A stretch of DNA of 64,000 bases from positions 1 through 64,000 of the forward strand of contig NZ_JONS01000003.1 in NCBI RefSeq assembly GCF_000711965.1, written 5' to 3'. The stretch is from Actinomyces israelii DSM 43320 (lineage in GTDB: Bacteria; Actinomycetota; Actinomycetes; Actinomycetales; Actinomycetaceae). This document shows, in pieces, positions 1-64,000 of this stretch (position 1 is its first letter; the number at the start of each line of letters is the position of its first letter). Under the pieces are notes generated by a model. The model ran no database searches. It saw only the letters and a list, made by a program, of their open reading frames with translations, and had not been told where the DNA came from. The translations under genes were made by a program, and so were the position numbers.

Positions 1-331
1 TCCTGTCTACCGCGGTGGACGCAGCGCGTACCGGGCGCCTACCGGGACCCTCTGGGCGAAGGTAAGGAAGCCGCTTTTCTCGGAGCTCGCTTCCCCACTC
101 CTGGCCTCTCGCAGCCAGGCGCGCAGCCTCCTGCTCTCCGCCGACTGCTCCGCACCGACCTCGGAGTCCACAGACTCCGAGTGGTCCTTCCGCCATCTCC
201 TGACCCAGTTCCCCACCGCCCCAAGGAACCAGCCCGCAGGACCTCGCCACCTCCGCGATAGTCCGGTCCTTCTCGACTACCTCAAGGACCACCTGCTCCT
301 TGAGCTCACTACTGAGTCTCTGTGCCGACAT
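1..331 (-). pseudogene. IS3-family OrfA transposase remnant (frameshifted)
   Basis: Read on the minus strand from the ATG at 331, the sequence starts like IS3-family OrfA (MSAQRLSSELKEQVVLEVV, then a DRTIAEVAR helix-turn-helix stretch). The frame breaks near 225. The homology resumes in a second frame with GNWVRRWRKDH, and a third frame near 70-105 gives a KAAS piece that resembles the conserved 'FLKKAA' part of OrfA. At least two frameshifts are needed to restore the protein, and no OrfB is seen before the window edge. This is a dead insertion-sequence fragment that probably continues past base 1. The family call rests on remembered OrfA motifs and has not been checked against a database. 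Confidence 0.7.
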
Positions 332-337
332 AATCAG

Positions 338-343
338 ATTATA
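338..343 (-). promoter_or_regulatory. consensus -10 box in front of the IS3 remnant
   Basis: A perfect TATAAT on the minus strand ends only six bases before the ATG of the OrfA remnant. If used, it would give a leaderless or nearly leaderless transcript. No convincing -35 hexamer lies at normal spacing. It may also be a relic, because the gene behind it is broken. Confidence 0.3.
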
Positions 344-378
344 CCTCATCTCTCAAAACAGTACTCTTTCCACCACTG

Positions 379-912
379 TCCAAGAAACACCAGGCACCTC
401 ACCACACCCTAGACGCCCAGGTGGAACGAGCCCGGGACGTCGTCAACGGCAACAGGCGCGCCAAGACCACCCGGTTCGTCACCATCCGCGCCGGCAACCA
501 GGTCCTGGACGAGGACCGCATCGCCCGGGCCCGGAGCCTGGCCGGTCTCAAGGGCTGTGTCACCAGCATCCCCGCCAGCACCATGCCCGCCCAGGAGGTG
601 ATCACCTCCTACCACGAGCTGTGGCACGTCGAGCAGTCATTCCCCACGAGCAAGCACGACCTGGCCGCCCGCCCCGTCCTCCACCACACCCGCGACGCCA
701 CCGAGGCCCACCTGACCATCGTCACCGCCGCCCTGGCCGTCGCCCGCCATCTCCAGAACGCCACCGGGATGAGCATCAAAAGAATCATCCAAGAACTACG
801 CGGCCTACAAGAAATCACCATCACCATCAATGGCCATCACTTAACCGCCCACCCTCAACATACAAAAACCGCACGAAAAATTCTCAGCAGCCTAACACCC
901 CCAGGGCACTAA
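379..912 (+). pseudogene. IS1634/IS4-type transposase, C-terminal fragment
   Basis: The frame open through this stretch carries the C-terminal part of an IS1634-like DDE transposase. Visible family blocks include RFVTIRAGNQVLDEDRIARA, MPAQEVITSYHELWHVEQSF (around the catalytic Glu region) and LAARPVLHHTRDATEAHLTI, and it ends normally at the TAA at 910-912. About 175 codons remain of a protein normally around 500 residues or more, so the N-terminal half is gone. The upstream edge is unclear because the frame stays open to 334 without more recognisable homology. It directly abuts the IS3 remnant on one side and the truncated ABC-F gene on the other, so it may mark the deletion that removed the ABC-F N-terminus. 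Confidence 0.8.
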
Positions 913-925
913 ACCGGCACGAGTC

Positions 926-1531
926 AGGTCTGACGGCCGCCGGTTCGTCCTCGCCGCGCCCGAGAGATGGGCGTTGGTGGGTGGCAACGGCGTCGGGAAG
1001 ACGACGCTGCTGCGGACGCTGCTCGGCATAAGTCAAGCGAACCCTCGCCCAGCGGCGTCCGGACGTCTGCTCACCGACCGCATCGGCTACCTCGACCAGC
1101 GGCTCGCCCTCGACGACGCCAAGTCAGCGTTCGAACTGGTCAGCGGGGCGGCACCACAGCGACTCCCCCACGACACCTACGAGGGGCTCGCCCGATTCCT
1201 GCTGCGCGGCGACGCGATCCACCGACCCGCCAGGACGCTGTCGGGCGGCGAGCGCTTCCGGGTCGCGCTCGCCCGCGTCCTGCTGGCCGTGCCGCCACCG
1301 GAGCTGCTGGTCCTCGACGAGCCGACCAACAACCTCGACCTCGACTCCGTCGACCAGCTCGTGGACGCCCTCGGCTCGTACCGCGGTGCGTTGATCATCG
1401 TCAGCCACGACCGTCACCTGCTGTCCCGGCTCGGACTCGACCGGGTCCTCGATCTCTCCCCCGACGGCACGCTGCGCCCCAGCGAAATCGGGGCTTCACC
1501 ATCGCCGGAATCGCCGCCGATGTATCGGTAG
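926..1531 (+). pseudogene. ABC-F ATPase, C-terminal nucleotide-binding domain only
   Basis: This is the second ATP-binding domain of an ABC-F protein, a soluble duplicated ATPase family that acts on the ribosome and includes antibiotic-resistance members. Visible are Walker A (GGNGVGKTT, about 980-1006), the signature LSGGERFR (about 1240), Walker B plus D-loop LLVLDEPTNNLDL (about 1310) and the H-loop VSHDRH (about 1399). A full ABC-F has two such domains and about 500-550 residues. Here only about 200 codons remain, and the frame runs without its own proper start into the end of the transposase fragment, so I treat it as truncated. A TTG at 974 could initiate, but it would cut the strand just before Walker A. 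Whether it once gave self-resistance to a ribosome-targeting product is only a guess. Confidence 0.75.
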
Positions 1532-1602
1532 CTCCCAAGCATTTCGCGCACGTCGCTCACGCCGCGACACTGACAAAGGGGTCCGGCGTGGCCGGGCCGC
1601 CT

Positions 1603-4600
1603 TCACGAGACTGAGTACAAGCGGTCACGAAGATCGTCCAGCAACTCCTGCTCGCTCTGGTCGTGGTGGAGGAAGAAGTGGTCGCCCTCGAACACGCGCA
1701 ATGCGAAGGAGCCGCTGGTCAACCCCTCCCAAGCGCGCATCTCCTCCTCGACCACGAACGTGTCGCGGCGACCGTGGTAGCCAGCGATAGGAATCGTCAG
1801 ACGCTCCTCGTCGGGGTCGAACTGATACGTGTGCACAAGCCGGAAGTCCGAGTACCCAACGGGTTTGAGTGCATCGCGCATCTCGTCATTGACCTCGATT
1901 CCGAAGCTCTCACTGATGTAGTCCTCGTACTCTTGGGACCGATCCTTCGGCATCTGGATCAACTCCTCCACCTCGGGGAGCGTATCGAAACCGAATTCCT
2001 GGAAGGATTCGACCACGCGGTCATAGACGGGGTTGGACCCGATCGACGGCGACGAGAATGCCCCCACGAACAAGTGCCGCAGCAACCCGTCGGATCGCTC
2101 GGCAAGACGATGGGCCAACCGGAAGGCCACCAAGGCCCCCACACTGTGCCCATAGATCGCGAAGGGCCGATCCATGTAGCCAGCGAGCACCTGCTCGAGC
2201 GCACCCACCGCTTCATCCATCTCGGAGATGGGGCGCTCGTTGATTCTGCCCTCCTTCCCGGGGAACTGCACGGGGCACACGTCGATGTCGTCGGGCAACA
2301 GGCTCTTCCACGAGGCGTACAGCGATGCGCCCTTGATGCCGTAGGGAATGCAGAAGAGCCGGGCGCGCGGTGCCGCGGTCAGACGCTCATGGGCCAGCCA
2401 GTCGCCGGGCTGCGTCGAATACTCGCCGGAGTGCCACGAGACCTGCTCGTCCGCTTCATCTCTGGAACCACTGTCATCGGCGCCGTTGATGATCCTCAGG
2501 ATCGACGCACCCAGACTCTCGATGCTGGGTCCTTGGATGAGCAGTTCCAGCGAGAGCTGGACGCCAAATTCGTTCTTGACGGATCGGCGCAGTTCAAGCG
2601 CGGCAAGCGATTCCAATCCCAATTCCGCCAAGGAGACGTCGAGGGGGACATCGCCGTCCCCGTTGCCGAGGATGTCCTGGACGACCGCGACGAGGTGGCC
2701 ACGAATCCGCGACTCCAGTTCTTCGTCCGCCTCGGAGCTGAGCCCACCCGCCCTCGCGTCCACGACGGTGCCGTCGTCACCAGGCACCCCCGCGACTTCG
2801 CCGGTCAGTTCCTTGGGGATGACACGCAGCCGCATTCCTTGACACCGGGTCATGTAGTTGCCGCTGCCGTCGTACACGTCGAAGTCGACGGAGATGGATC
2901 CGGCCTCCTGGTCATCGACGGCCCACAGATGGCACCAGACCTCTTCTCCCCAACGTCGGTCGGGAACCTCGAAGTGGGCGATGTCCACAGTGATGTAAAG
3001 GTCGTCGTCGGCCAGTTGGTCCCTGCCTGCGATCATGGCCAGTTGTGCACAGGCATCGAAGAACCCCGGCGACAGGTGCGCGGCCGCCGCACCCTCGGAC
3101 GCCCGCGTGCGGATCCTGGCCAGCGCTTGCCGCGCGCCGATCCGCACCTCCTTGACCAGCCTCACCGAGGCCCCCACTTCGAATCCACGAGCGGCGTAGT
3201 CCCGGTAGAAGTCGCTGCCCTCCAAAGTCTGCGGGCACTGGTCCATGACCTCTTGGCGGCCCTCGCTGGTGACCTTCGGACGCATGGGGACGTGACGCGC
3301 ATGGACGGTGCCTCGGGCGTGGAGCTCCCACACGTCACCGTTCGCCTCTCGACTGTGGAACTCGAACGGCTGCTTGCCCTGGTCGTCAGGGCTCCCCATC
3401 ACCATCTGCACGAGGCGGTCGTCCGTCCCGGAGATGTGGAGCGCCTTCACGAACGTGAAATCCTCCACGATCATGTCACCGACCATGCCCAGTTCACGCA
3501 GTGCGTGCTCGACCATGCGGGTGTAGTAGCCGATGTGGAACAGGCCACCGGTGTCCGCGATCTCGGGAAGCAGCCAAGTGTTGATGCGAGCCTCGACCTG
3601 TCGGGTTGGCAGCGGCGACGCGACGAGGGAACCCGGGACCGTCTCCTGGGTCTGGCCGTCGGCGACCGCCACCGGATCCTCGAGGAAGAGCCGGTACTGG
3701 AAGGGGTAGGTCGGCAGATTGAGCATTCGCGCGGGCACGGTCTGGAAGAACCGCTGCCAGTCCATGTCCCACCCCTCCTGGGCCAGGCGCGAGACACCAC
3801 TGGACAGCAGCTCCCAGGCACCCTCCGCTCCGCTCGCCGATGCGACGACGACCGTGTCCGTCCCAGCTCCGCCCAGTTCGCGGCCGGACACGTAGACCAC
3901 GGCCCTGTAACCGCGTCCGAGAAGTGCGGTCATCTGCGCTGCGACGTCCAGAGGTGGGCATGGCTGGTTCCACGAGTCTGCGCCGGTCTGGGCACGACCG
4001 TCGGCGCAGATGAAACGCACTTGCGCGGGGCGCAACTCAACGTCCACCACAGGCCCCTGGCCATGCCTCTGGGCAAGAATCGCCAGGGCCTCGTCCTCGG
4101 TGAGCAGGCCAGCCACCACGGCTGCGGGGATGTCGCCGTCCCCTTCGGCGAGGACGGCTGCGGGTCGAATGCCCCAAGATGTCCACAATCGAGCGACGCC
4201 CAACTGAGCGGCAAAGTCCTGCGCCGCCCGCGTCAGCAGCTCGTCGCACGAGCCGTCGACGCCCGCCTGCTGATGGGCGTCCAGCCACTGGGCAACCTGG
4301 TTCCAGGTGTCGACAAACACCGACTCAGTGGCGAGCTCGTCGAGGATGGCCGAGGGCGCCTCGAGGTGACCGCCGAAGACCATGGCGATGTTGCCGCCTG
4401 CGCCTCGGCTGGAACGCCCCCTGTCGATGGCATCGGTTAGCTGCCGCACGGCGTCGTCGATCGACTTGACGCAGAATCCCCGCCGGACCCTGTGCTGGAC
4501 GCGCCCTTCGCACATGGTTCGACACAGGCTCGCCAGCGAGGTCTCGGGCTGGGCTTCCACGTATAAGAGGAGCCGGCGCATGCTCTCGGCCAGCGGTTCA

Positions 4601-6033
4601 TCCGCACGAGCCGACATCACCAGAGGATAGGCGGTCCTGTGACCGGGCTCGTCCGCCGCAGCATCATCGTTCTCGTCGGCCTGGGTGATGATTATGTGGG
4701 CATTCGTGCCGTTGAACCCAAAGGAACTGATCCCGGCCGCTCGGACAGCCGTGTCCGGCCAGGGCTCCAGGACCGTGGGAAACCTGACCGAGGAGACATC
4801 GGCCGTAATCCGGGAGTTCAGTTTCGTGAGGTGCACGTTCGGTGGCACTTGCGCGTGCCGCAACGACAGAACCGCCTTGATCAGTCCGGCGACGCCCGCC
4901 GCTGCTTCCAGATGCCCGACGACGGACTTGGCCGACCCCACCAACAGCGGGGCCTTCCTGCGCTCGCTCGCGTAGGACTCCAAGGCCGCACGTACCTCGA
5001 TCGGGTCACCTAGAGGGGTCCCCGTGCCGTGCGCCTCGAGGTAATCGACCTGCTCGGGCTCCAATTGTGCCGATTCGAGCGCCTCAGAGATGAGTCGACG
5101 CTGGGCTGCTCCGTTGGGGACGGTGACGCCGCTGCTGTGCCCATCGTGGTTGATCGCGGTGCCGCGAATGACCGCGAGAATCGGTGATCCGTCCGCCTGG
5201 GCGTCGCTGAGTCGGCGCAGGACCACCATGCCGCACCCCTCCGACCTCACGTAGCCGTCAGCCGCCTCGTCGAAGACCTTGCACCGGCCATCCGGGGATA
5301 GCGCGTGCATCTTCGAGAGCATCACGAATGGCGCTGGGGAAAGCAGCGCATTGACCCCGCCCACGAGGGCCGCATCGATCTGCGCGCTGCGCAACGCCCC
5401 GACCGCCAAGTGGACCGCCACCAGCGACGACGAGCATGCGGTGTCGACGGCCAGCGCCGGACCGCTCAGGCCCAGGGTGTGTGAGATCCGGCCCACGGCG
5501 ACGCTCATGACTGAGCCCGTGGCCGCATAGGGACCGATGTCCGTGTTGCGGGGCAAGGTGGCGTACTCGGAGGCCGTCGCACCGACGTACACGCCGATGC
5601 GATGCCCGGGCAGTCGATCGGAAGGCAGCGCCGCAGACTCCAAGGCCTCCCAGCTGGTCGTCAGCAGGAGTCGATGTTGGGGGTCCATCTCGCGTGTCTC
5701 CGCGTCCGAGATCGAGAAGAACGCGGGGTCGAACCGGTAGAGATCATCGGCAAGGAAACCGCCATCGGCGACGTACGTCTTTCCGGGAGCATCCGGATCT
5801 GTGTCCAGATACGCTTCGGCGCTCCAGCGATTGGCGGGCACTCGTGAGATGGCATCCCTGCCCGAGGCGACCAGATCCCAGTACTCGTCGGGATTGGAGA
5901 CCCCACCCGGAAAGTGGCATGCCATCGCTGAGATCGCGATCGGCTCGGTGCCCCGGGACCTCGCCGCTTCGAGTTCATTCCTCAGTTCCTTAATCGTCAG
6001 CAGTGCCCGTCGGATCAATGTCTCGTCTTGCAC
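1603..6033 (-). CDS. PKS-E: terminal PKS module, KS-(decayed AT)-DH-like-ACP-TE
   Basis: This final synthase carries out the last condensation or processing step and releases the chain. Residues 1-30 look like a short coiled-coil docking segment (IRRALLTIKELRNELEAA). KS14 follows at about 32-455 with Cys200, EAHGTGT and AKSVVGHLE all intact. Residues about 480-760 align to an acyltransferase but lack the active site: GHSLGE reads AEGDGD, with Gly631 at the Ser position. A DH-fold region (about 790-1080) has Asp993 in a DxxxQ motif but an unusual FHIGYY in place of HxxxGxxxxP. The ACP has Ser1142 (GLESLAALELR). The thioesterase at about 1225-1470 has GHSVG (Ser1297) and GDHFFLHH and resembles the type II/Pfam thioesterase fold. 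The GTG start at 6033 is supported by AAAGGAGA six bases upstream. The KS sequence and the AT relic resemble cis-AT modules, unlike PKS-A to PKS-D. Confidence 0.95.
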   Translation of the reverse strand: MQDETLIRRALLTIKELRNELEAARSRGTEPIAISAMACHFPGGVSNPDEYWDLVASGRDAISRVPANRWSAEAYLDTDPDAPGKTYVADGGFLADDLYRFDPAFFSISDAETREMDPQHRLLLTTSWEALESAALPSDRLPGHRIGVYVGATASEYATLPRNTDIGPYAATGSVMSVAVGRISHTLGLSGPALAVDTACSSSLVAVHLAVGALRSAQIDAALVGGVNALLSPAPFVMLSKMHALSPDGRCKVFDEAADGYVRSEGCGMVVLRRLSDAQADGSPILAVIRGTAINHDGHSSGVTVPNGAAQRRLISEALESAQLEPEQVDYLEAHGTGTPLGDPIEVRAALESYASERRKAPLLVGSAKSVVGHLEAAAGVAGLIKAVLSLRHAQVPPNVHLTKLNSRITADVSSVRFPTVLEPWPDTAVRAAGISSFGFNGTNAHIIITQADENDDAAADEPGHRTAYPLVMSARADEPLAESMRRLLLYVEAQPETSLASLCRTMCEGRVQHRVRRGFCVKSIDDAVRQLTDAIDRGRSSRGAGGNIAMVFGGHLEAPSAILDELATESVFVDTWNQVAQWLDAHQQAGVDGSCDELLTRAAQDFAAQLGVARLWTSWGIRPAAVLAEGDGDIPAAVVAGLLTEDEALAILAQRHGQGPVVDVELRPAQVRFICADGRAQTGADSWNQPCPPLDVAAQMTALLGRGYRAVVYVSGRELGGAGTDTVVVASASGAEGAWELLSSGVSRLAQEGWDMDWQRFFQTVPARMLNLPTYPFQYRLFLEDPVAVADGQTQETVPGSLVASPLPTRQVEARINTWLLPEIADTGGLFHIGYYTRMVEHALRELGMVGDMIVEDFTFVKALHISGTDDRLVQMVMGSPDDQGKQPFEFHSREANGDVWELHARGTVHARHVPMRPKVTSEGRQEVMDQCPQTLEGSDFYRDYAARGFEVGASVRLVKEVRIGARQALARIRTRASEGAAAAHLSPGFFDACAQLAMIAGRDQLADDDLYITVDIAHFEVPDRRWGEEVWCHLWAVDDQEAGSISVDFDVYDGSGNYMTRCQGMRLRVIPKELTGEVAGVPGDDGTVVDARAGGLSSEADEELESRIRGHLVAVVQDILGNGDGDVPLDVSLAELGLESLAALELRRSVKNEFGVQLSLELLIQGPSIESLGASILRIINGADDSGSRDEADEQVSWHSGEYSTQPGDWLAHERLTAAPRARLFCIPYGIKGASLYASWKSLLPDDIDVCPVQFPGKEGRINERPISEMDEAVGALEQVLAGYMDRPFAIYGHSVGALVAFRLAHRLAERSDGLLRHLFVGAFSSPSIGSNPVYDRVVESFQEFGFDTLPEVEELIQMPKDRSQEYEDYISESFGIEVNDEMRDALKPVGYSDFRLVHTYQFDPDEERLTIPIAGYHGRRDTFVVEEEMRAWEGLTSGSFALRVFEGDHFFLHHDQSEQELLDDLRDRLYSVS
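3753..4596 (-). other. decayed acyltransferase domain inside PKS-E
   Basis: This covers residues about 480-760 of PKS-E. The usual GQGSQ entry motif reads VFGGHLEAPS, the GHSLGEIAAAVVAG nucleophile region reads AEGDGDIPAAVVAG with Ser replaced by Gly631 and His by Glu, and the substrate-specificity and FHS blocks are missing. The tail before the PTYPFQ linker still follows the AT pattern. The module must therefore depend on an AT acting in trans. Confidence 0.8.
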
Positions 6034-6038
6034 GCTGG

Positions 6039-6046
6039 TCTCCTTT
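6039..6046 (-). promoter_or_regulatory. ribosome binding site of PKS-E
   Basis: On the minus strand AAAGGAGA lies six bases before the GTG at 6033 and fixes that start. It sits in the 54-base gap after PKS-D, the only PKS junction in the run without overlap or near-overlap, which fits PKS-E being a separately added gene. Confidence 0.7.
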
Positions 6047-6087
6047 CGTCGGTGCTCGGCAGGGGTGGGGGTCGGGGATTGCAGGGC

Positions 6088-9000
6088 TCACCAACCTGAG
6101 TCCAACTCATCGAGCAATTTGGCGAGTTCGGACTGTGCTTGGCTCGGTGGCGTCTCTTGGGCCCGCTCGATGGGCAACAGGGCCGACAACTGTTCCATGT
6201 CGGCGACCACGACGCCGACCTCGGCCGCATCCCCGGCGAGTGCGACGTCGAAGGTCCTCAGGCCCAATCCGGTGGTGAGCTGAGCGACGCCCAACCGCCT
6301 TCGCATCGTTTCGCGGGTTTGCTCGTCCAGCTCCATGCCGCCATCGCGCCATGTCGGCCAAATGAGGGCACGGCTGAGCCCATGGCGTCGACCGTCGATC
6401 CGGAGTTCCTCGCGAGCAGCAGCGAATGAACCCAGGAACCGGTTGGCGAAGGCGTAGTCAGTCTGTCCGGGATTTCCACCCACGGACGCCATCGACGAGA
6501 AGACCACGAAGAAGTCGAGCCGATCCTCCGACGTGGCCGCGTCGAGGTTGAGTGCACCGGCCAATTTGGGATCGATCACCGTGTGCATCTGCTGTGCGGT
6601 CCGCGTCAGGAGCATCCCGTCGTCCAAGACGCCGGCCGCATGGATGACACCGGTGATGGGCCCCCGGTTCCGAACCGACTGCATGAGCGAGGACACCGCC
6701 GCTCGGTCGGTCACGTCGATGGACTCGTAGCTGGCCTCGGCTCCCAGCCGCCGCAGTTCCTCGATCTGGGTGACGTGGCGCCCGTCCTGAGCTGACCTGC
6801 CGGTCAGGACCAATCGCTTGACGCCAAGGTTGACCAAGTGCCGGGCAACGATCCGCCCCAGGCCACCTGCTCCTCCGGTGATAACGCAGGTGCCGCCCCC
6901 ATCGAGGCGGATCTCTGGCGACGATGATTCGGCCACGTTCGTCTGCCTGAGCGACCGTGTCCACCGCTGCCCCCAACGGTACCGGACCTCGTGCTCGGCT
7001 GAGTCACCACCGAGTTCACGCAGGCAGGCCTCGGCGATGAACGAGACGCGATCGTCCACATGAGCGGTGTCCAGACCCAGCGTGCGAACCACCACGTTGG
7101 GACTCTCGTGCCTGACCGCACGACCAAAGCCACCGAACCCCTCATGGACGGGATCAGGCGTGCCATCGAACACGTGGGCGTAGACGATGTCCACAGGGCG
7201 AGTGGGGCGAGACCTGACGACGGCCTGCACCAGGTGGAATGCGGGGAACGAACATTCCCCCTCCGCGCCATCGGCGTGGACCGTCCTGGTGGGGCGGAGG
7301 TCGAGAATGACGTCGGGCATCGTCCCCAGATCGTCGAAGAGCCGTCGAAGATCGTCCGGCTCGTCGCGCCCGATCCTGAAGGTGGACTGGTCACATCGCG
7401 CATATGAGTTCCCGGCAAGGACGAGGACCACCGGCTGACCCGGCCACATCCCACGCGCAAGGATGTACTCTCGCACTGCGTCATCCGCGTCAAGGATGAC
7501 CAGCGGTCCCGTGGGCAGATCGTGGTTGGGGGCCGCGACCTCCGACGTCACCCAGTTCGCGGTGTAGATGACGCGCTCCAGAGCCGAGTCGTCCACGAGC
7601 TCATCCCGCCCCTCCTCCAACGGAGCCGTGGCGCTCGACCACGTCCGGGAGAGCTCCGCTGCCAGCTCCTCGATCGTTGGATGGTCGAACATGGCATTCG
7701 CATGCAGGACGATGCCAAGGTCCAGCTCGACCTGGTTCACCAGCCTCGTGGCGAGCACGGAATCCATTCCCATCTCGAAGAAGCCGCTGCGACCATCCAC
7801 GCGGGAAGGATCCGGCATCTCGAGCAGTTCGGCGACCTTCTCGCCGAGGTACACGGTCAGGATCTGACCGCGCTCGCCCTCGGTGGCGTCCGACAGCTCG
7901 CCCTTGAGCCCAGTGCCGATATCGGACGATGCACCGGGGGCGCTCACAGCCTCGGCATGAGGCGCCAGCGGCGCGGGGGCGGTCGGCTCGGAGCCGCTCG
8001 GCCGTGACGCATCGAAGGGATCGACGATCCAGTACGACACGCGCTCGAAAGGGTAGGTCGGCAACGGCACCCGCCCGGGCGTTCCGTGGGGGTAGAGCTG
8101 ACGCCAGTCAGGTTCCTCTCCACGGAGCCACCGCCCGGCCAGGTCGCTCGCGAGGCCCCGCGCCGACTCCCCTCGGTCCGTGTCAGGATCGCGCGGTCCC
8201 CCGTCCCCGGCACCTGAGCGGGGGGACCCAACCTCGGTGACCCGAAGATCATTGGACTCCCGGCCCTCCCGGGCGAAGCTCTCCAGAGTCTCGGCGGCTG
8301 CCTTGGGGTCGCTCGCCAGGAGGGCGAGCCTGTGCTTCAGCGATCGCCGACCGTCCTGGAGGGTCCAGGCGATCGACGAGAGATCCCCCTCGCTCGGCCC
8401 CACGCCCCTGAGATGCTCGGCCAACCTCGATGCTGCACTCCTCAGCGCAGACGGGGTCCTGGCTGACAGGACGAGAACCACGGGGCCGTCGCCCCGCAGC
8501 CGTCGGTCCTCCACTGGCTTGGGCGCCCCCTCGACGATCACGTGGACGTTGACGCCGCCGGCCCCGAAGGAGCTCACCCCGGCCCGTCTGCGGCCGCCTC
8601 TCCCCGCAATTGGCCATGGTCCCAGTGAGCGCTGCACCGTGAAACCTGCACTGTCGAAGTCGATGTTCGGGTTCAGATTGTCCGAGTGGATCAGCGTCGG
8701 AACCATCTGCGCGTGGGTCAACTGCAGGACGACCTTGTGCATCTGAGCGATTCCCGCAGCCGCCTCGGCATGACCGATGTTCGACTTGACGGAACCGATC
8801 GCACAGCGGGACGGCCTGTCGTTGGCGTCCCCCAAGGCTCCGACCAGACCCCTGATCTCCAGCGGATCACCAAGGCTGGTCCCCGTGCCGTGCGCCTCCA
8901 CGTAACTGATGGTGTCGCTGGTCACCGACGCATCAGCCAACGCCGCCGAGATCACCTCGGTCTGAGCGACGGGGTTGGGCACACTGTACCCGAACGTGTG

Positions 9001-12000
9001 ACCATCATGGTTAATGGCACTCCCCAGGATCGTCGCGTATACGTGGTCACCGTCCTCGAGCGCCTGCGAGAGGGGCTTGATCAGTACCGCCCCGACGCCC
9101 TCTGCCGGCACGTAGCCATCGCCGCCCTCGCCGAACGAGTGGCAGCGCCCATCGCCCGCGATGAAGCCAGACTCCGCAAGCGTGACGTACTTCGACGGAT
9201 GCAGGGTGAGGTTCACTCCCCCCGCGATCGCGGCGTCGCATTCCTTCCGCCGGATCGCCGCGCACGCCAGGTGGATGGCGCTGAGCGAGGACGAGCATGC
9301 CGTGTCCACGGTGAGGCTGGGCCCCGCGAAGTTCATGAGATACGAAACGCGGTTCGCCAGCGAGAACGTCTGCGAGTTGACGGGGAGCCAGTCGCCGTGC
9401 TCCAGCTGGGAGGCGGCGTACATCTGGTAGTTGTTGTACGTCGCCCCGACGAAGACGCCGACGCGCCCCCTGGAATCACCCGCGGCCCCGCGCGTGATCG
9501 TCTCTGGTGTGTGGCCCGAATCCTCGATGCACTGCCATGCTGTCTCGATGAACAGGCGCTCCTGGGGATCCAGGAAACGCGCTTCGAGGGGAGAGATGTT
9601 GAAGAACTCGGGCTCGAAGGCGTCATACCCATCGATGAAACCGCCCCAGCTGGGGTACGACTCCTCCCCCAGTCTCTGGCGCGCCACCTCCTCGTACTTC
9701 TCCCAGCCGGGACGGTCTGCAGGGATGGGGCTGACACAGTCCCTGCCGTCGACCAAGTTCGTCCAGAACTCCGACAGGTCGTCGGCCATCGGATATCGTC
9801 CGCTCATCCCCACGATGGCGAGCGGTCGTCGATCCTCGCCCAGCGGTGGGCGCTGGGACATCGTCGCGGCCTCGGACGCCGGGTCACCACTGCCCTTGAC
9901 GGTGTCTTCACGTACGTCCTCATCGACCTCGGCGTGGACTGGGACCAGATGGCGGTCGACGTAGTCCGCGAGCGCCCCGGCGGTCTTGAACTCGAACAGC
10001 ACGGTGGCGGGGAGGGCACCGAACTCAGCGGCGAACGCCTCGTTGGCCTCCTTCACGAGGACCGAGGTGAATCCCAGTTCCTCGAAGGTCGCCTCGGGGT
10101 GGATCTCGGAGGAATCCCACCCGAGCACGCGCGCAAGCAACCGCTGGACGCGCGCCAACGTGGTCCGGCGAGGGGCCTCCTCTCGGCGATCGGTGACGAC
10201 GTCCGACGGTGCTGGCTTCGGCGTGGGCGGCTCGGGTTGGGACGCAGTGTGGCTCGCCCCAGGCCGCGCATACTTGCCACGAGGTTCGAGGTCGACCCGG
10301 TGGATGGTTGCGTCTAACCAACACCTGCGGGGCTCGAACGGGTAGGTGGGCAGCGACACCCGCAAGGGGCGCGCCCCGTCCCACAGACGGTCCCAGTCGA
10401 GGTTGATGCCCCCGACCCAGAGCCGCGCCAGCTTGTCCGGGGTGTGCGATTCCCGCAGTTCGCGCTGATAGGCATCGCCCTCGGCCCCGGTCAACAACAG
10501 CCCGGTGAGGTCCTGCACCGCTGAGACGTCCCCCGTCCAGACGCCCGGGAGGGACCTCTCGCCGTCCAGGTGTCTCCCCAAGAGGTCGTGGAGTTCCTCA
10601 ACGCTGCCGGCCACGATGGCCAGACGGTGCGCGAATGGTTCGCGACCGGTCTGCAGGGTGTAGGCGAGGCCATCGAAGTCGACGGGCGCCCGCGTCAGTT
10701 CAGCCAACGCCGAGTCAGCGCCCAGCCCGCTGCCGATGACGTCCACGAACTCGCTCACCGTCCTGCAACGCCCCGCGATCACCAGGTCACCAGGAATCTG
10801 GTACTTGTCCGACACTCGGGTGCGCAGGGTCGCCATGTCCACCGGATCCAGACCGATCTCGCCAAGATCCTCGTGGGTGTCGATGTCGGACGGATCGACC
10901 TGCGCGATGTCGGCCACCAGTCGCGAGACCTCCTTGAGGCGTGTCTGCGTTTCGACGGGCACACTGCGGCGGTTGCGTTCCAGATGCGCGAGCAGCGCGC
11001 GACCTTGACGTTCCAGCGCGTCCATGGTCTTGGCGCTGAGCGTCACGACCTGGGGACGGCCGGACGAGACCGCCGGAACGGGCTGCCGGTGCTCCTCGAG
11101 AACGATGTGGGCGTTGATGCCGCCGTACCCGAAGGAACTGATGCCCGCTCGTCGAGGCAATCCATCGGCGTGGGTGGGCCAAGGTCGGATCTCGCTCGAG
11201 ATCGAGAACGGGGTCGGACCCAGGTTCAGAAGTGGCGACACGGCACGAAGGTTGGACTGCGGTGCGATGACCCCGTCCCTCAACGACAGGAGCACCTTCG
11301 TGAGGGACGCCATGCCGGCGGCCGTCTCAAGGTGACCCACATTGGCCTTCACCGAACCGAGGGCACAACCTGTCCCTGGCGCCGCGTGATGCCGATTGAA
11401 GGCCTCAACCAGACCTTTGATCTCGACAGGATCGCCAAGCCGGGTGCCAGTGCCGTGAGTCTCGATGTAGTCGGCGCCGGTGATGGAGACATCGGCTTGG
11501 TCCCACGCGGCCTCGATGATGTCGGCCTGGGACTGCGCCGATGGAGCGGTCAGTGAGACGCCCCGTCCCCCATGGCCGATCGCCGAGCCCCGGATCAGAG
11601 CGTAGATGTGGTCGTGATCCGCTTCGGCGTCGGACAAACGCTTGAGGACGACGGCCCCGACCCCCTCCCCTCGGACGTACCCGTCAGCGTCGGCGCTGAA
11701 GGGCTTGCAGACGCCGTCGGACGCGAGCATGCCGGCCTGCGAGAACGCGATGAACCCGGTGGGAGAGCACAAGGCATTGACGCCGCCGGCAATGGCAGCG
11801 TCCGACTCATGAGCACGCAGCGCTTGGACGGCACGGTGCATGGCCACCAGGGACGCCGAGCAGGCGGTGTCGATGGGCTCGGAGGTGCCACGCAGGTCAT
11901 AGAGGAACGAGATGCGATTGGCGAGCAGCGAGTGCGCAGACCCGGTGGCGGTGTGTGCCCCCACACCCGCCCCAGAGGCCCGCAACAGCTCGGAGTAGTC

Positions 12001-15000
12001 GGAGCCGCCCACGCCCACAAACAGACACATGTTGGTCCGGGCGAATTCACTCATTCGGTGTCCAGAGTCCTCGACCGCAGCCCACACGGTCTGCATGAAG
12101 ATACGCTGCTGGGGATCCATCAGCTCGGCCTCACCCGGCGAGACCCCAAAGAATTGGCAGTCGAAGTTCTCGACCCCCGGCGCGAAGCCACCGAACCTCA
12201 CACCATTGGCTTCGTCGTCGCCGGAGCTCTGCCATTCGCGCCAGTCCCAACGCCACGCTGGCACCTCTCCGGTCATGACCTCACCGGCGCGCACGCGTCG
12301 CCAGAACTCCTCGGTGTCCCCACCCGGGAAGAGACCAGCCATACCCACGATCGCGATGGGTTCGGGGGCATCGTCACTCTCGTCGGTCCGAATCGTGGCC
12401 GCCACCTGCGGGGTAGCGGTGGCCAATGGGTGTGCGTCATCGCGATCCGACGTCCGCTGTGAACCCTTCTCAGCAGGGTCCGGGTCCGTGGGCTCGGCAG
12501 GCACGCTGGGAGCGTCCGGCTTGGTCCCAGGCGTCTCGGGGACGGAGACGGCCCAGCCGCGCTGCGTCGCGACCTCACTGCCGAACTCGTCCGCGACGAA
12601 GTCCACGAGCGATCTCAGCGTGGTGTGGTCGTAGAAGACCGACGGCAGCAGCTCGAGGCCCCACAGGTTATTGAGCCAGGAGGCCAACTCGGTGAACGTG
12701 ATCGAATCGAAGCCGAACTCGACCAGTTCTGCCCCCAGGTCGACGTCTTGGTCCGCCAGACCCAGGGTGGTGGCCACACCGCGCGCGAGGTCGCTTCCCA
12801 GCAGGTACCTGACGCGGTCCGTCTCCGCGTCGTGCGCCGGCTGCGCCACCTGATCGACGTTGCCCGGTCGGTCGGCAGGGTGGCCCTTCCGAACCGTGCC
12901 GCCGGGTCCGTCCTGGGTTCGGACGTCCCCGTCCGGCAACCTGGCGGTCTGGTCGGCGAAGAACCGTCCGGCGATCTTGGAGTGATCTCCCTTGACGATC
13001 GAGATCACCGGGTGAGGCACGTCGTGGATGAGGTTGGCGAGGATGGTGAGGCCCTCCCCCGTTCCCAGCGGGCTCAGACCACCGGTCTGGCGCATGAATC
13101 GCTCAGTGGCAGGGTCGATCCGCATTCCGCCGTCCTTCCACAGCGGCCACTCGATCGATAATGAAGTCCCGGGGCGGCCCGCGTGCCGCGACCGCCAGAC
13201 CATGAGTTCGTCGACGGCCCGGTTGGCATATGCGTAGTCCGACTGACCAAGGTTGCCCCTGAGCCCCGCCACTGACGAGAACACCACGAAGAAGTCCAGA
13301 GGATCGTCGGACGTCAGTTCGTCGAGGCAGGCAGCCCCAACCGCCTTGGCGGCGACCACGTCCTCGACATCCCCGGGCGACTTCTCCCAGGTCAGCGAGT
13401 CGTTCAGGACGCCCGCCGCGTGCAACACTCCTCGGATTGGCCCCAGGGTCCGGGCGTGCGCGAGGGCCTCGGCCAAGGCACCGCGATCCGTGACGTCGAC
13501 CTTGATCGAGGTCACCGGCCCAGCGAACCGGGCCAGCCATTCGGGGGAGGCACCGGAGCGCGAGAGAACCACGGCGTGCCCGCCGGCGGCGACAATCCAG
13601 TCGACAAGGTGCCGACCGATGCCACCTGTTCCACCGGAGACCAAATACACCTTCCCAGCCAGGATCGGAGTCTCGTGGAGCGTCCAATCAAGCGGAATCT
13701 CGCGAATCCTCGGTGATCGGCACCCCTCGGGGCCCACACGAACTTCCTGGACGCCGGACGTGGTCACCGCGGCGGCCAGCTCCCCGGCCAATGCCGCGAC
13801 CGGATCGGTCGCCATGACCACTCGAGCGGAGAAGCCCGACCATTCCAGCGCGACACTGTGCGCCCAGGCGCCGACGGGCTTGTCCCACATGCTCATGATG
13901 GACTGCTCCTGCGCACCCAGGAACACGAGTCTGAGCGTGCCGGCGGCCCTGTGAACGGCGCCAACCAACGCGGTCAGATCCATCACGCAACGGCGGTTGG
14001 ATCCACCCATCCACAGCACCAAGTCTGGCTCCTGCGATGCTCGGGCTGAAGCGGCGTAGGCGTCAGCAGCCGCGTCCGGGAGCACCACCTGCGCCACCTC
14101 GCCCCCGGCGCTGGTCACCCGCCGTACCACCTCGTCCTGGCGCCCCTCGCCGACGACGAGGACCGTCTGCCCCGCCAAGTGCCCTGCGACAGGGCTGGCG
14201 CAGTCCACCCAGTCCTCGACCAACCCCACGACTCCAACGCCCACCCGCCTCAGCTCGAAGTCCCGAATGACAATGAGGACGCGACCTTGGTCGTCCGCGA
14301 TGTCGAGGTCGAACCGAATCTGATCGGAGCGGGCGGCGGACGTGGACCGCTGGGCGCGCACCCACATCCGGTCGTCCAACGCTGCGTACCGCTCGATCCG
14401 GCCGATCCGGAACGGTAGGTAGAGCGGACGCACGGTCTCCTCGACCGGCGCTTCCGAACCGACCACCACACCGCTGATCGTCTGCAGCGCGGCGTCCAGC
14501 AAGGACGGGTGGAGCAGCCAGTCATGCACGCTGTCACGAAGGTCATCGGAGAGTTCGAGACGGGCCAAGGCCTGACCATCACCACCGTGGAGACGGGTGA
14601 TCGAGCGGAACGATGGGCCATAGGCCAGTCCGGTCCGGCTGAACTCGTCGTAGCATTCCTCACCAAGTCGGAGGTCGGGGCAGTGCTGTATGACCGACGA
14701 GACGTCGAGGAATTCCTGCGTCCCGCGCCCTGAGCCATACTCGAGACGCCCGCTCGAACACACCTTCTCGTTGTCTCCTTCGAGGCATCCGATGGTGAAC
14801 GAGGCACGGGTGTCCGACTCCTTGCGGACGACCACGTGCACCTCAGCACCCTCGGATGCCATGATCGGCGCCGCCCAGGTCACGTCCGATATGGTGTCGG
14901 CCCGCAGCTCGGGGAAGCCGGCCTCGCTGGCGCGCAGCGCAAGGTCCAGGTGTGCCGCGCCCGGAACGACGTTGTCTCCCTTGACCACGTGGTCACGCAC

Positions 15001-18000
15001 GACGAAGTCTTGGCGCGTCAGATGGATGCGGTAGTGGACCTCGTCGTCCTCACGAACGACGCTGGCGCGGGACGTGGCTGTGGCCGACCGCGTCGAGTCC
15101 CCCAGGACATCTGTGAACCAGTAACGATCACGAGCGAACGGGTAGGGGGGCAGGCTGGTGACCCCGCCGGAGGGGCCCAGGGCGTTCCATTCGACGGACT
15201 CCCCCTCCTCAAACCGACGCGCCGCATCGTGCCTCGGGTCGGCCCCGGCCGCGTGGGCAGGAAACTGACCGCCGCGTGCAAATGCCTCGAGTTGCGTCAC
15301 CGCATCGTTGACGTCCACGACCACGAACGCCGCCCTCGACGCCATGGTCGCCCGACCCGTCTGGAGGGTGTGGGCGGTGTCGGAAACGGTCGACCGCCGC
15401 TTGGCCAGGTGATCGGCCAAGAGACCAGCCATCTCGCGCAGTTGCGGCTCGGTCCTGGCGGAGAGCGGCAGGATGAGGGCTCCCGCCCGATCGACCTCTC
15501 CGGGATGGCTGTACTCCTCCACGACGATGTGCGTGTTGCTGCCCGACATGCCGAAAGAGCTGACCCCCGCGCGTCGAGGCGTGCCGGTCCGACGCGGCCA
15601 TTCCTCCAGATGGTCGTTGATCCGGAAGCCGGAGCCCTCGATCTCGAGATAGGGGTTCTGCGTCGAATGGTTCGGCATGGCAGGAATCTCACCGTGTTGC
15701 ATAGAGAGGATCACCTTGATCAGCCCGGCGAGACCCGCGCACGCCTCGAGGTGACCGACATGCGACTTGACCGAGCCGATCACGCAGTCGAATGATGAGT
15801 CTTCGCCTGCGACCTCGCGGCGTGCCGTCACGAGCGACTTGGTCTCGATGGGGTCCCCTAGGAGGGTTCCCGTCCCGTGCGCCTCGACATACCCGAGAGT
15901 GCTCGGGTCGACACCGGCATCGGCCCACGCTTCGCGGAGCACGGCCACCTGGGCTTCCGGGGACGGTGCAGTCGGGCTGTTCGCCCTTCCGTTGTGATTC
16001 GTGGCCGTCCCCTTGATCACCGCATGGATCCTGTCACCGTCCGCGAGCGCCAGATCGAGGGGCTTGAGCAGGACTGAGGCGACCCCCTCGCCGGGGACGT
16101 AGCCGTCGGCGGCGGCGTCGAAGGAACGGCAACGGCCCGTCGGTGACAGTGCCCCGACCCTGCTGGTGTACACGTAGTGCAGGGGGCTGATGAGCAGGTT
16201 CGTCCCCGCCACCACCGCCTGCCGACACTCTCCGGCGCGGAGGGAGGCCACCGCGAGATGCAAGGCGGTCAGGGAAGAGGCACACGCGTTGTCGACCGGG
16301 ACGCTTGGCCCCCGGAAGTCGAAGATGTACGACAGACGCCCCGACAGCGCCGACGGCACGCACGACACCGCTTGGTAGTCCGTGAACTCCACGCCCGATC
16401 TGAGGATCTCGTCCCAGTACTCGTGGAAGGCGACCCCAAGGTAGAAACCGGTGGTGGTCCCCCGCAACAGGTCGGCGCATCCGGCGTCCTGAAGGGTGCC
16501 ATGGACGACTTCCAGCAGGACACGCAGCTGCGGGTCCAGCCACAACGCCTCGCGAGGCGCGACTCCGAAGAACCCCGCGTCGAACTTGTCCGCCTCGATG
16601 AAGCCGCCCCATCGCGACCGGGACCGGTTCGGGGCCCCCGGCTCGGGGCTGTACCAGTCGCGCCAGTTCCACCGTTCGGCCGGAACCTCGGTGATCAGGT
16701 CGTCGCTGGCACGCAGGTGCTCCCAGAAGGTCCACAAGTCGGGCGAACCGGGGAAGCGTCCATCCATCCCGACGATCGCAATGTCCCTGTTGCGCTCGGG
16801 CACGACGGCCGGGGCGGGCCCCGACGGAGCCGGAGCCGGCTCGTCGCGGGTCGCGTCCGTTGAGGCTCCGAGACGAGCGGATAGGGCCTCTCCGTGCTGG
16901 GCCACCAGGGCCGCGCTGAGCTCTGCGATGGTGGGATACTCGAAGAACAAGGTGGGGTACAACTCGAGACCCAGGTCGTCCTCCAGAACACCCGTCATGG
17001 CAATCATCTGGGCGGAGTCCGCCCCCAGCTCCATGAAGCTGACCTGGTCGTCCAGAACCTCGCCCGTGCCGAGCGTCCGTTGCACGACCCCGGTCACGTA
17101 GCAACGCACGGTCGCGTCCGACGCATCCGACACCCTGGAGGGCGGCTCGGGGGCCGCCCCAGTGGCCCCGGTGGGCTGCGCCGACGTCGGCGCACCGCCG
17201 ATGCGGCGCAGCGTCATGCCGTCAACCTCGAGGACGCACCGTCCCTCGTCGTCATGGAAGCGAAGATCCATGGTGATCAACTGGTCCGTCACCCGCACGG
17301 AGCTGGCGCGGCACCAGCAGGCGTTCGGAAGGGTGCTTCCCGTTCCCCGCATGGCCCGCACCGCCATGGTCACCCAGGTCGCCCCATCCGATGGCGTCAG
17401 GACGGCGGGATCAACGAGCGTGCCGCCGACCACGAAACCACCGTCGAGGAGTGCAGGGTGGACCGCGAGCTCCCCCTCCGCCGCGATGGCTTCGGGGCGC
17501 AGTTGCAGCCGCCCCAAGGCCTCGTCGCCTCGGATCCAGACCCGGCTGACGCAGTCGAGAACCGGGGCGCGAGACAGCAGCGGGACCGCCCGGATCTCGT
17601 CTGCGGACAGCGTTCGGTCGGACGTCCCCGTGAACGTATCAACCACCATCGGCTCCGTTGCGCGGCCACCGTCATCCATGTCCCCCAGCTCAGCCGTCAT
17701 AGTCACGCGCTGCGCTCCCCCGCTGATCGAGAAGCGACCGACCAACTTGCTCACATCCGCGTCGTCGCGCTGGACGACCACGTCCACGCTCGCCCCCGGG
17801 GGAACCACGACGGGCTCGACAAGCACGAGATTGCGCACACCGAATTCCTCGGACGCAAGCTGGGCCGCCATGGAGCAAAGCGTGGTGCCCAGCAGCACCT
17901 GCTGCCCTTGGACGACGTGTGCGGCCAAGTACGGTTCATCATGAACCCATCGCCGCTGGACGGACTCCCCCCGGGGACGGCTCCGACGCCTCACCAGCTC

Positions 18001-18117
18001 CCCCACCTGGTCCCTGGTCAGCTGCCCGCGGGCGAACATCTCCAAGGCCGCCGTGATCGAGTGCTCGTGGCGGGGCTCGGCAGGGTCGGACTGACGGTTG
18101 TCCGGAGTGTCGCTCAT
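6088..18117 (-). CDS. PKS-D: trans-AT PKS, three KS modules plus half a split module
   Basis: Domain order, numbered from the ATG at 18117: docking helices (about 20-45), DH-like (about 50-305), ACP12 (Ser368), KS11 (about 450-870, Cys612), DH4 (HxxxGxxxxP His1043, DxxxQ present), KR8, ACP13 (Ser1805), KS12 (Cys2086) with an embedded ACP-like fold lacking Ser (Pro2425), ACP14 (GFTS, Ser2685), KS13 (Cys2941), ACP15 (Ser3453), KR9 (about 3530-3940), and a short C-terminal docking tail ending LAKLLDELDSGW. All three KSs keep Cys, EAHGTGT or ETHGTGT, and GH. The first DH-like domain completes the split module begun by KS10 of PKS-C. It has HVVQGQQVLL with Leu for Pro and DGGFV without Gln/His. 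KS12 has no reductive domain, and in the KS13 module the ACP precedes the KR. I prefer the ATG at 18117, which overlaps the PKS-C stop as ATGA behind GAGAGGAA. An in-frame ATG at 18138 is also possible. Confidence 0.96.
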   Translation of the reverse strand: MSDTPDNRQSDPAEPRHEHSITAALEMFARGQLTRDQVGELVRRRSRPRGESVQRRWVHDEPYLAAHVVQGQQVLLGTTLCSMAAQLASEEFGVRNLVLVEPVVVPPGASVDVVVQRDDADVSKLVGRFSISGGAQRVTMTAELGDMDDGGRATEPMVVDTFTGTSDRTLSADEIRAVPLLSRAPVLDCVSRVWIRGDEALGRLQLRPEAIAAEGELAVHPALLDGGFVVGGTLVDPAVLTPSDGATWVTMAVRAMRGTGSTLPNACWCRASSVRVTDQLITMDLRFHDDEGRCVLEVDGMTLRRIGGAPTSAQPTGATGAAPEPPSRVSDASDATVRCYVTGVVQRTLGTGEVLDDQVSFMELGADSAQMIAMTGVLEDDLGLELYPTLFFEYPTIAELSAALVAQHGEALSARLGASTDATRDEPAPAPSGPAPAVVPERNRDIAIVGMDGRFPGSPDLWTFWEHLRASDDLITEVPAERWNWRDWYSPEPGAPNRSRSRWGGFIEADKFDAGFFGVAPREALWLDPQLRVLLEVVHGTLQDAGCADLLRGTTTGFYLGVAFHEYWDEILRSGVEFTDYQAVSCVPSALSGRLSYIFDFRGPSVPVDNACASSLTALHLAVASLRAGECRQAVVAGTNLLISPLHYVYTSRVGALSPTGRCRSFDAAADGYVPGEGVASVLLKPLDLALADGDRIHAVIKGTATNHNGRANSPTAPSPEAQVAVLREAWADAGVDPSTLGYVEAHGTGTLLGDPIETKSLVTARREVAGEDSSFDCVIGSVKSHVGHLEACAGLAGLIKVILSMQHGEIPAMPNHSTQNPYLEIEGSGFRINDHLEEWPRRTGTPRRAGVSSFGMSGSNTHIVVEEYSHPGEVDRAGALILPLSARTEPQLREMAGLLADHLAKRRSTVSDTAHTLQTGRATMASRAAFVVVDVNDAVTQLEAFARGGQFPAHAAGADPRHDAARRFEEGESVEWNALGPSGGVTSLPPYPFARDRYWFTDVLGDSTRSATATSRASVVREDDEVHYRIHLTRQDFVVRDHVVKGDNVVPGAAHLDLALRASEAGFPELRADTISDVTWAAPIMASEGAEVHVVVRKESDTRASFTIGCLEGDNEKVCSSGRLEYGSGRGTQEFLDVSSVIQHCPDLRLGEECYDEFSRTGLAYGPSFRSITRLHGGDGQALARLELSDDLRDSVHDWLLHPSLLDAALQTISGVVVGSEAPVEETVRPLYLPFRIGRIERYAALDDRMWVRAQRSTSAARSDQIRFDLDIADDQGRVLIVIRDFELRRVGVGVVGLVEDWVDCASPVAGHLAGQTVLVVGEGRQDEVVRRVTSAGGEVAQVVLPDAAADAYAASARASQEPDLVLWMGGSNRRCVMDLTALVGAVHRAAGTLRLVFLGAQEQSIMSMWDKPVGAWAHSVALEWSGFSARVVMATDPVAALAGELAAAVTTSGVQEVRVGPEGCRSPRIREIPLDWTLHETPILAGKVYLVSGGTGGIGRHLVDWIVAAGGHAVVLSRSGASPEWLARFAGPVTSIKVDVTDRGALAEALAHARTLGPIRGVLHAAGVLNDSLTWEKSPGDVEDVVAAKAVGAACLDELTSDDPLDFFVVFSSVAGLRGNLGQSDYAYANRAVDELMVWRSRHAGRPGTSLSIEWPLWKDGGMRIDPATERFMRQTGGLSPLGTGEGLTILANLIHDVPHPVISIVKGDHSKIAGRFFADQTARLPDGDVRTQDGPGGTVRKGHPADRPGNVDQVAQPAHDAETDRVRYLLGSDLARGVATTLGLADQDVDLGAELVEFGFDSITFTELASWLNNLWGLELLPSVFYDHTTLRSLVDFVADEFGSEVATQRGWAVSVPETPGTKPDAPSVPAEPTDPDPAEKGSQRTSDRDDAHPLATATPQVAATIRTDESDDAPEPIAIVGMAGLFPGGDTEEFWRRVRAGEVMTGEVPAWRWDWREWQSSGDDEANGVRFGGFAPGVENFDCQFFGVSPGEAELMDPQQRIFMQTVWAAVEDSGHRMSEFARTNMCLFVGVGGSDYSELLRASGAGVGAHTATGSAHSLLANRISFLYDLRGTSEPIDTACSASLVAMHRAVQALRAHESDAAIAGGVNALCSPTGFIAFSQAGMLASDGVCKPFSADADGYVRGEGVGAVVLKRLSDAEADHDHIYALIRGSAIGHGGRGVSLTAPSAQSQADIIEAAWDQADVSITGADYIETHGTGTRLGDPVEIKGLVEAFNRHHAAPGTGCALGSVKANVGHLETAAGMASLTKVLLSLRDGVIAPQSNLRAVSPLLNLGPTPFSISSEIRPWPTHADGLPRRAGISSFGYGGINAHIVLEEHRQPVPAVSSGRPQVVTLSAKTMDALERQGRALLAHLERNRRSVPVETQTRLKEVSRLVADIAQVDPSDIDTHEDLGEIGLDPVDMATLRTRVSDKYQIPGDLVIAGRCRTVSEFVDVIGSGLGADSALAELTRAPVDFDGLAYTLQTGREPFAHRLAIVAGSVEELHDLLGRHLDGERSLPGVWTGDVSAVQDLTGLLLTGAEGDAYQRELRESHTPDKLARLWVGGINLDWDRLWDGARPLRVSLPTYPFEPRRCWLDATIHRVDLEPRGKYARPGASHTASQPEPPTPKPAPSDVVTDRREEAPRRTTLARVQRLLARVLGWDSSEIHPEATFEELGFTSVLVKEANEAFAAEFGALPATVLFEFKTAGALADYVDRHLVPVHAEVDEDVREDTVKGSGDPASEAATMSQRPPLGEDRRPLAIVGMSGRYPMADDLSEFWTNLVDGRDCVSPIPADRPGWEKYEEVARQRLGEESYPSWGGFIDGYDAFEPEFFNISPLEARFLDPQERLFIETAWQCIEDSGHTPETITRGAAGDSRGRVGVFVGATYNNYQMYAASQLEHGDWLPVNSQTFSLANRVSYLMNFAGPSLTVDTACSSSLSAIHLACAAIRRKECDAAIAGGVNLTLHPSKYVTLAESGFIAGDGRCHSFGEGGDGYVPAEGVGAVLIKPLSQALEDGDHVYATILGSAINHDGHTFGYSVPNPVAQTEVISAALADASVTSDTISYVEAHGTGTSLGDPLEIRGLVGALGDANDRPSRCAIGSVKSNIGHAEAAAGIAQMHKVVLQLTHAQMVPTLIHSDNLNPNIDFDSAGFTVQRSLGPWPIAGRGGRRRAGVSSFGAGGVNVHVIVEGAPKPVEDRRLRGDGPVVLVLSARTPSALRSAASRLAEHLRGVGPSEGDLSSIAWTLQDGRRSLKHRLALLASDPKAAAETLESFAREGRESNDLRVTEVGSPRSGAGDGGPRDPDTDRGESARGLASDLAGRWLRGEEPDWRQLYPHGTPGRVPLPTYPFERVSYWIVDPFDASRPSGSEPTAPAPLAPHAEAVSAPGASSDIGTGLKGELSDATEGERGQILTVYLGEKVAELLEMPDPSRVDGRSGFFEMGMDSVLATRLVNQVELDLGIVLHANAMFDHPTIEELAAELSRTWSSATAPLEEGRDELVDDSALERVIYTANWVTSEVAAPNHDLPTGPLVILDADDAVREYILARGMWPGQPVVLVLAGNSYARCDQSTFRIGRDEPDDLRRLFDDLGTMPDVILDLRPTRTVHADGAEGECSFPAFHLVQAVVRSRPTRPVDIVYAHVFDGTPDPVHEGFGGFGRAVRHESPNVVVRTLGLDTAHVDDRVSFIAEACLRELGGDSAEHEVRYRWGQRWTRSLRQTNVAESSSPEIRLDGGGTCVITGGAGGLGRIVARHLVNLGVKRLVLTGRSAQDGRHVTQIEELRRLGAEASYESIDVTDRAAVSSLMQSVRNRGPITGVIHAAGVLDDGMLLTRTAQQMHTVIDPKLAGALNLDAATSEDRLDFFVVFSSMASVGGNPGQTDYAFANRFLGSFAAAREELRIDGRRHGLSRALIWPTWRDGGMELDEQTRETMRRRLGVAQLTTGLGLRTFDVALAGDAAEVGVVVADMEQLSALLPIERAQETPPSQAQSELAKLLDELDSGW
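10753..10950 (-). other. embedded Ser-less ACP-like fold in the KS12 linker
   Basis: Between KS12 and the usual 'LAYTLQTGR' part of its post-KS linker, about 66 residues follow the ACP pattern: an amphipathic helix, DIDTHEDLGEIGLDPVDM, then a second helix pair. Pro2425 occupies the position of the phosphopantetheine serine, so it cannot be a working carrier. A separate normal ACP14 (Ser2685) follows further downstream. Confidence 0.7.
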
Positions 18118-21100
18118 GCTCGCGGATTCCTCTCCCATGGTTCTGCGGACGCGGGATTCGCTCCCAACAACACTGCGGCCGCCTCCGGGGACAGCTGGCC
18201 GGCTTCGATCTTGTCGAGCACCGCCTCGAGGTCGCCCACCGCCAGGTCCGATGGCTTGGCCGCGCCGACGGGGTCACCCACCTTGAGGTGCCTCCGGTTG
18301 AAGCGAGGGGGCGCCAACGGCTGGCGGGTCGGAAGATCCGGGTCGGCCGCCTCAAGCACGACGTGGGCGTTGGTGCCCCCGAACCCGAAGGCCGACACTC
18401 CCGCTCGACGCGGATGGGCGGCATCCCCTGGCCACGGCACCAGTTCGCTGACCGGGTAGAAGGGCGACTCCGAGAAGCGGAATCGGGGGTGCGGATTCGG
18501 ACAGTTGAGGGTGGGGGGGATCTGCCCATGTCGAAGAGCAAGGATCACCTTGATGAGGCCGGCAATCCCAGCCGCCCTCAGCAAGTGGCCGATGTTCGAC
18601 TTCACCGACCCCACACCGCACTGTTGACGCTCCGCGCCGTCCGCGGTGAAGACACACGAGGCGGCCTGAATCTCGATCGGATCGCCGAGCGAGGTCCCGG
18701 TCCCATGGGCCTCCAGGTACGAGATGTCGCTGGCCCGGACGCCAGCCGCGGCAAGCGCGCTCGCCACGACGTCCTGCTGGCCGTGGGGGTCGGGGACCGT
18801 CAGCCCGATGGTGTGGCCGTCGTTGTTCACGGCACTGCCCAGTATGACCGCGTGGATGGTGTCCCCATCCCTGACGGCCGCCCGGTAGGGCTTGAGAAGC
18901 ACCAGACCAGCCCCCTCGCCGGGCACCATCCCGTCAGCGTCCGCGTCGAAGACCCGGCAGACGCCGTCCGCAGCCAGGGCACCCGCCTTGCTGAAGCCAA
19001 TGTGCACCTGCCCGTCGGTCAGGAGCTCGACGCCGCCCACGATCGCGGTGTCGCAGTCCCCCGCCCGCAGGCCGGCACACGCCTGGTGGAGTGCCACCAG
19101 CGCCGACGAGCAGGCAGTGTCGATCATCTGCGACGGGCCCCTGAGATCAAGGAAGTCCGAGACTCGAGCAGCGGCCATGTTCGGGATCGTGTTGACCACA
19201 GCGCGCCGCATCATCGCACTGGACAGCTGCGAGAGCCGACCCTTGAGGTAGTTGCTCTCGCCGCCCCCCAGGTAGACGCCGGTCTTCGAGCCGGCAAACT
19301 CCTCGGGCCGGTACCCGGCTTCGTGCAGCAATTCCACCGACAGCTCCAGCACGAGCCGGTGGTGGGGATCCATGACCATGGCGTCCTCCTCACCGATTCC
19401 GAACCAGTCCGGGTCGAAGGCGAAGATGTCATCGTCCAGGAAGCCACCGTGCTTGGAGTACGTGCGACCCGCCGCGGACCGGTCGGCGCTGTAGAGCTGG
19501 TTCACGTCGAAACGATCTCGGGGCATCTGGCGCACCAGACAGTCCCCCGACTGCAAGTGACGCCAGTGCTCCTCGACCGTCCGGGATCCCGGCAGTCGCG
19601 CGGCCATGCCGATGACTGCTACCCGATCAACGTCGCGGGGAACCTCCGGGGTCTGCGCGACGTCCCTCCCCGGGTCCACCGACGGCCGTGGGGCTGCCGA
19701 GGGTCGATCGGGCACCACAGGGCGACCAGCTCCCCGGTCCTCCAGGTGGCGGGCCATCATGGCCAGAGTCGTGAGCTGTGAGAACTCGCCCGGGTCGACC
19801 GTGGTCGAGAAGGCCTCCTCCACACGGTTCATCAGCGTCATCAGCCCGATGGAATCGAGGCCGTAGTCGTGGATGTCCTCGGTCGGATCGATCTCGCTGG
19901 GCGGGTACTTGAGGATGTCCGCGCAGATGTCGACCAACCGGGCCTCCACGTCGCGATGGGAGGGCGCCGCCGCGTCGTCCGTCTCGACCGCGCGGCCAGA
20001 CAGGCCCATGACTTCGGTGACGCGCTCGCGATGACCATTCAGGACGCCCACCCAGGGTCGTCCAGCGGCGAGAAGCGGTCCGAAGAGGCGCTGTCCGACC
20101 TCGGTGGCCATCGGGACCGTTCCGACCGTGCGCTCGAGTCGTGCGACGGCCTCGTCGTCCAGACCCATGCCCCCGTCCGACCACAAGGGCCAGCCGATCG
20201 ACAGGCTCCTCCCAGACCGTTGCCCGGACGCGCGCAGCCACTCCCGATCGGACATGTAGGCGTCCATGAAGCGGTTCGCATACGCGTACTCGCACTGGCC
20301 GGGGTTGCCGACCGCCCCTGCCAGCGACGAGAAGCAACCGAACCAGTCCAGGTCCATGTCGGCGGTCTCCTCGTCCAGGACCACCGTGCCGGTGACCTTC
20401 GGGGCACACACCTCGTCCCATGCTCCGGAGTCCTTGATGGCGAGCAAGCCATCACGAAGCACGCCCGCCGCATGGAGGATCCCCCTCAGTGGTGGACGCT
20501 CGGAGCCTCGAAGCGTCTGAACGAGCTCGCGAACCGATGCTCGATCGGAGACGTCGAGCGCTCGGTACTCTGCCGCGCACCCCAGCGAGTCCAACCAGGC
20601 GGCGGCCTGCGGGTCCAATGCTCTGCGACCGGTGAGCACGACGCGTCCCGCCCCCCGCGCGGCCAAGAACTCCGCGAACCGACGGCCCAGGACGCCCAGG
20701 CCGCCGGTGATCAGGTAGGAGGCGTCGTGGCGCGCGCGAAAATCGGTGGACTCGTCCAGGATGAACCCGGCCCAGCCCAGCACCTCGCGATCCGACTGCT
20801 GAAGCCGGACCTCGGCATCGTCGCCCCCACCCCGGATCTCGTTCAGGAGCGCGTCCGGGGCCACACCGTCGCCGACCTGGACCGCCGAGGCTCGCAGCCG
20901 CGGTTGCTCCGCGCGCACGGTGCGAGCCATGGCCGCCAGGGCCCGGACGTCGGCGGATGCACCGTCGTGCACCATGACGAGGCGTTGGATCCGCCTGTCC
21001 GCAACGGCGTCCCTCAGCGCGTGATAGGCGCCGGTGGCATCCACGTTCTGGTACGCAACACCAGATTCGAGAACGAGCCGTTCGAGAGGCGGCGACGCGT

Positions 21101-24100
21101 CCACCAGGAGGGTGCGCGTCTCGGATGGACCCACCTGGGCCACACCGGACGCCGGCTTCTTCCGCCAGTCAGGCCCGAACACGACGTGACCGACATCCCC
21201 CTGCGACACTGAGTTCCCGGGCGCGTGGTCTGGCACCACCGGCGCGGCAATCGCAAACTGGCGGAGCGTGAGGCCATCGATCCGCACGACGGGATTCCCG
21301 CCGTCATCGGTGACGACGATGTCGACCTTGCGCACCCGCGCGTCCGGGCAGCGCACGACCTGCACCCAGCCGCTGCCGGGAAGTTTCCCGCTCCACGTGA
21401 GTCGAGACAGGGCGAAGGGCACCCAGACGCCCCCGACATCGTCCGAGTCCGACAGGCCCAACACGGTCTGGAAGGCCGCATCGATGATGCTTGGGTCGAG
21501 GGTGTCGTTGCCCGTCCCGCCACTAGAGGGAATCTCCCACCTTGAGAGTGCCATCTGGCTGCCACAGTGGATCTCGCGCAGACCCCGGAAGGTGGGGCCG
21601 TAGTGCAGACCGGCGTCGTCCAAGGAGCGGTAGCAGTCCCCAGCCGGGAGGGTCCGATGCATCCTGCGCAGGAGGGCATCCGGATCGACGCGTTCGCCCA
21701 TGTCTTCCGGCTGACGGGACACGTGGACCCGCCCCCGGCAGTACTCGGTGGCTTGATCGGCGCCATGCCCCGTGACCGCGAAACGGATTGCATTGTCCGA
21801 TGCCGTCAGGGACAGGTCAACGCTGGTCGTCCGATCGGTGGCCTGGATGGGGCGTGCCCACAGGACGTCGGAGATGGCGCGCACGGGCTCCCCCGACGCC
21901 AACGTCCCACCCGCCCGCGCCATCTCCAGCACCGCCGCACCGGGCAGCGTCGGGTCCCCCACCACCACGTGGTCCGCCAGGTGGGGCTCGTCAGACCTGA
22001 GCACGGTGGTGAATCGGGTGTCCGTCAGGGAAGACGTGTTCGTCCCCAGCAGTGGCGCGAGGCGCCGATCTTCGTCAGCATCATGCACGGCGCTCACCGC
22101 AGCGTCGCTCTGGTGGACCACTCCGGTCCGGCTTCGAGGGAATCTGCAGTCGACACGTTCGAAGGGGTAGGTCGGAAGCTCGACGGTCCTGGCTCCCTGC
22201 CCCAAGGGCACGCGCCTCCAATCGATGGTGGCCCCCATCACCCACAGACGAGCCAGTTCGGCCCAGTCCTCCTGATCGATCGCCAACTCGACGTCCGCCT
22301 CATCGGGACGATCGCCGCGCCGCTGCGTTGGGCGAGTCGACCAAGCGTTCTCACGGTTCGCCACGGCGTCAAGTTCGGTCAGCAGCTCGACCAGCGTCGA
22401 CACCACGAAGCCGATGCGCTCGCCCATCGGCTCCCTGCCCACTCGCAACGTGTGGGCCACGTCGATCAGCCGGAGGTCGCTTCGGTGGCGGCCACCCAGA
22501 TCTGCCACGTCCACGAGCTCCAACAGGCTCGAGTCAAGCGATACGTCGGGCAGCGAGCCGGAGCGTGGGGCGCCCACGTCCGTGAGCAGGGTCGTGAGTC
22601 CGACGATGTCCAACCCTTGCTCACCGAGAGTCGCCTCGGGGTCGATCGCGTCCTCGCTGACGCCGAGCACGCGAGCGGCAGCCGTCACGAGTCGACCGAG
22701 CCGGTTGTCGTCCTCCCGGGCCGACAACGTCCCTCGCCTGGCGCGAAGGTGATCGGCCAGGGTGGCACAGTACCGGCTCAGCTGCTCGGGAGTTCGAGCG
22801 GACAACACCACAATCTGGGGGCCAGCGGAGTCTCGAGGAGCATCACTGGTGAATTCCTCGACCACCACGTGCACGTTGGTGCCACCGGCCCCGAACGAGC
22901 TGATGCCCGCCCGCCGCGGCCCCTCGACGAGTTCGCCCGCGACCATGCTGGTCGGGGCCTGCCACTCAGATGCAGCCGTCTGCAGCTCGATGCGAGTGTC
23001 GTCGAAGTCCAGTCGAGGGTTCACCGGCGTGCAGTTGAGCGTCGGCACGAGCGTTTGGTGCCGGAGCTCGAGGATGACCTTGGTCAAGCCAGCGATACCC
23101 GCCGCGCCTTCCAGGTGCCCGATGTTCGACTTGACCGAACCCAGGGAGACCGCACCCAGGTTCCCCGCGGGGACACCCACCACGTTCTTCAGCGCGGCCA
23201 GCTCGATCGGATCGCCCAAGACGGTTCCGGTGCCGTGGGCTTCGATGCACCCGATGCTGCCGGGGTCCACACCTCCGGTTTCGAGGGCCGCGCGAATGAC
23301 GTTCGACTGCGCGGCGGGATTGGGAACGGTGTAGCCATTGGTCCGGCCACCATGGTTGGTCGCGGTCCCCTTGATGACGGCGACCACGTTGTCACCATCC
23401 TCGAGTGCGTCCGCCAGCGGCTTGAGCAGGACGGCGCCGACTCCCTCGCCGGGGACGAAGCCATCGGCGTCCTGACCGAAGCTCGAACAGCGCCCGGTGG
23501 GAGACAGCATCCGCGCCTGGGCCAGCGTGATGTACTTCGCGGGATGCATGTAGAGGTTGACGCCGCCTGCGAGCGCCATCCGGCAGGATCCCTTGCGCAA
23601 GGCCTCGCAGGCGAGGTGGACGGCGCTGAGGGACGCGGCGCAGGCGGTGTCAACCGTCATGCTGGGGCCACGGAGGTCCATGATGAAGGACACCCGATTG
23701 GCCAGTGACCACGACGCCGACTGCGGGTTGACGCCGCTCTCGGCGGCCCACTGTTCTGGGGCCCACATCTGGTTGGTGTATGTCGTCACTCCGGCAAAGA
23801 CGCCCACCTCATCACGGGATGTTCTCAGTCGCGATGGCGGGTAGCCGGCCGCCTCGAAGGTGTGCCAGGACGTCTCGAGGAAGAGGCGCTCCTGCGGGTC
23901 GAGGGTTTCCGCGTCGCGCGGGGAGATGCCGAAGAACTTCGGGTCGAACCGTTCGACCCCGTCCAGGAAGCCGCCCCACCGCCCGTACGAGCGACCCCCC
24001 CTGGCATTCTCGGGATTCTCGTCGAGGAGCGCATGGGCGTCCCACCGATCCAGGGGGACTTCCCGAATTGCGCTCCTTCCCGCCACCAGCAGGTCCCAGA

Positions 24101-27100
24101 ACTCGTCCAGATCGTCCGCCCCCGGATAGCGCCCGTCCATGCCGATGACGGCAATGTCGCCCGACCGAGCCCGGGCAGGATCTGGGAGCAGTGGCCGACC
24201 TGCCGGGACCTCTGGCCGAGGGACGTCATCGTCCGCGGACGACGAGGCACCCTTCGTGGCCGGAGTGATGCCCTCTTGTCCTGGAGCCGGTCGCTCCCTG
24301 GCCAGCGCACCCAAGGCGTCCCCATGGAACCTGACCAGGTAGTCGACCATCTGCGCCAACGTGGGATGCTCGTAGGCCAAGGTGCTCGGCACCTGCCCCA
24401 GAGCCTGCATCAAACCCCTGTTCAGGCCGCGGACGACCATCGAGTCCATGCCCAGTTCGGCCAAGGGTACGCCCGGTGCGATGTTCTCCGGCGCAAGCCG
24501 CATTTCCTGGGAGAGGATGGCCCGGAGCAGCCGCTCGGCGGTGTCGCTCGCGCTCTCGGCGGGCCCCACCCCAGCGGCAATTGCTCCCGAGTTCGCAGGC
24601 GGATCCGGTCGAGGGTCCGGGGCCGGCGACTCGATCGGGAGAGGCGGCGTGCTGGTGCCCCCGACCCCGACGCTCGGGGTATCCCGTTGCGTCCACGCGC
24701 GGTCTGGCGAGTCGAAGAGGTCCACGAGCGTCGCGTACAAGGTGGGTGTTCCGTACGCACACAGGAGCTCGGGTTCGTCGCTGATGAGGGCCCCCGTGAG
24801 CGCGCCGAGACCCGCGGTGACCGGCAGCCGCTCGCCGCCTAGGCGCGCCAGATCCTGCATACGAGCGGCGTCGACTCCCATGCCCCCGCCCGCCCACAAC
24901 GGCCAATGGACGACCCGCACCGTTCGATCGCCCTCGGCGCGTCGTTGCTGGGCGTAGTGGGCGAGGAAGGCGTTCGCATAGGCGTAGTTGCTTTGTCCCG
25001 CATTCCCGACGACGCCCACTGAGGACGAGAACAGCAGTAGGAATTCCCTTCCAGCCCCGCGAGTGGCGAGGTCGATGTTGCGGGTGCCTTCCACCTTCGG
25101 GCCCAGCACTGCCTCGATGTCCGCCCGATCGAGGTTGCGAACGAATCCATCGCGCAGCGTTCCGGCGCAGTGGATCACCCCGTCGATGCGTCCATGGCGT
25201 GCGATGACCTCCTCCATGAGCGCCGTGACGGCGGACGCTTCGCAGACGTCGCAACTCGCATACTCCACCGTTGCGCCCAGCGCACGAATCGAGTCGAGCA
25301 GTCCGTCCTCAGGAAGCGACGACCGTGCCATCAGCACCAGATGGGCCTGAGGCGTCTCGGCAACGTGCCGCGCCACATGGGCGCCAAGGCCCCGCCCCCC
25401 ACCGGTGATGACGTAGACGCCGCCTCGACGGAACGTTGCCGCGTTGAGACCAGAGCCAGAGCTGGCCACGGACGAGTCCTGGACCAAGCACCTCGTCGAC
25501 CGACGTTGGCCGTCCCGTCGGACCTCGAAGCCATCCCGCTCACCGAACTCCTCCAGCAGATCAGCGATCTGCCAAGCATCCGACACCTCCACGGTCCTCG
25601 CGCGGAACTTCGGTTCCTCCTGCGCGAACGACCGCAGGAATGCGGCGATCGCCGCGTTGGCCGGATCGGCGCCCCCGCCGCGACGCGCGTGGGTGCGGAC
25701 GAAGCGCAACTCGGAGAGATCCCGTCGGCCACTCAAGGAGACGAAGAACGCGGACAGCTGCACGAGCGTGTCCACTGGGTCCGGCTCTTCGGCAGGGTGC
25801 GTCCCATCCAGCGCAGACAGGTCGAGCACGTCGATGGTGCCGCTGCTGGGGATCGACTCGGTGCCGTGTGGCCCGTTCCCGGGGATCCGCACCACGGTGC
25901 GCCACTGGTCGGCCTCCACCGGCCACTCCTCACCACCGATGACCACGAGGACGTCGCCTTTGACAGCGATGCGGCCGCTGGCGGCCGGCCTCCACACTGG
26001 TCGCAGCCACGAGACCGCGGGCTGCTCCTCGCAAGGCGGAACGGCCAAAGGTCCCGGTAGCCAGTGACGCTCAGCGGCGAAGGGATAGGTGGGCAGCGAC
26101 ACTCGCTGGAAGTCGTGGTCGAGCTGCGCATCGGCCCAGTCGACGTCCAGACCGTGCGTCCAGCACGAGGCGAGGTCATCCCACGCGCCGCTGGCCACGA
26201 GGTGGTCGACCAGAACCGTGCTTGATCCGCTCGCCGAGAGCCGCTTGGCCAACGAGTCCTCACGTCCCACGGTGCCACGATGGACGCCTGGGACCAGGTC
26301 ATCGGCCAGGAAGGAGTCCAGGGCAGTCCCCACCTGCTCGAGGTCGGACGCGACGATCGCCAACCGTTCGGGCATCGGCTCGCGCCCCTCCTGCAGCGTG
26401 CGGGCGAGGTCGGTGAGCGAGAGCTCGGGGTGGGCCGCGATGTGCTCACGAACGCTTTGCGCGTAGCGGCGGAGCCGATCGGCATCCTTGGCACTGAGCG
26501 TCACGACCTCGGCGTGGGACGACGTGCGGGTGGCGACCCGCGTCGGGGGTTCCTCGACGACGATGTGGGCATTGACACCGCCATATCCGAACGAGTTGAT
26601 GCCGGCCCGCCGGGGGATCCCATCCTCGTGCGAGGGCCAAGGCTGCAGACGCGTCGGGATCGTGAAGGCAGTCGAGTCGAGCCTCAACAGCGGCGACACC
26701 GTCTCGAGAGTGGGGTGTGGGGCGATCGTGTCGTCGCGCAGGGAGAGAAGCACCTTGGCCAAGGACGCGATGCCGGCTGCCGTTTCCAGATGACCAACGT
26801 TCGCCTTCACCGATCCGATTGCGCAGTGTTTGGAGAAATCGTGGTCGTGCTGTCGGAAGGCATGGTCGAGGCCTTCGATCTCGACAGGATCGCCGAGGCG
26901 TGTGCCAGTCCCGTGGCTCTCGATGTAGTCCGCAGTGGTGATCGGAACTCCAGCATCGCGCCAGGCGGCGTCGATCACCTCGGACTGGGACCGCGCGGAG
27001 GGCGCCGTCAGCGAGACGCCGCGGCCACCGTGCCCGACCGCGGTGCCCACCACGAGACCGTAGATGTGGTCGTGGTCAGCGCGCGCCTGGGACAGCCGCT

Positions 27101-29660
27101 TCAGGACGACGGCCCCCACCCCTTCGCCACGGACGTAGCCATCGGCGTGCTCGTCGAACGCCTTGCACAGCCCGTCCGGTGACAACATCCCCGCCTCGGA
27201 GAACGCCACGAATCCCGTTGGGGAGCACAAGACGTTGACCCCGCCCGCGATTGCCACATCCGAGTCACGGTTGCGCAGCGCCTGCACCGCCCGGTGGATC
27301 GCCACCAGCGAGGCGGAGCAAGCCGTGTCGATCGGCTCGGAGGCCCCACGAAGATCGAACAGATAGGACACCCGGTTCGCGAGGACGGAATGCGCGGAGC
27401 CCGTGGCCGCATGGGCCATCATGCCCACCCCGTCCGCCCGAAGGAGCTCGGCGTAGTCCGATCCTCCGACACCCACGAACAGACTGGCATTCGTGCCCGC
27501 GAGCTCGCTGATTCGGTGACCGGAATCCTCCACGGCGGACCACACCGCTTCGAGGAACAGCCGCTGCTGGGGATCCATCAGGTCCGCCTCGGCGGGCGAT
27601 ATACCGAAGAACTGGCAGTCGAAGTTCTCGACTCCTTCGATGAAGCCACCGAAGCGGACGTCGGTCCGATGTCCCGAACCCGTTGCGCCGTGCCAAGCAC
27701 GCCAGTCCCAGCGCCAAGCCGGGACCTCACTGGTCAGGACTCGCCCAGAGCGCAGCGATTCCCAGAACGACTCTATGTCACCGCCCGGGAATCGTCCCGC
27801 CAGACCCACCACGGCGATGGGCTCGTCGGCGGTGGCTGCCTCCGGCGCAGATGGGCGGGCCACGTCCAGCGCTGCCGGGGCGGGCTGGGTGAATGTCTCT
27901 CCATTCGTGTGGACCAGGTCGTTCGTCTGGACCGTGTGGACAGGTTCGACACCACGCCAGCCTCGGTGGTCGGCGATCTCGTCACCGAAGCATCCACCGA
28001 CGAAGTCCACGAAGGATCCGACTGTGGCGTGGTCGTAGAACACGGACGGCAACAGCTCCAGCGCCCAGCGTTCGTTCAGCCAGGACGCCAGTTCGGTGAA
28101 GGTGATCGAGTCGAAACCGAACTCCACGAACTCGGAAGAACGGTCGATCTGGTCGAGCGGAACACGCATGGTCGTCACAATCGCCCGAGCCACGTCATGC
28201 TCCACCGACTCGGCAATGGCGGCTGACCCAGCGCTCCGTACCGCCGTCGGTCGCTCGGGGGCGTTTTCGCCCGGCAGTTCCATGAAACGATCGGAGATCT
28301 TGCGACGATCACCCTTGAGAATGGCGATGGTGGGGTTCGGCGCGGCGTCGAGGAGGCTACCGAGGACGGCCAACCCCTCGCCGGTCTCAAGCGACGAGAG
28401 CCCACCCGTACGACGCATGTATCGCTCTGCGGCGGGCCCTGGACGCATCCCGCCATCCGCCCACAGCGGCCAAGCGATCGAGAACGAGGCACCAGGATGG
28501 TCCGAATGGTCGGCACGCCATTGGATCAGCGCATCCAACACCCGGTTCGCATAGGCGTAGTCGGACTGGCCCAGGTTGCCGCGCAATCCAGCCACCGCCG
28601 AGAAGGCGACGAAGAAGTCGAGGGGGTCGTCGGCCGTCGCCTCGTCGAGCCACAGCCCGGCACACGCCTTCGTCGTCACCACCTCGGTGATGTCGGCGGC
28701 GGACTTCTCCCAGACCAACGAATCGTGCAGGACGCCCGCCGCGTGGATCACACCACGCACCGGCCCCAGCTCCCGCGCCTTCGCCAAGGCCCGCACGACG
28801 CCGTCACGATCACCGAGGTCGGCGACCACCGACGTCACCGCCCCGCCGAATGTGGACAACCAGTCCGTCGGCGCGCCCGACCTGGACACGACGACGGCGA
28901 GACCCCCTGCTCGAGTCACCCACTCGGTGACGTGCCGACCGACTCCCCCGGTTCCACCCGTGATGACGTAGACGCCCCCCGGGACGAGGGGCGGAGTGCG
29001 CCCGTTCAGGGTCAGGGGGATCTCGGTCAGCCGAGGCGAGCACCGGCCATCACCGCTCCAACGGCTCTCTTCCACACCCAAGGTGTCCTTCACGAGGGCC
29101 AGCTCCGTCGCCATCACTTGCTGCGGATCACCACCGCACGTCACACGGGCATGGAATCCCGACCACTCAAGGGCGACGCTCCGCGCCCATGCCCCGATGG
29201 CGCAACCCCAGATGCCTTGGACGGTTGACGCCTCTCCCCCGACGAACACCAATCGGAGCTCGTCCATGGCCTCGTGGGCGGCGCCCACCAAGCTGGTGAG
29301 GTCGACCACCGTCTGGGGTCCGTGTGTGCCGAGCCAGACCACGGCATCAGGCGTGCGGGACAGCCTCACCAGCTGGGTCAATTCCTCCGCCGCCTTGCTG
29401 GCGCTCGTGAGCGTCGCCTCGCCCACTCGGTCCGACAAGAGCGCATCCGACTGTGGCGCATCGTCGTCGCAAACCAGCAGCACGTGCCAGCCGGTCACGT
29501 CCGTGCCCGCGACGGGAGCATCGTCGACCCAGTCCTCCACGAGAGCCATAACCTCCCCGTCCGCCCGGAGGGAGCGGATGAGGCTCGCGCCGTCTGCGGG
29601 CGACAGCGAGCCGCTCTCGATGCGGGCGAGAATGTCGTCGACTGGCAGCGGGGTCGTCAT
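18114..29660 (-). CDS. PKS-C: trans-AT PKS, KR-ACP / KS-KR-ACP / KS-DH-KR-ACP / KS
   Basis: Order: N-terminal docking helices (about 5-33), KR5 (about 35-420) and ACP9 (Ser518), which complete the module begun by KS7-DH2 of PKS-B; KS8 (Cys781), KR6 (TGGGRGLG near 1420), ACP10 (Ser1740); KS9 (Cys2007) with an embedded Ser-less ACP-like fold (Ile2352), DH3 (His2564 in HVVVGDPTLP, DAAFQ present), KR7, ACP11 (Ser3270); KS10 (Cys3517); C-terminal docking helix (about 3810-3848). KS8 has ESHGTGT, KS9 and KS10 EAHGTGT, and all keep the second His. KR5 has Tyr368, but its catalytic Ser position is Ala355. KS10 is the first half of a split module whose DH-like and ACP domains open PKS-D. The ATG at 29660 overlaps the PKS-B stop as ATGA and has GGAGGAAA before it. 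The first KR and ACP resemble KR8-ACP13 of PKS-D closely. Confidence 0.96.
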   Translation of the reverse strand: MTTPLPVDDILARIESGSLSPADGASLIRSLRADGEVMALVEDWVDDAPVAGTDVTGWHVLLVCDDDAPQSDALLSDRVGEATLTSASKAAEELTQLVRLSRTPDAVVWLGTHGPQTVVDLTSLVGAAHEAMDELRLVFVGGEASTVQGIWGCAIGAWARSVALEWSGFHARVTCGGDPQQVMATELALVKDTLGVEESRWSGDGRCSPRLTEIPLTLNGRTPPLVPGGVYVITGGTGGVGRHVTEWVTRAGGLAVVVSRSGAPTDWLSTFGGAVTSVVADLGDRDGVVRALAKARELGPVRGVIHAAGVLHDSLVWEKSAADITEVVTTKACAGLWLDEATADDPLDFFVAFSAVAGLRGNLGQSDYAYANRVLDALIQWRADHSDHPGASFSIAWPLWADGGMRPGPAAERYMRRTGGLSSLETGEGLAVLGSLLDAAPNPTIAILKGDRRKISDRFMELPGENAPERPTAVRSAGSAAIAESVEHDVARAIVTTMRVPLDQIDRSSEFVEFGFDSITFTELASWLNERWALELLPSVFYDHATVGSFVDFVGGCFGDEIADHRGWRGVEPVHTVQTNDLVHTNGETFTQPAPAALDVARPSAPEAATADEPIAVVGLAGRFPGGDIESFWESLRSGRVLTSEVPAWRWDWRAWHGATGSGHRTDVRFGGFIEGVENFDCQFFGISPAEADLMDPQQRLFLEAVWSAVEDSGHRISELAGTNASLFVGVGGSDYAELLRADGVGMMAHAATGSAHSVLANRVSYLFDLRGASEPIDTACSASLVAIHRAVQALRNRDSDVAIAGGVNVLCSPTGFVAFSEAGMLSPDGLCKAFDEHADGYVRGEGVGAVVLKRLSQARADHDHIYGLVVGTAVGHGGRGVSLTAPSARSQSEVIDAAWRDAGVPITTADYIESHGTGTRLGDPVEIEGLDHAFRQHDHDFSKHCAIGSVKANVGHLETAAGIASLAKVLLSLRDDTIAPHPTLETVSPLLRLDSTAFTIPTRLQPWPSHEDGIPRRAGINSFGYGGVNAHIVVEEPPTRVATRTSSHAEVVTLSAKDADRLRRYAQSVREHIAAHPELSLTDLARTLQEGREPMPERLAIVASDLEQVGTALDSFLADDLVPGVHRGTVGREDSLAKRLSASGSSTVLVDHLVASGAWDDLASCWTHGLDVDWADAQLDHDFQRVSLPTYPFAAERHWLPGPLAVPPCEEQPAVSWLRPVWRPAASGRIAVKGDVLVVIGGEEWPVEADQWRTVVRIPGNGPHGTESIPSSGTIDVLDLSALDGTHPAEEPDPVDTLVQLSAFFVSLSGRRDLSELRFVRTHARRGGGADPANAAIAAFLRSFAQEEPKFRARTVEVSDAWQIADLLEEFGERDGFEVRRDGQRRSTRCLVQDSSVASSGSGLNAATFRRGGVYVITGGGRGLGAHVARHVAETPQAHLVLMARSSLPEDGLLDSIRALGATVEYASCDVCEASAVTALMEEVIARHGRIDGVIHCAGTLRDGFVRNLDRADIEAVLGPKVEGTRNIDLATRGAGREFLLLFSSSVGVVGNAGQSNYAYANAFLAHYAQQRRAEGDRTVRVVHWPLWAGGGMGVDAARMQDLARLGGERLPVTAGLGALTGALISDEPELLCAYGTPTLYATLVDLFDSPDRAWTQRDTPSVGVGGTSTPPLPIESPAPDPRPDPPANSGAIAAGVGPAESASDTAERLLRAILSQEMRLAPENIAPGVPLAELGMDSMVVRGLNRGLMQALGQVPSTLAYEHPTLAQMVDYLVRFHGDALGALARERPAPGQEGITPATKGASSSADDDVPRPEVPAGRPLLPDPARARSGDIAVIGMDGRYPGADDLDEFWDLLVAGRSAIREVPLDRWDAHALLDENPENARGGRSYGRWGGFLDGVERFDPKFFGISPRDAETLDPQERLFLETSWHTFEAAGYPPSRLRTSRDEVGVFAGVTTYTNQMWAPEQWAAESGVNPQSASWSLANRVSFIMDLRGPSMTVDTACAASLSAVHLACEALRKGSCRMALAGGVNLYMHPAKYITLAQARMLSPTGRCSSFGQDADGFVPGEGVGAVLLKPLADALEDGDNVVAVIKGTATNHGGRTNGYTVPNPAAQSNVIRAALETGGVDPGSIGCIEAHGTGTVLGDPIELAALKNVVGVPAGNLGAVSLGSVKSNIGHLEGAAGIAGLTKVILELRHQTLVPTLNCTPVNPRLDFDDTRIELQTAASEWQAPTSMVAGELVEGPRRAGISSFGAGGTNVHVVVEEFTSDAPRDSAGPQIVVLSARTPEQLSRYCATLADHLRARRGTLSAREDDNRLGRLVTAAARVLGVSEDAIDPEATLGEQGLDIVGLTTLLTDVGAPRSGSLPDVSLDSSLLELVDVADLGGRHRSDLRLIDVAHTLRVGREPMGERIGFVVSTLVELLTELDAVANRENAWSTRPTQRRGDRPDEADVELAIDQEDWAELARLWVMGATIDWRRVPLGQGARTVELPTYPFERVDCRFPRSRTGVVHQSDAAVSAVHDADEDRRLAPLLGTNTSSLTDTRFTTVLRSDEPHLADHVVVGDPTLPGAAVLEMARAGGTLASGEPVRAISDVLWARPIQATDRTTSVDLSLTASDNAIRFAVTGHGADQATEYCRGRVHVSRQPEDMGERVDPDALLRRMHRTLPAGDCYRSLDDAGLHYGPTFRGLREIHCGSQMALSRWEIPSSGGTGNDTLDPSIIDAAFQTVLGLSDSDDVGGVWVPFALSRLTWSGKLPGSGWVQVVRCPDARVRKVDIVVTDDGGNPVVRIDGLTLRQFAIAAPVVPDHAPGNSVSQGDVGHVVFGPDWRKKPASGVAQVGPSETRTLLVDASPPLERLVLESGVAYQNVDATGAYHALRDAVADRRIQRLVMVHDGASADVRALAAMARTVRAEQPRLRASAVQVGDGVAPDALLNEIRGGGDDAEVRLQQSDREVLGWAGFILDESTDFRARHDASYLITGGLGVLGRRFAEFLAARGAGRVVLTGRRALDPQAAAWLDSLGCAAEYRALDVSDRASVRELVQTLRGSERPPLRGILHAAGVLRDGLLAIKDSGAWDEVCAPKVTGTVVLDEETADMDLDWFGCFSSLAGAVGNPGQCEYAYANRFMDAYMSDREWLRASGQRSGRSLSIGWPLWSDGGMGLDDEAVARLERTVGTVPMATEVGQRLFGPLLAAGRPWVGVLNGHRERVTEVMGLSGRAVETDDAAAPSHRDVEARLVDICADILKYPPSEIDPTEDIHDYGLDSIGLMTLMNRVEEAFSTTVDPGEFSQLTTLAMMARHLEDRGAGRPVVPDRPSAAPRPSVDPGRDVAQTPEVPRDVDRVAVIGMAARLPGSRTVEEHWRHLQSGDCLVRQMPRDRFDVNQLYSADRSAAGRTYSKHGGFLDDDIFAFDPDWFGIGEEDAMVMDPHHRLVLELSVELLHEAGYRPEEFAGSKTGVYLGGGESNYLKGRLSQLSSAMMRRAVVNTIPNMAAARVSDFLDLRGPSQMIDTACSSALVALHQACAGLRAGDCDTAIVGGVELLTDGQVHIGFSKAGALAADGVCRVFDADADGMVPGEGAGLVLLKPYRAAVRDGDTIHAVILGSAVNNDGHTIGLTVPDPHGQQDVVASALAAAGVRASDISYLEAHGTGTSLGDPIEIQAASCVFTADGAERQQCGVGSVKSNIGHLLRAAGIAGLIKVILALRHGQIPPTLNCPNPHPRFRFSESPFYPVSELVPWPGDAAHPRRAGVSAFGFGGTNAHVVLEAADPDLPTRQPLAPPRFNRRHLKVGDPVGAAKPSDLAVGDLEAVLDKIEAGQLSPEAAAVLLGANPASAEPWERNPRA
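22491..22718 (-). other. embedded Ser-less ACP-like fold in the KS9 linker
   Basis: Residues about 2315-2390 of PKS-C, within the post-KS linker of KS9, read like a carrier protein (VTAAARVLGVSEDAIDPEAT, then LGEQGLDIVGL). Ile2352 stands where the phosphopantetheine serine should be. The linker then resumes with its normal 'DVAHTLRVGREPM' block, so the fold is an insertion inside the linker. Confidence 0.7.
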
Positions 29661-32600
29661 GCCATTTCCTCCACTCGTTTGCGGGCGTCCGTCACAGTGA
29701 TCTCTCTCCTAGACAGTTTGGAGAGCAGATCCTCCAATGGATCCGGCTCCTCGTGCTGCCCGTCGAGGCGGTTCGTGGCCGTGGATTGCTGCCTCATGGT
29801 CAAGTCGTGGAAGGCGACCCTCGTGGCCCCCTGATCGTCCACGATGCGCACGTCGAACCGGTGCCCGCCCTGGCCTGCAGGGGTCGAGGACGGTCGAACC
29901 AGGGCCCAGCCAGTGGCCGGGGTGGCAGACAGCATGTCAATGCGTCCGACATCGAACGGCACGCTGGGACGCGAGCTGTGGGCCAGTTCGCCCTCGTCGA
30001 GAACCCCAATGCCGCCCTGTAGCGCCCCGTCCATCACGGCGGGGTTGAGCACGCAGCCGACAAGGGCTTCGTCCGACGGCGCATGGAGCCGGACCAGCAC
30101 GCCGCCATCCACGTGGTACAGGGTCTTGATCGCTTGCAGCGCGGGACCATAGTGCAACCCGTGCCGGCCAAACGACTCGTAGATGTCTTGGCCGTCGGTG
30201 GGCGGACGCGTTGCAGACGACAGCAGCCGTTCCAGATCGACGCGAGCAGGTTCCGATACCACCGCATCGTCCACAAACACGCGTCCCTGGCTGTGAACCA
30301 CGCGTCCGTCCTGGCTGGCGAGTGTGAAGTCGAGGGATCCCCCACGGCGCATTGAGATCGTGGTCTCGACAGTGATGCCCCCACGGGGGACGACGATGGG
30401 TCGCGACCAGACGATCCCCCCAATCACATGAACTGGCGCGCCGGTCGCGATCTCGCTGGCAGCCCGGACCATCTCGATCTGCGCGACGCCCGGAACGGTG
30501 GGGTTGCCAGCAACGATGTGGTCACGCACCACGCCCTCCTCGCGCGTCAGATGCGTCATGAAGGCGCAATGATCGAACGTGGACATGTTCACGTGCAGCA
30601 GCGGATGAGGACGCTGCGGGCGCCCGGAGGGGCCCTCCGTTCCCACCACGATGGACACGTTCGTGGGGGCCCAGTAGCTGTCCCCCCCAAAGGGATACGT
30701 CGGCAATGACAGTCGCTGGGGTGACTCGTCCCGGAACAGGACCTCCCAATCGACCACGCCGCCCGCCAGGAAGTCGCGCATCGCAGCCTCCACGTCCGTC
30801 GAGGCCGCCGAGCTGTCCACCTCGCGATGGTCGTCCTCGGCCCGCGCGAGGACCAGGCTCCTCAGCTCCGCGACGCTCGAGACGACCCATCCAGCCCGGT
30901 GCGAGAAGTGCGACCGTCCGACCGCCAAGGTGAACGCGAGGTCGCGCAGGTCGGCGTCCGGATTCTGGTCGATCCACTGGGCCAGCTCGACCAACTTGTG
31001 CCGGAGATCGCCCTGCGACCGCGCGGAGACGGGAACTGGGTGGGCGGCACGTCGACACTGACGTTGTTCCTGCGTGCCGGGCGCTTCGCGCACCACCAGG
31101 TGCGCGTTGGTCCCGGAGAATCCGAAGGAACTGATCGCGGCCATTCGCTGGCGCCCATTCGGCGTCTCCCACGCGTGCAGGCGCTGGTTTACCCTGAAGG
31201 GCGAATTCTCGAAGTCGATGAGGCCGTTCTCACGTGTGACATTCACCGTCGGGACCAGCATGCGATGATCCAGACACATCAGTGTCTTGATGAGCGCCGC
31301 AACTCCCGCCGCGGCCAGCGTGTGGCCGATGTTCGACTTGATCGAACCGATCTCGCAGTAGCCGTTGGCCTTGGTGTGCACACGGAAGGCATCCGTCAGC
31401 GCGTCCACCTCGATCGGGTCGCCCAGACGCGTGCCCGTACCGTGCGCTTCCACGTAGGTGATGTCGGACGCGTCGATCCCATGCCGCTCGTAGACAGAGA
31501 GTTCGAGCTGGGTCTGCGAGGGCCCGCTGGGCGCCATGATCCCGTTGGTCTGGCCGTCCTGATTCGTTCCCGACCCCACGATGACCCCGTAGATGTGGTC
31601 ACCGTCGGCGACGGCATCCTCCAGCCGCCTGAGCACGACCACACCCACGCCCTCGCCGGGGATGAATCCGTCCGCATCATCGGAGAACGTCCGGCACAAC
31701 CCCGACGGCGAGATCATCCCGGCGCTGCTGGCGAGATGGTGGAAGAACGGCGTCGTCATGATCATGACCCCGCCGGCCAGGGCCGAATCGATGCTGCCGT
31801 CCCTGAGAGCCCGGCATGCCGTGTCAACCGCCACCAGGGACGACGAGCAGGCGGTGTTGACGGTGACGCTCGGACCGCGCAGGTCCAAGCAGTACGACAG
31901 CCGCGCAGCGAGGATCGCCTCACTGTTCCCGACGAAGGCGTGCGAATCGGGGTGCTCCACGCCATCGTCGACCAGACGGTAGTAGTCACTGCCGTTGAAA
32001 CCGACGTAGACGCCACACGAACTTCCACGCAACGAGTCCGGCGAGTGTCCCCAGTCCTCGATCGCGCGCCACGACTCCTGGAGGAGCAGCCGATGCTGGG
32101 GGTCCATCACCTCGGCTTCACGCGGTGAGATGTTGAAGAACAGCGGGTCGAACCGATCGACCTTGTCCAGGAAGCCGCCCCTCCTGCTGTACGAGATCCC
32201 CGGATGGTGACGGTCGTAGGGGTTGTCGGAACCCCAGTGGGCGCTCTCGCCCACGGAGCAACGCCCCGCGCAGAGGTTGGCCCACAACTCGTCCAGGGCG
32301 CGCGCACCGGCGAACTGGCCGGACATGCCGACCACCGCGATGTCCAGCGCCTTCGGACCCGCGGGGGGTAGGGGCCCATCGGCCGTGACTTCACGTTGAG
32401 CGGGCGCGGCCGTTCCCTCAGACCGCGGAACCCGCGACGCCAGCGCCGCACCGTGTTCTCGGCAGATGTGGGCCACGAGCTTGCGGGGACTTGGGTAGTT
32501 GAACAGGTCGGTCGACCTGATTCGGATCTTCATGGTCTCGTTGATGACGTTCGCGATCTCAATCGCCATCACCGAGTCCACCCCCCGATCGGCATGTGGC

Positions 32601-35600
32601 TCGTCGAGATCGAGGTCGGCCTCGCCCACATGGAGGATGTCGGCAATGATTCCCACGACGGTCTCCGTGACCCATGACGTGAGCGCCTCATCCCCATCGT
32701 CCGGCGGGGGCACCGCCGGAGCCAGGGCGGTCGTCTCCGCCCCCTGCCCGGACGACAGCGATTGCGGCTGCGCCGCGACCAGCTCGGGTTCGCCGGACGC
32801 GACCGCCACGATGACGCTTTGCTGGTCCGCTAGCGTCTCGGGCGCATCGGGCCCAAGACCGAGGACTTCGCACGAGGCGAAGCCGGAGGACGCGAGCACC
32901 TCGAGCCAGCCATTGCGGTCGATCATCGGGGACGCGGGCAATCGGCGGTGCTGATCCCTGCTGCTCCACCAACCGGGCAAGAGGCCAAAGGTTAGCGTCG
33001 CGTAGTCGTGGACGCGCGTTCCCTCGTTGAGGACGAGCCACCCCCCGGGGCGGAGGAATTCCCGCACCCGGCCAACCGATACGGCAACGTCGGATGTCGC
33101 ATGGAGCACGTTCGTCGCAACCACGAGGTCGAAGTCGCTCCTGTCCCGGCCCTGCTCAGCGAGGTCGCGTTCGATGTCGAGGACGCCGAACTGCATTCGC
33201 GGGTACCTGGCGCCCAGCCGCGCCTTGGCCTGGGCCACCAGCTGGGCAGAGATGTCGGTGAACTCGTAGGAGACGTGCGCGAGGTCCTCCCCCAGTCCTC
33301 CCAGGATGACCTCGGTGGTCGCACCCGTGCCCGCCCCGACCTCGAGGATCCGGATCGAGCCCCAACCGCGGGCCAATCGGTCGCGTACCGCGGCCCTGAT
33401 GGTGTGGGACACCAGGCGGTTGAAGTGATGAGTGATCGCGTCTCCGCGATAGATCTCCTCGAGCAGATCCCCTCGCCCGCCTGGGAACATGACCTCCGTG
33501 GGGGTGACCTCGTCCTTGAGGAGTTCCGGGTAGCGGTCCATACACGCCTCCAGAAGGCGGACGTGCGCCCGAACCCCCGGATACTCGTCCGCGAGGCGGC
33601 GCCCGTCCTCTCGAAGCGTCGTCAGGTGAAGGTCCTCGTCAGGTCTCGGATCCTGGGCGTCCCGGTCCAAGATGGCGGCCATCGCCGCAACCAGCCGATC
33701 ATGCTCGACTGCCCTGTCTGGCCATTCGCGCAGGCGCGCAGACAACGACCCACCGACATCTCCCGCTGGGGCGCACAAGGACGTGGCCACAACGCGCAGC
33801 CAACGGCGCGTAAGGTCCGCCAGGCCCGTCCACGCCGCCTCGGCGTCGCGAAGGGTCTCCCCGTCGAGCCTGGGTGCATCTGCCAGGGCCGCGCGAAGAT
33901 CGGAGCCGGAGTCGTCGGCTGGCCCTTCCGACTTGCCGTCGGTCAAGCGCACATACTGGCCCAGCTTCTCCGTGTCGACCTGAGCCGCCATGACCTGGTC
34001 GACACTGTCGCTGGCCAACAGTCGAGTTACGACCTCCAGCCCAGAACTCGGCTCGATCGGCTGTGCCCCCTGTTCGCCCAGCCGCCGCGCATAGGACGGC
34101 GCGGACACTGCGCCCACCGCACCCCAGTACCCCCAGTTCACGACCTTGACCGGCCACGGCGCGCCGACGCGCAGCCACTGAGCGTACCTGTCCTCGAACT
34201 GCGATGCGGCAGCATAGTTGCCCTGCCCCGCGGCGCCGATGAAGGTCTGGGCCGAGGACATCAAGAGCAGGAAGTCCAACGACTCCCCCCGAAGGGCGTC
34301 GGCCAGCGCCACCAGTCCGGCGACCTTTGGAGCAAAGACGTCACGGAGATCGCCGTCGGTCATCGACCTCAGCGTCCGGTCGCGCAGGACCATGGCCGAG
34401 TGGATCACGCCGTCCAGACGGCCGAACTCGTTCTTGGTGGTCTCGATCGCCCGACGCACCTGCTCGCGGTCGGTGACATCGCAACGGATGTAGAGCCCTT
34501 CGCCGCCCTCCGCCCGGATGGTGTCCAGCAGCTCACGATGGCTTGCCCCCACGGCGGCGCGGCCGAGCAGCGCGACCTTGGCGCCACAGGCCTTCGCCAG
34601 ATGGCGCGCCAGAAGCGAGCCGACGCCCCCGGCTCCCCCCACGATGAGGTAGACGCCCTGCGGGCGGAACGGACTGCGGTGAGCGTCCTCGACAGTGACG
34701 GGGCGCAAAGCCCTGACGAGCAGCCTGGTCCCTTCGATGCGGACCTCCTCGCCGAACGGAATGGGTTCTCGCAGCAGAAGGTCGACGTTGCGCGGCGAAG
34801 GCTGTGCGCCGTCGATGTCGGCGATCACCACTTCCCATGCAGGGTGTTCACGCGCAGCCGATCGGGCGAGTCCCACACAGGTGGCCGCGTAGGGAGCGGC
34901 AGGTCCGCCGATGGAGCGGTGGACATCACGGGTGACCACCCAGAGGCGGACGGGCGTCTCGGACAAGCCCGCCGCGTCCATGCCCCTGATCAGCCTGAGC
35001 AAGCCCAAAGCCGAATCCAATTCCTCACTGCCGGGGAGTACCTCGTCCGCCTCGTGGACGCCTAGGAACCAGACGTCCTCGGAGGGGCCGGGAGTGTCCT
35101 CCGTCAGGTAGTCGCAGAAGGTCGCGGACACATACCGGACGGCGATCTCTTGGGCCAGCGCGGCTCCCTGACCGCTGCTCACAATCCAGGCTCTGTCGGA
35201 ACGTCGTCGCCCACCTTGCGAGGAACGCGCCGCTTCAACCCAGCACGGCTCGCGCAGGATCGACAACAGCGGGTCAGCAGATACTGGCAACGCCGAGCTG
35301 GGAGCGGAAGGGGTGCTCTCGAACCAGTACCGGGTGCGCGCGAACGGATAGCTGGGCAGCGGCACGCGGCGAGGCTCACGCGTGCGATCCAACGAGCCCC
35401 AGTCGATGCCAAGGCCCCGCACCCACAGGTCGGCCAGCTCCTCCACGCGCTGCGTCCGCCACAGCGACGCGACCTGCCCACGGCTGACGTCGATTTTGGC
35501 AGAGTCCAGTTCCCCGGACGCCGACGAGTTCGTGACGGCCATCGCCGGCATGGTGCCTGCGGCAAACGTTGACAGCTTCTCCGCCGCCTCCCCGAGGGTG

Positions 35601-38600
35601 GACGCCACGAAGGCCAGCCGCTCGCCCATCTGGTGCCGCCCCACTTGCAGGGTGAAGGCCACGTCCTCGAGGGTGACCCCGGCCGGCCCCCCTCCGTACC
35701 TCGCGCTCCTAAGAGCTTCGGACATGCGCGCCGCATAGTCCCGCAGACGATCCGCGGTCCGCGCCGACAACACCACGAGCTGGCGAGAACCGCCTCCGAT
35801 CGGAACCTCCTGCGGGGGCGCCTCCTCGACGATGACGTGCGCATTGGCACCTCCGAAACCGAACGATGACACACCCGCTCGGAGGGGCAACGCGACGCCG
35901 CCGTGGTCGACCGCCGCCCGCCACGGGCCGGTCTCGATCCCCAGACGGAACCGGGACCCGTCCAAGGGCAGGTACGGGTTCTGCACGGTGAAGTGGAGTA
36001 GCCCCGGAAGGGTGCGATGCTTCATGGCCAGCACGACCTTGATCAAGCTGGCGACGCCAGCCGCGGGCTCGAGGTGGCCGATCTGATTCTTGACCGAACC
36101 CAAGGTGCAACCCGGATCCGCGACGTGGTCGTCCCCATAGCTCTCAAGAGCGGCAGTGAAACCGCGCACCAGCCCCTCCACCTCGATGGGGTCGCCCAGC
36201 TCGGTCCCTGTCCCGTGCGCCTCGACGTAGGTGACGCTCGCCGGGTCAACACGGGCGTCCGCCAAGGCACGCTGGACCACCTCGCCCTGCGCGATGGCGT
36301 TCGGCGCCGTGGGCGAACTGGCCCTGCCCCCGTGGTTGACGGCGCTGCCGCGCAACACCGCGTACACGTGATCACGGTCCCGGAGCGCGGATTGCAGGGG
36401 CTTCAGCAGCAGGACTCCGACCCCCTCGCCCCTGACATAGCCGTCGGCGCTCGAGTCGAAGGTCCTGCAGCGTCCTGTTGGCGACAACACCCCCGCCTGG
36501 TTCGACAGCACGTGGTAGTACGGACTCAACACCAAGCTGACGCCACCGGCCAGAGCCGCCTCGCAGTCCCCCGTCCGCAGCGCCCTGATGGCCCGATGGA
36601 TTGCGACCAAGGAGGACGAGCACCCGGTGTCGACGCTTTCGCTCGGGCCCCTGAGATCGAGGAAGTAGGACACCCGGTTGGGGATCATCGTGTGCGCATT
36701 GCCCGTGCCGACCTGGACTCGTTGGATCCCCGCCTTGTCCACGAGGGACTGGTATTCTGAGAATTGGACGCCCGCGAAAACGCCGATCGGGCGTCCTCGC
36801 ACCGCGTCGGGCAGCCACCCCGCGTCCTCCAGGGCCGCCCACGACGTTTCAAGGAAGAGACGCTGCTGCGGGTCCATCAACTCGGCCTCGCGGGGCGAGA
36901 TGCCGAAGAAGTCTGCGTCGAACATGTCGTGTCCCTCAAGGAAGGCGCCCCACTTCGACTGCGTCCTGCCCGGCGTCATCCTCTCGGGGCTGTAGATGTC
37001 CTCCCAACACCATCGGTTGGTTGGCACCTCCGTCACCAGGTCGTCGCCAGCAACCAGCCGCTGCCAGAACGAGTGCGGATCGTCTGCTCCCGGGAATCGG
37101 CCTGCCATGCCGATCACCGCCACGGGGTAGTTCGCTTCCCCACCCAGGTCGACGGCGGCCGACGCGGGCGGGGACGACGGTTCACCGACGGTCTCGAGGA
37201 CGCGCTCGGCCGCGGGCGGATGGGGGGAGGTTTCCCGTCCCTGACGAGCGACGCCGATGCCATCGGGGTCATCGCGAACGATGAATTCCGCCACCGAGTC
37301 CAGCGTCGGGTAGGTGTAGAAGACCGTGGGCGTCACCACCACGCCGAGCTGCTCCTGGACGGCTCGGGTCAGCTCCTTGAGAGTGATGGAATCGAAGCCA
37401 TATGACCCAAGGTTCTCGTGGGGATCGATGTCTGCCGGCTGGACAGTCAACACCTCGGCGGCCATGGCCGCCAGCCTCTCGCTCACCCACGGGACGAGGA
37501 CGTCGGCGTCGTTGACGATTTCGGTGTTTTCGGCGTGGTCCGTCACCGGCTCGCCAGCATCCTGCGCTGCCTCGGACATCTCGGCGTTTCCCTCCTGCGG
37601 CGTCGTGATACGGACGAGGGCCTCGTGGGTTCCCGACAGGACCACGACGTGGGACAGGTCGGACGCCATGACGGCGTCGAAGGCGGCGAGCGCATCGTCG
37701 GTTTCCAGGTAGTCGAGCCCCGAGGCGCCCAAGTAGAGCGACTCGTTCGTCACGTGCATGCCCCCGTCGCGCCACAGTGGCCACGCGATGCTGACGCTGC
37801 GGCCTCGCCGCTGTCCAGCAGAACGGCGCAACTCGCGCTCGGTCACGTAGGCGTCCAGGTATCGATTTGCGGCGGCGTAGTCGTCCAGGCCCATTCCGCC
37901 CAGCGCCGATGACGCCGATGAGAAGACCACGAACGCGGCGAGGTCGTCGGTGCTCGTCGCCTCGTCGAGAGCGCGGACCCCGAGCACCTTGGGCGCCAGG
38001 ACGGAGTCGATGTCCGCGTCGGCCTTGTCGAACCATGGCCGACCGTCGGCGACGCCAGCGGCATGGATGACGCCACCGATCCGTCCCAGCCGCGCACGGA
38101 CGTCGCCCATCAGGGACGCGACTGCCTGGGCGTCGGTGACGTCGAGCTGGCGATACTCGCAGTGTGCGGCCCCGACCGATCGGAACTCGGCCACGACCCG
38201 CTCGGATTCCTGCGATGGGGCAGAACGCCCAGTCAGGACAAGCCCTGCGTGGAACCTCTCGGCAAGGTGGCGTGCCAGTAGCCGCCCCAGCGCACCCAGC
38301 CCACCGGTCACGATCCACGGACCGTCGACGTCGAACGGCGGACGGTCTGGGCCGACGCCGCCGATCCTGGCCAGCGCGAGCGTCAGTTGTCTCTTCCAAC
38401 GGTTGCCGGACTCGAGTCGTACCTCGCCTCCCTCACCACTCAGCTCGGTTAAGGCCACCTCCACGAGGGACGCTGGATCGCGGCCGTCGGACACCTCGGC
38501 CACGGTGAATGGGCACCGAATTGCTGCTGGAGTCAGCGTCACCGCACCCAAGGCCACCGCTGCGGGCTGGGGCGGCTGAGCAGCCTCGTGCCCGTGGACG

Positions 38601-41600
38601 ATGACGACGCGGCGAGGAGCCCGCCGTCTGAGTTCGGCAAGCAGTCGGAAACCGAAGCGCAGCGACCATGCGGGCCCCCATAGGATGATGACGTCCGCAC
38701 CATCGACGAGGGAGGGCTCCAAGGTGACGTCCGACCCGGCCAGAGCGATCTCCGCGACGCGAACGTCCTGGCCACGGCGCAGACCTGTCCGGGCTTGCGC
38801 CAACGCCTCCTGGTCTCCGAGCAGGACGACGGCGCCTCCCGCCGCACGTTGCGCAGGGCCGACTGCGCGCCATCCGGGCACATACAACTCCGACGTGCGG
38901 CGGTCCTTCGTTGACTCCTCGCGGTCTGCGGTGGCGTCGGCCGCGTCGGGTCCGGTCGGAGAGATGGGAAACCAGTGCCGATCCGGACGGAAGGGGCGGG
39001 GCGGCAGCAAGATCATCCGCCCGGGGGCACTTCCCGGCATGGGCGCTCCCTCGAGCCAGGCGCGAGCAGCCCGCACGTCCGCGGTCTCGTCGTCGGTTTC
39101 CCAGCCGACGGTGCCGGGCGCGGTCTCTCGCAACAAGCCGATGGCGACGTCAAGGCGATCCGCCACGACGGCCATCCGGACTGGGTGGGTCTCCCGTCCG
39201 TGCCGCAGGGTGTGGGCCACGTCGCTCAGCGCCGGGCGCTCGAGTTCGATGTGGTGCGCGACCGAGTCGGCCCAGCGGCGCAGTTGATCCTCGCTGGGAG
39301 CGCTCAAGAGCAGGACGGAGGCCCCTTCCTGCTCGGGGGCAGGATCGGGACGCATCGGCGCCTCCTCGACAACCACGTGCGTGTTCGTGCCCGAGAGACC
39401 GAACGAGCTGATCCCCGCGCGCCGGGGACCACCGTGAGGCGTCGTCCAGGGCTGCGGGTCCACATCGAGTTCGAACGGCGCGTCGTCGAGCGCCAAGTAG
39501 GGATTCGGTGCTTCGAATCCGGACATGCCGACGTACGTTCCGTGGTGCATGCACAGCACCACCTTGATGAGGCTGGCCAGCCCCGCCGCCCCTTCCAGGT
39601 GGCCGATGGCGGGCTTCACGGAGCCGACCCGGCAGACGGACGACGTGACCTCGGCGCGCGAGAAGGCCTGCTTGATGGCCGAGAGCTCCACGGGATCACC
39701 CAGGAGGGTGCCCGTACCGTGCGCCTCCAGGTAGGTGATGGCGTCCGCGTCCGCCCCCGCATCCTTCCACGCCGCCTCCAGCACGGCCACCTGCGCGTCG
39801 CCGCTCGGGGCGGTGGGATTGTTCGATCGCCCGTTGTGGTTGGTGGCGCTGCCCTTCAGCACGCCTTGGATGGGGTCGTGGTCGCGGATCGCTGCGTCGA
39901 GAGGCTTGAGGAGGACCGCCGCAACGCCCTCACCTGGCACGTATCCGTCCGCGCGGGCGTCGAACGTGTGGCACTGCCCACTCGAAGACAACGCCATGGC
40001 CTTGGCAGCCGCGACGTGGTGCAGTGGACTGAGAACCAAGTTGACTCCGGCGACAAGCGCCGTCTCGCTCTCTCCCGACCGCAGCGACGCCATGGCGAGG
40101 TGCAGGGCCGTCAGGGAGGAGGCACAAGCAGCGTCAACCGTGACGCTCGGACCATGGAGGTCAAAGGTGTAGGACAAACGACCAGCCAGGGCGGAGAACA
40201 GCCCCGAAGCGGCCTGGTAGTCCTGGATGGGAACGCGAGCGCGGACGACCTCGTCCCAGTAGTCCGTGAAACAGCTCCCGACGAAGGTCCCAGTCGTCGT
40301 GCCCTTGAGACGTCCCCCCATGCCAGCCGCCTCGGCCGCCTGGTGACAGACCTCGAGCAACAGACGCAGCTGCGGATCCATCCATCGTGCCTCACGGGGC
40401 GACACACCGAAATGTTGAGCGTCGAACTGCGCAACGTCGATGAAACTGCCCCAGCGAGAATAGGTGCGGCCTGCCGAGGTTGGGTCCTCGTCGAACCACT
40501 CCCGCCAGTCCCACCTGTCGGAGGGAACCTCGCTGATGAGGTTCCTGTTCGCCGACAGGTTCTCCCAGAACGAGTCGAGATCCGGCGATCCGGCGAATCT
40601 GCCAGCCATCCCGATGATCGCGATGTCCGCGCTGTGCGCTGCCGGTTCGGGCGCGGGGCGCGGCCCTGCCTCGGCCGGGCGTGAAGTGGCCTGGGGCGCG
40701 GGCGCGTCCGAGTCTGCAAGTTGTTCGAACGCGCTCGCATGGTTCTCCGCGAACCATTCGACGAGTTCGGTCAAGGTCTGGTGCTCGAAGAAGAGGGTCG
40801 GGTACAGCGCCACACCCAGGTCGTCCTCGATGCTGCGCGCCAGCTCGATCAACCCCATGGACTCCATGCCATTGGACATGAACGTCTCGTCATCCAGGAC
40901 GTCGACGTGGCCGTTGCGCTGCCACAGCTTGTCGGCCAAGAAGTCGCGGACGCGGTTCCGCAGCGGCATGGTGGCGGCGTCTCGAACGCCGGGCGACGGC
41001 GTGTCGACGCTGGGGGCGTCCGCCCCATAGCGCACAAAGCGGTAGGTGAAGCCGACGATCGACAGCAGCACCCGGCCCTCGTCGTCACACAGGGCGATGT
41101 CACACGTGTGGACGTCGCCGCGTGAGCGTGCGTTGCGAACCACGCACGTGGAACTGCGACCCACCAAGGCATGCGCCTCAACCCGATCGATCGAGAACGG
41201 GATCCAGACCCCCGTGGCCCCGTCGAGGTCGCCACGCTCCCCATCACCATCGACCAGCTCCAGACTGGCCACGTAGCCAGCATCGAGCAGCGAGGGGTCA
41301 ACGGCGAGGCAGCTGGCGTCCAGTTCGAGCTCGTCGCTCATCTCCAGCTCGGCAACCACCCGTCCCTGTCCGCTCCAGAGCCGACGGATGCACTGGAGGG
41401 AAGGGCCTCGCTGACCCTCCACCCGCGTGGCAAGGCGGTGTGCGTCCACCTCCTGGAGGCCGTCGCGGGCCGCCTCAAGGTCCACCGACTCCGCCGCACC
41501 GGCGTCGCACTGCCGGGCTGACGCGACGGTCGTCCCCACCGGATCGTTCGGGCCGACGGTTTCGACCGTCACGACGCCAGTGGCGGGTTGCGTTTCGACA

Positions 41601-41941
41601 TGGGCGATGACCTCGGCGTCTTCGCCGTCCAGCAGGACTGGACGATCGAAGCTGACCGAACGCAGCCCCACGGCACCGCCTTGAGCTCGCATGAGCGTCG
41701 TGATCGCCATGGCGCACCACGTCAGGCCGAGGACCACCCGGGTGCCGGGCCTGGAGTCGAAGGGATTGAGGCCCCTGTGGTCCCTCACCCGGGGCGCCGC
41801 ATAACCGATGGTCGCGCTCGGTGAATCGGATCCGAGCTCCAGGATCCGCTTGGCCTCGCGATTCGACATGCGCCCGTCGCGGACCTCCCGCAGGGTCTGT
41901 CGAAGAACCTCGGAACGGAAATCACTCGGGCGTGTGTTCAT
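29657..41941 (-). CDS. PKS-B: trans-AT PKS with a KR-MT module
   Basis: Order: docking helices (about 8-35); DH-like (about 45-330) and ACP6 (Ser361), completing the module begun by KS4 of PKS-A; KS5 (Cys606), KR3 (Tyr1355), ACP7 (Ser1518); KS6 (Cys1774), KR4 (Tyr2576), C-methyltransferase (EVGAGTGATT from Glu2867), ACP8 (Ser3123); KS7 (Cys3365) and DH2 (His3808 in HIVAGNPTVP, DGALQ present); C-terminal docking helix (about 4063-4094). All three KSs have EAHGTGT and a second His. The first DH-like domain looks dead: the HxxxG His aligns to Asp (FDSRPGTRVVLG) and DxxxQ reads DAGYV. KR4 belongs to the YAAAS type often seen next to methyltransferases and should give a beta-hydroxy, alpha-methyl unit with the MT. 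KS7-DH2 is separated from its KR, which sits on PKS-C. The start ATG overlaps the PKS-A stop (ATGA) behind GGTGGAGG. Confidence 0.96.
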   Translation of the reverse strand: MNTRPSDFRSEVLRQTLREVRDGRMSNREAKRILELGSDSPSATIGYAAPRVRDHRGLNPFDSRPGTRVVLGLTWCAMAITTLMRAQGGAVGLRSVSFDRPVLLDGEDAEVIAHVETQPATGVVTVETVGPNDPVGTTVASARQCDAGAAESVDLEAARDGLQEVDAHRLATRVEGQRGPSLQCIRRLWSGQGRVVAELEMSDELELDASCLAVDPSLLDAGYVASLELVDGDGERGDLDGATGVWIPFSIDRVEAHALVGRSSTCVVRNARSRGDVHTCDIALCDDEGRVLLSIVGFTYRFVRYGADAPSVDTPSPGVRDAATMPLRNRVRDFLADKLWQRNGHVDVLDDETFMSNGMESMGLIELARSIEDDLGVALYPTLFFEHQTLTELVEWFAENHASAFEQLADSDAPAPQATSRPAEAGPRPAPEPAAHSADIAIIGMAGRFAGSPDLDSFWENLSANRNLISEVPSDRWDWREWFDEDPTSAGRTYSRWGSFIDVAQFDAQHFGVSPREARWMDPQLRLLLEVCHQAAEAAGMGGRLKGTTTGTFVGSCFTDYWDEVVRARVPIQDYQAASGLFSALAGRLSYTFDLHGPSVTVDAACASSLTALHLAMASLRSGESETALVAGVNLVLSPLHHVAAAKAMALSSSGQCHTFDARADGYVPGEGVAAVLLKPLDAAIRDHDPIQGVLKGSATNHNGRSNNPTAPSGDAQVAVLEAAWKDAGADADAITYLEAHGTGTLLGDPVELSAIKQAFSRAEVTSSVCRVGSVKPAIGHLEGAAGLASLIKVVLCMHHGTYVGMSGFEAPNPYLALDDAPFELDVDPQPWTTPHGGPRRAGISSFGLSGTNTHVVVEEAPMRPDPAPEQEGASVLLLSAPSEDQLRRWADSVAHHIELERPALSDVAHTLRHGRETHPVRMAVVADRLDVAIGLLRETAPGTVGWETDDETADVRAARAWLEGAPMPGSAPGRMILLPPRPFRPDRHWFPISPTGPDAADATADREESTKDRRTSELYVPGWRAVGPAQRAAGGAVVLLGDQEALAQARTGLRRGQDVRVAEIALAGSDVTLEPSLVDGADVIILWGPAWSLRFGFRLLAELRRRAPRRVVIVHGHEAAQPPQPAAVALGAVTLTPAAIRCPFTVAEVSDGRDPASLVEVALTELSGEGGEVRLESGNRWKRQLTLALARIGGVGPDRPPFDVDGPWIVTGGLGALGRLLARHLAERFHAGLVLTGRSAPSQESERVVAEFRSVGAAHCEYRQLDVTDAQAVASLMGDVRARLGRIGGVIHAAGVADGRPWFDKADADIDSVLAPKVLGVRALDEATSTDDLAAFVVFSSASSALGGMGLDDYAAANRYLDAYVTERELRRSAGQRRGRSVSIAWPLWRDGGMHVTNESLYLGASGLDYLETDDALAAFDAVMASDLSHVVVLSGTHEALVRITTPQEGNAEMSEAAQDAGEPVTDHAENTEIVNDADVLVPWVSERLAAMAAEVLTVQPADIDPHENLGSYGFDSITLKELTRAVQEQLGVVVTPTVFYTYPTLDSVAEFIVRDDPDGIGVARQGRETSPHPPAAERVLETVGEPSSPPASAAVDLGGEANYPVAVIGMAGRFPGADDPHSFWQRLVAGDDLVTEVPTNRWCWEDIYSPERMTPGRTQSKWGAFLEGHDMFDADFFGISPREAELMDPQQRLFLETSWAALEDAGWLPDAVRGRPIGVFAGVQFSEYQSLVDKAGIQRVQVGTGNAHTMIPNRVSYFLDLRGPSESVDTGCSSSLVAIHRAIRALRTGDCEAALAGGVSLVLSPYYHVLSNQAGVLSPTGRCRTFDSSADGYVRGEGVGVLLLKPLQSALRDRDHVYAVLRGSAVNHGGRASSPTAPNAIAQGEVVQRALADARVDPASVTYVEAHGTGTELGDPIEVEGLVRGFTAALESYGDDHVADPGCTLGSVKNQIGHLEPAAGVASLIKVVLAMKHRTLPGLLHFTVQNPYLPLDGSRFRLGIETGPWRAAVDHGGVALPLRAGVSSFGFGGANAHVIVEEAPPQEVPIGGGSRQLVVLSARTADRLRDYAARMSEALRSARYGGGPAGVTLEDVAFTLQVGRHQMGERLAFVASTLGEAAEKLSTFAAGTMPAMAVTNSSASGELDSAKIDVSRGQVASLWRTQRVEELADLWVRGLGIDWGSLDRTREPRRVPLPSYPFARTRYWFESTPSAPSSALPVSADPLLSILREPCWVEAARSSQGGRRRSDRAWIVSSGQGAALAQEIAVRYVSATFCDYLTEDTPGPSEDVWFLGVHEADEVLPGSEELDSALGLLRLIRGMDAAGLSETPVRLWVVTRDVHRSIGGPAAPYAATCVGLARSAAREHPAWEVVIADIDGAQPSPRNVDLLLREPIPFGEEVRIEGTRLLVRALRPVTVEDAHRSPFRPQGVYLIVGGAGGVGSLLARHLAKACGAKVALLGRAAVGASHRELLDTIRAEGGEGLYIRCDVTDREQVRRAIETTKNEFGRLDGVIHSAMVLRDRTLRSMTDGDLRDVFAPKVAGLVALADALRGESLDFLLLMSSAQTFIGAAGQGNYAAASQFEDRYAQWLRVGAPWPVKVVNWGYWGAVGAVSAPSYARRLGEQGAQPIEPSSGLEVVTRLLASDSVDQVMAAQVDTEKLGQYVRLTDGKSEGPADDSGSDLRAALADAPRLDGETLRDAEAAWTGLADLTRRWLRVVATSLCAPAGDVGGSLSARLREWPDRAVEHDRLVAAMAAILDRDAQDPRPDEDLHLTTLREDGRRLADEYPGVRAHVRLLEACMDRYPELLKDEVTPTEVMFPGGRGDLLEEIYRGDAITHHFNRLVSHTIRAAVRDRLARGWGSIRILEVGAGTGATTEVILGGLGEDLAHVSYEFTDISAQLVAQAKARLGARYPRMQFGVLDIERDLAEQGRDRSDFDLVVATNVLHATSDVAVSVGRVREFLRPGGWLVLNEGTRVHDYATLTFGLLPGWWSSRDQHRRLPASPMIDRNGWLEVLASSGFASCEVLGLGPDAPETLADQQSVIVAVASGEPELVAAQPQSLSSGQGAETTALAPAVPPPDDGDEALTSWVTETVVGIIADILHVGEADLDLDEPHADRGVDSVMAIEIANVINETMKIRIRSTDLFNYPSPRKLVAHICREHGAALASRVPRSEGTAAPAQREVTADGPLPPAGPKALDIAVVGMSGQFAGARALDELWANLCAGRCSVGESAHWGSDNPYDRHHPGISYSRRGGFLDKVDRFDPLFFNISPREAEVMDPQHRLLLQESWRAIEDWGHSPDSLRGSSCGVYVGFNGSDYYRLVDDGVEHPDSHAFVGNSEAILAARLSYCLDLRGPSVTVNTACSSSLVAVDTACRALRDGSIDSALAGGVMIMTTPFFHHLASSAGMISPSGLCRTFSDDADGFIPGEGVGVVVLRRLEDAVADGDHIYGVIVGSGTNQDGQTNGIMAPSGPSQTQLELSVYERHGIDASDITYVEAHGTGTRLGDPIEVDALTDAFRVHTKANGYCEIGSIKSNIGHTLAAAGVAALIKTLMCLDHRMLVPTVNVTRENGLIDFENSPFRVNQRLHAWETPNGRQRMAAISSFGFSGTNAHLVVREAPGTQEQRQCRRAAHPVPVSARSQGDLRHKLVELAQWIDQNPDADLRDLAFTLAVGRSHFSHRAGWVVSSVAELRSLVLARAEDDHREVDSSAASTDVEAAMRDFLAGGVVDWEVLFRDESPQRLSLPTYPFGGDSYWAPTNVSIVVGTEGPSGRPQRPHPLLHVNMSTFDHCAFMTHLTREEGVVRDHIVAGNPTVPGVAQIEMVRAASEIATGAPVHVIGGIVWSRPIVVPRGGITVETTISMRRGGSLDFTLASQDGRVVHSQGRVFVDDAVVSEPARVDLERLLSSATRPPTDGQDIYESFGRHGLHYGPALQAIKTLYHVDGGVLVRLHAPSDEALVGCVLNPAVMDGALQGGIGVLDEGELAHSSRPSVPFDVGRIDMLSATPATGWALVRPSSTPAGQGGHRFDVRIVDDQGATRVAFHDLTMRQQSTATNRLDGQHEEPDPLEDLLSKLSRREITVTDARKRVEEMA

Positions 41942-44900
41942 CGGAGTCCCTCCACCTTGTCGAACGCCTCGTCCACTGTGAGCTGACCGTCCCTGACGGC
42001 ATCAAGCAACCGCTCGAGCTCGTCCTCGCCCACACCGGCGCTCTCGCCATGAGCCCGCAGCCGGAACTGCTTGCGGGAGAACGACGGGGCGGGGTGCGGG
42101 CGTCTGCGGAGCACGAACCCCGGTGGCGCATTGAACTCCTCGAGCACGAGGTGCGCGTTGGTCCCGCCGAACCCAAAGGACGAGACGCCCGCCCGCCGGG
42201 CTCCTCCGCCCGGGACGTGCCACGGTTCCAGCTCCGTCACCGGACGGAACGGGGATTCGGAGAAGCGGAAACGCGGATGCGGATTCTCACAGTGCAGGGT
42301 GGGAGGGATCTGGCGATGCTGCAGCGACAAGACCACCTTCACCACCGACGGCATCGCCGCTGCCCTGAGCAGGTGACCGACATTCGACTTGACCGAACCG
42401 ACCCCGCAGTGGCCGATTCCACTGCCGTGTTCACCGAGCACCTTGGACGCGGCGCGGATCTCGATCGGGTCACCGAGGAGGGTTCCGCTGCCATGGGCCT
42501 CGAGGTAGCTGATACTGGCGGGACTCACGCCCGCCGCCGCGTACGCCCTGCGCAGCACCTCTTCCTGACCTTCGGCGCTCGGAACGGTCAGCCCCATCGT
42601 CCGACCATCGTTGTTGACGGCACTGCCCAGGATGACCGCACGAACGTTGTCACCATCGCGAATCGCGGCGTCGTACGGCTTGATGAGCAACAGGCCCGCT
42701 CCCTCGCCCAGAACCATGCCCTTGGCACGCTCGTCGAAGACGTAGCAGATGCCGTCGTCGGCGAGCACCTCGGCCTTGCTCAGTGCGACGTGCAGGTACC
42801 CGTCGACGAGCAGCTCGATGCCGCCGACGATCGCCTGCTCACAGTCGCCTGCCAGCACCGCGCGGCAGGCATTGTGCACGGCCACCAGCGACGACGAGCA
42901 GGCCGTGTCGATCACCTGGGCGGGTCCATGCATGTCGAACGCGTCACACAAACGAGCCGCCATCATGTTCGGGATGGTGTTCACCACCATCTTCCTCTCG
43001 AACTCGGGGAGGAGACGGTCGGCAGCGCGATTCACGTAGTTGCTTTCACCGCCGCCGATGAACACCCCAGTGCGGGATCCCGCCAGCTCGGCGGCGTCGT
43101 AACCTGCATCGGCCCACAGCTCGTCGGCCAGTTCCATGAGCATTCGATGCGTGGGGTCCATCGCAAGGGCGTCGGCCTCGGTGATTCGATATCGCGCCGC
43201 ATCGAAGCCATAGATGTCGTCCAGGAACCCGCCCCAGCGTGAGTACGACCGCTGGGCGGCGGTCTTGTCGGCGCTGAAGAACCCGTCCAGCGGCCAGCGA
43301 TCGGACGGGATCTCGGTGACGACGTCCCGACCATCGACCAGGTTCCGCCAATAGTCGTCCAAAGTGGCGGCCCCGGGGAAACGTCCCGCCATGCCGATCA
43401 CCGCCAGGCGACCATCATGGCCCCCCACGCCCGCAGGGCGCGGCTCGGATGAACGGGACGGCGCCGACGACAGTGATCCCACCTCTGAAGAGCTGGACGG
43501 GTCCGACAGCGAGCGTTCCGTCTCGGGGACAGACACTTCGGGGGCCATGCCGCTGAGCGCCCCAGCCATGTCGCGGATCGTGGCTTGCTCGGCAAGCACG
43601 CCCGGTTCGACGATGACGCCCAGTTCCCTCTCGATCGCCTTCATCAGGGAGATCATCATGATCGAGTCCACGCCATAGTTGGTGATGTCCTCGTCGACGT
43701 CCAGCTCCGAGACGTCCACCCTCAAGAGGTTCGCGACGACGCGCATCAGGGCGTCCTCATCGGCGGCCGGCGAGGCATCCGGTAGGTCTCGCGGCTGGTC
43801 TTCCACCAGGAGTTTTTCCCGAAGGGTCGACACGTCACCGAAGGCCACCCCCACTCGGGTCTGGTTGGACAGGGTCGCCGCGTCGAAGACCTCCAGACCG
43901 ACGGCGGTGGGCATCGGGGCCATCCCGAGGGCCTGGCGGAGCCGGTCCACCACGTGACCAGGCACCGTCATCCCACCGTCCCGCCACAGCGGCCACGCGA
44001 TGGACACGGTGTGACCGGAGCGTCGGTGGAGCTCGACCAGTTCCTCCCGTTGGCGTGCGAAGGCGTCGAGACGGCAGTTCGCGTAGGAGTAGTCAGCCTG
44101 CCCTGCGTTGCCCAACACCCCGGAGCACGAGGAACACAGGACGAAAAGGTCTAGGTCGTCGCGTGCGGTGAGTTCGTCTAGGACCTCGGCCCCGCGTACC
44201 TTCGGCTCGACAACATCAACCCAATCCGCATCGCTCTTTCGAGCCAGTGCCCCATCGCGAACCACGCCAGCCGCATGGACGAGGACATGGAGACCACCAA
44301 AACGGTCACGGGCGCGCCCCAGGGCGGCGGCGGTCGCCGCTCGATCCGTCACATTCGCGTCCTCGAGCATCACCGGCACCCCGAGCTGGCGGGCCCAGCG
44401 CTCGGTTTCCGCGTCGGCCGGATGGCGGCCGATCAAGACCACACCAGCGACGCCGCGCCCCACCAAGTGCTCGGCCAACAACCGACCGATCCTGCCTCGA
44501 CCTCCCGTGACCACCGCGATCGCGCCTTCGCGGAAGGGCCGACCGGACGGCGCAGGCAGCTCGATCTCGCGGAGGGACTGACGGAATCGGCCGTCCGCCC
44601 CATGCAGGACGACGACATCGTCGTCTCCTCGCGAGACCTCCTGACGGACCCGCTCCACGTCCGGGAGACCGTCCGTCTGGACCACCGAGACTGCCAGCTC
44701 CGGGTTCTCGAGTCGGGAGGTGCGGGCAAGTCCGGCCAATCCCTCACCCACCGGGTCGCGCCGATCGGTGACGATCACAAGCCGTCCAGGATTTCTCTGG
44801 GCAACCAGGTCACGGCAGGCGTGGAACACGTCCTCGACCGTGGCCGTTCTCACACTCACGTCCGTTTCCAGCGCGTGTCTCAGACGAGAGGCCTCCCCGA

Positions 44901-47900
44901 CGCACAACACCTGGACCGGGCGGTCCTTTTGCGCAGCTTCCCCCAGATCCCCGGGTACCCAACAGGGGGCGAAAGCGAGGACCCCATCGGTGGTCGAGGG
45001 ATCGCCGATCGCCACCTCGGGGTCCCCGTAGCTGCCGTTGGCCGCGGGTGCCATCTGGCGCAGCGCCAGGTCATGGACGTCAACACACACGGCTCCGTCA
45101 CCGTCCGTGATCCGAAGGTCGAAGCGGGGAACGTGACCAGCGCCCTGGCCTCTCCTGGTCGCATGGGCCCAGCCATTGGACGGAAGCGGCGCGTGGATCC
45201 GGACCTCCCCCATGCTGAAGGGCACGGACGGATTGCCGCTCGACTGGTCGACCAACGCCAGCAGTGTGTGCAGGGCCCCGTCGAAGGTGGCCGGGTCCAG
45301 TACCCAGCCTCGCTGCTCGGACGCCGGCTGCGGTGCTCGGGTCCACCGGGCGAGAGCCTCGTCCGCCGAGGACCACACCTCATCAAGACACTGGAATGAG
45401 GAACCGTACTCCAGCCCGGATCCCCGGAGCCGTTCGTAGCATTGGACCCCGGAGGCGAATGGCGTCAAACGGTCTCGGATGGCGGCAATCGGCAATGGCT
45501 GCTGGGTCTGCGCTGACTCGGACACGAGGCATCTGGCCCGCGCGTGGATCCCTTCGTCCGAAGTGAACTCGATCGACACCGTTCCGCCCGGCCCCGCGGA
45601 CGCGGCGGACCGCAGCTCCACGGGCGAGGGACCAGCCACCAAGGGCTTGGCCCAGATGAGGTCCTTCACCACGCTGATCGTTCCCCCTATGTGGAGACCC
45701 GCCGCGTAGCGGGCCAGTTCGAGGAAGGCGACCCCGGGGAGGGTACGGGAGCCATGAACCACGTGGTCTCGCAGGAAGAGCTCACCTCCTCGCAGGGTGG
45801 TTGTGAGGGTCCAGATTCCTTCCCTTTCGTCGACGCTGCCCGCGAAGGGATGCGTTGGTGGTGCGTCCGGAACTGTCCCAGCAACGGGTTCCGGCCCGCT
45901 GAACCAGTGGCGGGAGGGCTCGAACGAGTACGTCGGCAGCGACACCTTCCGCCCGGACATGTACGTGGACCAGTCGACGTCCTCGCCACGCAGCCAGTCC
46001 CTCGCGGCAGCCTCCTCGTCGCTGTCCCCACTCCCGCCAACCAGGGTCTCTGCTTCCCGCCCGTCGGCAAACTGCTCGAGCCGCTCCACGAGCTCGTCGA
46101 TGGAACCCACCACGACCGCGTAGCGGCGTGGGTGCGCTGTACGTCCCACCGCCAAGGTGTAGGCGACGTCGCCGAGGTCCACCGTGGCAGGCAAGCCCGC
46201 AGCGAGCTCGGCCACCGTGGTGTCAAGGCCCACGACAAGGCCGTGCGGCCTTGCCCCACACTGGGACCGCAGCCGCGACACCACCGACGCGATGGACGCC
46301 GCGTCAAGCCCGACGTCGCCCAAGGTGGTGTCCCCGTCCAACTCGGAGAAAGGCACTCCCAGCCACTCGCCCAACACGACCCTGACCCTCTCCAGGTGTC
46401 GGTCGAAATCTCGCGACAGGAAGTCCGCCAGGTGCCTCGCGGATCGGCGAAGCTGCGCATCCGTGCGGGCGGAGAGCATGACCACTCGAGGATCCCCGAC
46501 GCCCCCCGCAGGTTCGCCTGCCGGTGGCTCCTGCCGGTGCTCCTCGACGACCACATGCGCATTCGCCCCGCCGAAGCCAAACGAGCTGACGCCGCCGCGA
46601 CGTGGTTCGCCGTCGATGACGGGCGCCGGCCATACCGTGGAGCGATCAACCACGGTGAAGGGGCTGCCCTCCAGTTCCAAATAGGGATTTCGCGGCAGGG
46701 CATTGAGCGTGCCCGGCATGATGTGGTGGCGCAGCGCGAGGATCAGCTTCACCAGACCCGCGATCCCAGCGGCCGGCTCCAGGTGACCGATCTGTGTCTT
46801 GACGGAGCCCAATCCGCAGGCACCGATCGCGGGGGCCCTTCCCGAACGGCGGGCCGACTCGTCGAACGCTGTCGACAGACCCTCGACCTCCACCGGGTCA
46901 CCGAGCTCCGTTCCCGTACCGTGAGCCTCGATGTAACCGATGTCTGCGGCGTCAACGCTCGCATCATCCCAGGCCGCCAGCAGGAGGTCGGCCTGCGCCC
47001 GGGGGTTCGGAGCGCTAAATGAGTGGGCATGACCACCGTGCCCGACTGCGGAGCCTCGTAGCACCCCCCAGACATGGTCGTTGTCCCGTATCGCCTGTGC
47101 CAACGGCTTCAGGGTCAGGACGCCGACGCCCTCTCCCCGCACATAGCCGTCCGCATTGGCGCCGAAGGTGCGGCAGCGCCCACTGGGCGACGCCACGCCC
47201 ATCTGGGTGGTCAGCACGTGGTACCGGGGCGTCAGCATCAGGCTGACCCCACCGACCAGCGCGATCTCCGTCTCACCCGATCGGAGCGACCGCATGGCAC
47301 GGTGGACCGCCGTCAGCGCGCCGGAACAGGCGGTGTCCACGACCTCGCTCGGCCCATGCGCGTCCAACAGGTACGAAATGCGGTTCGCGAGCATGGAGTG
47401 CTCCACTCCGGTGCCGATCTGGGCCTGGCTGAGACCAGCGGAGGCGAGCAACTGTGCATACTCGTGGAACTGTGCCCCCACGAAGACCCCCAGCCGACGG
47501 CCCGTGATGGACTCGGGCTTCCATCCCGCGTCCTCGATGGCCGCCCAAGCCGTTTGGAGCAGCAGGCGCTGTTGCGGGTCCATCATCTCCGCCTCCAGCG
47601 GCGAGATCTTGAAGAAGCGTGAGTCGAACTCGTCGACTCCACCGATGAACCCGCCCCACTTGCTCACCGACCGCCCTTCCCGATCCCCGTCAGCCGAGTA
47701 CCAGTCCCGCCAGTCCCACCGATCACGCGGAATCTCGACGATGGAGTCGACTCCCCCGACCAAGTTCCGCCAGTACTCCTCTATGTTCCCGGCGCCCGGG
47801 AAGCGGGCTGCCATGCCGACCACCGCGATGGGCATGCTCGCGTCCTCGCGGACGTCCATCACCGGGTTGACGGCAGCCGCGTCGTTCGCCAAGCCGTCGG

Positions 47901-50900
47901 TGAGATCGCCCGGCCGGAGGAGGTCACTGTGACCGTTTGGCACAGGGGCGGGGGCATCACCGAGCAAGGAGTCGGTCGCGTCAGCGGGGTCCGCATCCCT
48001 TTCGGGAGCCCGGCTGGCGGAGGGTACCTCGATCTGGTCGCCGTGCTGGTCCACGAGGAGACGCAGCACCTCGCCCAGCGTTCCGCACGCGAAGAACACG
48101 GTCGGCGAGACCGGAATCCCCAGCTCCTCTGTCAGCCGTCGCGCATGGGTCTTGAGCGAGACGGAATCAAAGCCGTAGTCCGCGAGGTCCGCCTCGAGGT
48201 CAATACGCTCCACCTCGATCCCGAGCGCCCGAGCAGTCGCATCGAGAACCTGCTCGCGTAGCGACTCGGACCCGGCAGTCTCCGGGCGGGCCGGCTCAGC
48301 AGCGCCACCCGTCGTGTCGACAGTGGGCAGGTGGTCGGCATCGGCTCGCGGTGCAGGCGCCGCGCCGTCGTGAACGGCCGGCATCACCACGGCCGTTGAG
48401 ATGCCGCGGGCGAGGACGGTGTCGAAGATGGCAAGGCCCTCTGCCGTGCCGAGTGGCACGACGCCAGACGCCTGCTGGTGGAGTCGCTGTCCCCCCGCCC
48501 GCATGGCGCCGTCCTCCCAGAGAGGCCAGTCGATCGATACGGTCGCGCCCCGTCGGGCGCCTTGGGCGCGCAGGTGATTGCGGTACTCGCAGAACGCGTC
48601 GAGGAATCGATTGGCGACACCGTAGCCGCCAAGCCCAAAGTCACCCAAGACCGCCGACGCCGACGAGAACAAGATTACCGCATCGAGGTCCTCGTCACGA
48701 GTGACCTCGTCGAGCACCTGGACGCCTTCGACCTTGGCCTTGAGGGCACCCTCGAGTGCCCGTTCATCCATGGCACTGAGGGGGCGGGAGTCGAGGACTC
48801 CGGCCGCGTGGACGACGGCATGCACACCCCCGCGTTGCTGTCGGACGGACCGCACCACCTCACGCATGGCCGTCACGTCGCTGACATCGGCCTGCAGGTA
48901 GACAGCACTGGCGGCACCGGACGACTTCAGCGATTCCAAGTGTTCGCTTGTCTCCAGCGTGGGAGCCGAACGCCCCACCAGCACCAGGTGAGCCGCGAGG
49001 GTGGATGCCAGGTGCCGGCTCACGATCCGGCCGAGGGCCCCCATTCCCCCGGTGACGAGGCACACCGCTCCCCGGCGGATGACGATGGGCTCGTCGGCGG
49101 CAGCCGGTGCCGCCAGTTCGGGCACGAAACGGGCGCCATCACGACGCAGGACCTCGGGGTCGGAGGCCGCCCACTCACTGACGGCATGGTCGACGCACTC
49201 ACCGACAGAGGCGGCGCCATCGACCCGGAGAAGGGTGAAGGTCATTTCGGGCGCCACGAGGGCGGCGGAGTGCCCCACCGCCGCTGCAGCGTCATCGAAG
49301 GGCTGGGGAACGCTTCCTCGACGAGTCACACACACCACGCGCCGCACTCGCGCCGAGGTCCGTCCGGCCGCGCCGACGAGGTGGAGCGAGGCCCCGATGG
49401 CGGGGTCCACGGATGTGTCGGAACCGGCGTGCAGGGGCCACAGGTTCAGGACATCGATGGGGACGTCTCCGGCCTGCGCGGCCAAAAGCTTGTCGAAGTC
49501 GCCCGCGCTGCGGGGGCTGATTCGCCAACTCTCTCCCACGGGCACGAGCTCATCCTCGGAGACCTGACCCACCAGGATGATGGGCGTCGAGGGCCAGTGC
49601 CGCCGGACCGCAGCGATGTCGCTTTCATCGCCCATCAGCAACAAGCGTCGAGGGGGCTCGACGGATGATGGAGCGGGTTCTGGCCGCCACGCCGGCACAT
49701 TCACCTCGAAGTGTCTCGTCGAGTAGACGACGCTCCCGGCGGGCTCGCTTGGCCGTCGCTGGAAGTTGATGTGGTCGAAGCGGTAGGGCGGCAGGCTCAC
49801 GGGGGGCGCGAGAGGCTCGCCGTGGAGTTCGGCCCACGGCACGTCCAGTCCGTCCACCCAGGCCCACGCCAGCGGCTCGAGGCGTCGACGCCGGGCGAGG
49901 TCCGCCAGGAAGTCGTGCCCGGCCCGGTCGCTGAACAGCGAGGCAATCGACGACGGCTGCGCCATGGTCTGACCCTCGAAGACTGCCTCGGACTCGCCGC
50001 GTTGCAGATGCTCCCGAAGCCGGGTGACGAGCTCCGAAGTGCTGGACGCCAGCACGGCGACCCTGTGCCCATGCGCGGTGCGGTTGAGCTGGGTCGTACG
50101 GGCGATCGCCTCCAGCTGCGGGGCGGCATCGCAATCTCCTCGTTCCACCCATTCGAGAAGCGCCTCCTCATTGCGGCGCAACGCCGTTTCGGTGTGGCCT
50201 GACACGACGACGACGTGTTCGAGGCCGCCATCGCGATCGGCGTGTTCTGGAGCCGGGGCCTCTTCGAGTAGGACATGCGCATTGGTGCCGCTCAGCCCGA
50301 ATGCGCTGACCGTGGCTCGTCGCGGACCCTGTTCGGGCGCCTTCCACGGTGTTGCTTGCTCGGGAAAGTAGAAGGGGGACTCGTCCCAGACCATCAGATC
50401 GCTGGGCGTGTTGACATGCCACGTCGGCGGAATGGTTGCATGACGAAGCGCTTGGACGACCTTGATCACGCCAGCCACGCCCGCTGCCGCCGCGGCGTGG
50501 CCCATGCCGGCCTTCACCGACCCAAGCGCACAGTAGGTGCGCGCGGCCGTGAATCGCCGATGCGCTGCGGTGAGGGATTCGGCCTCGACGGCGTCTCCGA
50601 GCCGCGTTCCCGTCCCATGCGCCTCCGCGTATCCGATGCTCGTGACGTCAATCCCCGCCTGACGGTAGACCTCCTCCGCCAGGTCAGTCTGGGCTCGGGC
50701 GCTGGGCGCGGTGAATCCGTTGGACGCCCCGTCGTGGTTGAGCGCGGAACCGCGGATCACCGCGAGAATGCGGTCGCCACTCCGACGAGCCGCGCCGACC
50801 GTCTTGAGGACCAGGGCGCCGGCCCCCTCGCCGGGGACGAACCCGTCGGCGCGACTGTCGAAGGGACGGCAGGCACCTGCCGACGAGAGCAGTGACATAT

Positions 50901-53900
50901 TGCTCATGGCCACGTGGAAGCGCGCCGAAGGCATCACGAAGACGCCGCCTGCCAGTGCCATGTCGGTCTCGCCCGAGCGCAGGCTCTGCACTGCCAAGTG
51001 GAGCGCGACGAGCGAGGACGAACAGGCCGTGTCGATCGAGATGCTCGGACCATGCAGATCCAGAAGGTAGGAGATCCTGGCCGCCAGCACCGAAGAGTAG
51101 GAGCCCATCGTCGCGCCAGGGTCCGCGGAGGCGCCCTCCAGCTCGTTGAGCAGAGGCGTCTCGTTTGCCACGCACCCGACGTAGACGCCGCACTTCGTGC
51201 CCCCCAAGGACACCGGAGGATAGCCGGCATCCTCGAGGGCCTTCCACGCATGTTCGAGGAAGACGCGCTGCTGGGGATCTGTGATCTGCGCATCGCGACC
51301 CGACATGCGGAAGAAGAGCGGGTCGAAAAGGTCCGCATCGGGGATGAGCCCAGCGACCTTGCAGTAGGTGCGGTCGAGCCGGTCCGGATCCGGGTCATAG
51401 ACGGCGTCGACATCCCACCGCTCGCGGGGAACCGGCCTCACCGAACAACGACCCTTCACGATGTTGTCCCAATAGGCTTCTGGATCTCGAGCGTCCGGGA
51501 ACGTGCCCGACATTCCGATGATGGCGATGACGTCATCGTCGGCCGCCGGGGGTTCCAGGTTCGCGTGGACCTGCCTCGCTGGTGTGACCAGTCCCATAGT
51601 TGGGGTCGGTGCCTCACGAACTTCCCAACTCCCAGGGTCCCGCTCCACGCCGGAATCGCGAAGATGCTCGATGAGCTGATTGGGCGTCGAATGCTCGAAG
51701 AGAACCGAAGCACTCAGCTGGGTCCCCAGCGCCGAGTTCAGGGTCGCAACGAGTTCCGGCGCGATGAGGGAGTCGACACCGAGCTCCACGAAGACAGTGT
51801 CCGCATCGACGCCGGCGACGTCCGCCTCAACTGCTTCCACCACGGAGCGCAGAACCGTCGCACGCAGCGCATCGGAACCGGACTGCCCATGGTCCCGACG
51901 ACTCCGCGCTGCCTCTGGCGAGTCGACGCGATGGCCCGCGTCCTCTCGCCCTGGTGTCCGCCGCAGCTCTTGTCGGATCGACGCCGGTTTGGCGGCGACC
52001 ATGACGTTCTGGGACACGCCGTACCTGCCCACCGTCGGCCCCAGGACGGTCGTGGGGCCGAACCCCCCGTCCGACAGGACGGAACTCCAGTGGGTGGCGT
52101 CCAGCAGGGGGGATTCGGGGATTCGCACCTCCGGGTCGCGGAACAGCCACCAGCCGTCGAGAAGCCCCGCCGCCATCGCATACACGTCGGGACAGCCGGT
52201 CAGCTCGTTGAGGACGAGGACTCCCCCTGGCCGCAACAACGAGTGCAGATTGCGCGTCGATTCACGAATGTCAGGCGTGGCATGGATGACGTTGGTGGCG
52301 ATGACGATGTCGGCGTCGTCGTAGGCGAATCCCTGCTCACCGGGATCGGCCGAGATGTCCAGCCGGGCAAAGTGGACGCGCGGAAACTCCTTTTGGAACT
52401 TCTTGGCCCCCCATGTGCTGAAGGCCAACGAGAGATCCGTGTAGGCGTAGTCGATGCGGTCCTTCCACCGGTTCAACGCCTCCAGCACCGGCCGCGTAGT
52501 GCCCCCGGTACCCGCCCCCACCTCGATCATCTTGATGGTGCGGCCAGCGGGGACCTTGTCGAGGATGTGCTGAACGCACTGCCAGGCGACCAAGTCATTG
52601 CACAGATCCGCCATCTGGTTGCCCGTGTAGAGACGGCTCATCGGCGTGTCACTGACCTTGGGGAACAGCACCTCGACCGAGGTCCGGGTGCCAGCAAGGA
52701 TGTCCGGATAATGCTCGAAGCACAACGCCAACAACGGCGTGTAGACGGCCGCTTCAGCGAACTCTCTCTCGATGTCCTGCCGGCGCTCGTCCAGGGCGGC
52801 CATCGGCTGAGCGCTGGCGGTGATCTGCAGGTGGTCGCCAGCGGCGCGCATGAACCCCTCGCGAACGAACATGCTGACGAGATGCTCGAAGTGCTGTCGA
52901 TGACGATCGATCACCTGGACGCTGTCTGCCAGGGCGTCCACGGTGTGCGAGCTTCCCCGCGCCCAATCACCGGCCGCGTCCGCCAGGACCGCGAACAACG
53001 TTTGCATGGCCCACGCGGTCAACGCGCTGTGGGCACGCTCATGCTCGTCGAGTTCCCGGGCCGACAGCTCCGGCGCGACCGATGATCGCTCGGGCCCCGC
53101 ATCGTGGGGCGCTGACGAGGCCGATTCCATGTCCGTAGGACCGCCGATCCAGTAGCGATGGTCGTCGAACCGATAACCGGGCAATGACAGTCGTTGCCGG
53201 TGGTCGCTGACGTGCAGTCGTTCGAAGTCGACCGTCGCACCACCGCAATAGCCACGGAAGAGGTCGGTCAGCTCGTCCGCCGAGATGTCGGGGCTGCCTG
53301 GGTCACTGCCCCCCTGTCGTTCGCCATCCAGCCAGCGGTCACCGCTCGACCAGAATGGCTCCATCCCGCCCTCCTGGGACAACGCCTGCTCGATCTGGAG
53401 GCGGAGCGTACGACAGTCGTCCACAACAAAAGCGCGCCGACGAGCATGGTGCTGGCGACCGACCTGCAAAGTATAGGCGACGTCGCCCAGCGCGGCGTCA
53501 TGGGTCGCGAGCCATTCCGCCAAGGCAGCGAGGTTCCCCCTCAACGCCTCGTCAGTCCTCCCCGAGACAGGGACCAGCTGCGAACGCTCACGACCGATCG
53601 AGCGACGAGCTGGTTTGAACTGCTCGAGGATCACATGCACATTCGTGCCATTGAAGGCGTAGGCGTTCACTCCCGCTCGCGTCGGCAACTCGCCGTCGGA
53701 CGCCAACCGCGTCGGGGTCGCTCCGAGGACGAACGGCGAATCATGCGATGACAGGTGCCGATGATCGGCCTCGCCCCCGACCCATCCAGGGACCTCGCCG
53801 CGACGGAAGGAGGCGAGTACCTTGGCCACTGCGGCCATGCCCGAGGCAGCCACCGCATGCCCCAGGACGCTCTTGGTGGACCCGAGAACGCAACTGTGGG

Positions 53901-55401
53901 GCGCAGCTCCCAGCTCGGTCAATGCCGCCGTGAGGGCAGAGAGCTCCGCGCTGTCGCCCACAGGCGACCCGGTGCCTTGCGCTTCCAGGAGGCGCACGCT
54001 ATGCACGTCGGTCTCGCTGTCGCAGTACAGCTTGACGATCATGTCACGCATGGATCGGGTGACCGGCGCCATGATGGACGGCGCGCGTCCGTTGTGGCTC
54101 ATTGCGCTGGCTCGGACGATCGCGTAGACGTGATCGCCGTCGGCCAGCGCTGACGGCAAGGCCTTCAGGACGAGCACTCCCACACCATCGCCGAGCACCA
54201 TTCCGTCGGCGTCTTCGCGGAAGGGACGACACCGTCCGCTGGTGGACAGCAAACCCGCCTCTGCAGCAAGCGCCTGGAACCGCGGCGAGGTCACGAATAC
54301 TCCGGCAACGATGGCGAGCTCGCACTCTCCACGCCGAATGCTTTCCGAGGCCATGTGGAGCGCCGCCAAGGACGAGGTGCATGCGTCGTCCACCGTCACG
54401 CAGGGGCCCCTCGTGTCGAACCAGTGGGCGAGCCGACCGGACAAGACGGACATCTCGTTGCCGAGCAACGCCTGGGAAGAAGGCCCGTCCACCCCAACGA
54501 CCTGATCCTCGTAGCCGCCGACCTTCGCTCCGACGAAGACCCCCACACGGTCACCTGCCAAGGAGGCCGGGTCATGCCCGTAGTCCTCGATTGCGTGATA
54601 GGCCTCTTCGAGCAGCAGACGCTGCTGGGGATCCATCCTGCGCGCCTCACGAGCGCTGATGCCGAAGAACGGCGCGTCGAACCGGTCTGGGGTGGGGATG
54701 AGCCCGGACGGAGCCTGGTCGCAACGCCAGGTGATCGAGCCCTCATTCCTGGCGTCGGCCCCCCACAAGGCCGCCTCGAGCGCGTCGACGTTGTCGAGAT
54801 CCGCGAATCTCATGGACTGACCGACGATCGCCACGGGCACCGTGGCTTCCTCTGCTGGCGTCGAATCCGATGTGAAGTCGACGAGCCGGTCGTCGGGCGC
54901 GGGCGTGGAGAGCAGCGACTCGATGTGCCCCGCGAGTTGCCCGGGAGTGACGAAGTCAGAGATTGCCTCGGCGCCGAGGCTGATCCCCAACTCGTCGTTG
55001 AGCGCATCGACCAAGTCGGCGGAGTCCACCGAATTTAGCCCCAAGTCCGCCCATGTTCGGGCCGGGTCCCAAGGGCCGACATCCTGCCTCAAATGCACCT
55101 TGGCCAGTCGTTCGACGACGTCAGACAGGGAATCACGGACGGGGGACATCGTCATGCGGTCAGCCGAAAGCAGCTCCTCGGCGGCCGTGGACAGCCCAGC
55201 CAGGGTCGGATGGTCGTAGATCGCCTCGGCACCGAGGGTGAGGCCGTACTCGGCGTTGATCTCGTCGACGAGATCGACACCGAGGACCGACGTCAACCCC
55301 TGCTCCGCCATGGGTAGCGACGGGTCGATCTCCGCCTCGTCGCCGTTGGTGATGTCAGCAAAGAGGGAAAGCAATCGAACAAGGACGGGGGTGGGAGTCA
55401 C
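41938..55401 (-). CDS. PKS-A: first trans-AT PKS, ACP-ACP-KS0-MT-ACP start
   Basis: Order: ACP1 (Ser38), ACP2 (Ser124), KS1 (about 189-615, Cys341), C-methyltransferase (EVGAGTGGTT from Glu960), ACP3 (Ser1211); KS2 (Cys1460), KR1 (Tyr2260), ACP4 (Ser2413); KS3 (Cys2692) with an embedded Ser-less ACP-like fold (Ala3034), DH1 (His3213 in HVVHGSRTLP, DGALH present), KR2 (TGGRGRIG near 3632), ACP5 (Ser3913); KS4 (Cys4168); docking helix (about 4455-4487, LERLLDAVRDGQLTVDEA). KS1 reads EAQGTGS instead of EAHGTGT (Gln475), so it probably does not condense. No AT is integrated. It is inferred to be first in the line because it has no upstream docking partner, opens with tandem ACPs and is first transcribed. 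KS4 continues on PKS-B. The GTG at 55401 is placed by CAGGAGA seven bases upstream. Confidence 0.96.
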   Translation of the reverse strand: MTPTPVLVRLLSLFADITNGDEAEIDPSLPMAEQGLTSVLGVDLVDEINAEYGLTLGAEAIYDHPTLAGLSTAAEELLSADRMTMSPVRDSLSDVVERLAKVHLRQDVGPWDPARTWADLGLNSVDSADLVDALNDELGISLGAEAISDFVTPGQLAGHIESLLSTPAPDDRLVDFTSDSTPAEEATVPVAIVGQSMRFADLDNVDALEAALWGADARNEGSITWRCDQAPSGLIPTPDRFDAPFFGISAREARRMDPQQRLLLEEAYHAIEDYGHDPASLAGDRVGVFVGAKVGGYEDQVVGVDGPSSQALLGNEMSVLSGRLAHWFDTRGPCVTVDDACTSSLAALHMASESIRRGECELAIVAGVFVTSPRFQALAAEAGLLSTSGRCRPFREDADGMVLGDGVGVLVLKALPSALADGDHVYAIVRASAMSHNGRAPSIMAPVTRSMRDMIVKLYCDSETDVHSVRLLEAQGTGSPVGDSAELSALTAALTELGAAPHSCVLGSTKSVLGHAVAASGMAAVAKVLASFRRGEVPGWVGGEADHRHLSSHDSPFVLGATPTRLASDGELPTRAGVNAYAFNGTNVHVILEQFKPARRSIGRERSQLVPVSGRTDEALRGNLAALAEWLATHDAALGDVAYTLQVGRQHHARRRAFVVDDCRTLRLQIEQALSQEGGMEPFWSSGDRWLDGERQGGSDPGSPDISADELTDLFRGYCGGATVDFERLHVSDHRQRLSLPGYRFDDHRYWIGGPTDMESASSAPHDAGPERSSVAPELSARELDEHERAHSALTAWAMQTLFAVLADAAGDWARGSSHTVDALADSVQVIDRHRQHFEHLVSMFVREGFMRAAGDHLQITASAQPMAALDERRQDIEREFAEAAVYTPLLALCFEHYPDILAGTRTSVEVLFPKVSDTPMSRLYTGNQMADLCNDLVAWQCVQHILDKVPAGRTIKMIEVGAGTGGTTRPVLEALNRWKDRIDYAYTDLSLAFSTWGAKKFQKEFPRVHFARLDISADPGEQGFAYDDADIVIATNVIHATPDIRESTRNLHSLLRPGGVLVLNELTGCPDVYAMAAGLLDGWWLFRDPEVRIPESPLLDATHWSSVLSDGGFGPTTVLGPTVGRYGVSQNVMVAAKPASIRQELRRTPGREDAGHRVDSPEAARSRRDHGQSGSDALRATVLRSVVEAVEADVAGVDADTVFVELGVDSLIAPELVATLNSALGTQLSASVLFEHSTPNQLIEHLRDSGVERDPGSWEVREAPTPTMGLVTPARQVHANLEPPAADDDVIAIIGMSGTFPDARDPEAYWDNIVKGRCSVRPVPRERWDVDAVYDPDPDRLDRTYCKVAGLIPDADLFDPLFFRMSGRDAQITDPQQRVFLEHAWKALEDAGYPPVSLGGTKCGVYVGCVANETPLLNELEGASADPGATMGSYSSVLAARISYLLDLHGPSISIDTACSSSLVALHLAVQSLRSGETDMALAGGVFVMPSARFHVAMSNMSLLSSAGACRPFDSRADGFVPGEGAGALVLKTVGAARRSGDRILAVIRGSALNHDGASNGFTAPSARAQTDLAEEVYRQAGIDVTSIGYAEAHGTGTRLGDAVEAESLTAAHRRFTAARTYCALGSVKAGMGHAAAAAGVAGVIKVVQALRHATIPPTWHVNTPSDLMVWDESPFYFPEQATPWKAPEQGPRRATVSAFGLSGTNAHVLLEEAPAPEHADRDGGLEHVVVVSGHTETALRRNEEALLEWVERGDCDAAPQLEAIARTTQLNRTAHGHRVAVLASSTSELVTRLREHLQRGESEAVFEGQTMAQPSSIASLFSDRAGHDFLADLARRRRLEPLAWAWVDGLDVPWAELHGEPLAPPVSLPPYRFDHINFQRRPSEPAGSVVYSTRHFEVNVPAWRPEPAPSSVEPPRRLLLMGDESDIAAVRRHWPSTPIILVGQVSEDELVPVGESWRISPRSAGDFDKLLAAQAGDVPIDVLNLWPLHAGSDTSVDPAIGASLHLVGAAGRTSARVRRVVCVTRRGSVPQPFDDAAAAVGHSAALVAPEMTFTLLRVDGAASVGECVDHAVSEWAASDPEVLRRDGARFVPELAAPAAADEPIVIRRGAVCLVTGGMGALGRIVSRHLASTLAAHLVLVGRSAPTLETSEHLESLKSSGAASAVYLQADVSDVTAMREVVRSVRQQRGGVHAVVHAAGVLDSRPLSAMDERALEGALKAKVEGVQVLDEVTRDEDLDAVILFSSASAVLGDFGLGGYGVANRFLDAFCEYRNHLRAQGARRGATVSIDWPLWEDGAMRAGGQRLHQQASGVVPLGTAEGLAIFDTVLARGISTAVVMPAVHDGAAPAPRADADHLPTVDTTGGAAEPARPETAGSESLREQVLDATARALGIEVERIDLEADLADYGFDSVSLKTHARRLTEELGIPVSPTVFFACGTLGEVLRLLVDQHGDQIEVPSASRAPERDADPADATDSLLGDAPAPVPNGHSDLLRPGDLTDGLANDAAAVNPVMDVREDASMPIAVVGMAARFPGAGNIEEYWRNLVGGVDSIVEIPRDRWDWRDWYSADGDREGRSVSKWGGFIGGVDEFDSRFFKISPLEAEMMDPQQRLLLQTAWAAIEDAGWKPESITGRRLGVFVGAQFHEYAQLLASAGLSQAQIGTGVEHSMLANRISYLLDAHGPSEVVDTACSGALTAVHRAMRSLRSGETEIALVGGVSLMLTPRYHVLTTQMGVASPSGRCRTFGANADGYVRGEGVGVLTLKPLAQAIRDNDHVWGVLRGSAVGHGGHAHSFSAPNPRAQADLLLAAWDDASVDAADIGYIEAHGTGTELGDPVEVEGLSTAFDESARRSGRAPAIGACGLGSVKTQIGHLEPAAGIAGLVKLILALRHHIMPGTLNALPRNPYLELEGSPFTVVDRSTVWPAPVIDGEPRRGGVSSFGFGGANAHVVVEEHRQEPPAGEPAGGVGDPRVVMLSARTDAQLRRSARHLADFLSRDFDRHLERVRVVLGEWLGVPFSELDGDTTLGDVGLDAASIASVVSRLRSQCGARPHGLVVGLDTTVAELAAGLPATVDLGDVAYTLAVGRTAHPRRYAVVVGSIDELVERLEQFADGREAETLVGGSGDSDEEAAARDWLRGEDVDWSTYMSGRKVSLPTYSFEPSRHWFSGPEPVAGTVPDAPPTHPFAGSVDEREGIWTLTTTLRGGELFLRDHVVHGSRTLPGVAFLELARYAAGLHIGGTISVVKDLIWAKPLVAGPSPVELRSAASAGPGGTVSIEFTSDEGIHARARCLVSESAQTQQPLPIAAIRDRLTPFASGVQCYERLRGSGLEYGSSFQCLDEVWSSADEALARWTRAPQPASEQRGWVLDPATFDGALHTLLALVDQSSGNPSVPFSMGEVRIHAPLPSNGWAHATRRGQGAGHVPRFDLRITDGDGAVCVDVHDLALRQMAPAANGSYGDPEVAIGDPSTTDGVLAFAPCWVPGDLGEAAQKDRPVQVLCVGEASRLRHALETDVSVRTATVEDVFHACRDLVAQRNPGRLVIVTDRRDPVGEGLAGLARTSRLENPELAVSVVQTDGLPDVERVRQEVSRGDDDVVVLHGADGRFRQSLREIELPAPSGRPFREGAIAVVTGGRGRIGRLLAEHLVGRGVAGVVLIGRHPADAETERWARQLGVPVMLEDANVTDRAATAAALGRARDRFGGLHVLVHAAGVVRDGALARKSDADWVDVVEPKVRGAEVLDELTARDDLDLFVLCSSCSGVLGNAGQADYSYANCRLDAFARQREELVELHRRSGHTVSIAWPLWRDGGMTVPGHVVDRLRQALGMAPMPTAVGLEVFDAATLSNQTRVGVAFGDVSTLREKLLVEDQPRDLPDASPAADEDALMRVVANLLRVDVSELDVDEDITNYGVDSIMMISLMKAIERELGVIVEPGVLAEQATIRDMAGALSGMAPEVSVPETERSLSDPSSSSEVGSLSSAPSRSSEPRPAGVGGHDGRLAVIGMAGRFPGAATLDDYWRNLVDGRDVVTEIPSDRWPLDGFFSADKTAAQRSYSRWGGFLDDIYGFDAARYRITEADALAMDPTHRMLMELADELWADAGYDAAELAGSRTGVFIGGGESNYVNRAADRLLPEFERKMVVNTIPNMMAARLCDAFDMHGPAQVIDTACSSSLVAVHNACRAVLAGDCEQAIVGGIELLVDGYLHVALSKAEVLADDGICYVFDERAKGMVLGEGAGLLLIKPYDAAIRDGDNVRAVILGSAVNNDGRTMGLTVPSAEGQEEVLRRAYAAAGVSPASISYLEAHGSGTLLGDPIEIRAASKVLGEHGSGIGHCGVGSVKSNVGHLLRAAAMPSVVKVVLSLQHRQIPPTLHCENPHPRFRFSESPFRPVTELEPWHVPGGGARRAGVSSFGFGGTNAHLVLEEFNAPPGFVLRRRPHPAPSFSRKQFRLRAHGESAGVGEDELERLLDAVRDGQLTVDEAFDKVEGLR
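46198..46404 (-). other. embedded Ser-less ACP-like fold in the KS3 linker
   Basis: Residues about 3000-3068 of PKS-A interrupt the KS3 linker with an ACP-like pattern (LERVRVVLGEWLGVPFSEL, then LGDVGLDAASIASVV). The serine position is Ala3034. The linker block 'DVAYTLAVGR' resumes straight after it. Confidence 0.7.
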
Positions 55402-55408
55402 TTGTCAA

Positions 55409-55415
55409 TCTCCTG
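55409..55415 (-). promoter_or_regulatory. ribosome binding site of PKS-A
   Basis: CAGGAGA on the minus strand, directly after the methyltransferase stop and seven bases before the GTG at 55401, selects this GTG as the start. The 14-base gap leaves room for nothing else. Confidence 0.7.
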
Positions 55416-56270
55416 TCAGATTGTCGGTCGTCTGGCGGCGCTCACATGAAGTTGTCGGATCTGGGCATGTCGGGGACTTCGCACAACGTCACGCCAGCGT
55501 CGTGAAAGGTGGCCCATGGTCGAACTGCTCAGGTAGCCGTCCTGAACGAGTCGCGACGGGATGCTGATGCCCTCGGAGCGCGAGAAGATCTCGTCACCCA
55601 GCACCGCACTGTGCGCCGCGACGATGTCGTAGTCAACGTCGACGAACCCGGTCGCGCGCAGGAGCAGCGGAAGGTCTCGGCCGATCAGTGGGTTGCCGCC
55701 CTCGTCCTCGCGCGCCCTGCAATAGGCCGAGTACACCTCGCGCAACTCCGGCACTGGCGGGCTCGCCATGAGATGCATCTCGAAGTCGTTGTCCACTACG
55801 ACCGCACGTCCGCCAGGTTTAGTGATCCGAAGGATCTCGTGCAGCGCCCTCTCGGGATCGGGCAGGTGCTCGAGGACGAGTCGCACGAGCACGAAGTCGA
55901 ATGCCCCTTCTTCGTAGCCAGTGTCCAGAATGCTCGCCTCTCGAACGGTCACGTCCAACGACTCCTCGGCGAACATTTCGCGAGCGCGCACCACCAGGTC
56001 GGGATCGAGTTCAAGCCCGTGCAGTTCGAGACCGGGAAACTCGTGGGCCATGTGGCGCAGAACGAAGCCGGGACCACACCCCAACTCGACGACCCGACGG
56101 GCGGCGCCGAGCCCGTAGGACTCGTAGAGCCTTCTCTCCTTCTCCCAGAAGAGGTCGACCTGGGCCGAGAGCCGCGCCGTCTCGGCGTCAATGCCGGCGC
56201 CGATTGAGCAGACATCATACGAACTGGCACGGGTGCGGGACGCGACGACAGGAGCTCCTTGCTGCGGCAT
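55416..56270 (-). CDS. class I SAM-dependent methyltransferase
   Basis: This 284-residue protein has the Rossmann methyltransferase signature: motif I VVELGCGPGF at about residues 60-70, an acidic LHGLELDP after strand 2, and RLVLEHLPDPERAL followed by TKPGG. There is no signal peptide, so it acts in the cytoplasm. The substrate cannot be read from sequence. The family includes O-, N- and C-methyltransferases, and its place directly before PKS-A suggests a tailoring step on the polyketide. It differs from the in-line C-methyltransferases of PKS-A and PKS-B, which sit inside modules. Its ATG overlaps the hydrolase stop as TGATG, so it is translationally coupled. Confidence 0.85.
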   Translation of the reverse strand: MPQQGAPVVASRTRASSYDVCSIGAGIDAETARLSAQVDLFWEKERRLYESYGLGAARRVVELGCGPGFVLRHMAHEFPGLELHGLELDPDLVVRAREMFAEESLDVTVREASILDTGYEEGAFDFVLVRLVLEHLPDPERALHEILRITKPGGRAVVVDNDFEMHLMASPPVPELREVYSAYCRAREDEGGNPLIGRDLPLLLRATGFVDVDYDIVAAHSAVLGDEIFSRSEGISIPSRLVQDGYLSSSTMGHLSRRWRDVVRSPRHAQIRQLHVSAARRPTI

Positions 56271-57082
56271 CAGCGCTCCTCCAACGATTCGAGGAAGTCG
56301 ATCAGTCGGTCCGCGACCGCAACCCAGTTCGAATCGAGCATGGCCGCGTGGCCAACGCCGGGCACGATGGTGGCGTCCACGCCATAGGCATCGGCAGTCG
56401 CGTGATTCACCTGCGGGGCGAAGAACAGGTCCTCTTCTCCCCCGATGACCGCCACCGGCACGCCCACCGACTTGGGGTCCCGCAGAACCGTCCGTGACAG
56501 TTGCTTTCCGGCACGCTGTGATTCTCCCTGCATCCGGCTGCCGTACGAGACGAGCGTGTCCTTGTCGAGATCGCCGGCGAAGAACATCCCGTAGGGGAAG
56601 GCCGCCCGATCAGCAGCGTCCTCGGGGCCGAGCTTGCCGCTGTGCAGCTTCCACAACTTGACCATGGCCCCCATGCCGAGCTTCATCCACGCCAGCGCCT
56701 CCTTCCCCCCGACGCCGGACGGGGGCATCGAGGACAACAGCACGACGCCGGACACAAGGTCCTCGTCAGCGCCGAGGACCTTCTGAACGATGCCACCACC
56801 CATCGAGTGACCGACAACGACCGGTCTCGTCGGCATGGCCTTCAACGTCTCGACGACGTCCTCGACGTACTGCTCGAGCCTCAGCGATCTGAGCGGCTGC
56901 GTCGTGCGGCTTGCGCCATGTCCCCGCAGACTGACCGCCCACGAGCCGTAGCCCCGGTCCGCCAGATACGGCTGGAACTTCTCCCAGCACCATGCCGCGA
57001 AGTATCCGCCGTGGACGAAAAGGACGGTGGTGCCACGCCCCTCCCCCGTCGGTTTCACCCGAATCGTCTCCAAGTCCAGCAT
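56270..57082 (-). CDS. alpha/beta hydrolase
   Basis: This 270-residue alpha/beta-fold hydrolase has an oxyanion motif LFVHGGYF (about residues 22-29), the nucleophile elbow VGHSMGGG (Ser about 93) and the catalytic-His motif VPGVGHAAML near the C-terminus. IGGEEDLFF probably holds the acid residue. It lacks a signal peptide. Possible roles are hydrolysis of an ester or thioester on the product or an aberrant intermediate, or lactone opening or closing. Nothing in the sequence decides among these. GTG at 57085 and ATG at 57082 are adjacent; I chose the ATG, which sits behind AGAGAAA. About 105 bases separate it from the AT gene upstream. Confidence 0.85.
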   Translation of the reverse strand: MLDLETIRVKPTGEGRGTTVLFVHGGYFAAWCWEKFQPYLADRGYGSWAVSLRGHGASRTTQPLRSLRLEQYVEDVVETLKAMPTRPVVVGHSMGGGIVQKVLGADEDLVSGVVLLSSMPPSGVGGKEALAWMKLGMGAMVKLWKLHSGKLGPEDAADRAAFPYGMFFAGDLDKDTLVSYGSRMQGESQRAGKQLSRTVLRDPKSVGVPVAVIGGEEDLFFAPQVNHATADAYGVDATIVPGVGHAAMLDSNWVAVADRLIDFLESLEER

Positions 57083-57187
57083 CACGTTTCTCTATCGGTC
57101 TGCATCATCGGTTTCGAGTAAGTCATCCAGTCCGTCTGCGTCATCCAGGCGCGTGACCGATCGGATGCCATGCGTCAACGTGGTCAG

Positions 57188-60100
57188 TCAGCTTGCGAAA
57201 TCTGCGAAGCCCCGTGCCCTCGAATCCAACAACCGGCCCATTTCGGTCATCAGCCTGATCCCGATGTCATCGACGCGACGGTTCCGCCAGTTCTCGAACT
57301 CGGTGCCCTTGACCCACTGGTTGAACGCCCCCAGCGCCGGTCCGCAGTGGACTTGGAAGTCGACCACTTGGGTCTTGTCTCCGGCTAGGGCGAGCTGCGT
57401 CGAATGGGCGAGGTACCACTTGAAGACCGCCAGCATCTTCTGCCGATCGGTGGGCGCTTCCCCGCAGTTGGTGCTGACCCGCGACTTCACCTCGTCCCAG
57501 ATGCTGTCGAAGGAGCGACGGAAGTACCGCTGCTCGAGCTGGTGGCGCGTGTCCACATCGATCGCCTCCCAGGAGTCGAACTGGCGGTACAGGGAGTAGA
57601 GCTTGTTCGCGCGAGCCGGGAAGAACACTCCTCGTCGCAACACCTGCACACGGCTTCCCAGCTCGAACATGTCCCCCGCCGGCGCGTAGTCGGTGTCCTG
57701 GACGTTGATGTCCTGAAGAAGGTCCTTCACCACGTCGCTGGCCCCGGACTCGACGGTGCACTGGTTGATCGAACCGGTGACGATGTACTCAGCGCCGAGC
57801 AGGTAGGCGGCGGCCGCAGACTCAGGAGTTCCGATACCACCGGCGCCCCCGACTCGCACCCGAGGCAACTGCGGCGACTCCTCCTGCATGCGGTCCCGCA
57901 GACGGGCAATGGTGGGGATCAGGGTGAGGGCGACCGCAGCGTCCGTGTGCCCACCCGAATCAGCCTCGGCCGTGACATCGTCTGCCATGCGCACGTCACG
58001 CGCGAGGCTCGCCTCCTCGGCCGTGATGACCGCCGCATCCTTGAGCTGCGAGACGATCGATTCCGGCGGCGGGCTCATGAACGCGGCAGCGACCTCGGGG
58101 CGGGAGAGTTTGGCCATGACCCGGTGCGGTGTGATGACCCGCCCGTCCGCACCCCTGTGCGCGCCGTTGAGTCGGAACCGGACCAGGGCCGGACTCACAT
58201 CAATGAAGGCGGATGCCTCGATCACGTTCACGCCTCGCGAGAGCAGCAGATCGACCAGCTCGTCCTCGCGTCGAGGATCACCGTGACTGTGCAGAAGGTT
58301 GAACCCAAACGGCGTCCCCGCCGGAAGCCGCCGCTGGAGATAGTCGATCGAAACGCCGACCTCGGACAGTGGCATTCCCCCAGTGCCGACGAACCCGAGC
58401 ATGCCGGCCAGCGCGATACGCTCAACGAGTTCCTTGGACGCAATCCCGCGATACATCGAGCCGGTGACATAGGGATGCTTGAGCCCGTATGCCGAGCAGA
58501 GCGTCTCATTTCCGGGCGCTGGCACGGGGGCGGACTCAACGCGCGGCTCTGGTTGTCCCGAAATGACCGATCGACGTACCTCCTCGGCGCGGGTCGTCTT
58601 CTCGTTCTGAGCCTTCGCGTCGCTGCGCACAATCGCGCGTGTCAGGCCGGTCAGCACGTTGCCGGGACCGACTTGCTCAAGGGTCGCTCCGGCGCGCAAC
58701 AGGTAGCGCACCGTATCAACCCACTGCACGGGAGAGGTGATCTGCTCGGCAAGAAGGCGCGCCGTGTCCGCGTCATAGGGGCGAGCGGTGACGTTTGAGA
58801 TGACTGGGCAACAAGGCCTCCCAAAGGAAATACCCTTCAGCTGTTGCTCGAACTGCTCCCGCGCATCGCGCATGTAGCGGGAGTGGAACGCACCGCTGAC
58901 GTTGAGCGGCACGAAGCGTGCCCCCGCCGCCGTGAAGAGCTGCTCGCAACCCAGCACATCTTCACGCATTCCGGAGATGACGACTTGCTCGGGCGAGTTG
59001 AGGTTGGCGATGTCGACGGCCTCCTGGCCGCCCTTGGCGAGGACTGCGGCCACAGCGTCTTCGCCAAGTCCCAGGATCACGGCCATTCCTCCACCCCGGG
59101 TCCGAGCCATCAACTGACCTCGGATCTTCACGAGGGACAGCCCCGTGGCGAAGTCGACAATCCCTGCCGCATGGAGCGCGTTGTACTCACCCAAGCTGTG
59201 TCCCGCGACGAAGTCGGGAAGAGGCGCACCGTTCGCTGTCTTGCTGAGATAGCTCAACGCATTGACGACGTAGAGGGCTGGCTGCGTGAACTCCGTGTTG
59301 TCCAGGCGATCCTTCGGACCGGCGAGGCACAACTCCTTCACCGACCAGCCGAGGATCCGATCGGCCTGGGCGAGCTCTTCCGAGTGCTGATCAAAGAGCT
59401 CATGGCCCATACCGATGGACTGTGAACCCTGACCTGGGAAGACGTAGGCGAGCAACTCGTTGCCATCGGGTCTCCCGGACGGTTGTGGTGACATGAGACG
59501 GAGCTCCTCCGTAGTGGTGTCGACGGATTGGGGGGTGGTTGAGGCGCATCGGCCCCTCCCCGTGGGGTCTTGGTCGGACAACGTGGACAACTTCTCGACC
59601 ATGTGGCTGCTGCTCATGAATGGCGTCACCAGGGCGTGACTGGACTCGGCGGGAATGGAGTGCTGGCGCAGGATCGCGGACATCGAGGTTCCCGGTCCGA
59701 TCTCGACACAGCGATAACGCCCCGACTGGGCCATTGCCCGTAGGGCGGTCGCTGCCCTGATCGGTTCTCGGAAGACGCGCCACCAGTGGCCGGGCTCGAG
59801 CGAGTCCACTCGTCCACCAGCAGCACACGAATAGAAGGGCACTCGCAGTGATGCTCCCGCACCCGCTTCCGTGCGGGCTGGAGGCTTCAGGGAGTCAAGC
59901 CGCCTTGAGTGGAACGGATACCTCACCGGCAGCGCGACGTAGTTGACGGCGGCGGCATCCAGTTCGGCCTGCAACGACTCGAGGTTGTCCAGCCCTCCCG
60001 TCACGACGAAGTGCTCCGGCCCGTTCACCGACACGAGGTCGCACTCGTGTCGGGCGGCGATGCCATCGTGCCATACCTCCGGACGGGCAAACACGGCCAC

Positions 60101-60502
60101 CATTCCGCCCGGAGAACACTGCTCGACAATTCGATCGGATTGTTCACAGATCATTCTGACCGCCATCTCGGCCCCGAACCCGCCAGCGAACGTGGCCGCT
60201 GCCACCTCTCCCAGGCTGGCCCCCACCAAGCAGGTCGGCTGCACCCCGCGTCGGATCAGGAGCTGCGATACGGAGTACTGGAGCGAGAAGATCGCCGGAT
60301 GGCTCACGCGAAGGTCCGTCACGGCGTTGGCCCACTCATCACCATACAGCGCGTCCAAGAACCCGTCGCCGCGGTGATCCCGCACCACGGTGTCGATCTG
60401 CTGCATGTCCCTTCTGAACTCGGGAAACCGCAGCCAGAGGTCGTGCCCCATGCCGGGGAACTGGGAACCCTGCCCGGGAAAGATGAATGCCCAGTCACGC
60501 AT
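57188..60502 (-). CDS. trans-AT protein: AH-like AT / malonyl AT / PfaD-type ER
   Basis: This discrete acyltransferase serves the AT-less modules. Domain 1 (about 1-290) begins MRDWAFIFPGQGSQ and has GASLGE (Ser about 96) and PFHS. The Arg that normally binds the malonyl carboxylate reads Gln (ICEQSDR), the pattern of PedC-type acyl hydrolases that clear stalled chains. Domain 2 (about 335-620) has GHSLGEYNAL, KIRGQLM with the Arg, and AFHSRYM, typical of malonyl-specific trans-ATs. Domain 3 (about 660-1104) is an FMN enoylreductase of the PfaD/nitronate-monooxygenase type, with RVRVGGAGGIGTPESAAAAY and EYIVTGSINQ. The same AH-AT-ER order is known from MmpC of the mupirocin pathway. The ATG at 60502 overlaps the PPTase stop by eight bases and has GGGGTGG before it. 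An ATG 150 bases further upstream would add residues with no domain and lies inside the PPTase gene. Confidence 0.93.
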   Translation of the reverse strand: MRDWAFIFPGQGSQFPGMGHDLWLRFPEFRRDMQQIDTVVRDHRGDGFLDALYGDEWANAVTDLRVSHPAIFSLQYSVSQLLIRRGVQPTCLVGASLGEVAAATFAGGFGAEMAVRMICEQSDRIVEQCSPGGMVAVFARPEVWHDGIAARHECDLVSVNGPEHFVVTGGLDNLESLQAELDAAAVNYVALPVRYPFHSRRLDSLKPPARTEAGAGASLRVPFYSCAAGGRVDSLEPGHWWRVFREPIRAATALRAMAQSGRYRCVEIGPGTSMSAILRQHSIPAESSHALVTPFMSSSHMVEKLSTLSDQDPTGRGRCASTTPQSVDTTTEELRLMSPQPSGRPDGNELLAYVFPGQGSQSIGMGHELFDQHSEELAQADRILGWSVKELCLAGPKDRLDNTEFTQPALYVVNALSYLSKTANGAPLPDFVAGHSLGEYNALHAAGIVDFATGLSLVKIRGQLMARTRGGGMAVILGLGEDAVAAVLAKGGQEAVDIANLNSPEQVVISGMREDVLGCEQLFTAAGARFVPLNVSGAFHSRYMRDAREQFEQQLKGISFGRPCCPVISNVTARPYDADTARLLAEQITSPVQWVDTVRYLLRAGATLEQVGPGNVLTGLTRAIVRSDAKAQNEKTTRAEEVRRSVISGQPEPRVESAPVPAPGNETLCSAYGLKHPYVTGSMYRGIASKELVERIALAGMLGFVGTGGMPLSEVGVSIDYLQRRLPAGTPFGFNLLHSHGDPRREDELVDLLLSRGVNVIEASAFIDVSPALVRFRLNGAHRGADGRVITPHRVMAKLSRPEVAAAFMSPPPESIVSQLKDAAVITAEEASLARDVRMADDVTAEADSGGHTDAAVALTLIPTIARLRDRMQEESPQLPRVRVGGAGGIGTPESAAAAYLLGAEYIVTGSINQCTVESGASDVVKDLLQDINVQDTDYAPAGDMFELGSRVQVLRRGVFFPARANKLYSLYRQFDSWEAIDVDTRHQLEQRYFRRSFDSIWDEVKSRVSTNCGEAPTDRQKMLAVFKWYLAHSTQLALAGDKTQVVDFQVHCGPALGAFNQWVKGTEFENWRNRRVDDIGIRLMTEMGRLLDSRARGFADFAS

Positions 60503-61232
60503 GGGCCACCCCCGCGACGAGTGCCTTCGTTGAGCCGAATCCTTCGAGCTCCGTGTCGCGCGGATGCCCCAGAGCCACCGCGTAGTTTCCGATTCGAACC
60601 GCCCTGGCCCCGTACTGGATGAGATTCCGGAACCGGATGCGGTACCCATCATGATCTGCGACCACGGACGACACCTCGAGCAGCGAGGACGGCACGGTCA
60701 GTCCCGTGAGCATCGCCTTACCCACCGCCTCCTTGGCGCACCACAGATAGGTACTCATCTCGAGCGTCGGCACCCGGTGTGCGAGACACAAACTGACCTC
60801 GCTGTCGACCACTTGGGATCGCAGGGCGGCCTCCCGCTTCCGATCGATCAGCTCGATGTCGATTCCCATGGGATGCCCGACGTCGAAGGCGACCGCCACG
60901 GCGCATCCGCCGCTGTGAGCGATGCTGACCCCGACCCTCGCCGACTCAGGGCAGCGGACGATCGGCTGTCCGAACACACCAGGCTCGATGAGGATCGAGG
61001 AAGGACGAAGCCACGTCGCGAGCTGCGCGCAGATCGCCAATTTCGCTGCATGGTGCCCAGCCACGAAGTCCGACCGCCTCTTGTCGGACCTCGCGCGCCC
61101 CAGCTGCTCCCACTCGTGGGGGTGCAACGACTCCACGAAAGACGACCAGTCGCCGACGGGAACGCAGCTGATGACCGCTTCCGACTGACGGTCCGAGCGC
61201 GACAAACGCAACCGCCTCGTGCTCTCGAACAC
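60495..61232 (-). CDS. Sfp-type 4'-phosphopantetheinyl transferase
   Basis: The protein transfers phosphopantetheine from CoA to serines of carrier domains, and so activates the 16 Ser-bearing ACPs of this locus. At 245 residues it has the Sfp-family length. The two metal- and CoA-binding signatures are present: PMGIDIELID and WCAKEAVGKA. The conserved histidine-serine region VGVSIAHSGG precedes them. It is the first gene of the biosynthetic run and its end overlaps the AT gene by eight bases. The GTG start at 61232 follows GGAGGTGA at a rather long spacing, so a nearby downstream start cannot be excluded. Confidence 0.92.
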   Translation of the reverse strand: MFESTRRLRLSRSDRQSEAVISCVPVGDWSSFVESLHPHEWEQLGRARSDKRRSDFVAGHHAAKLAICAQLATWLRPSSILIEPGVFGQPIVRCPESARVGVSIAHSGGCAVAVAFDVGHPMGIDIELIDRKREAALRSQVVDSEVSLCLAHRVPTLEMSTYLWCAKEAVGKAMLTGLTVPSSLLEVSSVVADHDGYRIRFRNLIQYGARAVRIGNYAVALGHPRDTELEGFGSTKALVAGVAHA

Positions 61233-61364
61233 AGTCGTGCCTCACCTCCGGTCCGTGTACAGGTCCCAAGAAAGTCGCGCAGATAACGCGCAGCGGTTGA
61301 CCGCAGCGCTGTCGGTGCGCTCCACTGCCCCGCCGGCGGATGATGCCCGGGGCTCTTTCGCCAG
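61233..61364 (-). other. 132-base gap between ABC permease and PPTase
   Basis: This is the largest gap between the exporter genes and the biosynthetic genes, and the most likely place for a promoter of the PKS operon. I see no convincing -35/-10 pair and no clear rho-independent terminator. It holds GC-rich sequence and the PPTase ribosome binding site next to 61245. Transcription might also run through from the ABC genes. Confidence 0.35.
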
Positions 61365-62174
61365 TTAGGCCGAGATGTCCTTGCGCCGATACACGAATAC
61401 TGCGGCGGCAAAACATCCGACGATCACGAACAATGATACCAGTAGATGGGCAAGATCCATCGCGGCGCTCCCCTTGGTCGCTTCGCCGACTCGGACGTAG
61501 GAGAAGAACGAGAACCACGACAACCACTGGGCCGAATCGCTGGAGTTCGCAAGCAACTGAAGGAAATAAGCGCCGAGAGAAATTCCGATAGCGAGCGGGT
61601 AAATGACCCGGGAACGCACTACGAAGACCGACAGAAGGAATCCGATCGCAGCAAACATCAAGTGCACGAGAAACGACCCGAGAGCCAACTGGGCAAGCGC
61701 CTGCAGGGAATACCCGTCCTGCTGGAAAGCGGCACACATCGCCCAGGACGCGAGAAACAGAACGATGTTGAGGGCGACAGCATAGAAAATGACCACTGCG
61801 ATCTTCGTCACCACGATCGCGGTACGACTCAGCGGCTGCACCAACAGGTACTCGATCGTGTTGTCGTCTTCTTCCTTGGACAAGATCGTTGCGCCCAGCA
61901 TGATCAAGTAAACCGCGCCCAAGAGTACTAGGACCGAGAAGACACGAGCCCCATAGTACCCGGTGATGGTGGTCATGTCGACGTCGGCAAGGCCGAACAT
62001 TGCCACTTCCGCCGGCGAAAACTCTTGCAGAGCCTCCTTGGCAAAACCGTACTTTTCGTAGAACTCAGGGTATCCCGCCATGCGGAAGATACTCATGAGT
62101 GGCAAGATTAACACCCAGACGATGAACAAGGTGCGGTGACGACGAACATCCGTGCGAAAAAGGACCCCATTCAC
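61365..62174 (-). CDS. ABC-2 type exporter permease
   Basis: This membrane protein of about 269 residues has six predicted hydrophobic segments: FIVWVLILPLMSIF near the N-terminus, VFSVLVLLGAVYLIMLGA, IAVVIFYAVALNIVLFLASW, LVHLMFAAIGFLLSVFVV, IGISLGAYFLQLLA, and LLVSLFVIVGCFAAAVFVY before a basic C-terminal RRKD. The conserved 'SKEEDDNTIEYLLVQPLSR' block after segment 2 is typical of the ABC-2/NosY-like family. With the ATPase next to it, it should form an exporter, probably for the polyketide or for self-protection. GTG at 62174 is preferred: it follows the ATPase stop by one base behind AGAGGGGGG. A longer ATG form from 62204 would overlap the ATPase. Its base composition is clearly less GC-rich than that of the PKS genes. 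Confidence 0.88.
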   Translation of the reverse strand: MNGVLFRTDVRRHRTLFIVWVLILPLMSIFRMAGYPEFYEKYGFAKEALQEFSPAEVAMFGLADVDMTTITGYYGARVFSVLVLLGAVYLIMLGATILSKEEDDNTIEYLLVQPLSRTAIVVTKIAVVIFYAVALNIVLFLASWAMCAAFQQDGYSLQALAQLALGSFLVHLMFAAIGFLLSVFVVRSRVIYPLAIGISLGAYFLQLLANSSDSAQWLSWFSFFSYVRVGEATKGSAAMDLAHLLVSLFVIVGCFAAAVFVYRRKDISA

Positions 62175-62175
62175 G

Positions 62176-63078
62176 TCAGGCCCCCCTCTCTTGAGTCTTG
62201 TCATCGCCCGAATAGAAGTTCAAGAAGACTTCCTCGAGAGGCGGGTCTTCGATTGTCAGTTCCTCGACCTCATGCCCGGCGAGCCAGCCGAGCAGCCGAT
62301 TGACATCGCCCTGGATCATGAACTTGCACCCAAGTTCCGTCTTCTCCATGGAATTGGCCCCCGCGAACTCCGGCGTCACGTCAGGGTCGCGGAACCGGAC
62401 TCGAACCGACTTGTACTGGGCCGCACCGGGCTCGGACAACTCCTCGACCGCGACAAGCTTGCCCTCCCTGATGATCGCGACCCTGTTGCAGAGTCGCTGC
62501 ACCTCGCTGAGGACGTGGGACGAGAAGAAGACGGTCTTGCCAGCGTCCTGTTCGTTGCGAAGAATCTCGTAGAAGGTGTTCTGCACCAAAGGATCCAGGC
62601 CGCTGGTGGGTTCGTCGAAGATGAGCAAGTCGGGATCGTGAAGAATGGTCTGGATGATCCCGACCTTCTTCTTGTTTCCCGTCGACAGCGAACGGAACTT
62701 CTTCGACAGGTTGAGATCCAGCCGTGAACTGAGTTCCTTGATCTTGTCAGACCCATCGACATCGTGAAACTTCGCGGACAAATCAAGCAACTCACCCGCC
62801 GTCATGTCATCGTAGAGGCTGACGTCTGCGGGGAGATAGCCGATTCTCTTGTGGATCTCGCGGGACTCCTCGACCACGTCGTAGCCCAAGACCTTCGCGC
62901 TCCCACTCGTGGGCTTCAGGAAGCCGAGAAGTGTTCGGATCGTCGTGCTCTTTCCCGCGCCATTTGGGCCGATGAAGCCAAAGACCTCGCCCTTCTCGAC
63001 GGCGAGATTGACGTCCTCGATACCACGGGATTTTCCGTAACTCTTGGTTAGTGAATGCGTCTCAATGACCGGCGACAT
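62176..63078 (-). CDS. ABC transporter ATP-binding protein
   Basis: This 300-residue ATPase energises the ABC-2 permease that follows it. Walker A is GPNGAGKST (about residues 35-43), the signature is LSTGNKKKVG (about 132, a slightly divergent form of LSGGQ), Walker B is LLIFDEPTSGLD (about 153), and the H-loop is FSSHVLSEVQ. A C-terminal extension ending EEVFLNFY resembles drug and lantibiotic exporter ATPases. The ATG at 63078 follows GGGGGGTGA closely. The pair has codon use and GC lower than the PKS genes. The substrate is unknown; export of, or immunity to, the polyketide is inferred from position alone. Confidence 0.92.
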   Translation of the reverse strand: MSPVIETHSLTKSYGKSRGIEDVNLAVEKGEVFGFIGPNGAGKSTTIRTLLGFLKPTSGSAKVLGYDVVEESREIHKRIGYLPADVSLYDDMTAGELLDLSAKFHDVDGSDKIKELSSRLDLNLSKKFRSLSTGNKKKVGIIQTILHDPDLLIFDEPTSGLDPLVQNTFYEILRNEQDAGKTVFFSSHVLSEVQRLCNRVAIIREGKLVAVEELSEPGAAQYKSVRVRFRDPDVTPEFAGANSMEKTELGCKFMIQGDVNRLLGWLAGHEVEELTIEDPPLEEVFLNFYSGDDKTQERGA

Positions 63079-63364
63079 GAGTCACCCCCCACACCGAATG
63101 GGGGACGTGGCCGTGCGACGGATTGTGGCGGTCTGACACATAGTCATGGTCATGCGTATACCTTGACCCATCCGACGGGACACCACGCCGCGAGTGTGCA
63201 AGACGAGCGGACGATGGCAAGACCGACGGATGTGCTCTCAACTTGTAGGGATAGACGAGGGCATCAATCCAAGGATTGTTGCCCGGCTCAGGAGCGCATC
63301 TCGACAGTAACAGCGCCTCCACTGGGGTGTCAATGGCTGGTCCCGCCAAGCTTCGACGGACTAG
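63079..63364 (-). promoter_or_regulatory. upstream region of the ABC exporter operon
   Basis: These 286 bases between tRNA-Val and the ATPase start contain no gene. A lower-GC stretch at about 63140-63180 holds a nested palindromic motif (minus strand CATGACCATGACTATG) next to a GTATAC, which could be a -10 region or an operator. No regulator gene is present in the window to pair with it. I see no convincing -35 box. Confidence 0.3.
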
Positions 63365-63437
63365 TGGACCCGGCCGGACTCGAACCGACGACCTCCGCGG
63401 TGTAAACGCGCTGCTCTACCAGCTGAGCTACAGGTCC
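63365..63437 (-). tRNA. tRNA-Val (anticodon UAC)
   Basis: The 73-base minus-strand sequence folds as a cloverleaf. It has a seven-pair acceptor stem (GGACCTG with CGGGTCC, one U-G pair), the D-arm GCTC-GAGC, the anticodon loop TTTACAC with TAC at positions 34-36, a five-base variable loop and a T-arm GTCGG-TTCGAGT-CCGGC. The top of the anticodon stem has a G27-G43 mismatch. The CCA end is not encoded. Its 3' end faces the exporter and PKS locus. Confidence 0.92.
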
Positions 63438-63504
63438 GCAGCCCATGGAGGGCCGTGTGGGCGACGTTATCAGGTGCGGTTCTCCGCTTCAGGGCAGCCG
63501 GCAT

Positions 63505-63553
63505 CGCGTGCGCGGCAGGACGTGCTCGCACTCGGCGGCGCGTCCCGCACGCG
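63505..63553 (-). terminator. possible hairpin downstream of the DUF3052 gene
   Basis: An imperfect inverted repeat (CGCGTGCG...GGACG paired with CGTCCCGCACGCG, about an 18-base loop) lies 22 bases past the DUF3052 stop. There is no T-tract, so it is only a weak terminator candidate. The rest of the 137-base gap to the tRNA shows nothing else. Confidence 0.3.
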
Positions 63554-63574
63554 GGGCGGCTGCCAACGCCCCGG

Positions 63575-63979
63575 TCAGCGCCGGCGGCTGGAGATGCGGA
63601 TGCCGCTCCAGTGCTCCCCCATCGAGGCCGCTGACGTCGCGTGCATGCCGGCGGTCCCGGCCGCCTCCTCGATCTCGGAGGCGGGAACCGCACCCGTGGT
63701 GCGCGCCTTGGGCGTCAGCAGCCACAACAGGCCATCGCCGTCGAGATTGGCCTGCGCATCCACGAGCAGGTCAGTCAGGTCATCCACGTCGCCGTCGTCG
63801 TGGCGCCACCAGATGAGCGCGGAGTCGGCTACATCCTCGTAGTCCTCGCCCACGAGCCCGGTTCCAGTCTCGGCCTCCGCAGCCCGCCGGAGAGCTTCGT
63901 CAACATCGTCGTCGTACCCGAACTCCTGGACGATGAGGCCCGAGGCGAAGCCGAAGGCCCCACCTGCTGTGCTCGTCAC
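63575..63979 (-). CDS. DUF3052 family protein
   Basis: This 134-residue acidic protein matches the actinobacterial DUF3052 family as I recall it: an opening GLIVQEFGYDDDVDEALRRA, then SALIWWRHDDGDVDDLTDLL, LLWLLTPKA, and a tail block SASMGEHWSGIR close to the C-terminus. It has no signal peptide, membrane segment or catalytic motif, and I cannot assign a function. The family is widely conserved in Actinobacteria, so it marks core-genome flank rather than part of the PKS locus. The GTG start at 63979 follows GGGAG at an acceptable spacing. Upstream sequence is cut by the window edge. Confidence 0.85.
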   Translation of the reverse strand: MTSTAGGAFGFASGLIVQEFGYDDDVDEALRRAAEAETGTGLVGEDYEDVADSALIWWRHDDGDVDDLTDLLVDAQANLDGDGLLWLLTPKARTTGAVPASEIEEAAGTAGMHATSAASMGEHWSGIRISSRRR

Positions 63980-64000
63980 TATGGTCTGCTCCCTTCCTGG

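Follow-up and report, generated by a model that had tools for sequence, protein, structure and literature searches.

The window, a 64,000-nucleotide stretch of DNA from Actinomyces israelii DSM 43320, appears to carry a functional trans-AT polyketide synthase (PKS) within DNA that was acquired or passed on recently, a reading to which we assign a probability of about 80%. Further copies of the line were found in a congener (G062) and in a MAG labelled Propionicimonas (G188).

Using Pfam and HMMs derived from the window's own domains, we identified five collinear PKS proteins with 14 KS domains between positions 55401 and 1603 of the minus strand. A whole-genome search with PF00109 gave 19 KS matches, 14 of them inside the cluster on five long open frames, which confirmed the counts of the initial annotation. 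A KS at C3:84301 was rejected as a cluster member, being FabF-type by its translation and located on the opposite strand at a distance of about 20 kb. PKS A (41938..55401, 4487 aa) has the order ACP-ACP-KS1-cMT-ACP-KS2-KR-ACP-KS3[psiACP]-DH-KR-ACP-KS4, PKS B (29657..41941, 4094 aa) DH-ACP-KS5-KR-ACP-KS6-KR-cMT-ACP-KS7-DH, PKS C (18114..29660, 3848 aa) KR-ACP-KS8-KR-ACP-KS9[psiACP]-DH-KR-ACP-KS10 and PKS D (6088..18138, 4016 aa) DH-ACP-KS11-DH-KR-ACP-KS12[psiACP]-ACP-KS13-ACP-KR. PKS E (1603..6033, 1476 aa, identified with Pfam) follows with KS14-(AT relic)-DH-like-ACP-TE.

An intact AT was not detected anywhere in PKS A to E, where one degenerate stretch, in PKS E, is all that remains. The claims that the line has no functional integrated AT and is of the trans-AT type are supported by this result together with a discrete malonyl AT (TIGR00128, 406 bits, cut-off 260.9), and judged from its sequence this PKS without working integrated ATs is a new member of the trans-AT type. 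Five of the seven KSs compared with PDB structures (KS3, KS4, KS5, KS8 and KS9) score highest with trans-AT KSs, the preference being narrow for KS4 (370.2 versus 364.0 for cis-AT KS structures). The comparison does not separate the two types for KS1, and KS14 is nearer to cis-AT KSs. The type of KS2, 6, 7, 10, 11, 12 and 13 was judged from the KS tree.

The discrete AT is part of an AH-AT-ER protein on the minus strand (57188..60652), as initially described, and all three parts were matched by profiles and Pfam: an AH-like AT with the motif GASLG (about 59654-60499), the AT with GHSLG and GAFH (58625-59452) and a PfaD-type ER (57224-58513; TIGR02814, 585.8 bits, cut-off 449.25). The start first given, 60652, was revised, because the longer reading holds a stop in the G188 copy; 60502 (MRDWAF) is likelier. 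With its malonyl-specific AT, this protein would charge the ACPs in trans. The other accessory genes, all on the minus strand, encode a 4'-phosphopantetheinyl transferase (60495..61232; PF01648, 36.4 bits, cut-off 25), an alpha/beta hydrolase (56270..57085; PF12697, 95.1 bits), a free-standing SAM methyltransferase (55416..56270; PF08241, 75.7 bits) and an ABC exporter. The exporter consists of a DrrA-like ATPase (62176..63078; PF00005, 99 bits; TIGR01188, 208.1 bits, below the 312.45 cut-off) and an ABC-2 permease (61365..62204; PF12679, 75.6 bits) and probably exports the polyketide product. It lies within the shared block described below, and the earlier span of 1603..61232, which misses it (61365-63078), is too short.

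The KSs were placed in a tree of 41 rows including three reference lines. One reference (L104/L105, Bacillus velezensis pDMB05-1) is presumably macrolactin synthase (mln), given its place next to pdhA and its gene layout; another (L106/L107) we take, by layout, to be bacillaene synthase (bae). KS8 and KS12 group with mlnKS3, which follows the reduced unit of macrolactin (98/85), KS3 and KS6 with mlnKS6 (92/97), KS9 with mlnKS2 (82/93) and KS1, KS2 and KS7 with the alpha-methyl group of KSs (99/95); for KS5 and KS11 the references offer no close counterpart. The KS trees back the predicted hydroxy, alpha-methyl and ene units, and domain order and the DH tree likewise agree with the units first proposed, including possible beta,gamma-shifted ones. 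Two modules probably give saturated units, and the PfaD-type ER would act on those of modules 7 and 11. The predicted series is L-hydroxy (module 2), ene or shifted ene (3/4), L-hydroxy (5), alpha-methyl D-hydroxy (6), saturated (7), D-hydroxy (8), ene or shifted ene (9/10), saturated (11), unreduced (12) and hydroxy (13), after which the captured cis-AT-type terminal module would act. PKS A to E would work in gene order, and the terminal thioesterase (1630..2361, minus strand; PF00975, GHSVG), in line with the TE release originally predicted, would then free the product, probably a macrolactone or a linear acid.

The number of extensions depends on KS4 (42148..43416) and KS10 (18360..19631), both C-terminal, on the minus strand and split from DH4 and DH10 on the next protein. 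They lack the flanking subdomain, as described for KS//DH splits (PMC9113145). In the KS tree they cluster with three reference KSs located at KS//DH splits (100/98). DH4 (41012..41815) and DH10 (17179..17994), also on the minus strand, have an enoyl-isomerase-like dehydratase fold and fall together with the enoyl isomerase of bacillaene (90/86, with long-branch warnings and 3 of 20 branches starred in the DH tree). The best PDB match is PksR (4u3v) for DH10 and a dehydratase (5hqw) for DH4. In both, the Asp described as lost in enoyl isomerases is still present. We infer that KS4 and KS10 merely pass the chain across the split without extension, that DH4 and DH10 may isomerise or re-dehydrate an enoyl, and that KS2, 3, 5, 6, 7, 8, 9, 11, 12, 13 and 14 would carry out 11 extension steps. 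The initial estimate of about 11 extensions is supported, since the first catalytic His is missing from KS1 and both KS4 and KS10 stand at KS//DH splits.

If KS4 and KS10 did extend, they would form type B-like bimodules yielding 13 instead of 11 units, with a neighbouring-module ketoreductase serving ACP4 and ACP10. Both KSs retain Cys-His-His and are under strong constraint (ratio 0.08 and 0.10 against G062), and in the trees they likewise fall with the extending KS8 and KS11 of macrolactin. However, no KR follows ACP4 or ACP10, and the order KS//DH-ACP is that of type A; we consider this alternative unlikely, though worth keeping in mind. In the hangtaimycin study (PMC8456789), type B bimodules read KS-KR-ACP-KS//DH-ACP-KR and the type A dehydrating bimodule KS-KR-ACP-KS0//DH-ACP. 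The first halves here differ from the latter in an extra DH (KS3-DH-KR-ACP and KS9-DH-KR-ACP), and, in contrast to the bimodules given there, Cys-His-His is retained in the second KS and the KRs have a B-type appearance.

Synthesis would start at the tandem N-terminal ACPs (54907..55386, minus strand), both with Ser and possibly loading domains. The adjacent KS1 (53632..54843, minus strand) has Cys-Gln-His instead of Cys-His-His, as do the G062 and G188 copies. Tandem ACPs, a KS1 incapable of normal decarboxylation and the first cMT would prime an alpha-methylated starter. Among the 19 ACP-like stretches counted, the 16 with Ser stand as ACPs and three do not, being serine-less inserts in the flanking subdomains of KS3 (46186..46395, GLDAA, 10.7 bits), KS9 (22506..22700, GLDIV, 17.7 bits) and KS12 (10714..10938, GLDPV, 26.7 bits), all on the minus strand. 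They are weakly constrained, and an AlphaFold model of the KS12 insert region was too weak for use (mean pLDDT 56.2). No description of serine-less KS inserts was found in the literature searched; they may well be already described, since the macrolactin line also has such inserts, after two of its KSs. Beta-branching at a module 12 tandem ACP was considered and rejected: the first ACP is the insert that lacks Ser, and the window genes examined included no recognised HMG-CoA-synthase gene.

The last protein reads as a module of cis-AT type in which the AT has decayed. KS14 (4693..5949, minus strand) matches CurL with 519.6 bits versus 363.4 for the best single trans-AT KS, and the AT stretch (3754..4416, minus strand) has AEGDG at the GHSxG position and reaches 18.6 bits with PF00698 (cut-off 32.7). 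The AT is decayed in G062 and G188 too, and dN/dS of the relic is low (0.21 and 0.10). DH14 is without the HxxxGxxxxP motif.

Such features, namely the decayed AT, the serine-less inserts and the odd DH14, together with an ABC-F gene broken in two of the three copies, could indicate a decaying pseudo-cluster. We regard this as very unlikely: the PKS genes of all three copies are free of frameshifts and stops, and dN/dS is low in the AT relic and in all ten KS domains for which it was calculated (0.08-0.26 against G062). Across whole genes, dN/dS is 0.11-0.40 against G062 (11 genes) and 0.11-0.33 against G188 (9 genes).

The window genome and G062 share a collinear 62-kb block (1396..63363; blastn, 97.3% nucleotide identity over 61,992 aligned columns), whereas identity is 90% in the rpoB region and 79-85% in the tRNA-flank gene. 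Nine genes compared with G188 are 97.8-98.9% identical, versus 78% in the rpoB region, and core regions of the window genome and G062 share 75-78% nucleotide identity with G188. From these sequence comparisons the line seems to have moved recently between species and to be maintained. The 66-kb G188 contig holds almost nothing but the cluster and may be misbinned. That slow evolution or contamination explains the high identity is highly improbable: G188 is a MAG and the window assembly is made up of 102 contigs, one of which begins with the cluster, but the block in G062 is internal to a single 3.22-Mb contig and bordered by other DNA, its junctions differ between the two genomes, and synonymous change over the G062 genes is about 6% against a 10% all-site difference in the rpoB region.

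The block stops one base before a chromosomal tRNA-Val (tac; 63364..63437, minus strand). A repeated tRNA-Val end as a sign of integration was not found: a 21-base end occurs in one copy only, and the second border falls outside the contig, before its first base. The tRNA-Val stays beside the same gene in all 11 relatives' loci examined, and by tblastx the other flank is common only to L081, L082, L083 and L087 and to L080 and L084. This is no more than suggestive of an insertion hot spot at the 3' side of tRNA-Val.

A characterised line with the same module order was not found in the species-genome and plasmid collections and the three reference lines. The statement that the product and module order were not recognised still stands: when the species-genome collection was searched with the AT protein, 35 loci were obtained, of which one was 98% identical and 34 reached 47% or less. 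In the plasmid collection, three records matched positions 40000-63363 over about 75 bases, and there was no other near match. The line resembles macrolactin synthase in being trans-AT, in its KS//DH and KS-DH//KR splits, in an AT-type helper gene and in the mln KSs with which KS3/6, KS4/10, KS8/12 and KS9 each group. In contrast, mln has 11 KSs instead of 14 and another module order, and the same HMMs found in it no cMT, tandem-ACP/KS1 start or cis-AT-type end; best identities at the KS level are 42-54%. Bacillaene synthase shares a KS//DH split at baeKS3 (Cys-Asn-His), and its KS-enoyl isomerase-ACP unit is near DH4 and DH10, but it is an NRPS hybrid with an HMG-CoA-synthase beta-branching gene set, of which none was seen in the window gene list. 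A second trans-AT line in the same GTDB genus (G131 and G156) likewise has a PfaD-type ER fused to an AT; there the AT-ER part is 47-48% identical, AH lies on a separate frame and the domain order differs. The large trans-AT line itself is as annotated, whereas its high-GC actinobacterial host adds little surprise, because large trans-AT lines are not rare in actinobacteria. Hangtaimycin and phthoxazolin A from Streptomyces are examples, and others exist. For Propionibacteriaceae, the literature searched contained no paper on trans-AT polyketides.

The ABC-F ATPase gene abuts the line. Intact in G188 alone (L092:4465-6108), it is reduced in the window to a 3' remnant (923..1531, plus strand), cut by an IS1634-family transposase remnant (421..912, plus strand; NF033559, 133 bits, cut-off 100, profile positions 323-481 of 483) whose border had no match in the plasmid search. 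Since the gene is broken in the window genome and G062, it is not needed there. For the G188 protein a ribosomal-protection model was the best of 162 (263.9 bits, under its 380 cut-off). By its position next to the line, the gene hints at the ribosome as the target of the product.

Trans-AT lines are thought to diversify via exchange of module blocks; a whole line near-identical in three genomes with diverged chromosomes would be a fresh case of transfer of an entire line. As G062 is a complete genome, there may be a producer that can be cultured. The terminal module resembles an intermediate between the cis-AT and trans-AT states, in which the active site of the AT is lost and the residual scaffold constrained. 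It is a tentative and rather doubtful proposal that a self-contained trans-AT line travels between genera as one mobile piece of DNA, with a captured cis-AT end that retains its scaffold as the AT decays, and that its product is a new polyketide acting on the ribosome, against which ABC-F was the original self-protection. If the ABC-F hint is true, the line would point to a translation inhibitor, as yet unexplored, made by actinobacteria with small genomes.

The assembly line is a real, intact and recently transferred trans-AT PKS with a chimeric end. Within 5200-54837 lie 14 of the 19 KS matches of the genome, on five consecutive minus-strand genes (PKS A to E in assembly order) with overlaps or short gaps between them, in agreement with the 14 KSs on five proteins of the initial annotation. 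The domain order was determined by Pfam on the inter-KS segments and cross-checked with HMMs built from the window's own domains; among 19 ACP-like stretches the serine is present in 16 and absent in three. Methyltransferase, hydrolase, AH-AT-ER, PPTase and ABC exporter genes are located upstream of the PKS genes, and the discrete AH-AT-ER protein was also correctly recognized. The first AT-like domain of this helper protein reads GASLG and, judged by eye, is missing the arginine of the second domain. The second contains GHSLG and GAFH, which we take to be the motif pattern of a malonyl AT. The Asp that marks B-type KRs is present in seven of the nine KRs and absent in KR2 and KR5.

Window positions 1396-63363 are collinear with a congener (G062), with 97.27% identity over 61,992 aligned columns. 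In a MAG labelled Propionicimonas (G188) nine genes are 97.8-98.9% identical to those of the window; the exporter genes were left out of this comparison because the contig ends there. The corresponding rpoB values are 90% for G062 (over the first 2,972 of the 3,981 bases of the rpoB-bearing stretch) and 78% for G188, and therefore the more distant genome has the closer copy. Beside the block, identity to G062 is 79% in the gene next to tRNA-Val and 85% in another stretch of the flank; for G188 the flank identity is 75%. The block has a GC content of 67.1%, its chromosomal flank one of 69.7-72.9%. The G062 block lies between two identical IS copies in inverted orientation, each 1,570 bases long (L064:7984-9553 and L067:15342-16911). 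Next to the G188 copy are a serine recombinase (L092:54-2174) and an IS110-type transposase (L092:3131-3799). The copy in A. israelii is bordered by an IS1634 remnant at one end and by tRNA-Val (63364-63437) at the other, the shared block ending one base short of the 3' end of this tRNA; the G062 copy does not adjoin any tRNA that ARAGORN detected in L064 or L067. Many further IS fragments accompany the two IS copies in G062. The AT-ER protein occurs at at least 96% identity in two of 49 genomes of the genus, own included. The loading half of PKS A, at an E-value of 1e-100 or better, matches two genomes in a set of 396 from the order, namely its own and G062. In a set of 396 from the phylum it likewise matches two, its own and a second one partially at 34%.

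The genes show dN/dS ratios of 0.11-0.40 against G062 (11 genes) and 0.11-0.33 against G188 (nine genes). DH3 and MT6 are less constrained in the comparison with G062 (0.55 and 0.58) than in that with G188 (0.22 and 0.28). The single internal stop lies in the AT frame of G188, upstream of the likely true start. A different trans-AT line is present in the same genus (G131 C2:670000-749999, L071-L073 and L095; G156 C21, L094), with an AT-ER part 47-48% identical to that of the window. Beta-branching genes accompany a large trans-AT PKS on a plasmid of Azospirillum argentinense (L100); the KS-cMT-ACP stretch of this PKS shares 34.6% identity with the first such stretch of PKS A.

To compare the KSs with PDB chains we used phmmer, with CurL as the best cis-AT chain among the matches; the assignment of chains as trans-AT is in part our assumption. 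PDB 7zma, the top row for KS3, KS4, KS5, KS8 and KS9, was excluded because its score sums two KS domains. The trans-AT reading of the initial annotation holds: trans-AT KSs score clearly higher than CurL for KS3 (484.8 versus 381.0 bits), KS5 (406.9 versus 366.4), KS8 (466.8 versus 367.4) and KS9 (504.7 versus 393.6), and narrowly for KS4 (370.2 versus 364.0). KS1 (251.0 versus 240.3 bits) does not separate the two types. KS14 behaves in the opposite way: CurL reaches 519.6 bits over KS and flanking subdomain, and the highest score of a single trans-AT KS is 363.4. Behind it follows a degenerate AT (PF00698, 18.6 bits) with AEGDG at the GHSxG position; the site is lost in all three copies. This relic is as constrained as the remaining PKS E (ratio 0.21 against G062, 0.10 against G188). 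The N-terminus of E shows, by eye, a putative coiled coil resembling cis-AT docking domains. Together, the proximity of KS14 to CurL, the degenerate AT and this putative coiled coil point to a cis-AT line as the probable source from which the terminal module was captured.

A KS tree of 41 rows included macrolactin (mln), bacillaene (bae) and thiomarinol lines; of its 38 inner branches 16 are starred and 10 open. We take the reference lines to be these from their neighbours and layout, product names being absent from the records. The MlnD/MlnE KS//KR split described in PMC9113145 is consistent with the naming of the macrolactin line. KS8 and KS12 pair (100/100) and then join mlnKS3 (98/85). According to the macrolactin structure, mlnKS3 follows a saturated unit, and the trans ER was therefore assigned to modules 7 and 11. 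KS3 and KS6 join mlnKS6, and KS9 joins mlnKS2, both reference KSs presumably following hydroxy units. An alpha-methyl group takes in KS1, on a long branch, KS2 and KS7 (99/95). KS5 and KS11 pair (100/100), a close reference being absent among the three lines.

KS4 and KS10 group (100/98) with mlnKS8, mlnKS11 and baeKS3, each of which is located at a KS//DH split. The proteins end 69 residues past KS4 and 81 past KS10, and both KSs are devoid of a flanking-subdomain match; the motif search missed KS6 as well, although KS6 has the Pfam match. A lack of this subdomain in KSs at KS//DH splits is described in PMC9113145. In PMC8456789 dehydrating bimodules are defined as type A (KS-KR-ACP-KS0//DH-ACP) and type B (KS-KR-ACP-KS//DH-ACP-KR). 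Compared with type A as given there, the second half here follows this order, but the first half includes a DH as well, and Cys-His-His is retained in the second KS. In the DH tree, both DH4 and DH10 fall with the bacillaene enoyl isomerase (90/86) and apart from the three bimodule DHs, with long-branch warnings; the Asp is kept, and the best PDB matches differ (5hqw for DH4, PksR 4u3v for DH10). Of the domains tested against G062, KS4 (0.08) and DH4 (0.11) belong to those under the strongest constraint. For the two splits we favour, at moderate odds, hand-over of the chain combined with isomerisation.

The three serine-less ACP-like inserts are located in the flanking subdomains of KS3 (46186-46395), KS9 (22506-22700) and KS12 (10714-10938). 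Together they show 13 nonsynonymous and 2 synonymous changes against G062 and 7 and 3 against G188, all small numbers; ten KSs tested against G062 have constraint ratios of 0.08-0.26. Such weak constraint would be consistent with a decaying relic. Two serine-less ACP-like inserts also occur in KS flanking subdomains of the macrolactin line.

In G188 a gene for a 547-aa ABC-F ATPase adjoins PKS E. Among NCBIfam models, the ribosomal-protection-like one matches this ATPase best (263.9 bits, below the cut-off of 380), ahead of Vga (170.7), TlrC/OleB-type (164.4) and EttA (155.7 bits). About the last 600 bases of this gene remain in A. israelii (923-1531), where the IS1634 transposase remnant (421-912) cuts it; in G062 the remainder is about the last 140 bases. 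Loss in two copies counts against a present need for ABC-F; as a lead, the gene may point to the target of the product.
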